From Bolinopsis microptera (lineage: Eukaryota > Ctenophora > Tentaculata > Lobata > Bolinopsidae), in the NCBI RefSeq assembly GCF_026151205.1, contig NC_087073.1, positions 19,062,837-19,126,836 of the forward strand: 64,000 nucleotides of DNA, written 5' to 3'. This document shows, piece after piece, positions 1 to 64,000 of this stretch (position 1 is its first letter; each line of letters starts with the position of its first letter). A program made the position numbers and the translations under genes. The notes under the pieces were generated by a model that worked only from the letters and a program-made list of their open reading frames with translations, had not been told where the DNA came from and did not search any database.

Positions 1-688
1 TATTCTGAAAATCTATCGGTCGTATTCCTCGGAGCAGGTGTGCACTATTTTAGGGTCAATGTGCAGATTTCCGGTTAAGTGTTTCGTCTGGCATTCGTCT
101 TCCAATTATAGTGCGCCTTGAAACCTAACTGAAGGACACTGATTTGAATTACCTCATTGCTTCACTAGGGACACGTGTCACTAGATCAAATATTAAAGGG
201 CGGTGTGGTATGTTGCCAGATATTTTGGGAGCGTAGGTTATCTTGTTATGGATAATTCTTAGCTTTTTCTATCAAAAACAAATCTTATTCCTTCAAAATG
301 TTATACCGCTTTAAAAAACTATAAATCATCGTCCTGCGCTGCATGACGGGTGCAATAATCGGTACGTCACTTTAAAACATAAATTTTTAGAAAAATGTAT
401 TATTAATATACGGTTTCTGCTTTGACTTGTCAGAGCTAGTATATGATATTCTAATACACCACCTGACCGGATATCTTCAAGATTAATAACTTGACAATGA
501 TGTTATTCATTACGCAATGCTTTTTCTCATTCTATAAATGGTGACCGAGTTATGATTTGTTTGCTCCGTTTTTTAGCTATGCATTTGCAAAAGCCACCTT
601 ATCGTTTATTATAAAATCCTCCTGCTAAAAGAAGGAATTGGCTGAGACCTAAGTGTCACCGACACTTTAAAGAGTCTGTATTTACCAG
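1..688. other. Non-coding, probably ash2l intron
   Basis: I see no convincing exon here. The next exon downstream (from 689) continues a SPRY domain in mid-fold and is preceded by a good acceptor, so this stretch is most simply intron of the same gene. The upstream SPRY exon was looked for and not found. Confidence 0.5.
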
Positions 689-2073
689 GTACGGAGTTGG
701 TGACACGTTAGGTTTCCTGATAGTCCTACCAAAAGCGCCCCACAGCGGCAGTATGCTCCCTCCCTCCTACAAAGATCAAGCTCTGATAAAGTTTAAGAAT
801 CACCTCTATTTTGAGGAGAAGGATGAGAGTGAGAAGATAGAAAAGGCGTTAACCCCGCTTCCAAACAGCATGGTATAAAACTTTCTTCTAATCATCATAA
901 GAATTATCGTCTTTAATGGTTTATTAGGATCTCCGCCATTATTTTTTTCGCTTCTACCTTGCGAGACATATTTATGTCCGACATAATTCTGGTGACCTAA
1001 ATGATTTTGGAACGAAAATATGGGAATTTCTATCATGGTATTTGGGGATTTTTTTTCATCTCCTTATTTTACAAAAATGAAACCCAATATTTGAGAAAAT
1101 TAAATACAAAAATCTTCTCTAATCAGCTGTTTCATCTTGTGAACAATTTTTCCGGAGCCTTTGAAAGTTAGCCTCAACTTAACTTATAATACTTCAGAGG
1201 GTATAGGAGACCGACAGTGTTTGTTAATCCCGAAATTTCACCGCCGTGGCCAATAAAGTAGTGACAGCTTGCTTATTTTTAATGGAACGTGTCCAAAATC
1301 ATTTGTAAAGCAATTCATGATTGAATTCTAGTGTTCATTAATTGTTTGATGAATCATACTTATAACTTACTATATTGATAAGTTGATAGTAAATCGATAA
1401 AGTCATAATTAAGGAAAATACGTGAAAAATAATTTGGGAAAAATAATGATGGTGACCTAAATTTTGGTAGTCCGAAAATATGGTGTTTTTTTTTCGAAAA
1501 ACCACCGACTTTCGCACCATTTAGATATGTCTCATAAAGTATTTATCTTTAGTTTGAATAGGAGAGATCGATAACGGTCATACGCACAGCCGATTTCATC
1601 TTATAATTTCACCGTTATTCATTTCAGATAAAGCTGTATAAAAACGGGAAGTGTGAAGGTACTGCTTGGACACAAATATATGGGGGCGCATACTTTCCTT
1701 GTGTTTCAATTTACAAGAACTGCTCAGTTCAGATCAACTTTGGTCCAGAATTCAAGCTGAAACCAGAGGTTTGTCTAGTGTCTAACTCTAAAACCTTTCT
1801 GTACAGGAATCTTGATCTCTTTAAAGAGTCGTTTTTAACATAGCTTTAAAACGGTTATATATCTTACGATAAGTAAATATCAACGATATTAATTGATCCT
1901 ATCACCATTATGACAATGCAATATAAGATTTGATTTATCATGTTGTAACTTCGCAGGGAGACGATCTGGGAGACGTGCGGCCAATTTCAGACTTAGCAGC
2001 AGTGAATATCGTAGATCACACGTTAGGCGACCTGCTTTACCACGTGGAAGATCGTATAAACACTGACACGTGA
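689..2073 (+). CDS. ash2l: ASH2L orthologue, C-terminal three exons (5' part outside window)
   Basis: Three exons join in frame: 689..872, 1628..1768 and 1957..2073, with acceptors ending ..ccag, ..ttcag and ..cgcag and donors gtataa and gtttgt. Exon 1 encodes YGVGDTLGFLIVLP and later YKDQALIKFKNHLYFEEKDE; exon 2 has YKNGKCEGTAW, YFPCVSIYKNCSV and NFGPEFKL, the end of a SPRY domain; exon 3 has DVRPISDL and VDHTLGDLLYHVED, which matches the C-terminal DPY30-binding (SDI) helix of ASH2L, and stops at TGA 2071..2073. ASH2L is a core subunit of MLL/COMPASS histone H3 Lys4 methyltransferase complexes in the nucleus, where its SPRY domain contacts RbBP5 and the methyltransferase. The N-terminal zinc-finger/winged-helix part lies upstream of the window. 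The neighbour at 3061..6217 is convergent. Family assignment is strong; exact splice sites are read by eye. Confidence 0.92.
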
Positions 2074-2256
2074 CCAGAACATTGCTATTAGCTGTTATTT
2101 TAACATATTTCAACTTGTTTTGATTGAACGTGCTTGTTGGAGAACAACCAACCCATTATGCTAGCTGGATTCTTTATCTGAGATTGTAATTTCTTGTTCA
2201 GCTGAAGATCGGTGATGTGGACAAGTAAATTAGATTGAAGTTAAATATGTAATTTT

Positions 2257-2262
2257 AATAAA
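2257..2262 (+). terminator. Candidate polyadenylation signal of ash2l
   Basis: AATAAA lies 184 bases after the ash2l stop codon in an AT-rich stretch, a normal distance for a short 3' UTR. Confidence 0.45.
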
Positions 2263-3060
2263 CAATGCGGTCACTGGTTGAGCTACAGGCTACTGGTTCT
2301 CTTGAGCATAGCGGCATAACATATTTAGTCATTAAGTTACAATTATATTTACATTTTCATCTTTTTAAGATTTATTAAGGTCTAGCACCCATTTCATTAT
2401 TATTTGTTATACCCTATTGTTTGTTATCATTTAAAACCTGTTACTAATATTATTGTTATTTGAGATAATGTGAAACAGGTTTATTGTTTGTTCTCGAATA
2501 ATATTAGTTTGCACTTGAACGAACATATTTTATATATTGTACATAGTCATTATTTTATTTGACGAATTCCTCGAATTACCGATCAAAGTGAGTCATATCA
2601 AAAAGAAATATTTCAATCTAGCACTCAGAGACTGAGCAATAAGCCAAAACGTTTGCACACTGACTTATTGGCTACCCGTCCCTGTATTTAGCAATTTAAA
2701 CCCAAATATTTTCTGTCCAACCAGATTTTTAGAACATCTTGATTTTATTAATGTCATTCATGCTCATAACAGTAACATAATAGTGAATAATTTAGAATTG
2801 CAGCATTTTCGGATTGATCGAAAAATAGTACGGCCTGAAGCATCGCTCATACCATTACCAATACAATTGCAACTGAGAGCGGGTGATGTTCCATGTGGCT
2901 TGTAATTTTTAGGCCCCGTGTTATCATCCACAACTGTTTTATATCTTAAAGGTCAATACTCAGGAAATATGATGGAAATTCCAATTGTTATTCACAATCA
3001 GAGATATTACACAAAAGTCTGAATTCTTAAAATCTGTCTCTAAGTCTATTGTACATCGTG
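2263..3060. other. Convergent intergenic region
   Basis: AT-rich DNA between the 3' ends of ash2l (+) and the papain-like gene (-). No exon recognised. A tttatt at about 2753 could be the polyadenylation signal of the minus-strand gene, about 300 bases past its stop. Confidence 0.5.
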
Positions 3061-6000
3061 TTACTGGCATCGGGCATAAGAACAACACATCGCTCCACAA
3101 TGATCCCAGATCCATTTCTTCTGATTTTTAGCAAGCTCGTTCGTAAATATGCAGTCAGCGGGGGAATACCGTTCCATACAATCGTAAATATCAACCCTAG
3201 GAGCACTGCATTCGTCATTCTCATCTCCACCGCATTTTGGAAGGGAGAAACAGTACTCCATCATCTGTCCAGACCTCGAAAAGCAGAAGGGGGCAGGTTC
3301 TCCAACTACATTTCGGCAGTAGTTGTGGTTTTCTCCAGAAAGTAAAAGCAGTCCCCTCTCTACGGTCCTAAATGTCCCTCTGTGGGCGGCCTTCAACCAG
3401 TTATCACATGACCGTCCTGACGTTGTGAAATTCCTCGCTCCTTGATAATCTGCTCCGTTCCCCACAAAGTTCTCGTCTCCCAATTTAACACAGACGGGCA
3501 GTCTCCTTGAATCTGGTCTGAAGACGTTTTGAATCTCGCAGTAAACACTCTCGCCCTGCAAGTGGTAACCAGCATTACATCTCACCTGGAGTTTCTCCTT
3601 CGGTTTGAGAAACACCCGTCTGTTCAGGATGCGACCGTTTTGAATCTCCGGAGGGTAACAGGTTCCTACGGGGGGAGGATCCATCTTGACTATTCCAGGA
3701 GTGGTCCGTTTATTGTCCGAGCATTCGCCCGGGGGTACCTCGCAGGTCAACTGACATTTCAGTTTCAGAGCAGGTACCATCCTGCAGTACCGCTTGTAGC
3801 TCGCACACTCTCCCGGGAAATCCTCAGTGTCCGAACATTTAGGAGTTCCATCTGCTTTGCACATGCCACAAGTTCCACCGCATTTTTCCCAGATGGTCTT
3901 GTGAGCGCAATGTCGCGAGAGAGCCCGACATGGGTAACCTGGGTGATCTGTGCATTGGTCCAGAGCCGGTGTGCTTCTTTTCCCTCTGTTTTTACTTTTA
4001 GTTGCCTGGTGGAAGATGTGTCAGTTTCCCCCCTTGTCCCAGTACAGATTTATAATTGAATGAATATTAATTTCATTTTAATTCTGTCATGACTCATCAG
4101 TATTTCGGATAAACGATCTCTCCGACTAATGTTTGATATAAATAATCACGGTAATAATATTATGGTCTTGATAACAATATTATAATAAAGTTGGAGAGAT
4201 CAATGAACTATTCCCACGTACTGTCATGCAGAATTGGCTATTAGTTCTGCAAGTTTTAATAGCTGAGCAGTATTTGGGGAAGTTCGCCGGACATCCGGAA
4301 ACAGGGTCAACTCCAGGCTTGTTCCTCCGTGGCTCTGTCACCAACACGACCATGTTATGCTCGATTCCGCACTTGTTTCCTCCTCTCAGAATTCTGAAGC
4401 GTTTTAGAATTTGTACATTCCTGAATGCTGGTAAGCTTTCTGAAATTACATGCTCTAAATTTACAGTACTTGACTTCCTAGGAAAAGTTATTTTTAGGCA
4501 TACTTTTTAACTTAGTTATGTTATATTTATAAGTTATGCAACCCATGTCTAGTGTCCACGTTGTCTGTGCAGCATAATTTTACCTGTTATATTACATCGG
4601 GGGTGAATATTAGAATGGCTGTTCTTGCACGTAATTCTAAAAGCTTAAACACGCCGATCACGTTGCAAGTAGAACTGTAGAGTGTAGCTGTAAAAATACT
4701 TACCGCATTACAAAATAAACTCCATAAAGTATCACCGCTCACCTGAAGTAGCCATTCTCTCCCCAGTTGGGCCCCTTACTACCCCTCACCCGGTAGTAAG
4801 TCTCTGTGTAACCCACAATCAGCACCTTTTCTCCACAAAACTCCGAACTTTCTCCGTCTATAATTCCCTCTTGGTACCTACTGTGGGCCCAGCAATTCGT
4901 CTGGCTGGTGTCCATGCAGGCCATCACACTTCCTTGCCTGAAGGTTGAGATTCAAGTAGATCTAGCTAAGACGACATAATTAAATAAACTGGCACATGAC
5001 TCCTTAGAACATCAACAGTCAAGGTGCTCATGCAGCGCAAGTAACAAAATTTAACTTCTAATACAAATTGTTGTTGCATATTTTTCATATTTAATAATGA
5101 TATAGATTTTGGATGATGATTAATCACTCGACTGTCACGTGACTTTTTCAACCCGTTCTCTAGTTGGCCCTGAACGACTATTCGAAACCCTATAACCGTA
5201 ACCCAACCCTAACCCTCACCCAATCCTTAACAAAAGCATATGCTGAAACCCTAACAGTAACCCTAACGAGAAATTAGACTCACTTCCTTATACGGTCATA
5301 TCACGTGATCGAGACAGTTTTTCGCCAATATCTTGTCATGGGGAGCTGGAGCATTTTAACCCTATGTCATGGCACTTATGGGGGGTGATTCGGAATCAGC
5401 GTCCAAAAATACATCGATTCAGATTGAAGTTGGTTTTAACTGTCGGGGGCCCTTTTAGAACAATCTCGAAAATCGACTGTCACGTAGAGTGATTTAGCAC
5501 GCTCGATAGATTTTGAGGGGGTAGGCAGTAGAGACAATAATCTTGTCTTCACTGATTGCCAGTTTTATTAGACGTAGACGGTAGAAACGTATTTAGATAG
5601 AATTTTTTATCGGTTATTACTTGAGCCTGGTTACTGGAAAAAGTGCACACGTGAACTAGAAAAATATACCCTACCTCCCAATCAGTAGTCTATTCCATAT
5701 AATGAAATATATTGAAAGTAAGAGCACTACGATTACTAAATGAAGCTTACAATGTCATCTCAGACTCGAACTCTGCCACATCAATAGCCCTGGAGCCTAA
5801 CACCTTTATGTTAGTGAGAGCATCAGGCGAGGTGGAAGCCCGGCAAACGTATCCCGTCGATTTATAGTTCGTATATTTGTCCACTGGAGCAAGTCTGTCG
5901 TTCACTGCCAACCACTCAGCGTACTCGCTAATCCTCCTCTCGTTGCACCCTCCAAAGTGACAGTCGACAATCTCTTGCACCGAGAACTGTGTTGACTCTC

Positions 6001-6217
6001 CAGAGGCAATGAAATTGGCAATTTCCAGAGCTGTGGCCAAAGCGTAAGCTCCAGTTACCTTACAGGGCGTGGAACTTACCCTTTCGATGCTCCCAACCTC
6101 GCTTAAATCAAAATAAATGTCCTCTATATCAAATCGCGGGGGAGTTTGGACACCAAGGGAAAGCAAGCCCCGTGTCACAGAACACACAACCAAAAACAAC
6201 CCGAATCTAGCGAACAT
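3061..6217 (-). CDS. Secreted catalytically dead papain-like protein with ShKT, sushi and kringle domains
   Basis: Four exons on the minus strand, 6217..5751, 4937..4743, 4393..4222 and 4005..3061, splice in frame (donors gtaagc, gtgagc, gtacgt; acceptors ..cttcag, ..cttcag, ..caccag) to give 592 residues. Order: signal peptide (about 1-20), C1A papain-like domain with no propeptide (about 25-260), ShKT-like Cys-rich modules (exon 3 end, 296-327, about 335-366), sushi/CCP (394-450), kringle (about 457-536) and a last ShKT (544-591). The papain fold keeps VQEIVDC, GGCNERR, VLIVGY and NWGENGYFR, but the active-site segment reads CKVTGAYALATALE, so the catalytic Cys is Thr55; the His position is Glu192 (CGEKV) and the Asn position is Gly208 (YRVRGSKG). 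The oxyanion Gln is also gone. It should be an extracellular binding or matrix protein, not a protease. The least certain junction is the exon 3 donor and exon 4 acceptor. Confidence 0.85.
4938..5750 (-). repeat. Intron 1 of the papain-like gene, carrying a dispersed repeat (about 5196..5457)
   Basis: The intron holds a block with telomere-like CCCTAACCCT motifs, then catatgctgaaaccctaac, cacgtgatcgagacag, and ggaatcagcgtcc to tgtcggggg. The same order of motifs occurs at 15.80-15.86 kb and 16.17-16.34 kb, so this is an interspersed repeat and not a telomere scar. Confidence 0.6.
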
Positions 6218-6254
6218 ATTACTGAAATGATTTTACAAAGGGCAAAGGCAGCTA

Positions 6255-6263
6255 CATATATAC
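6255..6263 (-). promoter_or_regulatory. Candidate TATA box of the papain-like gene
   Basis: On the minus strand GCGTATATATGTAGC lies about 38 bases before the ATG at 6217. With the usual 25-30 base spacing, transcription would start near 6228 and leave a 5' UTR of roughly 10 bases. This is a motif-based guess. Confidence 0.4.
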
Positions 6264-7150
6264 GCTCTCTCGATCGCGATCGCTACTCAGTTGGGCTTTA
6301 GTCCGTTAATTTAATCATTAATAACCCAGGGATTGACTTGAAGCCTTATTTTTCTGTTATTGGGTTAGAACACTTGTAAATTCCTTGTTCTCTTCTAATT
6401 TCATTTCGTGCACAAGTTTGAAATGCAACTCCTCGTGAAATTCTATAAATTATCTATGTTGAACCGAAGAGTTGTTGATTACTATTTATAGTGTAAAATG
6501 TAAAAGGATCGCTGTGAATAGTGAATACCCTTGTCTCGAAGAGTAACAAAGCTCAAACCTTAAACGTTATAAGATGAGATTATGCATCAATATCCATTAT
6601 TCAAAGAGACATTCACTGTTGTTTTGATTTAGTTATCCACGTAGCAGATCAGAAAAGCTCCCCGAGCAACGTGGTAACTTAACTATTTTCCAATGGCCAG
6701 CTGCCAGCGCTTGATTTCATCCCCAAATATTTTACAGCAAGAATCATTGCGCAATTTCATCGTATGCTCTTTCCAATGAAACTCGTAGACCCACAGCCAT
6801 AATTTTGTTTACTTGTCTCTAGACTGATAGCGCGCCGCAGATCTCTATAAACACAAATTATTCATCGCGCGTGCAGTAAACTCAAATTAAGTCCTAATTT
6901 GTTACCGAAATTTGGCAACTATCAACATCATGACACAATTAAGTCGCATGCCCAGTAAATTGCTAATCAAATGTACGGCACTAATAATACAGTCTACACT
7001 TACAGTGTATGAATTCATGAACAAATTTATTAAGGCAGATTGGTAGAACAACGATCGTAAATGATAATTTGCATTAACAGTGGAAAGTGTTCTTAAGGGA
7101 GACTGTTGTGCAGCCATGTCGGGAGTTATAAAACACCGAACACGACATGG
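6264..7150. other. Non-coding upstream region
   Basis: AT-rich DNA upstream of the papain-like gene. No gene, RNA or clear repeat seen apart from the palindrome GATCGCGATC near 6272. Confidence 0.5.
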
Positions 7151-9400
7151 ACATTAAAAACACTTTCCAACTACAAAAATTAACCACTAAACCAGCTTTG
7201 AGCACCATTTCTAGGTTATGAGACGGCTAAATGATGCGAATAATAAATCCTCAGAGCTCCCAGTACTCTACATTAAAAACACTTTCCAACTACAAAACTT
7301 AACCACAAAACCAGCTCTGAGCACTATTTCTAGGTTATGAGACGGCTAAATGATGCCAATTATAAATCCTCAGAGCTCCCAGTACTCTACATTAAAAACA
7401 CTTTCCAACTACAAAACTCAACCACAAAACCAGCTCTGAGCACTATTTCTAGGTTATGAGACGGCTAAATGATGCCAATTATAAATCCTCAGAGCTCCCA
7501 GTACTCTACATTAAAAACACTTTCCAACTACAAAACTTAACCACAAAACCAGCTCTGAGCACTATTTCTAGGTTATGAGACGGCTAAATGATGCGAATAA
7601 TAAATCCTCAGATCTCCCAGTACTCTACATTTAAAACACTTTCCAACTACAAAACTTAACCACAAAACCAGCTCTGAGCACTATTTCTAGGTTATGAGAC
7701 GGCTAAATGATGCGAATAATAAATCCTCAGAGCTCCCAGTACTCTACATTAAAAACACTTTCCAACTACAAAACTTAACCACAAAACCAGCTCTGAGCAC
7801 TATTTCTAGGTTATGAGACGGCTAAATGATGCGAATAATAAATCCTCAGATCTCCCAGTACTCTACATTAAAAACACTTTCCAACTACAAAACTTAACCA
7901 CAAAACCAGCTCTGAGCACTATTTCTAGGTTATGAGACGGCTAAATGATGCCAATTATAAATCCTCAGAGCTCCCAGTACTCTACATTAAAAACACTTTC
8001 CAACTACAAAACTCAACCACAAAACCAGCTCTGAGCACTATTTCTAGGTTATGAGACGGCTAAATGATGCGAATTATAAATCCTCAGATCTCCCAGTACT
8101 CTACATTAAAAACACTTTCCAACTACAAAACTCAACCACAAAACCAGCTCTGAGCACTATTTCTAGGTTATGAGACGGCTAAATGATGCCAATTATAAAT
8201 CCTCAGAGCTCCCAGTACTCTACATTAAAAACACTTTCCAACTACAAAACTTAACCACAAAACCAGCTCTGAGCACTATTTCTAGGTTATGAGACGGCTA
8301 AATGATGCGAATAATAAATCCTCAGATCTCCCAGTACTCTACATTTAAAACACTTTCCAACTACAAAACTTAACCACAAAACCAGCTCTGAGCACTATTT
8401 CTAGGTTATGAGACGGCTAAATGATGCGAATAATAAATCCTCAGAGCTCCCAGTACTCTACATTAAAAACACTTTCCAACTACAAAACTTAACCACAAAA
8501 CCAGCTCTGAGCACTATTTCTAGGTTATGAGACGGCTAAATGATGCGAATAATAAATCCTCAGATCTCCCAGTACTCTACATTAAAAACACTTTCCAACT
8601 ACAAAACTTAACCACAAAACCAGCTCTGAGCACTATTTCTAGGTTATGAGACGGCTAAATGATGCCAATTATAAATCCTCAGAGCTCCCAGTACTCTACA
8701 TTAAAAACACTTTCCAACTACAAAACTCAACCACAAAACCAGCTCTGAGCACTATTTCTAGGTTATGAGACGGCTAAATGATGCGAATTATAAATCCTCA
8801 GATCTCCCAGTACTCTACATTAAAAACACGTTCCAACTACAAAACTTAACCACAAAACCAGCTCTGAGCACTCTTTCTAGGTTATGAGACGGCTAAATGA
8901 TGCGAATAATAAATCCTCAGATCTCCCAGTACTCTACATTTAAAACACTTTCCAACTACAAAACTTAACCACAAAACCAGCTCTGAGCACTATTTCTAGG
9001 TTATGAGACGGCTAAATGATGCGAATAATAAATCCTCAGAGCTCCCAGTACTCTACATTAAAAACACTTTCCAACTACAAAACTTAACCACAAAACCAGC
9101 TCTGAGCACTATTTCTAGGTTATGAGACGGCTAAATGATGCGAATTATAAATCCTCAGATCTCCCAGTACTCTACATTAAAAACACTTTCCAACTACAAA
9201 ACTCAACCACAAAACCAGCTCTGAGCACTATTTCTAGGTTATGAGACGGCTAAATGATGCGAATAATAAATCCTCAGAGCTCCCAGTACTCTACATTAAA
9301 AACACTTTCCAACTACAAAACTTAACCACAAAGCCAGCTTTGAGCACTATTTCTAGGTTCTAAAACGACAAAACGATGCGAATTATAAATCTCCCACTGC
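7151..9400. repeat. 119-bp satellite, about 19 units, with a six-unit higher-order repeat
   Basis: The motif acattaaaaacactttccaa recurs exactly every 119 bases from 7151 to 9293. Units differ at a few diagnostic sites: cttaacc/ctcaacc, gcgaataat/gccaattat/gcgaattat, gagctccc/gatctccc, and acattaaa/acatttaa. By those markers units 3-8 (7389..8102) match units 9-14 (8103..8816) in order, giving a 714-bp higher-order repeat, and units 15-18 begin a third, diverged round. The first and last units are more diverged, as expected at array edges. No coding potential. Confidence 0.95.
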
Positions 9401-10339
9401 GTAAGCCGGTAAACTAATTAACCGGCTAAAAAAGCTGAGACGGCTATTATGTATTATCGTAACGACATGATCACGGCCGTTAAATGGCTATTAGTTGACT
9501 GTTCATAACAGCTGCTCTATATTTGTGCGCTCTATCATAAGGTTGTTTCAGAGCTGCTAAACTCCGGCTAATATAACAAGCCTTTTTATATAGCCATTTA
9601 AGAAGGAAAAATACTTAGCACTTTACAACCAACAATCACTCATGTTTTAAACCTTTATAGCGAGTCGGCATATTACAATTTTACCGAAGTCAATTATTTT
9701 TACTTGAAAAGTATAAGAGTTAAGACTGCAGAATCTTTAGTATTATAAGTATAAAAAGCAGAAAAACACGCCACATGAGGTCTCAAAATATAGATAACAG
9801 TAAGATTTTTAATCTGCCTGCACGTGAGATGGGGGGAATGTTTTTTATTCTTCTTCTTTACAGGAAGTGGTAACCTGTTCTATCCCTCTAGTTCTTTTTG
9901 TTGTTACGCCACTGCTTATTGTATTTCCTGCTATCACTGGTTGTGTGTTCCGGCCCTGTTAGGGTTCTTGGACAGCCAGGACTGTTTTTCTTTGCTCCTG
10001 ATAAGATATTTATGATAAGATATTTATGAAAAATAAAATAAGGAGGAAAGGAATTATTCAACGTTTCAATGTGACAACATCGTAATCAAACGTGGGATAA
10101 ACAAAAATTTGACTCTCATAAATAATATTCAATTCGGATTTCAAATATAATAAGGAGCTAAATAAAGTAGTGTTTAAACTAAATTAATTGATGAGTACAC
10201 CCGTCTTATTATATGCTATAGATTGAGTTATACAATATCAATATATACATGTATGCAGAATTTGATATGTATGAATCATGATCCCACCTAATTTGTGAAC
10301 GGAAATTATTGCGGAATCAAAACTTTTTAAATACAGTAA
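9401..10339. other. Non-coding AT-rich DNA
   Basis: No supported gene. Short open frames near 9.82-10.0 kb have biased composition and no recognisable domain. Confidence 0.5.
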
Positions 10340-10416
10340 AACCCCGATTTACCGCGGAGTTTGGGGGAAAGGAAACATCCGCGGTAAATCGGGGTTCGTG
10401 GTAAATCGGGGTTTTG
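10340..10416. repeat. Small inverted repeat (AACCCCGATTTACCGCGG family)
   Basis: A perfect 18-bp inverted repeat: AACCCCGATTTACCGCGG at 10340..10357 and its reverse complement at 10379..10396, followed by a third GTAAATCGGGGTTTTG. Related motifs (GTAAATCGGGGTTTACTG) occur at about 34.81-34.90 kb and in the duplicate at about 48.74-48.83 kb, so this is a small palindromic element family. Confidence 0.7.
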
Positions 10417-10534
10417 TTTGTTTACATTATACTAATTGTATCGATGTAAATACGTTTGGTCAAAGAAGAGTCAACCTGAAAGTAACAATTACATGGTAGT
10501 TCAGTACACTAATAAATATGTTGAGGATATCAAC

Positions 10535-10800
10535 CTTAACAAGATCCTGAAATCATTCTCAGACATGCAGACTTCCTCAAGTCTCATGGAATTAAAATCA
10601 AGTCTGAGAATAGAAAGCTTCCATATCTGTATGGTACGACAAAAATGCACAAGGACCCTATTAAATTTCGATTCATTACATCTGGAAGAAATAGTTCCTT
10701 GCAGCAGTTGTCTGTAGCTGTTGGATTATGTTTGAAAACGTGTCTGAAAGTTGCTAAAAATTATTCTGGGATTAATCTTACTTCGGAATATGTATTTTAG
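10535..10800 (+). pseudogene. Reverse transcriptase remnant, Penelope-like type
   Basis: Read in one frame from about 10543 to the stop at 10798..10800 the DNA encodes DFLKSHGIK, then KLPYLYGTTKMHKDPIKFRF, ITSGRNSSLQQLS and VGLCLKTCLK. The order (LPxLYxxxKMHKxP..RFI, then a short spacer, LQxLS and LKxCLK) matches the start of the RT domain of Penelope-like elements. Only about 85 residues remain, the frame is broken upstream and the catalytic aspartates lie outside the fragment, so it is a dead remnant. Other RT lineages with a KMHK motif cannot be excluded. Confidence 0.6.
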
Positions 10801-11054
10801 CATGACGTGTCTGCACATCGTTTATTAATTGTAATTAAAGCAAGTCATTGAATGTTTTATCTGGCAACAGTTATAGTGTGCACTGGGTAGGAATGTGAGT
10901 GTGTACTGTGTATTTTTTGTAGCTCGCTCAATGGTGAATCTTAACGTAGGCCAATTTTATTTAGAGATATCAATTATATCATAGCCAAACTGGGGAAGGT
11001 TTTCATAGTCAACTTAAACAAGTTGTGATTACATTACATAAGCTGGCGGTTATT

Positions 11055-12650
11055 TTCGATTTTCTCAAGATCTAACTGATAGAATTTGAAATATTTCCTT
11101 GTGTTTGAAGTCATATCTCACGTTTGGCACATAGAAATTCGCGCAAACTTGCTCAGATTATCCGTCTTATAGACATGTGACTATCTGGAAAGTTTAAAGA
11201 AATTCTATCAGTTAGATCTTGAGATAATCGACTTTCGTCAAATATCGTACCAAAACCGCCAATTTGAGATATTTTAATGTGTTTGAAGTCATATCTCAAC
11301 TTTGGCACATAGAAATTTCAAATTTGCCCAAACTTGCTCAGATTATCCGTCTTATAGCCATGTAACTATCTGGAAAGTTTAAAGAAATTCTATCAGTCAG
11401 ATCTCAAAATATATGCCTGCGTACCGTACCAATTTGTAATATTTCCTTGTGTTTGAAGTCATATCTCAAGTGTGGCACATAGAAATTCGCCCAAACTTGC
11501 TCAGATTATCCGTCTTACAGCCATGTAACTATTTTGAAAGTTTAAAAAAATTCTATCAGTTAGATCTTGAGATACTCGACTTTCGTCAAATATCGTACCG
11601 AAACCGCCAATTTGAGATATTTTAATGTGTTTGAAGTCATATTTCAAGTTTGGCTCATAAAAATTCGCCCAAACTTGCTCAGATTATCTGTCTTATAGCC
11701 ATGTAACTATCTGGAAAGTTTTAAAAAATTCTATCAGTTAGATCTCAAAATATATGCCCGCGTTCCGCTAGAACGCACCAATTTGAGATATTTTCTTGTG
11801 TTTGAAGTTATATCTCAAATTTGGCATATAGAAATTCGCTCAAACTTGCTCATATTGTCTGTCTTATAGCCATGTAACTATTTGGAAACATTTTAAGAAA
11901 TTCTATCAGTAAGATCTTGAGATAATCGACTTTCGTCAAATATCGTACCAAAACTGCCAATTTGAGATATTTTAATGTGTTTGAAGTCATATCTCAAGTT
12001 TGGCACATATAAATTCGCCCAAACTTGCTCAGATTAATCGTCTTATAGCCATGTAACTATCTGGGGGGGGAGCCAAGTAGATATTTGTAGATATTTGTAG
12101 ATTAATGTAGAATGGATAATCCACGAAAAAAGTGGTTGACATTCTACAAATTTATACATTTATCTCCAAAAATTCAGTAGAATTTCTGGGCACATATTTG
12201 AGATTACATTTTTTGTAGATAAATGTAGATATTTGTAGATTATTGTCAATGGATAATTCACGAAAATTCTACAAATTCTACAAATTTATACATTTATCTC
12301 CAAAAATTCAGTAGAATTTCTGGGCACATATTTGAGATATACATTTTTTGTAGATAAATGTAGATATTTGTAGATTATTGTAATGGATAATTCACGAAAC
12401 AAGTGGTGAATTAACGTATCCAAATATCTACAAAAATCTACTTGGCTCCCCCCCTTTCTGGAAAGTTTAAAGAAATTCTATCAGTTAGATCTTGAGATAA
12501 TCGACTTTCGTCAAATATCGTACCAAAACCGCCAATTTGAGATATTTTAATGTGTTTGAAGTCATATCTCAAGTTTGGCACATAGAAATTTGCCCAAACT
12601 TGCTCAGATTATCCGTCTTATAGCCATGTAACTATCTGGAAAGTTTAAAG
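11055..12650. repeat. Tandem array of ~170-180 bp units in an alternating dimer pattern
   Basis: tttgaagtcatatctca recurs at about 11106, 11283, 11452, 11630, 11802, 11981 and 12557. Spacings alternate near 177 and 170. One unit type carries gactttcgtcaaatatcgta and the other carries a cctgcgtaccg or cccgcgttccg block in its place, so the effective repeat is a dimer of about 347-350 bp. The last unit is split by the inverted-repeat element at 12064..12454. Confidence 0.85.
12064..12454. mobile_element. MITE with G-run ends inserted in the tandem array
   Basis: About 390 bp with terminal inverted repeats of about 33 bp (GGGGGGAGCCAAGTAGAT then tttgtagatatttg, one mismatch). The host unit reads ctatctggaaagttt elsewhere in the array; here it is split as ctatctgg / ttctggaaagttt, suggesting a short target duplication around CTGG. 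The interior holds two copies of a ~150-bp block with gtagataaatgtagatattt. No coding sequence, so non-autonomous; superfamily unknown. Confidence 0.75.
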
Positions 12651-12903
12651 TCAGGGTCAGGATCAGGATCAGGATCAGGGTCAGGGTCAGGGTCAGGGTC
12701 AGGGTCAGGGTCAGGGTCAGGGTCAGGGTCAGGGTCAGGGTCAGGGTCAGGGTCAGGGTCAGGGTCAGGGTCAGGGTCAGGGTCAGGGTCAGGGTCAGGG
12801 TCAGGGTCAGGGTCAGGGTCAGGGTCAGGGTCAGGGTCAGGGTCAGGGTCAGGGTCAGGGTCAGGGTCAGGGTCAGGGTCAGGGTCAGGGTCAGGGTCAG
12901 GGT
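12651..12903. repeat. (TCAGGG)n array, about 42 copies
   Basis: Near-perfect hexamer repeat; the first few copies contain TCAGGA variants. It lies directly between the ~175-bp array and the transposase remnant. TCAGGG differs by one base from the common metazoan telomere unit TTAGGG. The long Asp-Pro frame on the minus strand is a by-product of the hexamer. Confidence 0.95.
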
Positions 12904-12905
12904 CG

Positions 12906-13208
12906 GTGGATTGGGTTACGAATCTCGAGCAAGTTGCTTCCGTGTGGCCCTCCACTACCAGACGAGGATGTAACTTCCACTACAAGAAAGCCCTCCTGAA
13001 GCATGTTAGCCAGACCAACATCTGGGAGGAGTACCTGACTCCAAACTCTCCTGTTACAGACGTGAAGAAAACCAAAAGAGACTGGCGGGAACTACCTGAG
13101 CCACGTGCACCCAAATAGATCCGTTATGATGGACAACTTCAGAGAATTGTAGATGGTTACGACAACTACAGCAACCCTATGGATTTCCTCAAAGCTATCG
13201 AAAAATAA
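12906..13208 (+). pseudogene. MULE-type transposase fragment
   Basis: The frame reads VTNLEQVASVWPSTTRRG, CNFHYKKALLKHV, then NIWEEYLTP; after one in-frame TAG (13116..13118) it continues RYDGQLQRIVDGY and MDFLKAIEK to a stop at 13208. LEQxA...P...RGCxFHYxxAL is the pattern around the end of the catalytic core in MULE (Mutator-like) transposases. The 5' part is missing, the left edge abuts the TCAGGG array and there is a stop, so it is a remnant. The domain call rests on this one motif. Confidence 0.5.
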
Positions 13209-13254
13209 ACTGTGGTAGTAAACTATGGCTCAGATCATATCTCAAATCAGGTCA

Positions 13255-13345
13255 CAATTTCGGACAGATGTCGTTTTTTTCTGGTACCCTGATTCGGACA
13301 GATGTCGCTGTCGGACAGCTGTCGCTGTCGGACAGGAGTCGTGTT
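13255..13345. repeat. Short degenerate tandem repeat (cggacagNtgtcg)
   Basis: The motif cggacag(a/c)tgtcg occurs about four times, partly spaced by ctgt. Each copy is itself nearly palindromic (gacagNtgtc). Confidence 0.6.
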
Positions 13346-15304
13346 ACCCAGACCGATATGCTTGCCTTCAATTACAAACCTTGCTTTAAAAATGATATTG
13401 TTATTCAAGTTAAAAGCCTTCGAAGTATTTTAATAAACTATCGCATGATATTGTATATCAATCAAATTGCAACTCTTAAGTTAACTTGTTGTTTAATTGT
13501 ATTACTGAGTCATAAATGAAAACTTGTAGTACGTACCTATATGGCGGTTAATCTGCAACTTGTCCCATGCTGATGAACCTGATAATTAAAATATTTTAAT
13601 TGTAGTTGACGAAATGAGAGTCTCCACTCAGTGTGTTAAAACATAATTCTTTGTCGACGTTTCGGCTACATGCCTTTGTCATAAACAGGACGTACTGAAA
13701 ACTTACATAGCTGCAAAGATACAATGTTAAAATAATCTATTAATACTACGATTTCGTCAACTACAATTAAAAATAAATGATTGACCCACTCATAAGAGCA
13801 AAACTTACCTGAGGACCCCAGGCTATTATGTTCATTAACATATTGAATAAAGATTTGGCGCGGCCCAGTAAAGCAAAACAAGATTACCAATTAAAATATT
13901 TGTTGTAAATATCTATAATATTCACACTAGATTCTAGACGGCAAAGTTTGAATTGCAGTCGGAACTGCAGAGTGGAGACGTACATTTTGTTAATTTACTA
14001 AAGTAACTGGTAAAAACACTATGGAAATAAAACCAGGTTATATAATAAATTTATAGTCTATTAAACTACATCGATAATAGTATATTATATGGATAACAAT
14101 AATAATAATATCAGTTTCGGCTGCTCAGGTCAAAATCCGAAAACCTATCATTTTATGCAGCCTAGATTTAATGATTCAAATAAGAAGCGCAGTGTTTCTA
14201 AAGTAAGCAGCATTTTAGACCGTAGACTTTTACAATAGCTGGATCAGCTGGCTTAAGGAAAAACAATATATTATGCTCTTCGCATAAAAAAAACACAATT
14301 AAAACGAATGCAAAATTTGTGATTCTACTTCTAGGATCACATATCCAAAATATTTTTAAATAGGACTCAAGCAATCAGGCGTAATCTAAACTAGTTTATT
14401 GATACTTGGCTTTGCTTTATATTAAAATCTCAGCATTTTGATCCAGCGAAAAATTCTATTTGTACCTCGACTCATATGTCATACGAAACAGTACACTAGA
14501 AAATAAGGCTCAACAATTTTAACTTCTGAAGGCGGCTCTGTATCATTCTACATTCTGACAACAGTCCTTCTATGCTATGTCAACAATTTTAAAACCTATT
14601 CATTCAACTTATAGGATTTCAAGGTATTACACAAGTGGCAATGATGAATCATGGATGATAATTGATTATTGACGAAAACTCGACAAGCAAGTTTGAAACC
14701 CAAAGTAAGAAATCGGGATCAAATATGATTGACACGTAACGCGCGCGTATAACATGTGCTTATCCAATGCGAAACTAAAAGTGGTGAAAATGGAAGAATC
14801 GACTGTAGAGTGATTTAGCGCGACCGCTGCAGTCAGGAATTATGATCGAGCGATAACCACTATTATGTATTACAATTACATGCCCTAACTTTATTACCAG
14901 GCTGTAGCACCTTTCCTATCAATATCGTTATCAAGTAAGCTGATGAATTTCTAAGAATTTAAATTTCAAATGAAAGCAGCGTAGGCAGTTTTTGGAAACC
15001 TGATTCCTTTGCACTTTGGATTGCAATGAAATTCGCCAAACATTACTATTAGTTTAATGATCAGGGTAGCATCAAACGTAAACGGTAAAGAAAAGTGTTT
15101 CCAGGGAAAAAAGTCAAAAAGGGAGGGGGCGACTGGCCATGAATGCGTAATACTAATGTTGTTGTACTTGTAGGTTTATAAACCATAACCTACCAGGACG
15201 GCAGGACTGAGGACGCGCACCGAGTTGGACTCGTCGACGAGTATCACCCGTTAAGTAATATTGCTGTAAGTGTAAGGAGGGGGTTCGGATTTTGATTGTT
15301 GATT
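13346..15304. other. Non-coding region with a dispersed-repeat fragment at about 13806..13880
   Basis: Mostly AT-rich DNA with no supported gene. The stretch acctgaggaccccaggctat to gcgcggcccagtaaa is repeated at 15.87-16.04 kb, and its end also at about 52.07 kb. Confidence 0.5.
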
Positions 15305-15797
15305 AAGGTTGATTAGTATTACGGGGGGGGGGGGGGGGGGGGGGTAAAAATTGCTAAAATATTGATTACCTAATGAATATTTATTATTCAACCCTGATAC
15401 TGGTACATTGCCTTGTTTCAATTAACCCTGATAGTGATACTGGTACCTTTAAATGTTATGATATATCCGGCTAAGCACCTTCTCAACTACTTACTTTAGG
15501 CTTATATTAGTAGTATAGCAGCCGGATACCTGATCGATTCCTAAATTGTATCACTATATCAGATCAGTGAAATTGATTGTAACGCGATGCACTACTGGGT
15601 CGCGCGCGCATCAAATAATGCTTCTCGCAACCACAGATCGTGCGAAGGATTGACATCGTGAATCAACGAAATTGAGTGGAATTTGAATTAAAATATTGTC
15701 AATTATTGTTATTATTCTAGAGGGTAAAAAAGAAAATTTAGATTACGTAATCATAAACCATATATCCCCCCACCCCCCCCCCCCCCCCCCCCCCCAT
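15305..15797. repeat. Poly-G / poly-C bounded element, probably related to the one at 36970
   Basis: A run of about 22 G after gtattacg and before gtaaaaatt (near 15322..15345), and a C run (near 15766..15795) following gattacgtaatc. The gattacg-(G)n-taaaaat context also occurs in the poly-G element at 36970..37229. Element ends are not clear here. Confidence 0.45.
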
Positions 15798-16340
15798 CCA
15801 CAATCCCTAACGAAAGCATATGCTGAAACCCTAACCCTAACGAGAAATTTAATTAGACCAACTACTGGGGACCCCAGGCTATTATGTTCATAAAGTTAAA
15901 CATAAAGATTCGGCTTACCTGAGGACCCCAGGCTATTATGTTCATTAACATAATGAATAAAGATTTGGCGGAATGACAGGCTGAGCGCGGCCCAGTAAGA
16001 TTCGGCGGAATGACAGGCTGAGCGCCGCCCAGTAACAAACTACTCTATTTATATTATAGTCTAGGTATAAGGTCATATTGTAACGCTATGCACTACTGGG
16101 CCGCGCCGCGCATCTTCTCGTATGCAGATCGGCGAGATGCGAAGGATTGACATCGTGAATCAAAGGGTCATATTACGTGATCGAGACAGTTTTTTCGCCA
16201 ATAATAATATCTTGCCAGGGGAGCATTTTTGATTTTATTTTTAACCCGATGTCATATGGGATGATTTGGAATCAGCGTCCGAAAATACATCGATCCATGT
16301 TGCCGTTGGTTTCAACAGTCGGGGGCCTTTTGGAAAATTT
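15798..16340. repeat. Dispersed repeat split by a ~0.3-kb insertion
   Basis: 15.80-15.86 kb and 16.17-16.34 kb match consecutive parts of the repeat at 5.20-5.46 kb. Between them (about 15871..16165) lies a different block with gaccccaggctattatgttc repeated twice and gcggaatgacaggctgagcg repeated twice, which also occurs in part at 13.8 kb and 52.07 kb. This reads as a nested insertion. Confidence 0.55.
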
Positions 16341-16945
16341 AGGTAGTGCGCCATCGACAGTAAGCCGCGCGTGCCGACTGTAGGATGGTTTTTTAGCGCT
16401 AATTTCGGCCAACACAATTTTCTTCAAACAAATAGATATTAAGTATCCTTCCCGACCTCCGATTGCAACAAAAATTGGTGAGCTTACTCATAGACTTACA
16501 AGGAAAGTGTCCGAAAAGTTTAAAGCATATCCAACCATCAGATATTATGTTACAGCTAAAAGCAGCGTATTTTGCTCCATTTTTATCACTATATCAACTC
16601 CGATATCCACCAAATTTTTCGGACAGTTGTGAAAGCCCTATTGGAAGGGCGTCGCCAATTTTCAGAATGATCTCATTCAAGGAACTGAAGATATATCCAA
16701 ATAATACGACAAAAATCAACGAATTTGGTCAAATTTGGTCAAATTACGCGACTTTTACAGCTAATTTTGCTCCAAAAGCCGCGCACCATCAAATATGGCA
16801 CCTAGGCGAAACTCACTGATCTTTCCAAAAAGGTATGACAAATTTGGTATTGTGAAAATTCTCACAGTCTCTAGAAAACGATGGTACAAAAATTTTTAAA
16901 ATCCGAGCAAGTTTATTTTTATGGTGCACCCCCTAGAAAATTTCC
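16341..16945. other. Non-coding, unassigned
   Basis: An open frame of about 118 codons (16463..16819) has no recognisable domain and sits between repeats, so I do not call it a gene. Confidence 0.4.
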
Positions 16946-17172
16946 CATTCATTTACAATTGTAATAGATTAAGAAGAACTACCCAAAGGCAGCTGTACTC
17001 GGCAATAAAGATTCAATAAACTTCAGCTAATTCAATAAGTAATAACTACCACCCTTACCCCGACATACTAGGTATCGACCCGAACGCAACCCAAAGAGAT
17101 TTTTACAGCATCTGATTGATGTAATCAATCGAAACTTATTACAATTCGTAAGCCGTGAATGGACTGGAAAAG

Positions 17173-20090
17173 CGAGCGACCGATTTCATTCTCGGTATCA
17201 TTTTGCATTTGAGAACGGTCAATCAAATTAATATCATTTCCTTTTGTTTGGGAAAGAGAGACACTGGCAGCGGTCCACTCTACCCATGATTATGGGTTTT
17301 GGTCAAATATCATCTCTTTTTGATTATAATGTCAGGGTAGGTACTTTATAAAGTCGAAATATAAACTGATATCTTCATTAATAAGGAGGAAGTTTCAACA
17401 ATTTCGAAATTTTTCCTTTAAAAACATTTCCTTGTGTTTAGGTAAGCATATCGGTCGATCACTGACTGAATATGCGACTTGATACTCATTCAAGTTGGCA
17501 TTAAATTCATTTATAATGACATTAAACTGTCGTGGCAAAGCAGAATTTGTTGGAAATCACGAATGAGCAAAATTCTCACCTTTCGCACGTGCAAACTTTG
17601 AGCGGACGTTGCGTGCGCATCCAATATTGAATCGCCGTAAATTTTTGCATGTAATTGTTTTATATATAGTTTGATAAGCATGCAAAGTTTCAAAGTATTT
17701 CAAGAAGAACTGTAATCACAACGGCACTCTAAAGTTGACAGAAAATGACGAAAACAGCAATTTTCAGTGATTTTAGCAATTTTCTATCAATTTGGGCGTG
17801 TCCCCACGTGTGCAACTTTTCGATTTTTAACTTTAAAACTAGCCTAATGCACAATTTATACCTATAGAAAGCAGAACTGAGCTCCACAACCCAAGGCATG
17901 GCCCAACACCAGAGAATACTAAATCGCAAAATTGACGTTTTTATAAAATAATTCTTCAAAAAAGCACAAACTTCAATGACGAATATCTTTATGAAGGAGC
18001 AAGCTAGAAAAACTTTCCGGTAGATTTTCAGAATGCTTGAACAATTATCTAAGATAAAAATTTCCTCAGATTTTGAATACAATTACTTTTTAATGGTGTA
18101 AAATCATTTTTAAAAGTTATTACTTTGTCAAAAATCAAGTTTTAAAAACGGTTAACTTGATGACGTCATCAAGGGGTGTTCATGAAGTCAAATAATTTGT
18201 TTATACAATGTAAACTAAAGTGTAAACAATTATTTTCAAGACCTGTGGTCGGAAATGGCTGTATCTTTTATACTTTTGAATCTATGGACAATTAAATACA
18301 GGCTACAATTGACTGGCAAAGCGTCTATCCCTGAATATATATGTATCACAGTGCTGGCAAGCACGACCGTTGCATTTATTGTGGGTATACTATGTACCCC
18401 ATTTACTATTATACCCCCTTTACTATTACACCCCATTTACTATTAAACCCCCTTTACTATTATACCCCCCTTTGGTACACGTTACAAGCCTCTTTCGTGC
18501 ACGCGAAGCGTGCACTCCGGCCGGAGGCGGCGGCCTTCGGCCGCCGCCTCCGGCAGGAGTTTTTCAGGCATTAAGACTCATCGGAAGTCGTTCAGCAGAT
18601 TTATTTTTAGTTCAAAACATTCTAATTTGATGTCAAAGATGACAGGAATAAAAAATAGTTATGTTGAGATTTTTAAGAAATTTGCATAAAATACTCGCCA
18701 GCACTGTTATACGAAATTCGGTAAAAAACCCAAAATCGCCATATTCAGGTGCCTTAAAAACCATATTAAAATTGAGTTAGAGATCTGAAATTTTTCAGGG
18801 CGTCTAGACGTTGACCAAATCGACTGCAAAATAAGTTTCAGGTTTCAGGAGCATCGGGAAATGGGTTTTCTAGAACCCCTGTTTTACGATAGATTGTCGT
18901 GATATATACATATATATATATCAGGGATAGACGCTTTGCCAGTCAATTGTAACCTGTATTTAAGTGTCCATAGATTCAAAAGTATAAAAGATACAGCCAT
19001 TTCCGACCACAGGTCTTGCAAATAATTGTTTACACTTTAGTTTACATTGTATAAAAAAATTATTTGACGTCATAAACACCCCTTGATGACGTCATCAAGT
19101 TTACCGTTTTTAAAACTTGATTTTTGACAAAGTAATAACTTTTAAAATTAATTTTACACCATTAAGGAGTAATTTAATTCAAAATCTGAGGAAATTTTTA
19201 TCTTAGATAATTGTTCAAGCATTCTGAAAATCTACCGGAAAGTTTTTCTAGCTTGCTCCTTCATAAAGATATTCGTCATTGAAGTTTGTGCTTTTTTGAA
19301 GAATTATTTTATAAAAACGTCAATTTTGCGATTTAGTATTCTCTGGTGTTGGGCCATGCCTTGGGTTGTGGAGCTCAGTTCTGCTTTCTATAGGTATAAA
19401 TTGTGCATTAGGCTAGTTTTAAAGTTAAAAATCGAAAAGTTGCACACGTGGGGACACGCCCAAATTGATAGAAAATTGCTAAAATCACTGAAAATTGCTG
19501 TTTTCGTCATTTTCTGTCAACTTTAGAGTGCCGTTGTGATTACAGTTCTTCTTGAAATACTTTGAAACTTTGCATGCTTATCAAACTATATATAAAACAA
19601 TTACATGCAAAAATTTACGGCGATTCAATATTGGATGCGCACGCAACGTCCGCTCAAAGTTTGCACGTGCGAAAGGTGAGAATTTTGCTCATTCGTGATT
19701 TCCAACAAATTCTGCTTTGCCACGACAGTTTAATGTCATTATATATGAATTTAATGCCAACTTGAATGAGTATTAAGTGGCATATTCAGTCAGTGATCGA
19801 CCGATATGCTTCCCTAAACACAAGGAAATGTTTTTAAAGGAAAAATTTCGAAATCGTTGAAACTTCCTCCTTATTAATGAAGATATCAGTTTATATTTCG
19901 ACTTTATAAAGTACCCTGACATTATAATCAAAAAGAGATGATATTTGACCAAAACCCATAATCATGGGTAGAGTGGACCGCTGCCAGTGTCTCTCTTTCC
20001 CAAACAAAAGGAAATGATATTAATTTGATTGACCGTTCTCAAATGCAAAATGATACCGAGAATGAAATCGGTCGCTCGCTTTTCCCATTC
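17173..20090. repeat. Large inverted repeat with ~1.17-kb arms around a hairpin-bearing element
   Basis: Left arm about 17173..18345 and right arm about 18913..20090 are reverse complements with few differences: both run from a gcgagcgaccgatttcattc end through aagtcgaaatataaactg and cgtgtccccacgtgtgcaac to gcgtctatccctgaatatat. The spacer (18346..18912) is a reversed copy of the hairpin element found near 27, 41 and 53-54 kb. The same arm sequence recurs in the left-arm orientation at 20.83-22.01 kb and 23.84-27.04 kb. The conserved 76-codon frame in the arms is not under visible coding constraint. Confidence 0.85.
18346..18912 (-). mobile_element. Hairpin-bearing element, copy 1 (reversed)
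   Basis: Ends tatcacagtgctgg and, on the other side, gattgtcgtgata. Inside are a 16-bp GC stem (gccggaggcggcggcc) closed by a 3-base loop, an 8-bp stem gtgcacgc/gcgtgcac beside it, and repeats of a ~16-bp unit containing cccctttactatta. It is inserted in the TA-rich centre of the large palindrome. No coding frame. Similar copies lie at 27044, 40958, 53017 and 53566. Confidence 0.7.
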
Positions 20091-20453
20091 ATTTACAATT
20101 GTAATAGATTAAGAAGAACTGCCCAAAGGCAGCTGTACTCGGCAATAAAGATTCAATAAACTTCAGATTATTCAATAAGTTATAACTACCACCCTTGTCC
20201 CTTACCCCGAAATACTAGGTATCGACCCGAACGCAACCCAAAGAGATTTTTACAGCATCTGATTGATGTAATCAATCGAAACTAATTTATACAATTCGTA
20301 AGCCGTGAATGAATGGGAAAAGCGAGCGACCGATTTCATTCTCGGTATCATTTTGCATTTGAGAACGGTCAATCAAATTAATATCATTTCCTTTTGTTTG
20401 GGAAAGAGAGACACTGGCAGCGGTCCACTCTACCCATGATTATGGGTTTTGGT
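19948..20453. mobile_element. MITE with long terminal inverted repeats (copy 1, ~506 bp)
   Basis: Starts accaaaacccataatcatgg and ends with its reverse complement. The TIRs are about 150 bp and pass through agtggaccgctgccag, ggaaatgatattaatttg and gaaatcggtcgctcgc to cccattcatt; a ~230-bp centre contains caaaggcagctgtact. No coding sequence. Confidence 0.8.
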
Positions 20454-20473
20454 CAAATATATATATAGATTTT

Positions 20474-20969
20474 ACCAAAACCCATAATCATGGGTAGAGT
20501 GGACCGCTGTCAGTGTCTCTCTTTCCCAAACAAAAGGAAATGATATTAATTTGATTGACCGTTCTCAAATGCAAAATGATACCGAGAATGAAATCGGTCG
20601 GTCGCTTTTCCCATTCATTCACGGCTTACGAATTGTAATAAGTTTCGATTGATTACATCAATCAGATGCTTTAAAAATCTCTTTGGGTTGCGTTCGGGTC
20701 GATACCTAGTATTTCGGGGTAAGGGTGGTAGTTATTACTTATTGAATTAGCTGAAGTTTATTGAATCTTTATTGCCAAGTACAGCTGCCTTTGGGTAGTT
20801 CTTCTTAATCTATTACAATCGTAAATGAATGGGAAAAGCGAGCGACCGATTTCATTCTCGGTATCATTTTGCATTTGAGAACGGTCAATCAAATTAATAT
20901 CATTTCCTTTTGTTTGGGAAAGAGAGACACTGACAGCGGTCCACTCTACCCATGATTATGGGTTTTGGT
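20474..20969. mobile_element. MITE with long terminal inverted repeats (copy 2, ~496 bp)
   Basis: Same family as 19948..20453, separated from it by about 20 bases of TA-rich DNA, with the central segment in the opposite orientation. Its right end runs into another copy of the palindrome arm (to about 22010). Confidence 0.8.
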
Positions 20970-22010
20970 AAAATATCATCTCTTTTTGATTATAATGTCA
21001 GGGTACTTTATAAAGTCGAAATATAAACTGATATCTTCGTTAATAAGGAGGAAGTTTCAACGATTTCGAAATTTTTCCTTTAAAAACATTTCCTTGTGTT
21101 TAGGGAAGCATATCGGTCGATCACTGACTGAATATGCCACTTAATACTCATTCAAGTTGGCATTATATTCATATTGATGACATTAAACTGTCGTGGCAAA
21201 GCAGAATTTGTTGGAAATCACGAATGAGCAAAATTCTCACCTTTCGCACGTGCAAACTTTGAGCGGACGTTGCGTGCGCATCCAATATTGAATCGCCGTA
21301 AATTTTTGCATGTAATTGTTTTATATATAGTTTGATAAGCATGCAAAGTTTCAAAGTATTTCAAGAAGAACTGTAATCACAACAGCACTCTAAAGTTGAC
21401 AGAAAATGACGAAAACAGCAATTTTCAGTGATTTTAGCGATTTTCTATCAATTTGGGCGTGTCCCCACGTGTGCAAATTTTCGATTTTCAATTTTAAAAC
21501 TAGCCTAATGCACAATTTATACCTATAGAAAGCAGAACTGAGCTCCACAACCCAAGGCATGGCCCAGCACCAGAGAATACTAAATCGCAAAATTGACGTT
21601 TTTATAAAATAATTCTTCAAAAAAGCACAAACTTCAATGACGAATATCTTTATGAAGGAGCAAGCTAGAAAAATTTTCCGGTAGATTTTCAGAATGCTTG
21701 AACAATTATCTAAGTCAAAAATTTCCTCAGATTTTGAATAAAATTACTCCTTAATGGTTTAAAATTAATTTTAAAAGCTATTACTTTGTCAAAAATCAAG
21801 TTTTAAAAACGGTTAACTTGATGACGTCATCAAGGGGTGTCTATGACGTCAAATAATTTTTTTATGCAATTTAAACTAAAGTATAAACAATTATTTGCAA
21901 GACCTGTGGTCGGAAATGGCTGTATCTTTTATACTTTTGAATCTATGGACACCTAAATACAGGCTACAATTGACTGGCAAAGCGTCTATCCCTGAATATA
22001 TATTATGTAT
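20970..22010. repeat. Third copy of the ~1.1-kb palindrome arm
   Basis: Same orientation and content as 17.3-18.3 kb: gtactttataaagtcgaaat through cgtgtccccacgtgtgc to ctatccctgaatatat. It is followed by a TA-rich stretch and the next MITE. Confidence 0.8.
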
Positions 22011-22052
22011 ATCTGTATTTGACCAAAACCCATAATCATGGGTAGAGTGGAC

Positions 22053-23491
22053 AGGGTGAGAATCCTTGTCAGGTTTTACTGGTTCTTCCAGGGCTCATGT
22101 CTGTCCGCATTGCACTTTGTGGCGAGGCAGCATTAGTGTCTATAAAAGAATCTTGTGCCTAGCGAGGGGACTCGCAATGCCATGGTGGGCTATGAATACA
22201 CCAGTTTAACTCACGAGGCAACTCGCAAAAGCCATGGTGGGCCTTGAATACGCCAGCTCCTCGGGTTACTATAGAGCCGACAGCGCTAGTGGGCCCCCTT
22301 ATGTACCAGGACTCTACTGGCAACGATCGACTAACACCCCAGATATAAGCAAAGATTGGCGCGCAGTCATAAACAGCGGGTGCGCGCACAGAACTGCTTC
22401 CCGCTAGCACCAATATCACTCACCTGACTCCCATGTGACACTAACCTCACGCCGCGGTGCGGTAATTCGATCATGACAAGCCAAACCGGATTAAACCACT
22501 TGTTAATATAGCCATTCTGCTTGCCAGTCTCTACATTAATTAGCCCGCTGGGTTTTACTGCCCCCCTGTTTGCAAATTTGCCGCCCCTCGGAGAGTGTAA
22601 TGGGAGTATCGCTACAATGTGGGAGTGTAATGGGAGTATCGCTACAATGTGGGAGTGTAATGGGAGTATCGCTACAATGTGGGAGTGTAATGGGAGTATC
22701 GCTACAATGTGGGAGTGTAATGGGAGTATTGCTACAATATGGGAGTGTAATGGGAGTATCGCTACAATGTGGGAGTGTAATGGGAGTATCGCTACAATAT
22801 GGGAGTGTAATGGGAGTATCGCTACATTGTGGGAGTGTAATGGGAGTATCGCTACAATGTGGGAGCGCTATGGGAGTATCGCTACAATGTGGGAGTGCAA
22901 TGGGAGTATCGCTACATTGTGGGAGTGTTATGGGAGTAATGTATAGTAGTTACCACACCAAACGTGTGTAATGTGTGTAAAGGCATAAATGGACCCTCGA
23001 TCAGAACCTGTATTTCCTGTGTCGTACAATATGATCCCTGCTCCTGTTATTTCTGGACTGAGTGAGAGTCCACCTCACGTGACATCACAAACCCTCACGT
23101 TTTAGCTCAGCCACCAAAAGGCAGATAGTATCAATACAGTTCCCCACCACCTAACACACTATCCAAACTTTAGCACACCCGCAACCGCCATTAGCAACCT
23201 ACGTCTCACCAAGTCTCAAGAGCCAGCATTACTCAGCACAGGCGTCATCCTTTCATGGTGTTGAGCGGCCAGGGTAACCACCCAGAACTTCCCTAGGGAC
23301 CAAGTTAGTAAATCTCCGGAGGTGCAACCCCGATTCGGCTGATACCTTAGCAGGTATTATCATCCAGTGGCCCTCAGGGAAGGGGCTTGATGCAGATGGA
23401 TGGACTCCAGTAGGACGCTCCCCAAGTGGAGGGTCGCCACCTCTATATGACGGTGGTCAGTGGGTGTCGCGACAAAAAAAAAAAAAAAAAA
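22053..23491 (+). mobile_element. Poly(A) non-LTR-type retroelement, ~1.44 kb, non-coding, with 15-bp target duplication
   Basis: The insert is bounded by ATGGGTAGAGTGGAC at 22038..22052 and again at 23492..23506, and ends in a run of about 18-19 A just before the second copy. These are the marks of target-primed reverse transcription. The undisturbed MITE copies confirm a single target sequence. Inside: a short near-duplication with gccatggtgggc near 22.17-22.25 kb, a 30-bp minisatellite at 22.59-22.94 kb, and a unique 3' region ending gggtgtcgcgac-(A)n. No RT or endonuclease frame, so it is SINE-like or an internally deleted LINE. Confidence 0.85.
22590..22940. repeat. 30-bp minisatellite, about 12 copies
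   Basis: Unit gagtgtaatgggagtatcgc then tacaatgtgg, with few changes (caatat, cattgt, gcgcta). Because 30 is a multiple of 3 it leaves long frames open in two registers; these are not genes. Confidence 0.95.
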
Positions 23492-24016
23492 ATGGGTAGA
23501 GTGGACCGCTGCCAGTGTCTCTCTTTCCCAAACAAAAGGAAATGATATTAATTTGATTGACCGTTTTCAAATGCAAAATGATACCGAGAATGAAATCGGT
23601 CGCTCGCTTTTCCCATTCATTCACGGCTTATACGAATTGCAATAGGTTTCGATAAATTACATCGATCACATGCTGTAATAACCTCTTTGGGTTGCGTTCG
23701 GGTCGATACCTAGTATTTCGGGATAATGGTGGTAGTTAGTGAATTAGCTGAAGTTTATTGAATCTTTATTGCCGAGTACAGCTGTCTTCGGGTATGGTAG
23801 TTCTTCTTAATCTATTACATTTGTAAATGAATGGGAAAAGCGAGCGACCGATTTCATTCTCGGTATCATTTTGCATTTGAAAACGGTCAATCAAATTAAT
23901 ATCATTTCCTTTTGTTTGGGAAAGAGAGACACTGGCAGCGGTCCACTCTACCCATGATTATGGGTTTTGGTCAAATATCATCGCTTTTTGATTAATGTCA
24001 GGGTACTTTATATTAA

Positions 24017-26035
24017 AGGACCAGTTAACTGAAAAATTTGTAGTCTCCAATTTGGCTAAGATTTAAATCAGCTGTGACAAACTGGTAAAGAATCGTATCG
24101 CCGAAAGAACCAACTCTCTAGCGTACGTGTAACGCGTGTTATTGCAATAATAAGCTGTGGCCTCGTGACGTCATAAAGTCCCTCAGTGCGCGCTTGCATA
24201 GCGTAATTTACATTACAAATGTTTATCATCGTCAATAAAACACATGTAACTCACTCAAATTTTAGAATTATGACTATTACCCTAGTTCTCCAAAATCCTT
24301 ATAGTTTTGGCTATCATCCTAACTAAAGGAATAGCTGATTGGATGTACAGTGCTCACGTCATGATTTTAAACAGTGATATAGGTTCTTGAACAGTGGCGG
24401 GTGAATGTACGGTTAGAAAGTTTCTGCTATTACAACTTATGTCATATGTGATAATTTTGGATTGTTTTCATTGCTTAATTACACAAGCAGGGAGACTGTA
24501 CCGATTATTTTTCCCCAGTCCATGAAACTCTAACGAATTTAGAAAGGATACAGATAAGTAGGAGTTTGTTCAATTCCGAGAGCAATTATATTTATAGCAT
24601 AGCGAAATTTCTAACTTTAATCTGCAAGTGTCTGCCAGTACAGGAGACAAGAAGTCTGGCTACTTTACGGCCGATCCTCTGGGACCATTAGTAGAAGTAG
24701 CTTCTATCAGAACAGTGCCGTGGGAACAGAATTCCCGCCAAAATACCCGGTCTACCAAATAGTAAAATTACTGATTGGAGGTGTGTACGGTGTGAGGTGT
24801 GTTTTGAATTAGACTTCCGGCTTACCTAGTTGTTATCCTAATTGCATTATCATCGGTGCATAACATAAATAAACTACTGGTAAGTTTAAATACCAAGTGC
24901 AAACGTGTTCAGTCGATCGACCCACTGAACAACTATAGAAAGACCCTATTATTCTCTGGCCATATATTACGGCACGATCGATTGTTAGATGGCTAAATGA
25001 CCAACGTTAATCTATACAATTCTAAAACTATGAGCTAGCACTTTAATCTAAAAATACCTTTTTTATATTACTCCTGATTTTTACATTTCACGTAAAACAT
25101 TGTCGCCAGAGGTTGATCATGGACACTAACAGCTTAATTTGAGATAAATGACTTATGAGTTTCTCTAAAGTTAACTCTAAAGTTGTGTAGTCCAGTCATT
25201 TATGGACATTTATGGAAATGAACCTGCAAATGTTCTAATACTCACGAAACTTTGCACAGACCTTCCCGAAGTTATGATTAAACGATTTTCGTTTGGAGAC
25301 ATTTTTTTGACCGTGGAGAAAACCCAGGAGGGCCACGCCCATATTGACCCAATAACGTAACCGACCCCTTGCTTCTGAAGGTCGTAGAGACTTCAAAATA
25401 GGCTTGAACGAAGCCGCATATGCATGTTTATATAGGAGTTATTGAGCAACACATGGCCTAAAATCCTTACTTTTCGATAAATTCGCCAAAAACCATTTTG
25501 GGCGTGGTGCTAAGCCCATTTCGATATGATCGTGATGGAGTCTTCAGACAGGATGCAAAAGAACTGCAATTAGCATATTAATATATGACTTACGAACAAA
25601 CTTATGCCTTAAAGTACTTACTTTTTCAGTTATTGGCGAAAAACTGATTTTCGGTTCAAGAAATCATGCAAAACTATGGGTATCTGGTTAATTGGGCTAT
25701 GAAGGCCCTAAAGGTTTTTGAATGTGTGCAAATTGTGCAGAATGGTCATGTTTATATACAACTTATAAAGCAACATGTACCCTAAATTACTTACTTTTCG
25801 AGTTATTCGGGGGAAAAGATTGTATTATGTCCATTTTTTACCTGTAAAATACAGTCTCACGAGCTACTCTGCGCGCAAGAGGGACTTCATGACGTCATCG
25901 CCAAAATAATACAAACGCTATTTACACGCGTTAGAGAGCAGTTAGAGATTTAGGAATTTCGACTCGTTGCTTAGTTTGCTATTTGTCACAATCTGTCAAA
26001 ATATGAGGATAACTTTTTTTCAGTTAACTGGTCCT
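24017..26035. mobile_element. 2.0-kb non-coding TIR transposon with TTAA target duplication (Kolobok- or piggyBac-like)
   Basis: Ends are AGGACCAGTTAACTGAAAAA and its exact reverse complement, flanked by TTAA at 24013..24016 and 26036..26039. It interrupts a palindrome-arm repeat that elsewhere reads gtactttataaagtcgaaat. TTAA duplications are typical of piggyBac and Kolobok; the TTAAAGG start resembles Kolobok-related MITEs. The interior has no long frame but carries about three degenerate copies of an ~80-150 bp motif containing acttactttttc or cttacttttcga followed by a ggcg-rich block. Confidence 0.75.
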
Positions 26036-26039
26036 TTAA

Positions 26040-27042
26040 AGTCGAAATATAAACTGATATCTTCATTAATAAGGAGGAAGTTTCAACGATTTCGAAATTT
26101 TTCCTTTGAAAACATTTCCTTGTGTTTGGGTAAACATATCGGTCGATCACTGACTGAATTTGCCACTTTATACTCATTCAAGTTGGCATTAAATTTATAT
26201 ATAATGACATTGAACTGTCGTGGTAAAGCAGAATTTGTTCGAAATCACGAATGAGCAAAATTATCACCTTTCGCACGTGCAAACTATGAGCGGACGTTGC
26301 GTGCGCATCCAATATTGAATCGCCGTAAATTTTTGCGTGTTGGTGCTTTATATATAGTTTGATAAGCATGCAAAGTTTCAAAGTATTTCAAGAAGAACTG
26401 TAATCACAACGGCACACCAACGTTTACAGAAAATGGTAAAAACAGCAATTTTCAGTGATTTTAGCAATTTTTAATCAATTTGGGCGTGTCCCCACGTGTG
26501 CAACTTTTAGATTTTTAACTTTAAAACTAGCCTAATGCACAATTTATACCTATAGGAAGCAGAACTGAGCTCCACAACCCAAGGGATAGCCCAACACCAG
26601 AGAATACTAAATCGCAAAATTGACGTTTTTATAAAATAATTCTTCAAAAAAGTACTAACTTCAATGGCAAATATCTTTATGAAGGAGCAAGGTAGGGAAA
26701 CTTTCCGGTAGATTTTCAGAATGCTTGAACAATTATCTAATGTGAAAATGTCCTCAGATTTTAGATAAAATTACTCCTTAATGGTGTAAAATCAGTTTGA
26801 AAAGTTGTTATTTTGTCAAAAATCAAGTTTTAAAAACACTTAATTTGATGACGTCATCAAGTGGTGATGATGACGTTAAATTATTTTTTGATATAATTGA
26901 AACTGAAGTGTAAACAATTATCTTTAAGACCTGTGGTCGGAAATTGCTGTATCTTTTATACTTTTGAATCTCCGGACACTTAAATTCAGGCTACAATTGA
27001 CTACATTTGACTGGCAAAGCGTCTATCCCTGAATATATGTAT
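26040..27042. repeat. Palindrome-arm repeat, remainder of the copy split by the TIR element
   Basis: Continues from aagtcgaaatataaactg to gcgtctatccctgaatatat, matching the arms at 17.3-18.3 kb and 21.0-22.0 kb with more divergence. Confidence 0.75.
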
Positions 27043-27043
27043 C

Positions 27044-27495
27044 ACGACAATCTATCGTAAAACAGGGGTTCCAGAAAACCCATTTCCCGATACTCCTGAA
27101 ACACGCAATTTTTTTTACAGTCGATTTGGTCAACGTCTAGACGCCCTGCAAAGTTTCAGATCTCTAACTCAATTTTAACATGGTTTTTAAGGCACCTGAA
27201 TATGGCAATTTTGGGTTTTTTACCGAATTTCGTATAACATGCTGGCGCGTATTTTGCGCAAATTTCTTAAAAACCTCCACATAACTATTTCTTGTTCCTG
27301 TCATCTTTAACATTGAATTAGAATGATTTGAACTTAAATATACCTGCTGAACTACTTTCGATGAGTCTTAATGCCCGAAAAACAATAAAGGGTTATAAAA
27401 GAAAAGGGGGTAAATAGTAAAGGGGGTAAATAGTAAAGGGGGTAAATAGTATTGTGAATATAAGAGGCACGGTCATGCTTGCCAGCATTGTGATA
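27044..27495 (+). mobile_element. Hairpin-bearing element, copy lacking the GC hairpin
   Basis: Starts tatcacgacaatctatcg and ends gccagcattgtgata. It keeps the cagtcgatttggtcaacg block and the 16-bp aaagggggtaaatagt repeats (3 units) but lacks the GC-rich stem and its gtgcacgc neighbour present in the 18-kb and 53-kb copies. Confidence 0.65.
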
Positions 27496-27710
27496 CCTTA
27501 TCGGACCTTATTTGGACGGACATTAAATGAACGGACATAATTATGAACGGACATTAATATGAACGCTAGAAGGCACTCAAAACCATCAAAAATCCGATTT
27601 TTTTCCATTTTTTAAGACTTTTTTTTATTTCAGAAAATGATTTTTAAATCCATTTTTTATACAGTAAGTAAGAAAAGCAGTCGTTAACAGTAAAAATCTT
27701 AAAATATGAA
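27496..27710 (+). mobile_element. Truncated pogo-like element, left end
   Basis: CCTTATCGGACCTTATTTGG and three gaacggacat-type subterminal repeats match the left end of the element at 52155..53014, with similarity continuing to about 27710. The right end is missing. It begins directly at the terminal TA of the hairpin element. Confidence 0.65.
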
Positions 27711-27826
27711 TTCTTATAGCAAAACTAATAGTTTCGATTAATTGCATCAATTATCACATGCTGTAAAAATCTCTTCGGGTTGCTTTCGGGTGGATACTTG
27801 ATTGACGTTGTCAACCCTTCCAGATC

Positions 27827-27849
27827 GTTGCTCTGCTTCGCAGAGCAAC
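27827..27849. repeat. Perfect 10-bp hairpin with TTC loop
   Basis: gttgctctgc-ttc-gcagagcaac. The loop context reads GCGAAGC on the other strand, as in the small stem of the hairpin element. Repeated at about 41757. Confidence 0.8.
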
Positions 27850-28302
27850 AACCTGTGACCGAACGTTTGAGGGGGTTCCGGACTCAAAGTTTTTCTACAA
27901 GTAAAAACTACTTTTCTCCGTGTTTTAAGCTATTTCGATCATTTTGAGCCAATTACAAAATTTTACATTTTTTCTAATTAGCTAATTGATAATTATCCAA
28001 TTAACTAATTGTCTGACGTAAAAAGTGTCTTTACAACAGTTTTTCCTCCTGATAAGATGAACACCCTCGATTAATCTGCAAGCTTTTGCGATGATCAAAA
28101 CTAAGGATATTCGACAAACAAGAAAGGTGGTAAAAAGTGGTAAAAGTGGCAAAAAGTGGGCGTAAGACACGTGGAAAAGTTTGGAAAAGTTGGTCAGCCA
28201 TAAAGGGCACCCAATGGGACTCAAAAACGTCAAAAATCCTTCGAAAGCTTCTTGTGTCGGTCGATCGATTTTTTCAGTACTACGATCTGTCTGTACTATA
28301 CT

Positions 28303-28452
28303 GTCCGTGATCTAGCTCGTGATGTTAAACGTGACCTTTCCTAAATCTTGACCAGATTCATGATCTTGTAATACTACAGAATACTACAGAATTCTGTAAA
28401 GAGTGATCACCGTAAAATTTACATCACGAACATCACGAACTAGATCACGGAC
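28303..28452. mobile_element. 150-bp MITE-like inverted repeat upstream of zinc-finger gene A
   Basis: 24-bp terminal inverted repeats starting gtccgtgatctag at 28303 and ending ctagatcacggac at 28452, one mismatch. No coding sequence. It lies about 475 bp before the start codon of the zinc-finger gene and is duplicated at about 42233..42382. Confidence 0.65.
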
Positions 28453-28926
28453 TGTATGGTTATGCAATATTCAAATATATATTCAGATATATTCAGCTAC
28501 ATAACATTATCGTGGAGCTTTAGTTTAAAGACTGTAGTTTAATTGTTTCCAAGATTAGGTTTAGAAGTTTATTATAATAGTAATAAATGTATGTATATAT
28601 GTATTATCTTTTATTTGCAACTAATTATCGGCAAAATATCAAAATAACATTTTAAACTTTGAACGAATTTGACTACCCTCTCCGCCATTTCCCTATTTTC
28701 TGTGATCAAGGCTTGTTTTTTTCATTGGGTCTTTCTATTCTCTAATTAGCTAGCTTTAAGTATGATGCTCCATGAACAGAGCTAACATTTTTCCAATTAA
28801 TTCTTATCTGAAATATCGTATCGGAGATAATACACCTCGAATTTACATTCATATCATTTTCTAGTGACCATCATCAAATACCAACATATTCACACGTATG
28901 CGTACGGTTGTTGACTTTCCAGTAAA

Positions 28927-30747
28927 ATGAAGCAGCAAAATGTACCAGAGTTTAAAGATGATATGAAGATGGAAGAAGATTGCATCCTACCAGAATTGAT
29001 AAAGACAGATATCAAGAAAGAGGGCCTGGAAGATTACATCGTACCAGAATTGATAAAGACAGATATCAAGAAAGAGGGCCTGGAAGATTACATCGTACCA
29101 GAATTGATGAAGACAGATATCAAGAAAGAGGAAGATAATCTTGTTATTAAATCAGAAAGGTATTCGAATCCTACTTCTCAGATGCATTGTCCCATCCAAG
29201 AATCAGCATTACCTTGTCAACAGTTGGTTCATACTGATGAAAAGACTTACAAGACTGAATGTTCGTACAGTGCAAGCAAAACAACAGCTTTAGTTCTACA
29301 TCAACAGATTCATACTGGTGAAAAAACTTATAAATGCTCTGAATGTTCCTACAGTGCAAGCCGAAAGAGAGCTTTAGTTTTACATCGTCGGACTCATACT
29401 GGCGAAAAAATGTACAGCTGCTCTGAATGTTCCTACAGTTCAAGCCAAAAATCAGCTTTAGTTTCACATCGACGGACTCATACTGGTGAAAAGCCATATA
29501 AATGCTCTGAATGTTCCTACAGCGCAAGCGTAAAACCAAATTTAGTTCGCCATCAGCTGATTCACACTGGTGAAAAACCTTACAAATGCTCTGAATGTTC
29601 CTACAGCTCAAGCCAAAAATCAGCTTTAGTTTCACATCGACGGACTCATACTGGTGAAAAACCATATAGTTGCTCTGAATGTTCCTACAGTTCATGCCAA
29701 AAATCAGTTTTAGTTTCACATCGACGGACTCATACTGGTGAAAAACCATATAAATGCTCTGAATGTTCCTACAGTGCAAGCAACAGATCAAATTTAGTTT
29801 GCCATCGGCGGACTCATACTGGCGAAAAGCCATATAAATGCTCTGAATGTTCCTACAGTGCAAGCCGAAAGAGAGCTTTAGTTTTACATCGTCGGACTCA
29901 TACTGGCGAAAAAATGTACAGCTGCTCTGAATGTTCCTACAGTTCAAGCCAAAAATCAGCTTTAGTTTCACATCGACGGACTCATACTGGTGAAAAGCCA
30001 TATAAGTGCTCTGAATGTTCCTACAGCGCAAGCGTAAAACCAAATTTAGTTCGCCATCAGCTGATTCACACTGGTGAAAAACCTTACAAATGCTCTGAAT
30101 GTTCCTACAGCTCAAGCCAAAAATCAGCTTTAGTTTCACATCGACGGACTCATACTGGTGAAAAACCATATAGTTGCTCTGAATGATCCTACAGTTCAAG
30201 CCAAAAATCAGTTTTAGGTTCACATCGACGGACTCATACTGGTGAAAAACCATATAAATGCTCTGAATGTTCCTACAGTGCAAGCAACAGATCAAATTTA
30301 GTTTGCCATCGGCGGACTCATACTGGCGAAAAGCCATATAAATGCTCTAAATGTTCCAACAGTGCAAACCTAAAACCAAATGACAGTAAAAATACATATC
30401 GATCTTCTGAATGTTCTTATGATGGTTGTCATAAGTCAACTTTGGCTTTTCCAAAGCGGAACTATACCGGAGAAAACTCACACACTTTTCATGAAAAACA
30501 AAACGATAGTGTTGAAAGACCCCTTTTTGTTAAACCTATACCTTTCGTGAAGCCTCTAACATCTTTAGCTGAGTCAGCTGACTCCCTACTCTCCAGTTCC
30601 AGCTTACTTCCCGGTTCCTTCTCCAGTTACCAACCAACATCTCACTTGTCTCCCCCAGCAATAAGTGGAACAACAAATTTCTCAACAGTTAATACCACAA
30701 AAGCCGCCAAGGGGGTGGGTGGATCTTTTGACAAAATTCCAAAATGA
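28927..30747 (+). CDS. C2H2 zinc-finger protein A, copy 1 (in-frame TGA at 30184)
   Basis: The frame from ATG 28927 runs 419 codons to TGA at 30184..30186 and then stays open for 187 more codons to the stop ending at 30747. Residues 1-80 are acidic with three 18-residue repeats ([16 protein letters not shown]) carrying SUMO-type IKKE motifs at 29-32, 47-50 and 65-68 plus IKSE at 74-77. Then come C-x2-C-x12-H-x3-H fingers with TGEKPY linkers. Finger 1 lacks its first Cys; fingers 2-11 are intact; finger 12 is broken by TGA where paralogous fingers have TGT (Cys); one more good finger, degenerate ones and a Ser/Pro-rich tail follow. Helix types repeat in order (RKRA, QKSA, VKPN, QKSA, QKSV, NRSN, then again). 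Expected role: sequence-specific nuclear DNA binding, possibly SUMO-dependent repression. The product may simply end at residue 419. Single exon as read. Confidence 0.8.
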
Positions 30748-31404
30748 CATTTACTCTTAGTCGACGTCGAGTAGAGAACTTGGTACTTGATCCCCCCTCC
30801 CGGAGTTATAGGAAGTTAAATTCAATCTTCACTAGTCAAGTCACGGCTGTTATACTTGGAAATCACGTTAAATTAGTTTGGCTTTTTGTTTACCCTCACC
30901 GGTGATGTTTTATAATTTTGCTTACAGACTATCGTGATTGCTTGATAATTTTGTTGCAGGCTGATGCAAATTTCGACTGAGCGAGTTCATATACTTTTGC
31001 AATTTCCCGAATTTTAGGTATTTTAAGTTGGGGAATGGGGGAAAAACGTGGGAAGGCGACACAATGCACATAGGTATGTTTGGTCACTGATATCACACCT
31101 GACACCATGCAACAGGTGCGAAGTAAAGCTCAAAAGTCAAAACCGTTACCGTGGAGCTTTAGTTTGGAGAGTTCTAGTTTTAGGGAGCATCCACATATCA
31201 GTATTACTATTACGTCAGCAAGTTTTTGGCCATTGTTTGTTGTTACCCAATCCGTCAATCCGTGTTAGCAACTGTTTTCACATAGCCAATGATAGTTCGT
31301 CTGGTGCGTCGAAGTACTCCAAGGCCCATATCAGTTAAATCTTTCCAATTAATTTTAATCTGAAATGTCGATTCGAAGAGAGGATATCTCGAATTTATAT
31401 TCAT
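30748..31404. other. Intergenic DNA between zinc-finger genes A and B, with duplicated 5' region
   Basis: No supported gene. cgtggagctttagtttggag (31.15 kb) and aattaattttaatctgaaat to ctcgaatttatattcat (31.35-31.40 kb) match the upstream region of gene A at 28.51 kb and 28.79-28.86 kb, so the gene duplication carried its 5' flank with it. Confidence 0.6.
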
Positions 31405-32282
31405 ACTAGAAAGCCCGTGGTAACAGGGACGAAGCTAGTAGTATTCTTTGAAAGAAGGTTTTAATCGCATCAAAAAAGATCCATCCCGACCGAAGATACA
31501 GTCAATTTAAATATAAAACACTTAAAACACAACGTAATTACCACAAAACCGATCAAAATGACATTAAAACAATCTTTGCACGTGCATGTGTGCATTAAAA
31601 CACCGTTGCTATGGAACCTTTTGGTTGTTACCTAAATTCCTATTTCTCATCTAATTTGCACGTGGGCGGTCGTACAGACAGACAGACGTCTACCATAGAT
31701 GTGACGTTGCTAACAGGGGTAAATTGAAGCTTTGTGTGCTTTTTATTACAGCCCTGCAGTAGATTCAATGCTGTATGGGCTACAGCCGCACTGCAATGTT
31801 GTTGGCCATTAGGGGTGCCAGTCTGGGCGGTCAAGGATGTCCTAGGGTATCTCTCTTAGCTGTATCGCACAATCGCACGCGTACCCTCGGGTTTAAATAG
31901 TGTGCTCTGGGCTCGCAATTCTGTGTGGTATGGTGATGGAGGATGCCTAGGGCTAACGAAACCCCTACGCGATATAAATTCCTGCATTTCCATTGAAGAA
32001 TGTGAGGTTTAGTGTCTTGTGGAGGATAACAACTATGTCAGTCCCTGTTTCGGAGTGAGCTCTGCTCCCCGTCTCACACAAGCGCTGGTGCAACCAACCC
32101 TTGACATGATCACTTTCCTGCAATGGAAACCGGGACCTGTATGCTGTGACTCTTACCTAGTTAGTCCCCGACTACTAGCGCAGTCCAGACAGGGCAACTG
32201 CAGTAATGTAGTTGCATTTATCATACAACAACAACAACAGCAGAAATAATTCTTTGAATTATAGTAGAGATTATTGTTTAGC
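31405..32282. repeat. ~0.87-kb insertion between the conserved 5' flank and gene B
   Basis: Gene A has the conserved 5' flank about 65 bp before its ATG. In gene B the same flank is separated by a block starting aaagcccgtggtaacaggga and ending in a caacaacaacaacagcag tract. The simple-repeat end and the mixed content suggest one or two retroelement fragments in the 5' region. No domain-bearing frame seen. Confidence 0.5.
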
Positions 32283-32336
32283 GATGATCATCAAAGGCTA
32301 ACATCTCTACACGTAGGGTAATTTACTTTCCGAAAA

Positions 32337-33965
32337 ATGGAACAGCGAAATGCACCAGAGTTTAAAGATGATATGAAAATGGAAGAAGATTGTGTCCTAC
32401 CAGAGTTGATAAAGACAGAGATCAAGAAAGAGGGCCTGGAAGATTGCAACTTACCAGAATTGATAAAGACAGAGATCAAGAAAGAGGGCCTGGAAGATTG
32501 CAACTTACCAGAATTGATAAAGTCAGAGATCAAGAAAGAGGAAGATAATCTTGTTATTAAAACAGAAAGGTATTCGAATCCTACTTCTCAGATGCATTGT
32601 CCCATCCAAGAATCAGCATTACCTTGTCAACAGTTGGTTCATACTGATGAAAAGACTTACAAGACTGAATGTTCGTACAGTGCAAGCAAAACAACAGCTT
32701 TAGTTCTACATCAACAGATTCATACTGGTGAAAAAACTTATAAATGCTCTGAATGTTCCTACAGTGCAAGCCGAAAGAGAGCTTTAGTTTTACATCGTCG
32801 GACTCATACTGGCGAAAAAATGTACAGCTGCTCTGAATGTTCCTACAGTTCAAGCCAAAAATCAGCTTTAGTTTCACATCGACGGACTCATACTGGTGAA
32901 AAGCCATATAAATGCTCTGAATGTTCCTACAGCGCAAGCGTAAAACCAAATTTAGTTCGCCATCAGCTGATTCACACTGGTGAAAAACCTTACAAATGCT
33001 CTGAATGTTCCTACAGCTCAAGCCAAAAATCAGCTTTAGTTTCACATCGACGGACTCATACTGGTGAAAAACCATATAGTTGCTCTGAATGTTCCTACAG
33101 TTCAAGCCAAAAATCAGTTTTAGTTTCACATCGACGGACTCATACTGGTGAAAAACCATATAAATGCTCTGAATGTTCCTACAGTGCAAGCAACAGATCA
33201 AATTTAGTTTGCCATCGGCGGACTCATACTGGCGAAAAGCCATATAAATGCTCTGAATGTTCCTACAGTGCAAGCCGAAAGAGAGCTTTAGTTTTACATC
33301 GTCGGACTCATACTGGCGAAAAAATGTACAGCTGCTCTGAATGTTCCTACAGTTCAAGCCAAAAATCAGCTTTAGTTTCACATCGACGGACTCATACTGG
33401 TGAAAAACCATATAGTTGCTCTGAATGATCCTACAGTTCAAGCCAAAAATCAGTTTTAGGTTCACATCGACGGACTCATACTGGTGAAAAACCTTACAAA
33501 TACTCTGAATGTTCCTACAGTGCAAGCAACAGATCAAATTTAGTTTGCCATCGGCGGACTCATACTGGCGAAAAGCCATATAAATGCTCTAAATGTTCCA
33601 ACAGTGCAAACCCAAAATCAAATGACAGTAAAAATACATATCGATCTTCTGAATGTTCTTATGATGGTTGTCATAAGTCAACTTTGGCTTTTCCAAAGCG
33701 GAACTATACCGGAGAAAACTCACACACTTTTCATGAAAAACAAAACGATAGTGTTGAAAGACCCCTTTTTGTTAAACCTATACCTTTCGTGAAGCCTCTA
33801 ACATCTTTAGCTGAGTCAGCTGACTCCCTACTCTCCAGTTCCAGCTTACTTCCCGGTTCCTTCTCCAGTTACCAACCAACATCTCACTTGTCTCCCCCAG
33901 CAATAAGTGGAACAACAAATTTCTCAACAGTTAATACCTTGTCAATTACAGCTGATTCATACTGA
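32337..33965 (+). CDS. C2H2 zinc-finger protein B, copy 1 (in-frame TGA at 33426)
   Basis: Paralogue of gene A. From ATG 32337 the frame gives 363 residues to TGA at 33426..33428, again exactly at the second zinc-binding Cys codon of a finger, and stays open in the same frame to 33965. The N-terminal repeats here read TEIKKE/SEIKKE and give seven IKxE motifs (Lys 26, 30, 44, 48, 62, 66, 75). It has the degenerate first finger and eight intact fingers before the stop, two fewer than A (VKPN and QKSA missing). After the TGA one finger has lost a Cys (YKYSEC), a sign of decay. The tail runs into a different 3' end from A: after the shared Ser/Pro-rich segment it switches at about 33940 into the start of fragment C. 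Role as for A. Confidence 0.78.
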
Positions 33966-34570
33966 TGAGAAGTCTTACAAATGCTCTGAATGTTCGTACA
34001 GTGCAAGCCGAAAACACAATTTAGTTCGTCATAAGCTGATTCACACTGGTGAAAAGCCTTACAAATGCTCTGAATGTTCCTACAGTGCAAGCCAAAAGAG
34101 AGCTTTAGTTTTACATCGACGGACTCATACTGGTGAAAAGCCATATAAATGCTCTGAATGTTCATACAGTACAAGCGTACAACCGAATTTAGTTCGCCAT
34201 CAGCTGATTCACACTGGTGAAAAACCTTACAAATGCTCTGAATGTTCCTACAGTGCAAGCGTAAAACCCAATTTAGTTCGTCATCAGCTGATTCACACTG
34301 GTGAAAAACCTTACAAATGCTCTGAATGTTCCTACAGTGCAAACCAAAAGATAGCATTAGTTTTACATCGGCGGACTCATACTGGCGAAAAACCATATAA
34401 ATGCTCTGAATGTTCCTACACTGCAAGCGACAGATCAAATTTAGTTTTGCCATCGGCGGACTCATACTGGTGAAAAACCATATAAATGCTCTAAAAGTAA
34501 ATGTTCCAACAGTGCAAGCCTTAAACCAAATGACAGTAAAAATACATATCGATCTTCTGAATGTTCTTTT
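33907..34570 (+). pseudogene. Zinc-finger fragment C, copy 1 (5' truncated, frameshifted)
   Basis: A third member of the family joined to the tail of gene B. Similarity to the other genes begins at ccttgtcaattacagctgat (compare ccttgtcaacagttggttca), so the acidic N-terminus is absent. Five intact fingers (RKHN, QKRA, VQPN, VKPN, QKIA) follow, then a sixth (DRSN) is broken by one extra T (ttagttttgcc against ttagtttgcc in A and B), giving a stop at 34471..34473. In the shifted frame the family tail ([13 protein letters not shown]) can still be read. A splice acceptor (ttacag) at the junction could let it be used as a downstream exon, but a recombination scar is simpler. Confidence 0.75.
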
Positions 34571-34573
34571 ATT

Positions 34574-35936
34574 GGTTTTCATAAGTCAATCTTATAGCTG
34601 CAGGAACTGGACGAAGTTTTTAACTCAAATCAAATTTAATGATCAAAGCCAAAAGCTGATGTAAAAGGTTTTGTAAAAGGTTTTGTAAAGTGAAATTAGT
34701 TTCTTATTTTCATAGTTAATATTCGGGTTTTATCAAGTTTTCGAGCAACTATTACATGTAAGACCTAACCTTCATTTGGATATTTAAAAGACAAATTAAA
34801 TACACACAAGGGTTTACGGTAAAGTAAATCGGGGTTTACTGTAGGAATCAGTAAAACCGCAATTTACCTTACCGTTAATCCCGGTTTACCGTACAGCCCA
34901 TACTCATAGGGAGTTTAAGCAGACTGAAACTATTAATATTATATCGTTAAATTCGCTGATAATGATGATACTCATACATTGTACACTGTGTTCATACTTC
35001 AATTTAAAGCCGCATACAGTTCAGTGTGTTGATAAGAACACAACTGATACGAAAGCGAGTGAATTTGTAACGTTACTAGAATAGACTGTGCATGCAACTG
35101 TCGGAAAATCTATATATTCGAGAGTAGGTTGAACAATTAATACCAGATTATACGAGTAAGTTCTTTATTTCAAAGTTAAAGTCATAAAATAAGCACAAGA
35201 ATCGCATAAATATACTTGATTATCTAATCGATTGTGATAATTTTCTTGCTTGAATCATTTAAGTTGTCAAATAATTTAACGTTCTATTCGTTGTCGTGAG
35301 CTTTTAAAACCAATACTTATAAATGTAAAACTAAAAGAGTACGAAGTTCAAGATTAAATGTAAATTTATTCATTATTTGATACAACAATCTGTTTGTAGT
35401 GATACTGTAAATACTAAATTGTGAAATTGTGAAATGAAATATAAGGTCAAAATATCAAATCTGTATATAAATATTAGTGAAGCTAACAAAAAAGCAGTAG
35501 AATTCCTGCAGTCCAAGTAATTGGTATATACTATTGGTTCATTTAAAAACACAAATTCAAACTAAAATGTGGTCTAAGTTTCAGTTTCCATAATTATTAA
35601 TTTATTTCTGATAGGTGTGGATTCTTGTGTGGAGGCATATTGACAGTGATTCTGGGGTTTGAATTTCATCAGTCAATAGTGGATGCTGATTGGTTAATTG
35701 CTGTCACGCGTCAAAACAATATGCCTCACTTCCCCACCAGAATCTACATCTATTAAACCTAAGTTGAAATTGTCGTCGTGATAGTATCAGCCATGATGTC
35801 CCTTTTATTTGCCTAAGTCTTCTTATTCCTGAGAAGAAATGAAGAAATATATTAGAATTATTAATTCTTCTTCCAGTCGTTTATGAATTAAACACAAATT
35901 ACTTATATAACTCAAACTTCAGTTAACATTACAGCC
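34574..35936. other. Non-coding, with a small palindromic repeat near 34.81-34.90 kb
   Basis: Contains GTAAATCGGGGTTTACTG and related inverted pieces of the family at 10340. Otherwise AT-rich with no supported gene. Confidence 0.5.
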
Positions 35937-36840
35937 TCACCCAGTTCGAAGGTTGTTGCGATGTCTGTTGTACATCTTTGTCCGGAAAAACTTTCTAATG
36001 CTCTTCAAAGTAAGCACATGCAAATTGATCACAATCTGAAGGAACAGCAAAAAGTCGGCTAGTCTGTATAAGTGGTGGTTGAATTCTTCTTCGGAAATGT
36101 GTAATTCTATGATTTGGTAAACAGCAAATGGAAGGAAGGAGATGCAAGACCCTTTTCCACTTCAGACTTTCTCCACGCTTGCTAACGATCTCTTTAGCCA
36201 TGATTATCATTTGAATTGTGGTTGTAACAACAATACAGTTTAGAATAGAGATAAATATGGCTGTTGTCAACGTCCTAATCCGACGCCAAATATTTCTACT
36301 CAAAACAAAGTCGCAACCATAACCTTTGTATGAAAAGCAAATTTCCCATTCATAATCAAGGATCAGGGTCGTCACTAGGCCGATCGAAGCTATCAACCAA
36401 AACGCTCCACAAATCTGATGTATGGTCTTCAACGTAACTGTCGACGACTGGAGGGGGTATTTGAGGAGAAGCAGCAGGACCGAAGGCATAGCGCAAACAA
36501 GAGACAGGATGACTCCATACAAGTAATACCTACCGAGACAACACGCTGTACACAGGACGTTGCCTAGCAACCATCTATCAGCAATGAGGGAGGTAACCTT
36601 CGGAAGTATGGATACCACACAGATCATTAAGTCACATACAGCAATGTGTTGGATGATAGCTAGGAGGACCTTGTCAAGTCGGATGGCCCTGTACTTGACG
36701 GATATAATCAGAATGAATGTGTCCCCGACAAGAGATGAACAGAGAATCACTAAGAAATACACAGACCACGTGTATCTCATCACATCACTTTTAATGGAGT
36801 GCAGAGTTCCGTTACTGTAATCATATTCCAGGGTCGTCAT
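35937..36840 (-). pseudogene. Rhodopsin-like GPCR, copy 1, disrupted in TM6
   Basis: From ATG 36840 (minus) the frame encodes an extracellular N-terminus with an NGT glycosylation site (10-12), TM1 (about 25-48, Asp40 where Asn is usual), TM2 with IAVCDL (Asp70), TM3 with Cys97, TM4 with Trp148, an extracellular loop with Cys167 and Cys174, and TM5. The DRY position reads VLL before LKYPLQ. After about residue 228 (ESLKWK) the frame leaves the receptor: the next frame encodes CISFLPFAVYQI (end of TM6), RLADFLLFLQIVINL (TM7) and SIRKFFRTKMY (helix 8), stopping at 35937. So a deletion of non-triplet size has removed the first half of TM6. Orphan receptor; ligand unknown. The same lesion is in copy 2. 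An unrecognised intron is a less likely explanation. Confidence 0.75.
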
Positions 36841-36969
36841 TGTGCTACGGGTTTCCAGGAATATTAATATTATTAAACAGAAGTTTTACGTTATCTCTCT
36901 GTGGCCAATTCGTAATCAGTTTTCTGTTTTACACATTGACATAGCTACCGTAAAGTTATACAAGCGTTA

Positions 36970-37229
36970 GGGGTCGGTCACATATTACGTAATCAGCTGA
37001 GGGGGGGGGGGGGGGGGGGGTTTCCGAATGATTACGCTAGTGTAATTTTGACACAATAGCTATGTGTAAAACTGATTACGGAGGGGGGAAGGGGGGGGGG
37101 GGGGGGGGGGGGTAAAAATGTTCCAAAAAATGATTACGTAATATGTGAACGACTCCTTACCACCTAGAAACCCCCCCCCCCCCCCCCCCCCTTCAGTGAT
37201 CACATAATATGTGAATTGAGAACTACCCC
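36970..37229. mobile_element. MITE with internal poly-G and poly-C runs and TA target duplication (copy 1)
   Basis: Flanked by TA (36968..36969 and 37230..37231). The ends are related inverted repeats: ggggtcggtcacatattacg and, reversed, ggggtagttctcaattcaca with tattatgtgatcactga. G runs of about 20 or more and a C run make up much of the interior; run lengths differ between the duplicate copies. Confidence 0.7.
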
Positions 37230-37231
37230 TA

Positions 37232-37920
37232 ACACCTAAGTAGAAAGTAATACAATCGCAAATTGAATAAACGGAAACCTAGGTGGCACTAATTTAAATT
37301 AAACACAACGTATCGACCACAAAATACATATCAATTACTGATCTAGATTGGGATAAATTAAAAGCAAAAGATAAAAATACACCTTATCAAGAATTCCTGA
37401 CTAAATCAAAATGAATTGCCATAGTCACGGCAGATATTATTCAACTGATAGTGATATAAACATGTTGTAAATGTAATAATATGGGGGACTAAACATAATT
37501 TAGTCAATCAATCACAGTCTGCTTGTCCTAATAATTGAGTATAGTAGCTCAATTTAACATCAAATTTAGGGTTTTCTAGAAAAAGCATCCAGACAAGTCT
37601 CACGAGTGGAGTTGTTGAATAAATGTATTACACCCTGGTCATTAGGAAATTTCGCACGAGATGGACCATGACCCGATCACGTTTTTCCAATTTATCTTTA
37701 GAAGATTGTCACAGCTAGGAAGAACTTTTAAGATATATAATAGGCATGTTGATGTATGAATTATAATGGTTATATGATTAAGGGTCTTACTAATGACCAG
37801 GGTTATCATTGTCTTTCGTTATCGTAAACCTTTCACGAGATAGCATTTATAAAAAAATTCCTATGTCAATGTGAACTGATAGGTTTTTTACCATCTCCCG
37901 AACATGATTGTTTGTTACAT
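37232..37920. other. Non-coding end of the duplicated unit
   Basis: AT-rich DNA without recognisable genes, ending gtttgttacat just before the TTAA that starts copy 2. Confidence 0.6.
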
Positions 37921-37924
37921 TTAA

Positions 37925-39949
37925 AGGACCAGTTAACTGAAAAATTTGTAGTCTCCAATTTGGCTAAGATTTAAATCAGCTGTGACAAACTGGTAAAGAA
38001 TCGTATCGCCGAAAGAACCAACTCTCTAGCGTACGTGTAACGCGTGTTATTGCAATAATAAGCTGTGGCCTCGTGACGTCATAAAGTCCCTCAGTGCGCG
38101 CTTGCATAGCGTAATTTACATTACAAATGTTTATCATCGTCAATAAAACACATGTAACTCACTCAAATTTTAGAATTATGACTATTACCCTAGTTCTCCA
38201 AAATCCTTATAGTTTTGGCTATCATCCTAACTAAAGGAATAGCTGATTGGATGTACAGTGCTCACGTCATGATTTTAAACAGTGATATAGGTTCTTGAAC
38301 AGTGGCGGGTGAATGTACGGTTAGAAAGTTTCTGCTATTACAACTTATGTCATATGTGATAATTTTGGATTGTTTTCATTGCTTAATTACACAAGCAGGG
38401 AGACTGTACCGATTATTTTTCCCCAGTCCATGAAACTCTAACGAATTTAGAAAGGATACAGATAAGTAGGAGTTTGTTCAATTCCGAGAGCAATTATATT
38501 TATAGCATAGCGAAATTTCTAACTTTAATCTGCAAGTGTCTGCCAGTACAGGAGACAAGAAGTCTGGCTACTTTACGGCCGATCCTCTGGGACCATTAGT
38601 AGAAGTAGCTTCTATCAGAACAGTGCCGTGGGAACAGAATTCCCGCCAAAATACCCGGTCTACCAAATAGTAAAATTACTGATTGGAGGTGTGTACGGTG
38701 TGAGGTGTGTTTTGAATTAGACTTCCGGCTTACCTAGTTGTTATCCTAATTGCATTATCATCGGTGCATAACATAAATAAACTACTGGTAAGTTTAAATA
38801 CCAAGTGCAAACGTGTTCAGTCGATCGACCCACTGAACAACTATAGAATTTCCAAGACCCTATTATTCTCTGGCCATATATTACGGCACGATCGATTGTT
38901 AGATGGCTAAATGACCAACGTTAATCTATACAATTCTAAAACTATGAGCTAGCACTTTAATCTAAAAATACCTTTTTTATATTACTCCTGATTTTTACAT
39001 TTCACGTAAAACATTGTCGCCAGAGGTTGATCATGGACACTAACAGCTTAATTTGAGATAAATGACTTATGAGTTTCTCTAAAGTTAACTCTAAAGTTGT
39101 GTAGTCCAGTCATTTATGGACATTTATGGAAATGAACCTGCAAATGTTCTAATACTCACGAAACTTTGCACAGACCTTCCCGAAGTTATGATTAAACGAT
39201 TTTCGTTTGGAGACATTTTTTTGACCGTGGAGAAAACCCAGGAGGGCCACGCCCATATTGACCCAATAACGTAACCGACCCCTTGCTTCTGAAGGTCGTA
39301 GAGACTTCAAAATAGGCTTGAACGAAGCCGCATATGCATGTTTATATAGGAGTTATTGAGCAACACATGGCCTAAAATCCTTACTTTTCGATAAATTCGC
39401 CAAAAACCATTTTGGGCGTGGTGCTAAGCCCATTTCGATATGATCGTGATGGAGTCTTCAGACAGGATGCAAAAGAACTGCAATTAGCATATTAATATAT
39501 GACTTACGAACAAACTTATGCCTTAAAGTACTTACTTTTTCAGTTATTGGCGAAAAACTGATTTTCGGTTCAAGAAATCATGCAAAACTATGGGTATCTG
39601 GTTAATTGGGCTATGAAGGCCCTAAAGGTTTTTGAATGTGTGCAAATTGTGCAGAATGGTCATGTTTATATACAACTTATAAAGCAACATGTACCCTAAA
39701 TTACTTACTTTTCGAGTTATTCGGGGGAAAAGATTGTATTATGTCCATTTTTTACCTGTAAAATACAGTCTCACGAGCTACTCTGCGCGCAAGAGGGACT
39801 TCATGACGTCATCGCCAAAATAATACAAACGCTATTTACACGCGTTAGAGAGCAGTTAGAGATTTAGGAATTTCGACTCGTTGCTTAGTTTGCTATTTGT
39901 CACAATCTGTCAAAATATGAGGATAACTTTTTTTCAGTTAACTGGTCCT
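37925..39949. mobile_element. 2.0-kb TTAA-type TIR transposon, copy 2
   Basis: Same element as 24017..26035. Its right flank (agtcgaaatataaactg) is unchanged but its left flank is now gttacat-TTAA in place of ctttata-TTAA. Confidence 0.75.
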
Positions 39950-40957
39950 TTAAAGTCGAAATATAAACTGATATCTTCATTAATAAGGAGGAAGTTTCAA
40001 CGATTTCGAAATTTTTCCTTTGAAAACATTTCCTTGTGTTTGGGTAAACATATCGGTCGATCACTGACTGAATTTGCCACTTTATACTCATTCAAGTTGG
40101 CATTAAATTTATATATAATGACATTGAACTGTCGTGGTAAAGCAGAATTTGTTCGAAATCACGAATGAGCAAAATTATCACCTTTCGCACGTGCAAACTA
40201 TGAGCGGACGTTGCGTGCGCATCCAATATTGAATCGCCGTAAATTTTTGCGTGTTGGTGCTTTATATATAGTTTGATAAGCATGCAAAGTTTCAAAGTAT
40301 TTCAAGAAGAACTGTAATCACAACGGCACACCAACGTTTACAGAAAATGGTAAAAACAGCAATTTTCAGTGATTTTAGCAATTTTTAATCAATTTGGGCG
40401 TGTCCCCACGTGTGCAACTTTTAGATTTTTAACTTTAAAACTAGCCTAATGCACAATTTATACCTATAGGAAGCAGAACTGAGCTCCACAACCCAAGGGA
40501 TAGCCCAACACCAGAGAATACTAAATCGCAAAATTGACGTTTTTATAAAATAATTCTTCAAAAAAGTACTAACTTCAATGGCAAATATCTTTATGAAGGA
40601 GCAAGGTAGGGAAACTTTCCGGTAGATTTTCAGAATGCTTGAACAATTATCTAATGTGAAAATGTCCTCAGATTTTAGATAAAATTACTCCTTAATGGTG
40701 TAAAATCAGTTTGAAAAGTTGTTATTTTGTCAAAAATCAAGTTTTAAAAACACTTAATTTGATGACGTCATCAAGTGGTGATGATGACGTTAAATTATTT
40801 TTTGATATAATTGAAACTGAAGTGTAAACAATTATCTTTAAGACCTGTGGTCGGAAATTGCTGTATCTTTTATACTTTTGAATCTCCGGACACTTAAATT
40901 CAGGCTACAATTGACTACATTTGACTGGCAAAGCGTCTATCCCTGAATATATGTATC

Positions 40958-41425
40958 ACGACAATCTATCGTAAAACAGGGGTTCCAGAAAACCCATTTC
41001 CCGATACTCCTGAAACACGCAATTTTTTTTACAGTCGATTTGGTCAACGTCTAGACGCCCTGCAAAGTTTCAGATCTCTAACTCAATTTTAACATGGTTT
41101 TTAAGGCACCTGAATATGGCAATTTTGGGTTTTTTACCGAATTTCGTATAACATGCTGGCGCGTATTTTGCGCAAATTTCTTAAAAACCTCCACATAACT
41201 ATTTCTTGTTCCTGTCATCTTTAACATTGAATTAGAATGATTTGAACTTAAATATACCTGCTGAACTACTTTCGATGAGTCTTAATGCCCGAAAAACAAT
41301 AAAGGGTTATAAAAGAAAAGGGGGTAAATAGTAAAGGGGGTAAATAGTAAAGGGGGTAAATAGTAAAGGGGGTAAATAGTATTGTGAATATAAGAGGCAC
41401 GGTCATGCTTGCCAGCATTGTGATA
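40958..41425 (+). mobile_element. Hairpin-bearing element, copy in duplicate 2
   Basis: Same as 27044..27495 but with four 16-bp aaagggggtaaatagt units where copy 1 has three. The truncated pogo-like end follows at 41426..41640. Confidence 0.65.
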
Positions 41426-42856
41426 CCTTATCGGACCTTATTTGGACGGACATTAAATGAACGGACATAATTATGAACGGACATTAATATGAACGCTAGA
41501 AGGCACTCAAAACCATCAAAAATCCGATTTTTTTCCATTTTTTAAGACTTTTTTTTATTTCAGAAAATGATTTTTAAATCCATTTTTTATACAGTAAGTA
41601 AGAAAAGCAGTCGTTAACAGTAAAAATCTTAAAATATGAATTCTTATAGCAAAACTAATAGTTTCGATTAATTGCATCAATTATCACATGCTGTAAAAAT
41701 CTCTTCGGGTTGCTTTCGGGTGGATACTTGATTGACGTTGTCAACCCTTCCAGATCGTTGCTCTGCTTCGCAGAGCAACAACCTGTGACCGAACGTTTGA
41801 GGGGGTTCCGGACTCAAAGTTTTTCTACAAGTAAAAACTACTTTTCTCCGTGTTTTAAGCTATTTCGATCATTTTGAGCCAATTACAAAATTTTACATTT
41901 TTTCTAATTAGCTAATTGATAATTATCCAATTAACTAATTGTCTGACGTAAAAAGTGTCTTTACAACAGTTTTTCCTCCTGATAAGATGAACACCCTCGA
42001 TTAATCTGCAAGCTTTTGCGATGATCAAAACTAAGGATATTCGACAAACAAGAAAGGTGGTAAAAAGTGGTAAAAGTGGCAAAAAGTGGGCGTAAGACAC
42101 GTGGAAAAGTTTGGAAAAGTTGGTCAGCCATAAAGGGCACCCAATGGGACTCAAAAACGTCAAAAATCCTTCGAAAGCTTCTTGTGTCGGTCGATCGATT
42201 TTTTCAGTACTACGATCTGTCTGTACTATACTGTCCGTGATCTAGCTCGTGATGTTAAACGTGACCTTTCCTAAATCTTGACCAGATTCATGATCTTGTA
42301 ATACTACAGAATACTACAGAATTCTGTAAAGAGTGATCACCGTAAAATTTACATCACGAACATCACGAACTAGATCACGGACTGTATGGTTATGCAATAT
42401 TCAAATATATATTCAGATATATTCAGCTACATAACATTATCGTGGAGCTTTAGTTTAAAGACTGTAGTTTAATTGTTTCCAAGATTAGGTTTAGAAGTTT
42501 ATTATAATAGTAATAAATGTATGTATATATGTATTATCTTTTATTTGCAACTAATTATCGGCAAAATATCAAAATAACATTTTAAACTTTGAACGAATTT
42601 GACTACCCTCTCCGCCATTTCCCTATTTTCTGTGATCAAGGCTTGTTTTTTTCATTGGGTCTTTCTATTCTCTAATTAGCTAGCTTTAAGTATGATGCTC
42701 CATGAACAGAGCTAACATTTTTCCAATTAATTCTTATCTGAAATATCGTATCGGAGATAATACACCTCGAATTTACATTCATATCATTTTCTAGTGACCA
42801 TCATCAAATACCAACATATTCACACGTATGCGTACGGTTGTTGACTTTCCAGTAAA

Positions 42857-44677
42857 ATGAAGCAGCAAAATGTACCAGAGTTTAAAGATGATATGAAGAT
42901 GGAAGAAGATTGCATCCTACCAGAATTGATAAAGACAGATATCAAGAAAGAGGGCCTGGAAGATTACATCGTACCAGAATTGATAAAGACAGATATCAAG
43001 AAAGAGGGCCTGGAAGATTACATCGTACCAGAATTGATGAAGACAGATATCAAGAAAGAGGAAGATAATCTTGTTATTAAATCAGAAAGGTATTCGAATC
43101 CTACTTCTCAGATGCATTGTCCCATCCAAGAATCAGCATTACCTTGTCAACAGTTGGTTCATACTGATGAAAAGACTTACAAGACTGAATGTTCGTACAG
43201 TGCAAGCAAAACAACAGCTTTAGTTCTACATCAACAGATTCATACTGGTGAAAAAACTTATAAATGCTCTGAATGTTCCTACAGTGCAAGCCGAAAGAGA
43301 GCTTTAGTTTTACATCGTCGGACTCATACTGGCGAAAAAATGTACAGCTGCTCTGAATGTTCCTACAGTTCAAGCCAAAAATCAGCTTTAGTTTCACATC
43401 GACGGACTCATACTGGTGAAAAGCCATATAAATGCTCTGAATGTTCCTACAGCGCAAGCGTAAAACCAAATTTAGTTCGCCATCAGCTGATTCACACTGG
43501 TGAAAAACCTTACAAATGCTCTGAATGTTCCTACAGCTCAAGCCAAAAATCAGCTTTAGTTTCACATCGACGGACTCATACTGGTGAAAAACCATATAGT
43601 TGCTCTGAATGTTCCTACAGTTCATGCCAAAAATCAGTTTTAGTTTCACATCGACGGACTCATACTGGTGAAAAACCATATAAATGCTCTGAATGTTCCT
43701 ACAGTGCAAGCAACAGATCAAATTTAGTTTGCCATCGGCGGACTCATACTGGCGAAAAGCCATATAAATGCTCTGAATGTTCCTACAGTGCAAGCCGAAA
43801 GAGAGCTTTAGTTTTACATCGTCGGACTCATACTGGCGAAAAAATGTACAGCTGCTCTGAATGTTCCTACAGTTCAAGCCAAAAATCAGCTTTAGTTTCA
43901 CATCGACGGACTCATACTGGTGAAAAGCCATATAAGTGCTCTGAATGTTCCTACAGCGCAAGCGTAAAACCAAATTTAGTTCGCCATCAGCTGATTCACA
44001 CTGGTGAAAAACCTTACAAATGCTCTGAATGTTCCTACAGCTCAAGCCAAAAATCAGCTTTAGTTTCACATCGACGGACTCATACTGGTGAAAAACCATA
44101 TAGTTGCTCTGAATGATCCTACAGTTCAAGCCAAAAATCAGTTTTAGGTTCACATCGACGGACTCATACTGGTGAAAAACCATATAAATGCTCTGAATGT
44201 TCCTACAGTGCAAGCAACAGATCAAATTTAGTTTGCCATCGGCGGACTCATACTGGCGAAAAGCCATATAAATGCTCTAAATGTTCCAACAGTGCAAACC
44301 TAAAACCAAATGACAGTAAAAATACATATCGATCTTCTGAATGTTCTTATGATGGTTGTCATAAGTCAACTTTGGCTTTTCCAAAGCGGAACTATACCGG
44401 AGAAAACTCACACACTTTTCATGAAAAACAAAACGATAGTGTTGAAAGACCCCTTTTTGTTAAACCTATACCTTTCGTGAAGCCTCTAACATCTTTAGCT
44501 GAGTCAGCTGACTCCCTACTCTCCAGTTCCAGCTTACTTCCCGGTTCCTTCTCCAGTTACCAACCAACATCTCACTTGTCTCCCCCAGCAATAAGTGGAA
44601 CAACAAATTTCTCAACAGTTAATACCACAAAAGCCGCCAAGGGGGTGGGTGGATCTTTTGACAAAATTCCAAAATGA
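42857..44677 (+). CDS. C2H2 zinc-finger protein A, copy 2
   Basis: Same predicted protein as the gene at 28927, with ATG 42857, the in-frame TGA at 44114..44116 and the open continuation to 44677. I see no coding difference from copy 1. See that entry for domains. Confidence 0.8.
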
Positions 44678-46266
44678 CATTTACTCTTAGTCGACGTCGA
44701 GTAGAGAACTTGGTACTTGATCCCCCCTCCCGGAGTTATAGGAAGTTAAATTCAATCTTCACTAGTCAAGTCACGGCTGTTATACTTGGAAATCACGTTA
44801 AATTAGTTTGGCTTTTTGTTTACCCTCACCGGTGATGTTTTATAATTTTGCTTACAGACTATCGTGATTGCTTGATAATTTTGTTGCAGGCTGATGCAAA
44901 TTTCGACTGAGCGAGTTCATATACTTTTGCAATTTCCCGAATTTTAGGTATTTTAAGTTGGGGAATGGGGGAAAAACGTGGGAAGGCGACACAATGCACA
45001 TAGGTATGTTTGGTCACTGATATCACACCTGACACCATGCAACAGGTGCGAAGTAAAGCTCAAAAGTCAAAACCGTTACCGTGGAGCTTTAGTTTGGAGA
45101 GTTCTAGTTTTAGGGAGCATCCACATATCAGTATTACTATTACGTCAGCAAGTTTTTGGCCATTGTTTGTTGTTACCCAATCCGTCAATCCGTGTTAGCA
45201 ACTGTTTTCACATAGCCAATGATAGTTCGTCTGGTGCGTCGAAGTACTCCAAGGCCCATATCAGTTAAATCTTTCCAATTAATTTTAATCTGAAATGTCG
45301 ATTCGAAGAGAGGATATCTCGAATTTATATTCATACTAGAAAGCCCGTGGTAACAGGGACGAAGCTAGTAGTATTCTTTGAAAGAAGGTTTTAATCGCAT
45401 CAAAAAAGATCCATCCCGACCGAAGATACAGTCAATTTAAATATAAAACACTTAAAACACAACGTAATTACCACAAAACCGATCAAAATGACATTAAAAC
45501 AATCTTTGCACGTGCATGTGTGCATTAAAACACCGTTGCTATGGAACCTTTTGGTTGTTACCTAAATTCCTATTTCTCATCTAATTTGCACGTGGGCGGT
45601 CGTACAGACAGACAGACGTCTACCATAGATGTGACGTTGCTAACAGGGGTAAATTGAAGCTTTGTGTGCTTTTTATTACAGCCCTGCAGTAGATTCAATG
45701 CTGTATGGGCTACAGCCGCACTGCAATGTTGTTGGCCATTAGGGGTGCCAGTCTGGGCGGTCAAGGATGTCCTAGGGTATCTCTCTTAGCTGTATCGCAC
45801 AATCGCACGCGTACCCTCGGGTTTAAATAGTGTGCTCTGGGCTCGCAATTCTGTGTGGTATGGTGATGGAGGATGCCTAGGGCTAACGAAACCCCTACGC
45901 GATATAAATTCCTGCATTTCCATTGAAGAATGTGAGGTTTAGTGTCTTGTGGAGGATAACAACTATGTCAGTCCCTGTTTCGGAGTGAGCTCTGCTCCCC
46001 GTCTCACACAAGCGCTGGTGCAACCAACCCTTGACATGATCACTTTCCTGCAATGGAAACCGGGACCTGTATGCTGTGACTCTTACCTAGTTAGTCCCCG
46101 ACTACTAGCGCAGTCCAGACAGGGCAACTGCAGTAATGTAGTTGCATTTATCATACAACAACAACAACAGCAGAAATAATTCTTTGAATTATAGTAGAGA
46201 TTATTGTTTAGCGATGATCATCAAAGGCTAACATCTCTACACGTAGGGTAATTTACTTTCCGAAAA

Positions 46267-47895
46267 ATGGAACAGCGAAATGCACCAGAGTTTAAAGATG
46301 ATATGAAAATGGAAGAAGATTGTGTCCTACCAGAGTTGATAAAGACAGAGATCAAGAAAGAGGGCCTGGAAGATTGCAACTTACCAGAATTGATAAAGAC
46401 AGAGATCAAGAAAGAGGGCCTGGAAGATTGCAACTTACCAGAATTGATAAAGTCAGAGATCAAGAAAGAGGAAGATAATCTTGTTATTAAAACAGAAAGG
46501 TATTCGAATCCTACTTCTCAGATGCATTGTCCCATCCAAGAATCAGCATTACCTTGTCAACAGTTGGTTCATACTGATGAAAAGACTTACAAGACTGAAT
46601 GTTCGTACAGTGCAAGCAAAACAACAGCTTTAGTTCTACATCAACAGATTCATACTGGTGAAAAAACTTATAAATGCTCTGAATGTTCCTACAGTGCAAG
46701 CCGAAAGAGAGCTTTAGTTTTACATCGTCGGACTCATACTGGCGAAAAAATGTACAGCTGCTCTGAATGTTCCTACAGTTCAAGCCAAAAATCAGCTTTA
46801 GTTTCACATCGACGGACTCATACTGGTGAAAAGCCATATAAATGCTCTGAATGTTCCTACAGCGCAAGCGTAAAACCAAATTTAGTTCGCCATCAGCTGA
46901 TTCACACTGGTGAAAAACCTTACAAATGCTCTGAATGTTCCTACAGCTCAAGCCAAAAATCAGCTTTAGTTTCACATCGACGGACTCATACTGGTGAAAA
47001 ACCATATAGTTGCTCTGAATGTTCCTACAGTTCAAGCCAAAAATCAGTTTTAGTTTCACATCGACGGACTCATACTGGTGAAAAACCATATAAATGCTCT
47101 GAATGTTCCTACAGTGCAAGCAACAGATCAAATTTAGTTTGCCATCGGCGGACTCATACTGGCGAAAAGCCATATAAATGCTCTGAATGTTCCTACAGTG
47201 CAAGCCGAAAGAGAGCTTTAGTTTTACATCGTCGGACTCATACTGGCGAAAAAATGTACAGCTGCTCTGAATGTTCCTACAGTTCAAGCCAAAAATCAGC
47301 TTTAGTTTCACATCGACGGACTCATACTGGTGAAAAACCATATAGTTGCTCTGAATGATCCTACAGTTCAAGCCAAAAATCAGTTTTAGGTTCACATCGA
47401 CGGACTCATACTGGTGAAAAACCATATAAATACTCTGAATGTTCCTACAGTGCAAGCAACAGATCAAATTTAGTTTGCCATCGGCGGACTCATACTGGCG
47501 AAAAGCCATATAAATGCTCTAAATGTTCCAACAGTGCAAACCCAAAATCAAATGACAGTAAAAATACATATCGATCTTCTGAATGTTCTTATGATGGTTG
47601 TCATAAGTCAACTTTGGCTTTTCCAAAGCGGAACTATACCGGAGAAAACTCACACACTTTTCATGAAAAACAAAACGATAGTGTTGAAAGACCCCTTTTT
47701 GTTAAACCTATACCTTTCGTGAAGCCTCTAACATCTTTAGCTGAGTCAGCTGACTCCCTACTCTCCAGTTCCAGCTTACTTCCCGGTTCCTTCTCCAGTT
47801 ACCAACCAACATCTCACTTGTCTCCCCCAGCAATAAGTGGAACAACAAATTTCTCAACAGTTAATACCTTGTCAATTACAGCTGATTCATACTGA
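46267..47895 (+). CDS. C2H2 zinc-finger protein B, copy 2
   Basis: Same as the gene at 32337 up to the TGA at 47356..47358. The visible differences lie after the TGA: aaaccatataaatactct here against aaaccttacaaatactct in copy 1, two synonymous-position changes in the linker that match other fingers of the family and look like gene conversion. Both copies keep the Cys-to-Tyr change (TAC) in that finger. Confidence 0.78.
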
Positions 47896-48500
47896 TGAGA
47901 AGTCTTACAAATGCTCTGAATGTTCGTACAGTGCAAGCCGAAAACACAATTTAGTTCGTCATAAGCTGATTCACACTGGTGAAAAGCCTTACAAATGCTC
48001 TGAATGTTCCTACAGTGCAAGCCAAAAGAGAGCTTTAGTTTTACATCGACGGACTCATACTGGTGAAAAGCCATATAAATGCTCTGAATGTTCATACAGT
48101 ACAAGCGTACAACCGAATTTAGTTCGCCATCAGCTGATTCACACTGGTGAAAAACCTTACAAATGCTCTGAATGTTCCTACAGTGCAAGCGTAAAACCCA
48201 ATTTAGTTCGTCATCAGCTGATTCACACTGGTGAAAAACCTTACAAATGCTCTGAATGTTCCTACAGTGCAAACCAAAAGATAGCATTAGTTTTACATCG
48301 GCGGACTCATACTGGCGAAAAACCATATAAATGCTCTGAATGTTCCTACACTGCAAGCGACAGATCAAATTTAGTTTTGCCATCGGCGGACTCATACTGG
48401 TGAAAAACCATATAAATGCTCTAAAAGTAAATGTTCCAACAGTGCAAGCCTTAAACCAAATGACAGTAAAAATACATATCGATCTTCTGAATGTTCTTTT
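47837..48500 (+). pseudogene. Zinc-finger fragment C, copy 2
   Basis: Identical by eye to the fragment at 33907, including the one-base T insertion that ends the frame at 48401..48403. Confidence 0.75.
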
Positions 48501-49866
48501 ATTGGTTTTCATAAGTCAATCTTATAGCTGCAGGAACTGGACGAAGTTTTTAACTCAAATCAAATTTAATGATCAAAGCCAAAAGCTGATGTAAAAGGTT
48601 TTGTAAAAGGTTTTGTAAAGTGAAATTAGTTTCTTATTTTCATAGTTAATATTCGGGTTTTATCAAGTTTTCGAGCAACTATTACATGTAAGACCTAACC
48701 TTCATTTGGATATTTAAAAGACAAATTAAATACACACAAGGGTTTACGGTAAAGTAAATCGGGGTTTACTGTAGGAATCAGTAAAACCGCAATTTACCTT
48801 ACCGTTAATCCCGGTTTACCGTACAGCCCATACTCATAGGGAGTTTAAGCAGACTGAAACTATTAATATTATATCGTTAAATTCGCTGATAATGATGATA
48901 CTCATACATTGTACACTGTGTTCATACTTCAATTTAAAGCCGCATACAGTTCAGTGTGTTGATAAGAACACAACTGATACGAAAGCGAGTGAATTTGTAA
49001 CGTTACTAGAATAGACTGTGCATGCAACTGTCGGAAAATCTATATATTCGAGAGTAGGTTGAACAATTAATACCAGATTATACGAGTAAGTTCTTTATTT
49101 CAAAGTTAAAGTCATAAAATAAGCACAAGAATCGCATAAATATACTTGATTATCTAATCGATTGTGATAATTTTCTTGCTTGAATCATTTAAGTTGTCAA
49201 ATAATTTAACGTTCTATTCGTTGTCGTGAGCTTTTAAAACCAATACTTATAAATGTAAAACTAAAAGAGTACGAAGTTCAAGATTAAATGTAAATTTATT
49301 CATTATTTGATACAACAATCTGTTTGTAGTGATACTGTAAATACTAAATTGTGAAATTGTGAAATGAAATATAAGGTCAAAATATCAAATCTGTATATAA
49401 ATATTAGTGAAGCTAACAAAAAAGCAGTAGAATTCCTGCAGTCCAAGTAATTGGTATATACTATTGGTTCATTTAAAAACACAAATTCAAACTAAAATGT
49501 GGTCTAAGTTTCAGTTTCCATAATTATTAATTTATTTCTGATAGGTGTGGATTCTTGTGTGGAGGCATATTGACAGTGATTCTGGGGTTTGAATTTCATC
49601 AGTCAATAGTGGATGCTGATTGGTTAATTGCTGTCACGCGTCAAAACAATATGCCTCACTTCCCCACCAGAATCTACATCTATTAAACCTAAGTTGAAAT
49701 TGTCGTCGTGATAGTATCAGCCATGATGTCCCTTTTATTTGCCTAAGTCTTCTTATTCCTGAGAAGAAATGAAGAAATATATTAGAATTATTAATTCTTC
49801 TTCCAGTCGTTTATGAATTAAACACAAATTACTTATATAACTCAAACTTCAGTTAACATTACAGCC

Positions 49867-50770
49867 TCACCCAGTTCGAAGGTTGTTGCGATGTCTGTTG
49901 TACATCTTTGTCCGGAAAAACTTTCTAATGCTCTTCAAAGTAAGCACATGCAAATTGATCACAATCTGAAGGAACAGCAAAAAGTCGGCTAGTCTGTATA
50001 AGTGGTGGTTGAATTCTTCTTCGGAAATGTGTAATTCTATGATTTGGTAAACAGCAAATGGAAGGAAGGAGATGCAAGACCCTTTTCCACTTCAGACTTT
50101 CTCCACGCTTGCTAACGATCTCTTTAGCCATGATTATCATTTGAATTGTGGTTGTAACAACAATACAGTTTAGAATAGAGATAAATATGGCTGTTGTCAA
50201 CGTCCTAATCCGACGCCAAATATTTCTACTCAAAACAAAGTCGCAACCATAACCTTTGTATGAAAAGCAAATTTCCCATTCATAATCAAGGATCAGGGTC
50301 GTCACTAGGCCGATCGAAGCTATCAACCAAAACGCTCCACAAATCTGATGTATGGTCTTCAACGTAACTGTCGACGACTGGAGGGGGTATTTGAGGAGAA
50401 GCAGCAGGACCGAAGGCATAGCGCAAACAAGAGACAGGATGACTCCATACAAGTAATACCTACCGAGACAACACGCTGTACACAGGACGTTGCCTAGCAA
50501 CCATCTATCAGCAATGAGGGAGGTAACCTTCGGAAGTATGGATACCACACAGATCATTAAGTCACATACAGCAATGTGTTGGATGATAGCTAGGAGGACC
50601 TTGTCAAGTCGGATGGCCCTGTACTTGACGGATATAATCAGAATGAATGTGTCCCCGACAAGAGATGAACAGAGAATCACTAAGAAATACACAGACCACG
50701 TGTATCTCATCACATCACTTTTAATGGAGTGCAGAGTTCCGTTACTGTAATCATATTCCAGGGTCGTCAT
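49867..50770 (-). pseudogene. Rhodopsin-like GPCR, copy 2, disrupted in TM6
   Basis: Identical by eye to 35937..36840, including the frame-breaking loss of the first half of TM6. The lesion therefore predates the 13.9-kb duplication. Confidence 0.75.
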
Positions 50771-50899
50771 TGTGCTACGGGTTTCCAGGAATATTAATAT
50801 TATTAAACAGAAGTTTTACGTTATCTCTCTGTGGCCAATTCGTAATCAGTTTTCTGTTTTACACATTGACATAGCTACCGTAAAGTTATACAAGCGTTA

Positions 50900-51152
50900 G
50901 GGGTCGGTCACATATTACGTAATCAGCTGAGGGGGGGGGGGGTTTCCGAATGATTACGCTAGTGTAATTTTGACACAATAGCTATGTGTAAAACTGATTA
51001 CGGAGGGGGGAAGGGGGGGGGGGGGGGGGGGGGGTAAAAATGTTCCAAAAAATGATTACGTAATATGTGAACGACTCCTTACCACCTAGAAACCCCCCCC
51101 CCCCCCCCCCCCCCTTCAGTGATCACATAATATGTGAATTGAGAACTACCCC
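50900..51152. mobile_element. MITE with poly-G and poly-C runs (copy 2)
   Basis: Same element as 36970..37229 with different homopolymer lengths: the first G run is about 12 here against about 20 in copy 1. Confidence 0.7.
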
Positions 51153-52154
51153 TAACACCTAAGTAGAAAGTAATACAATCGCAAATTGAATAAACGGAAA
51201 CCTAGGTGGCACTAATTTAAATTAAACACAACGTATCGACCACAAAATACATATCAATTACTGATCTAGATTGGGATAAATTAAAAGCAAAAGATAAAAA
51301 TACACCTTATCAAGAATTCCTGACTAAATCAAAATGAATTGCCATAGTCACGGCAGATATTATTCAACTGATAGTGATATAAACATGTTGTAAATGTAAT
51401 AATATGGGGGACTAAACATAATTTAGTCAATCAATCACAGTCTGCTTGTCCTAATAATTGAGTATAGTAGCTCAATTTAACATCAAATTTAGGGTTTTCT
51501 AGAAAAAGCATCCAGACAAGTCTCACGAGTGGAGTTGTTGAATAAATGTATTACACCCTGGTCATTAGGAAATTTCGCACGAGATGGACCATGACCCGAT
51601 CACGTTTTTCCAATTTATCTTTAGAAGATTGTCACAGCTAGGAAGAACTTTTAAGATATATAATAGGCATGTTGATGTATGAATTATAATGGTTATATGA
51701 TTAAGGGTCTTACTAATGACCAGGGTTATCATTGTCTTTCGTTATCGTAAACCTTTCACGAGATAGCATTTATAAAAAAATTCCTATGTCAATGTGAACT
51801 GATAGGTTTTTTACCATCTCCCGAACATGATTGTTTGTTACATTTAATAACATATCACATAACGGAGTAGTTCGCTGTTTTTTAATATTAGTCTCAATAA
51901 CTCATGATTGAAATGTAATACTGATAGTTGGATAAATATCTGGTTGGAAGAGACAAGGACAAGTAAAACAAGGAAGTTAATAACATATACGTTAAGAAGG
52001 TTTTAATATTTTATTGTATAAATATCTAATATGATATACAAATCATATGAAATTGAATAGAGATTCGGCGGGATGATAGGCTGAGCGCGGCCCAGTAAAG
52101 TTTGTGAGGCGCGTCGAATCGGCGAAGTCCTCCCAGGTGGATACATACGTCATA

Positions 52155-53014
52155 CCTTATCGGACCTTATTTGGACGGACATTACATGAACGGACATAAT
52201 TGTGAACGGACATTAATATGAACGCTCGAAGGCATTCAAAACCATCAAAAATCCGAAATGATTTTTTAATCCATTTTTTATACAGTAAGTAAGAAAAGCA
52301 GTCATTAAGCAGTAAAAATGTTAAAATATGTGTACATGATCAGTGTCTAATAGTAATATCACATATCATCCTCATTAAATGGGTTTTCGTGCATGAAATA
52401 GTCCATGCTTAAACAAGCATCAGTGATTTCTAGCTTTGTGGAAACCTTTTTTATCAAACTACCCCGGTCCTGCATTTCATTGTTAACTTTTACAAGCCAT
52501 TCGGCGTGAAGTGGTTTTATCTTAGACAACTTTAGGTTAACCTTAACATCACGTGGAGCTTTCCTAGCACTGTTTCATAACCTCCCCTCAGTAATATGAA
52601 CTATAACAACGTCGGACAATGTCCTTGGCAACACGATTTACCGTAATATCTAGAGGCTGGAACAAGTTTGTCATGTTGGCGGGGACTAGCTCATGAACTA
52701 TGTTGTTGAGTGCCATAATTTCGTTGACTTTTTTCCGCCAAGTGACCCTTGAAAACATCATATACTAGTAAAGTTTTCTGTGCCTCCGGCAGACCAAGGA
52801 GAACCTTTCCGTCGTTAACTTACGGCACAATAAAGTTCTCAAAGTTGTCATATTCTGGACAAAAAGTTCGAAATGGAAACATTTTTGAAAAAATTTCAAC
52901 GGACTTTAACTTGGACGGACATTAATTGAACGGACTTTATTTGAACGGACATTAAGATGAACGCTAGGGCCTCCAGCGTTCAAGTAATGTCCGTCCAAAT
53001 AATGTCCGATAAGG
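52155..53014. mobile_element. Pogo/Tigger-like DNA transposon, 860 bp, internally decayed
   Basis: Flanked by TA (52153..52154 and 53015..53016). The 30-bp terminal inverted repeats start CCTTATCGGAC and differ at one position. Both ends carry several subterminal copies of gaacggacatta or ggacggacatta. The interior holds a decayed DDE transposase on the minus strand (separate entry). A truncated relative lies at 27496 and in the duplicate at 41426. Confidence 0.85.
52340..52870 (-). pseudogene. Remnant of a DDE_1 (pogo/Tigger-type) transposase
   Basis: On the minus strand one frame reads LNNIVHELVPANMTNLFQPL followed by DITVNRVAKDIV. Tigger/pogo transposases have the pattern (V/F)PxNMTxLFQPLD at this place, before the last catalytic Asp region. 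The rest can be followed only with several frameshifts and stops (for example a LHAEWL-like stretch near 52.5 kb). Confidence 0.7.
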
Positions 53015-53016
53015 TA

Positions 53017-53559
53017 TATCACGACAATCTATCGTAAAACAGGGGTTCTAGAAAACCAATTTCCCGATGTTCCTGAAACCTGAAACTTTTTTTGCAGTCG
53101 ATTTGGTCAACGTCTAGACGCCCTGAAAAATTTCAGATCTCTAACTCAATTTTAACATAGTTTTTAAGGCACCTGAATATGGCGATTTTGGGTTTTTTAC
53201 CGAATTTCGTATAACAGTGCTGGCGAGTATTTTATGCAAATTTCTTAAAAGTCTCAACATAACGATTTTTTATTCCTGTCATCTTTGACATCAAATTAGA
53301 ATGTTTTGAACTAAAAATAAATCTGCTGAACGACTTCCGATGAGTCTTAATGCCTGAAAAACTCCTGCCGGAGGCGGCGGCCTTCGGCCGCCGCCTCCGG
53401 CCGGAGTGCACGCTTCGCGTGCACGAAAGAGGCTTCCGACGAGTACCAAAGGGGTTATAATAGTAAATGGGGTATAATTGTAAAGGGGGTACAATAGTAA
53501 AGGGGGTACATAGTATACCCCCAATAAAGACACCGCTCGTGCTTGCCAGCACTGTGATA
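53017..53559 (+). mobile_element. Hairpin-bearing element, copy 3
   Basis: tatcacgacaatctatcg to cagcactgtgata. Contains the 16-bp GC stem with TTC loop (about 53370..53404), the gtgcacgc-ttc-gcgtgcac stem (about 53406..53424), and 16-bp gggg-containing units. It starts immediately beside the TA at the right end of the pogo-like element. Confidence 0.75.
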
Positions 53560-53565
53560 GATAGA

Positions 53566-54089
53566 TATCACGACAATCTGTCGTAAAACAGGGGTTCTAG
53601 AAAACCCACTTCCCGATGTTCCTGAAACCTGAAACTTTTTTTGCAGTCGATTTGGTCAACGTCTAGACGCCCTGAAAAATTTCAGATCTCTAACTCGATT
53701 TTAACATGGTTTTTAAGGCACCTGAATCTGGCGATTTTGGGTTTTTTACCGAATTTCGTATAACAGTGCTGGCAAGTATTTTATGCAAATTTCTTAAAAA
53801 TCTCAACATAACTATTTCTTATTCCTGTCATCTTTGACATCAAATTAGAATGTTTTAAACTAAAAATAAATCTGCTGAACGACTTCCGATGAGTCTTAAT
53901 GCCTGAAAAACTCCTGCCGGAGGCGGCGGCCTTCGGCCGCCGCCTCCGGCCGGAGTGCACGCTTCGCGTGCACGAAAGAGGCTTGTAACGTGTACCAAAG
54001 GGGGTATAATAGTAAAGGGGGTATAATAGTAAAGGGGGTACATAGTATACCCACAATAAATGCACCGGTCGTGCTTGCCAGCACTGTGA
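53566..54089 (+). mobile_element. Hairpin-bearing element, copy 4 (tandem with copy 3)
   Basis: Separated from copy 3 by gatag(a). Nearly identical, with the GC stem at about 53916..53950. Frames with PAGGGGRRPPPPAG arise from the GC stem and are not genes. Confidence 0.75.
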
Positions 54090-54496
54090 CTTATCGCTCG
54101 GTTAACCTAGCGATAAAGTCATATCGCTCGTGCGCGCCACCCGACTACCATCAGCCTAGTAAGTATAGCGAATGGTCACAGTACAGTGTATGCTCTGAGC
54201 AAACTAATAATAATATCATAATGATGACAAGGTGTACACTGTACTTGTGTACATGTTAAACTATCGGCCACAACAGTTTGACTCAACTTCATGTACGGTA
54301 ACTTCTAACTAGACCATCAGATCTAATCAACTAGTCAATCACAACGATGTACATTTGTACAACCACGATATAAGTGTTACCATGGCAACAAGACTTCTCC
54401 ATCAGATGTGCACGTTGTGCACTCTCCGCTGACACATAGTTCAAATTGAGTACGTATTGTTGTTTGTTCTACTGCCAATATCTTCTGCATTTCACT

Positions 54497-55017
54497 ATGG
54501 ACACGAATACCCCTCCAGAGGCCCAATCTTGCACCGAATCAAGCGAAGAGACCGATCTCCGGAGCTTGTCGGTGATTTTGAGATCCAATGTTTTCCCCGG
54601 CTCTTCATATACCAGTAACGAGTGGTGTTCCGTAGTGAAGAACGTTTACCATGACCATGAAATTAGCCCGGAAAAAGAGGTCGGCATCTACATGAGACCC
54701 AAAAAAGATTTCAGGAGGAAGGTTTGATGTCTTACTTTCCTAATCATGTGAAAAAGCACCCATGTTCCAACATCACTAATCATGGCTTTCACCTTTAATT
54801 AAATTATACGCAAATACGCCATTGGGCTCATTCCAGTTGTCTTTCGAGTCCTAATGTATAACTGCTGTTATTAAGATTTCATTTGGACATATTAAAGGTC
54901 TGATTAGGTTGATTTCAGGTCCATCAGTACTCTCAGTGGATGGAGAAAGATATTGAGACGAAAAACTTGGCGCGGCAATGGAATGCCCACCTGGCGGAAA
55001 GTCAATCGAAAAAGTAG
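54497..55017 (+). CDS. Small two-exon gene, unknown function
   Basis: Exon 1 54497..54721 and exon 2 54919..55017, joined in phase 0 (donor gtttga, a weak GT site; acceptor gatttcag), encode about 107 residues. ATG 54497 has a strong context (A at -3, G at +4); an upstream in-frame ATG at 54446 is possible. The protein is acidic and Ser/Thr/Glu-rich at first, then LRSLSVILRSNVFPGSSY, NEWCSVVKNVYHDHE, EKEVGIYMRPKKDFRRK and, in exon 2, HQYSQWMEKDIETKNLARQW, a likely amphipathic helix. No signal peptide or membrane segment. I do not recognise the family. The clean splice join, coding-like composition and conserved-looking tryptophans argue for a real gene. It is convergent with the glypican. Confidence 0.6.
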
Positions 55018-56281
55018 ACTGTTAAGATTCAAGAACCAATCCGAAAGTTTCGGAATTATTTATTTTGACATTTTATTCGTATCTATTTGTTTCTTAGACC
55101 TAGACGATAGACACAATTAAACTTTATCAAATTAAATTATGTACCTTCATTTATTTTGGTTTCAATTTTTAATTAGTATTTTCTTGATAAGTCAAACGAC
55201 TGGTATTAATCACAAAAAGATGGCGTTTCTATAACAATCAAATATTTAAAACGGTACTCATCAAATTGGCAACAGAGACCACCTAGTGCCAAAATTACAA
55301 GAATTTATCATTTCCATAATTATATTCCATCAGTATATTATAAAACAACATCAACAAACCTTGAAAAGGTAAACATGCACAATTACAGACCGCTCACAAA
55401 TATCATTTAAATACTAATCTTTTGATATTGTTACGTGTAAACAATGTATAAACACAAATACAGCCAGCAAGCTGAACCCTGAAAATTTCCCCTGATTTAA
55501 GTCAATGTGGTAAAAATCAAATAATTTGACCATTCTAAAGGGAAACTCTCAGTTTTACTACTAAAGACGGAAATAACTATCTGTAAATCTGAAGACGATA
55601 CCAGCTTTGAAGAGGCAAGCCTGGTTCTAAGCATCTTATAGGAGAATAAATTACTAAAGAGTAAAGATGTATTGCATGCTGAAAGATGCTTCGAAATCAG
55701 TTGCTCCTTTATAATTCTAACAAATGATGAAAAAATAAAATACAGCCCACTGTTACTATACCATTCACTGTGATCTGTTACAGTAAAAGATTTTGAGCTA
55801 TTACTGAGAGACAGTTTTACAGCTTAGCACAATAAAAACAATTCGATCTTGATACATAGAGCAACCACTCTGACCAGCAAAATTGGGTATTAGAATCATT
55901 ATCGGCCCTAAGTTTTCTGGACATTAATGTTTACGGCCTAACTTGAACTAACTTGTATTTTGTTGAACTGGCTAGAACTTTTAGCCATAATCTAAGGCAG
56001 TAAATAGCAGAAGTTAAAGGCGGTTGAAACTTTTCTGGCATAACTCGAACAAAAAACCTAGGGCCAGAAAACAAATGCAGCTCTTGATAGTCGAGAAGCT
56101 CACAAGTATTCACAACTCTGGGCTAGGAAGGCACTTCTGGTTGAAACTGATATATCGGTGGGTTGCACAAACTTTGGGGGTAATCATTACAGAGGTGATT
56201 AGTGCTTGGAGTTGGACGAGCCTAATATCTGAGCGGACATAAAATATCAAAAGTCTCATCAGTCCTATGTAGAAATTAGTA
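55018..56281. other. Intergenic, non-coding
   Basis: AT-rich DNA between two convergent genes; no exon or repeat family recognised. Confidence 0.55.
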
Positions 56282-57468
56282 TCAGTGAAGTAGTAATGAT
56301 ACAAGAAATAGTCCTATGGAAAGTATTGCGGTCTGTAGAGCAGCAGATTTCTTGTCTTTATTATAAACAAACACTGGCGCATCCGTGGGAGCAACAAGAT
56401 TGTATTCGACTCCCTTAAACTCAATGTTCTCTATCGTCTTCAACTAAAGAGAGGTTTGGTGTTAAGAGAGATTTATTATCAAACTTTTTGACTTGAAACA
56501 TAATTTAAAAGGCAGATTTAGGACTAAAATTGTGTACACCCGTAAATTGTAGCGATCGATATGTACTTACAAACTCGTTGAATTTCGTGACTTTAAGAAG
56601 TGCAGCAACAAGCTTTGGGGTAACGGTTGCGTCGTTTGTGACTTGAATATCGGAACTGAATAAAGAATAGCTTGTTAATTGTTTGAACTTTAAAAATGTA
56701 ATGTACATTGCAGAAGTATCTTCAATGGTGTACTCCCAAAATATATTCTGAATTGAATTGGTACTTGTGGTGCCGACTCAATTCTCAAATCCACCAATGG
56801 CATGGCTTGCATAGCCAGCAACTGAAGAATGTCAAATTTAAATATTTCTAAGAGATATTAATGTTGCAACATAATACCTGCTGCCAGTGAATAGCCCAAC
56901 ATCTGAACCGTTCCAGCATTTTATCTCCTCAGTGCTGTATCTCTGACAATGCATCGAGTCCAGTTTCTCCAGCATTCCTAACATGAAGGAGCCATCGAAA
57001 AGAGCTTTCCTGGCTTTACTTTCACTAGCGTCTGCAGCACGTTTGTGTTTCGCTGCCAGGTTCTTAGATACATCGTAACCACACTAGGGTTTGAACAGAT
57101 GTGAGTCACTTCAATTACATGTCAATACAATCAGTGGAATAGCAGACATTGTTATAATAATCAAACTCTGCTCTGCCTGCTACACCCGAGATATCTTAAG
57201 ATCATTCTTTACTTGCAGGCTGAGCAGCATTAAAAGTAGCTTGAGCTAATCAACTTACCATATCAGCAGTTAGCGGGTCCCTCAACTTCTCCACTATCTT
57301 CTGAATCGAAGTGGAAAGTGCTTCTTCGTAGACTTTAGCGAAGTTGTCAAGTTTATCCATGGCTCCGTCTGTCAATGAAGCAAACTTCTCCCAATCTTCC
57401 GCTACTGCTGTCAGATGTGAGAAACACTGACTCGTAATTGCCATACAGTACGAACGGCATGGTTTGAC
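56282..57468 (-). CDS. Glypican, C-terminal four exons (5' part not found)
   Basis: Exons 57468..57259, 57083..56878, 56655..56571 and 56443..56282 on the minus strand join in frame (donors gtaagt, gtatta, gtaagt; acceptors ..ttcag, ..cctag, ..ttcag, ..tttag) for 220 residues. They encode KPCRSYCMAITSQC, DWEKF, a Cys-containing helical stretch, EEIKCWNGSDVG, LVAALLKVTKFNEFLKTI and a hydrophobic C-terminus, TAILSIGLFLVSLLLH, with no charged residue after it. PCxxYC...C, the DW, the CWNG and the final helix are glypican hallmarks; the tail is a GPI-anchor signal. Glypicans are cell-surface proteoglycans that tune Wnt, Hedgehog, FGF and BMP signals. Unusually, the short segment before the anchor has no Ser-Gly heparan-sulfate sites. 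Upstream exons must lie in or beyond 57.5-64 kb. Confidence 0.85.
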
Positions 57469-58278
57469 CTGAACAAAGAAGAATCCTGTCAGAATTGAGT
57501 TGAATAATAGCGACAACTAAAGACCGTTTTGGTGAATAAAAGAGACTTTTTTAATGAACTGGGCGCGGCATTATATTACTTTCATTGGTAAATATAATTG
57601 TTATTTGATGTGCAAGCCGCAAGGCTTTGGCTAGTGCTTCTTGGCAGAGTATACTCTCGTAAAGTGTATACTCTTTCATTAATTGTAATGTTTGTCATTA
57701 TCATTAAAATGAGGTGATCGTTTAATATTACCTTTTATTGAAGCACATGCACCAATTGGAATCAAATCACGATACATATTATACGCTGACATCGCATGAC
57801 ATTCAATGCAGTACTATATTAACGCGCACGTCAGTCACGAACGAACGAACGTAAATATTTGCGCGCGCACTATAATATAAATTTGCCAAGTTGACTGGAC
57901 TGTTTTTGAGATCATCGCGCGTTCCACAAAGTCAAACAAGGCGTGCGTCATGACGTAAGCGGTGAATCCGTTAAAGGTTTTTACTCGGATGACATAACGG
58001 TTGATGCGATAACTTAGCAGATAGAAGCTTGTAGAACTAGAAATGTAATTAGCAATCGACGGAATCAGAACACCTCTCGAGAATCACATGTCAAAAGTCA
58101 AAACTCACATTTCATGTACCTTGAAGGAGAACACTCAAAATATGGCCGACAATTTGGCTACTCAATAATTGTTGCCAGGTCAGTAACTCAGAGCCTGGTT
58201 ACCAAATAACGAATGTACAAATCATCCAAAAATTTCATGATTCACCATGCACCATACAGTGAATCCTGCCTCCTTGAT

Positions 58279-58335
<57 letters not shown>

Positions 58336-61300
58336 GATAGGTCCACCCAACCGCTCAGCCAGTACTGACAGAATAATATGCAGGATATAGCATGTCTAAA
58401 TACACGTGTCCAGTTAGCTTGTAATTGAGTAATGTACCAATGAGTGCACTTTTCCGCCCTGCAGTGTAGCAGCTACACTCACCTGATCGCTAAGTAAACT
58501 CTGTATGTATTGAGGGGCCAGGTGTTCTGTTTGTAAGATGAACTGTAGGTCATATTATGTCGCTTAAATGGGGTGTTCAAGTCAGCTTGGAATTATATCG
58601 ATTTAGAGAAAAGAGAACAATTAACTGATATATATCTAAATATAATTTAACAGGTGGCATGTAATGAGGTTACCAGTTGCGGAACATATAGAATCAAAAT
58701 AGGAACGGTATGGTAAGTATTAACATTGAATTAGAGTGAATGTATATTGTAAGGGTATTGAGTAGCAGTAACCCCGCGATAGGGTGGCATGAGCCTCAAT
58801 AGGATATTACATAAACAAGACTTATTGAACAATACATTTTGTTTCAAACTAGGTAGTAGGTAGGAAGATAAAGCTGGTATGTAGAAGGGTTAATATTATG
58901 CTTTTAGTGTTATCGTCACTACTTTATCGTCACTACTTTAATGCTTCTTAGCGTTATCAATTTACAGTAATGGGACACAGCACTTTTAAGACCGATTAGT
59001 GCATTTTTGTTTGTAGTTTTAGTCACTGCTTATCAGCTTTACTAAAGTGTTTAGTTTGTTTCATATTATACTATAATTTTCCGAATGGAGTTGTACCCCA
59101 TCCATTATTACTTACATGCTACGAATTTTGACTGATTAAATTTTGCATTTGTTACAATTTTTACGTTTGAGTTAATAAACTATGATGATTATATATTAAG
59201 ACGCAATGAAACTACCAGACTACGATGCATGGTGACTTGCCACCCCATGGCAACATTAAAATATATCGACTCTGTTACATCGTTTCATACATATGAATTT
59301 TACTTGATTGAGTGCTTTAAATCTTAAAGTTAAATGTTTGTACCTGGCTCTAATGATGTAGTTTTACGAAGATTTCAAGCCTTACGATACGTGTGTGTTT
59401 CCCTTCGTGTCCAAAAGCATTATATGTAGTAGGTATGTACCAACACTTTTGTAATTATTTGCATTCCAACAGATCACCAGGAATGTGTTCCTTCTCACCA
59501 GTATTTACGCACATGTTTGAATATTTAAATCTATGAAATGATTTTGTCGTGTCGCAAATCGCTTTATTTGCCGAAAAGGCAAAATCATTTGCATCGAAAG
59601 GGCGGTATTTTGACACAAAAGTGGGAGAAAACACAAGGTCAAGTTGCATTGCAGAATTAAGTTGCTGCAATTTTAGATCGATTAGATACAGAGCAGAAAT
59701 ATTTTCAAAGTTCAAAACGTTGGGGCGTGAGAAGTTTTCATGAATGATCAAGCTCCTTATTTCCCAATAAAATTGAACTTATTTCAAATTTGGTGAGAAA
59801 ATAACTCATGACTCATGAATAGCAGATGACAATATTATTAGCAGACGATATTCCTACACCGGAATCTTAACTCCTAGATCTTCTAAGCACCCCGGATGAA
59901 ATATCAGTGAACACAATTAGACTACAGCCAGCCTTTCAGTATTATACTCCTTGCTGTCTCTTTTGCGTTTGTTGGGTTTAAATTAATTTTGTCATTGGGT
60001 TAACCCAAGTAGGAAACACCTCATTAACTTTGACATATTCACCTGGTACAGTCACTGTACGAGACAGAAATACCTTGATAGTTGGTTTAAAATGAGACAG
60101 GCTACCCGCTAGGCTATGTAACTTCTTAATCTTTGAATTTAAACATGTGCATTTCTTATCTTAGATAAGAAATTATTGATTGTAAAATTGAGGATTAGAA
60201 GATTGTTAAAATATTCATGATGACGTCTTGCGATTATACTGGACACAGCAGAGTATAAAATAAGTACATCTCTACAAGGAATGACACATCTGCTATCTAG
60301 ATCAAATTTGTCAAGACCTGGGCGTGAAATATTTGGCTGATAGCCAGCCTCACCCTTTACTTTTCAGACACCTCATATCTCATACAGTTTCCAATTTAAA
60401 ACAAGTGCCGATATATGAGAGTTGACAGGGGAGGAGTGTTGATAACACAAGATGTGGTGAACAGAATCCTTATCTGAGAGGACGCGTGTGTGTATCACAT
60501 TTCATCACCGCCTCCCCACCTCACGTTACACCTCTCACTCTGTTTATCGCTCCTCATTTACCGTCAATCCCTCCTAAATCCTCCTTAATGTGTTTTAAAC
60601 CTACACCCCACCAGCTTAAACTAGAGAGGATAATAACAGCTCATAAGTCGTTTGGAGTTAAATAAATTAAATATGGAGGCGGTCCAATAAGAGAGATATT
60701 TTATAAGGAGGACTGAGAAAGAGGGGGAGAGAGGGGAGTGAGAGAGACAGGCAAGAAAGGGAGGGAAAATAGAAAGAGGGAGTGATGATATTTGATAGGT
60801 GTATCTAGACGCAGTATCCCAGACCCTCCTACTCAAGGGACAGGGTGTTGATTTGATCATCTTCAAGTCTGGAACATGTCAGAGTATTGCTGCAACTAGT
60901 GCACTTATACTGTGTCAGGATGGTGACTGAGTATATTGCAACATTTGACACTTTAAATGTCAAATATCATACCCATATGATAAGGATTGTCAGAATCTGA
61001 TATTTAGAACTTGTACTCTGTACATGATGTGTCAGAGAGACAAAGTAAGTTGATAGTTGGAACTTGGGAGGGTGGAAATTGACATTTTGTTTGATTTGTC
61101 CCTGTTTAAACGGCGTGCAACATATTACCCGAGCTAGATAATCACAGTGTTTAAGAATCGAGAACTTTCACAATCCTAAAATGTTTTAAACACTCAACTG
61201 AACTATTCAATGTGTTAGACACATTTCGATGATGAATGAACAATGAAGTCGGTGTCTGACGTTACATTCTCAAGCAAGATCTCATGTTTTACAGATTGTT

Positions 61301-64000
61301 GTCCACAACCTGACCAGATAGAATCACTCCGTTTAAAGAATTCTTAATCTGAGATCATTTTAATGACCTTAACTTAGGATCTTTTTCATAGGCTTGATGT
61401 ACGTCAATGACATGAATAGAACATGAAATCATCAATGCCCCGCTTTTTCAACCTCGTGAAAACCAAATATTCTACTCACTATTCTACTCAATCTACTAAT
61501 GGCCCTGATGTAACACCCCATGATCGGGAATCGGGATTACACCACATTTCACCAAAATATGTACATCAAGGGCACCATACTAGGTTGTTTTTCGAGTGAG
61601 AGGATAGTAGAGAAGACCTGCAACAACTCCCTTACACCCCGTATCTTGACATACAATCCGGTGGTATTTAGTTGGAAAATGACGCGCCCACGTGACATAA
61701 CGTACATGAAGCTGTTATCTCATAACACATACCAGGTGGGGTGATGTTATTAAAGAAGTCCGACTTCTGAAAACCCTGTTTATCCCTAAATAGGCAAGTT
61801 GTGCTCCGAGTCATGCTCTTTAAATAGAATAAGAGTTAGCGGCACATAGCTACTTGTTTAAAAGATAGCAAGATACCTTTAATTAAATAATCTGGTTAGT
61901 TGAGTTGAACCTAACTAGGGTAATTAAGTTGAACCTAATTAACCTTTTAAACAACTTATTATCCGAGGAGTAATATGACAAAAGTACAAAAGATATTATC
62001 ATATCACTGGTCTCGTGTGTGTTTAAATGGAGAGAGCACTGTAATTTGACATACACATTACACATTTACTACACCGGTGTGTGCTTGTGACGCATGTGTA
62101 GTGAGTCACGTGACGTATCACTGTGAGATCATATAGGATCGTGAGATCTTTATTACAGTTTAATGTGCTGCTTGGTTTTCTAAATCATTTTAAATTATCT
62201 TTAAATTAGTGAGAATTTTTAATAATTATGCAATGAATTGATGTGTTGTATAAACTAACACTACACATTAAAATCTATTCATAGATTAAACGTATTCCAT
62301 TTAATAAATGATGAAATAAGTAAATAGGATCCATATGAAATGTGTGTGTTTCTCAAATTGACGCTGTTTCTCAAATTGACGCTGTCCTATGTGCCACACA
62401 CATTGCTTTACAATCTCCTGTAATTTCCAGTACACGATTCTGTGATATGTGACGACTATTCTTTCTAACAATGACTGGCACATACTTTACTGGTCTGTAT
62501 TATCTTGGTAGACTCTTATCATCTGTTATCATGCACGAGGAATAATTTAACAATTAACATGGCACAATGTTGTGTTTGTGACTGTGAAAATGCTTCTGGC
62601 AATCATGGTAGTGGAATATACTGTGAACTTAAGAAATAAAGATATTGCACATGTAACATACATACTACTGCAACTGATTAGATGATAGTGTGAAGGTAAA
62701 TTCGCCCATTTGCTCAGTACTCTTTCTGTCAAGCATAAAAAAGGAAGATAAAAAAGCGGAATAATAAAACATAATGTCTTAAAATAATATAATATATACT
62801 AATATAAAGATGTGTCCTAAGCTGAAAGATGTGTCCTAAGATGTGTCCTAAGCTGAAATCTACACGGACGAGTTACAAGTTTTAAAGAAATATCAGAAGA
62901 TTTACCACAATTCTATTATAAGGGTACATTATAAATTAAAATGCTTTTAACTAGCCTAGAGTGTGGTAATAACAGCTGAGAATGATCATTATACCTCGTC
63001 AGAAATGGTTATATTGGCATGATAAGCGTTGTACAACATGATACACATGATCATGACCCGTGTGTAGCTTCTGCATGTAATGAGCCGCTCTCTTATCTGT
63101 ACTAGTAATTATGTAAGATAGATCCCTGAATGCCAGCTCTGAGATGAATAATATGCAGCCCAATATTATACACATAGTCGAACTGAGGACTTGGAGGATG
63201 CAGTGAAAGAACCCTCATACATAGCGGGTCGGGTTGAGAGGGAGAAAAAGATTGGCCTGTTTAAATAGAGTGGAACTTTTACCCACACGCAACCCATGAA
63301 TTCGTATAAGAATTGGACAAAAGTTTTAGAGGTTACAGATATGGGTCGAACTTAGATTACCTGACAGTTTCGTAAAATTTCGGCCTGCCATTCCCTCTTT
63401 TTGACTATTTTCGTCATAAAATGAGACCACTTTGAGAATTGAGTTAGCTCAAAATTTTGAGGATGCCTTTGATTAGATAATTGTTAAAACTTGTGCATAA
63501 ATTTCAAGTTGATTGTTTAAAGTTTGAAGAGCTGTCGGGAAGGTGATATTATCAGGAGCTAGTCGCCTCATCAGGATGTACCGAGCGTGATAGAAAGATG
63601 ACGATCTGATCATTTAAGTGAATACAATCGTTACTTCCCTGAACTGAACATCAAATACGTGAGTTATTTAAGGGTTGCGTGTGGGTAGTCAATTCTGGGT
63701 CCTTTAGTATCAAGTCGAGATTTGTACTATAATATTAGTATTAAGTAACTGTTGCGAAAGAATCTGAATTTTCTCTGATATCACAAAACCTCAAAACCTG
63801 CTGCTAGAGCTATATATAGAATTATTGTTCAGATTACATCTAAAAACTGTGGGCCGTGCTAAAATCAACTGCACACCTTTCCACCTTACTGATCAAACCA
63901 CATTTTATGAAGCCCTGGAAACACAACATCTTACTAGTACTAGCACAGTCTCAACGTGTAGTTCAACTCTACTTGTAGATCTACTCTACTTGTAGATCTA
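57469..64000. other. Long non-coding region, probably glypican intron or intergenic
   Basis: I found no exon I could support on either strand. Short open frames (59455..59751, 60621..60866, 61520..61744) lack recognisable domains and good splice context. A (CT)27 microsatellite lies at 58281..58334. The last 40 bases repeat tctacttgtagatcta. Confidence 0.5.
58281..58334. repeat. (CT)27 microsatellite
   Basis: Uninterrupted CT dinucleotides after ccttgataa and before agataggtcc. Confidence 0.97.

Follow-up and report, generated by a model that had tools for sequence, protein, structure and literature searches.

The window analysed here, a stretch of 64,000 nucleotides from the ctenophore Bolinopsis microptera, contains a direct tandem repeat whose two copies each begin with a transposable element, E, that lies within a copy of an older repeat, R (Table 1). 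Each copy also carries open reading frames. Two of these were identified as C2H2 zinc-finger proteins with Pfam and a third was judged from the appearance of its sequence. A fourth, on the opposite strand, had no Pfam match at E 0.001; by eye we take it to be seven-transmembrane receptor-like. The tandem duplication, at C2:19086849–19114684, overlaps only in part with an older block bounded by the inverted ends of repeat family M.

Table 1. Features of the duplicated region (positions within the window)
Feature	Position	Strand	Remarks
Repeat R, left part (left flank)	23492–24012	+	older repeat; E inserted into R copy
Copy A (E + B′)	24013–37920	+	13,908 bp; self-BLAST and alignment
E1 (nonautonomous Kolobok-type element, both TTAA included)	24013–26039	+	41-bp TIR arms, 80% complementary
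Repeat R, right part	26037–27045	+	inside copy A; in copy B starts at 39954
Older block	27493–53016		limits set by inverted family M ends; C13 holds it too, flanks unrelated
C2H2 zinc-finger ORF 1	28927–30186	+	copy B: 42857–44116; Pfam
C2H2 zinc-finger ORF 2	32337–33428	+	copy B: 46267–47358; Pfam
Putative C2H2 zinc-finger ORF 3	33907–34473	+	copy B: 47837–48403; judged from sequence appearance
281-aa ORF	35995–36840	-	copy B: 49925–50770
Junction	37917–37930	+	right end of B′ (..TTACAT), TTAA (37921–37924), left end of E (AGGACC..)
Copy B	37921–51843	+	13,923 bp; abuts copy A directly; self-BLAST and alignment
E2 (sister of E1, at duplication junction)	37921–39953	+	8 variants private to the E1/E2 pair
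Outer right border	51844–51847		TTAA without E; uninterrupted in the C13 paralogue and four C1 paralogues

Self-BLAST of the window aligned 24013–37924 with 37921–51847 at 99.76% identity, with 2 mismatches and 31 gap positions, and alignment of the two copies resolved their differences into 2 substitutions and 4 indels. The indels are 6 bp within E (24939/38848), a single 16-bp minisatellite unit (27402) and length differences in two homopolymers, a G-run (8 bases, 37001) and a C-run (1 base, 37170). Both substitutions fall in a zinc-finger repeat, 3 bases apart (33494 and 33497), and because in copy A they create a motif that other finger units also have, gene conversion is likely. TTAA is exact at all three borders (24013, 37921 and 51844) and the first base of each copy is the first base of E. 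A preliminary description of this DNA had reported near-identical copies, a unit starting exactly at the left end of a TTAA-flanked element with terminal inverted repeats (TIRs), and TTAA at each border, all of which these comparisons bear out.

The E family numbers roughly 240 copies (479 ends) in 264.65 Mb. TTAA flanks both ends at 28 of the 30 loci compared; L017 lacks the left TTAA, and the alignment of L023 ended before its right end. The AGGACC terminus starts with RR as in Kolobok and is not strictly the AGGRR of T2-MITEs, although full-length elements with AGGAC.. TIRs are among those listed in PMC6004289. A longer element with the same ends, L031, has an uninterrupted 796-codon stop-to-stop frame with Pfam matches to THAP (PF05485, 1.4e-10) and a Mutator-like transposase (PF20700, 3.1e-10); no Kolobok-named Pfam model was matched by this frame. 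Judged from its TTAA target, its AGGAC.. TIRs and this longer relative encoding THAP and transposase domains, E is a young nonautonomous Kolobok-type cut-and-paste transposon.

In a multi-copy alignment, in which L023 is partial (1,840 bases) and L017 begins at position 3, E1 and E2 have 8 variants in common that none of 28 other close copies carries, which makes the two sisters. These private variants include positions 232 and 662, toward the left end. The 6-bp ATTTCC missing from E1 is present in E2 and exact in 26 of the 28 other aligned copies, the remaining 2 having one or two changed bases. At the right border, the TTAA is without E in all five paralogues examined (one on C13 and four on C1, of which one was judged from alignment alone). 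This TTAA is therefore ancestral, and the novelty lies in the join of the left end of E to it. The anatomy, the element class, the sisterhood of E1 and E2 and the ancestral right border are shown by these comparisons. Of the 64,000 positions of the window, 550 (0.86%) are TTAA sites, and E ends make up 1.8e-6 of positions in the 264.65 Mb; we estimate that a random tandem duplication would have both border types with a probability of the order of 1e-8 per duplication, multiplied by a small factor for microhomology slack. That the end of E set the breakpoint is strongly supported by its junction with a TTAA that is ancestral and by the two sister copies of E.

The explanation we favour, which we hold to be close to an even proposition, is a transposase-driven join of the left end of E to a TTAA 13.9 kb away. 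Starting from a young Kolobok-type E at 24013 within repeat R, the Kolobok transposase would free the left end of E on one chromatid during or after replication, and the freed end would be joined to the native TTAA at 51844 on the sister or homologous chromatid. E and all sequence to its right would thereby be linked to the left part of the other chromatid, giving A-[TTAA-E-B′]-[TTAA-E-B′]-TTAA-C in one step and a reciprocal deletion on the partner. We infer here the action of the transposase, the chromatids involved and a second participating end. In favour of such a join, the unit is bordered by the terminal TTAA of E and a TTAA at the opposite end, there are exactly two E copies with none at the right border, and an E relative with a THAP and transposase frame is present in the genome. 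That E1 and E2 have their 8 private variants in common, those at 232 and 662 included, is what a single duplicated element must show. The preliminary description had likewise raised, as one of two options, an aberrant transposition in which the TTAA lay on the sister chromatid or the homologue; its breakpoint at the end of E is strongly supported by the ancestral TTAA and the sister copies, whereas its route stays only the leading model, as unequal crossover yields an identical structure.

Such a join would be a case of alternative transposition, which could have taken a reversed-ends form, a hybrid-element form directed at a third chromatid, or a single-ended form. Reversed-ends transposition requires a second E end to the left of and facing E1, and no convincing one was found in positions 1–24012 of the window. 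The best terminus-like match there (13470–13496; 20 of 27 bases, TTAA-ended and oriented as required) is weak, at 18/23 against a best of 15–17 in 12 plain shuffles. Three R copies hold a 38-bp stretch resembling the right end of E (74%, E 0.005 at best) without its terminal bases, and the nearest exact TIR leftward on C2, counting exact ends and leaving out mismatched ones, is about 1.37 Mb away. By our derivation, a hybrid-element insertion involving just two sister chromatids would yield a copy A that lacks E, so a third chromatid would be required. Single-ended joining is known for piggyBac and, to our knowledge, not for Kolobok. Macro-transposition, in which the entire 13.9-kb unit would have moved by means of a pseudo-end at its right border, was set aside on the border sequences, the right end (reverse complement ATGTAACAAACA..) being unlike AGGACCAGTTAACTG.

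Unequal crossover between E copies (NAHR) reproduces the structure exactly, and we consider it the most serious rival, though somewhat less likely than the transposase-driven join. On one chromosome E would first have moved from 24013 into the 51844 TTAA, and this new E would have recombined with the 24013 E on a chromatid having an empty 51844, giving A-E-B′-E-B′-TTAA-C, or else a three-E product would have lost its last E by precise excision. The intermediate arrangement that this requires exists elsewhere, as a direct-orientation sister pair 12.5 kb apart with unrelated flanks (C5:3324136–3326183 and C5:3336617–3338669; 99.66% to each other, next best 98%). Among the 94 left ends listed on C1–C5, 4 of 89 neighbour gaps are 15 kb or less against 1.1 expected (with the length of C4 guessed at 20 Mb), but this excess is weak evidence because the four gaps comprise, besides the C5 pair, the present duplication, a small local repeat and an opposite-orientation pair. 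Like TE-mediated NAHR duplications, the locus has homologous direct E copies at the left border and the junction; unlike them, its third E is missing without trace and the 51844 donor is not seen, E being absent from 51844 in the one assembly and in the five paralogues. Two events would be needed. Recombination with an unrelated E at 51844 is unlikely, as the shared variants at 232 and 662 would confine the exchange to positions 1–231 of an element of about 2,030 bp; any E at 51844 would thus most likely be derived from E1. E2 has no sign of chimerism with a different E, but a donor that was itself a daughter of E1 would leave no such sign.

The near-identity of the copies is by itself compatible with two near-identical haplotypes, given the methods of the probable source assembly (wtdbg, TGS-Gapcloser, Purge Haplotigs, and pilon with Illumina reads; PMC10232365) and a PacBio CLR library of the species from an F3 cultured individual (PMC9585324), presumably the animal of the assembly; low heterozygosity is also reported for California populations (PMC9585324). 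The caveat of the preliminary description, that of a falsely duplicated haplotype in the assembly, stands, but an artefact in which one locus or two such haplotypes were falsely placed in tandem seems improbable to us. A random false join is not expected on the terminal base of E and a TTAA, the join would imply a real molecule with E at that TTAA, and the copies differ by the 6-bp E deletion and the 16-bp repeat unit. Contig C188, considered as a haplotig for heterozygosity, was uninformative, since its first 6,800 bp, in the matches listed, hit repeat pieces at other places. Quite improbable, too, is repair of a break at the left end of E, made by transposase or otherwise, through a join or a template switch at 4-bp TTAA microhomology. 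TTAA is common and lies at all three borders, and on C3 a different duplication, which contains filler and involves another E copy at its left end, points to breakage close to E ends; however, break repair need not choose the exact last base of E or exactly TTAA, and a join free of loss and filler in our judgement fits a transposase better. The 4-bp microhomology raised in the preliminary description is, by itself, the weaker reading.

Among the E loci compared, a partial survey of the family, no second case of the same duplication signature was found. When 1.5-kb flanks of 30 loci were compared all-against-all, only L001 and L002 shared a border-starting flank but not the other flank; L021 and L023 shared both. 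The search for same-orientation pairs covered 100 of 216 and 100 of 151 left ends, in overlapping lists, and among these six further pairs lie within 70 kb. Four were compared on both sides and lack the signature (C1 16.13/16.17 Mb, C5 3.33/3.34, C5 17.42/17.47 and C3 1.195, where a 435-bp stretch is repeated and accompanied by 200 bp of filler), and two were compared partly, one right end in each not being located in the sequence examined (C2 19.57/19.61 and C5 19.62/19.69). A C1 pair at 24.40/24.48 Mb, 74.7 kb apart, was left out of the comparison, and the opposite-orientation C1 8.22/8.24 pair has no common flanks past the element ends.

Tandem gene duplications are usually attributed to repeat recombination or replication errors. 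Duplication by alternative transposition is an event type already known, and a Kolobok element making one was not found in a limited literature search. We tentatively propose, at rather less than even confidence, that a Kolobok-type TTAA transposon, active in the germ line of an animal, attached one of its ends to a TTAA far away on a different chromatid and so produced a gene-bearing tandem duplication in a single step. This would be a natural and possibly single-ended animal counterpart of alternative transposition by maize Ac. If so, such events could be under-counted, since TTAA elements such as piggyBac can leave no footprint (PMC3952818). Any TTAA downstream of an element could then become a duplication breakpoint, and new gene copies in animals would be seen to arise directly through a cut-and-paste transposase.

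In hybrid element insertion by the Drosophila P element, ends from two chromatids act together and generate flanking rearrangements. This process, mentioned in PMC3744419 and PMC2775673, resembles the proposed event in combining the ends of two chromatids, and differs in that its two-chromatid form would, by derivation, leave copy A element-free. The Kolobok superfamily and Xenopus T2-MITEs, as presented in PMC6004289, share with E the TTAA target, AGG.. termini, a THAP transposase and many nonautonomous copies; their host is another, and a rearrangement of the present kind is not described in the available part of that source. Closest in anatomy is maize Ac, whose alternative transposition makes tandem duplications (PMC3744419) with the same [E-B′][E-B′]TTAA arrangement, a junction of target site and transposon end, one breakpoint without the element, and target site duplication as the signature; our unit likewise runs from a transposon terminus to a target site that shows target duplication, as is characteristic of alternative transposition. 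For the maize duplications, the absence of a third Ac and of a footprint was taken as an argument against NAHR (PMC3744419). Ac, however, is a hAT element with an 8-bp target duplication, for which both reversed ends were known from the outset and a twin deletion was recovered, whereas here a TTAA Kolobok-type element is seen in one assembly of a natural genome, with no convincing second end nearby and no twin. The piggyBac transposon belongs to a different superfamily and was studied in a plasmid assay in cultured cells, where it makes single-ended joins into TTAA (PMC3952818); as at the present junction, a TTAA element is there fused by one of its ends to a TTAA.

The two copies of the direct tandem repeat, the left at 24013-37920 and the right at 37921-51843, adjoin each other directly and are nearly identical in sequence. 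The preliminary description had called them almost identical, which proved accurate: one finger-repeat site aside, there are zero substitutions between the 13.9-kb copies. Judged against the paralogue on C13 and other copies of E, the nonautonomous Kolobok-type element that begins each copy, the right copy keeps the older state both at this site and at a 6-bp site in E. At the finger-repeat site the left copy carries two substitutions giving a motif shared with other finger units, and both therefore probably arose by conversion. The other differences are one minisatellite unit, a G-run and a C-run. In the C13 paralogue, by contrast, the long aligned segments are 95.7-99.6% identical. Elsewhere in the window lie a tandem repeat of a 119-bp unit (7151-9391; 18.8 copies, 97% matches) and an array of the GTCAGG hexamer (12650-12904; 42.5 copies).

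The earlier observation of a TTAA-flanked element at the start of the unit holds for E1, in the left copy, and equally for E2, at the junction. Across the 264.65-Mb assembly (232 contigs, the window being C2:19062837-19126836), 237 and 242 E ends were found at up to 2 mismatches, against 1 and 4 in a reversed control. Elsewhere in the genome, a frame encoding a glutamate receptor is matched best by three PDB entries for ML032222a iGluR, a protein of the ctenophore Mnemiopsis, which fits Bolinopsis microptera as the very probable species. E1 splits a copy of an older repeat, R; further R copies, located at 17.3, 19.9 and 21.0 kb of the window, run unbroken through this point but lack three bases included in the TTAA of the interrupted copy, so the exact empty site of E1 was not seen. 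A longer relative (L031) has an open 796-codon frame matching THAP and a Mutator-like transposase; a second frame in it, of 249 codons (967-1716, minus strand), hits P2RX7_C, the intracellular domain of P2X7, at E 2e-15. THAP, TTAA and RR termini are Kolobok features according to PMC6004289. Two other family members, L021 (C7:10080030) and L023 (C7:10326276), lie 246 kb apart and are 99.3-99.8% identical over E and 1.5-kb flanks on both sides, reflecting a recent segmental duplication or a retained haplotype. In L032 (C2:3016729-3022387), E is split by a stretch containing an open frame of 1031 codons, which by eye we take to resemble a LINE-type reverse transcriptase. At C3:1193167-1195599 (L057, L060), direct copies of a 435-bp repeat are separated by 200 bp of filler; the repeat takes in the first ~156 bp of an E copy, with a breakpoint near E's subterminal inverted repeat.

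Coordinates of E copies, the longer E relative and M-family repeats
Feature	Position	Remarks
E1	24013-26039	TTAA at both ends; AGGACCAGTTAACTG termini
E2	37921-39953	TTAA at both ends; AGGACCAGTTAACTG termini
L031	C1:16944437-16949604	longer E relative; both ends common with E
M left fragment	27493-27708	left end of older block
M full copy	52152-53016	right end of older block

Most of B', the part of each copy beyond E, falls within an older block (27493-53016) bounded by inverted M-family ends (TACCTTATCGGAC.., TA at both ends). The whole block recurs on C13 (~6473677-6483146) between unrelated flanks and may be a composite transposon carrying C2H2 zinc-finger genes; no target duplication longer than TA is apparent at its ends. 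A cluster at C1:2202853-2245186 contains this gene region several times over, in pieces 86-98% identical, and is possibly its native locus. The C13 paralogue aligns unbroken across 51844 (50075-53016, 98.27%), reading ..GTTACAT TTAA TAACATATC.. as in the window, and four C1 paralogues continue through this border without E (exact motif in three, the fourth by alignment). Since all of these are uninterrupted there, the outer right border is, on this sequence comparison, ancestral, and the novel join is that of E's left end to the border TTAA, at 37921.

In an alignment of the best 30 of 40 scored E candidates (792 at first pass), with about 200 further family members lying outside it, eight states (seven substitutions and a one-base gap) are common to E1 and E2 and occur in 0 of the 28 other copies. 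These private states, two of them at positions 232 and 662, indicate that E2 derived from E1's element, through unit duplication or a local hop, unless an unrelated insertion underwent exchange inside the first 231 bp.

Three routes lead to the observed layout, A-E-B'-E-B'-TTAA-C (A and C being the outer flanks): alternative transposition, crossover between E copies and microhomology repair. In alternative transposition, the left end of E on one chromatid would join a TTAA of another. A reversed-ends form would require a partner E end to the left of E1, where only a TTAA-ended stretch at 13470-13496 was seen; this weak candidate faces E1 and matches the E terminus at 20 of 27 bases, slightly above the best of 12 shuffles, and is possibly a chance match. 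The nearest exact TIR lies 1.37 Mb away. No left partner end would be needed if the join was single-ended or if a hybrid insertion had a third chromatid as its target. Crossover of E1 with a daughter E at 51844, the site being empty on the partner chromosome, would give the same layout. That E pairs of this kind do arise in the genome is shown on C5, where two E copies in the same orientation lie 12.5 kb apart and differ entirely in their flanks. A third E is absent and E1 and E2 are sisters, and on these grounds we modestly favor alternative transposition over crossover, the weights being a matter of judgement. Aberrant transposition and 4-bp microhomology had been the two options of the preliminary description; the former gains this modest preference, and crossover must be added to the pair.

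Some room for a false duplication is left by the route of the probable source assembly, produced with wtdbg, TGS-Gapcloser, Purge Haplotigs and pilon, and by the use of an F3 cultured animal, probably the same individual, for a PacBio CLR library of this species. Against this, even an erroneous join between the last base of E and a TTAA would presuppose some DNA molecule in which E sits at that TTAA.

In a limited set of papers on Kolobok with tandem duplication or ctenophores, on piggyBac, TTAA sites and aberrant transposition, and on alternative transposition with tandem duplication, titles and abstract openings mentioned no Kolobok-made duplication, which is weak evidence of absence. Duplications of this same form, with one breakpoint lacking Ac, are described for maize Ac in PMC3744419, whose authors rejected unequal crossover because a third Ac and a footprint were absent. 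The footprint argument is probably weaker for TTAA elements than for maize Ac, since piggyBac, as PMC3952818 describes, excises precisely.
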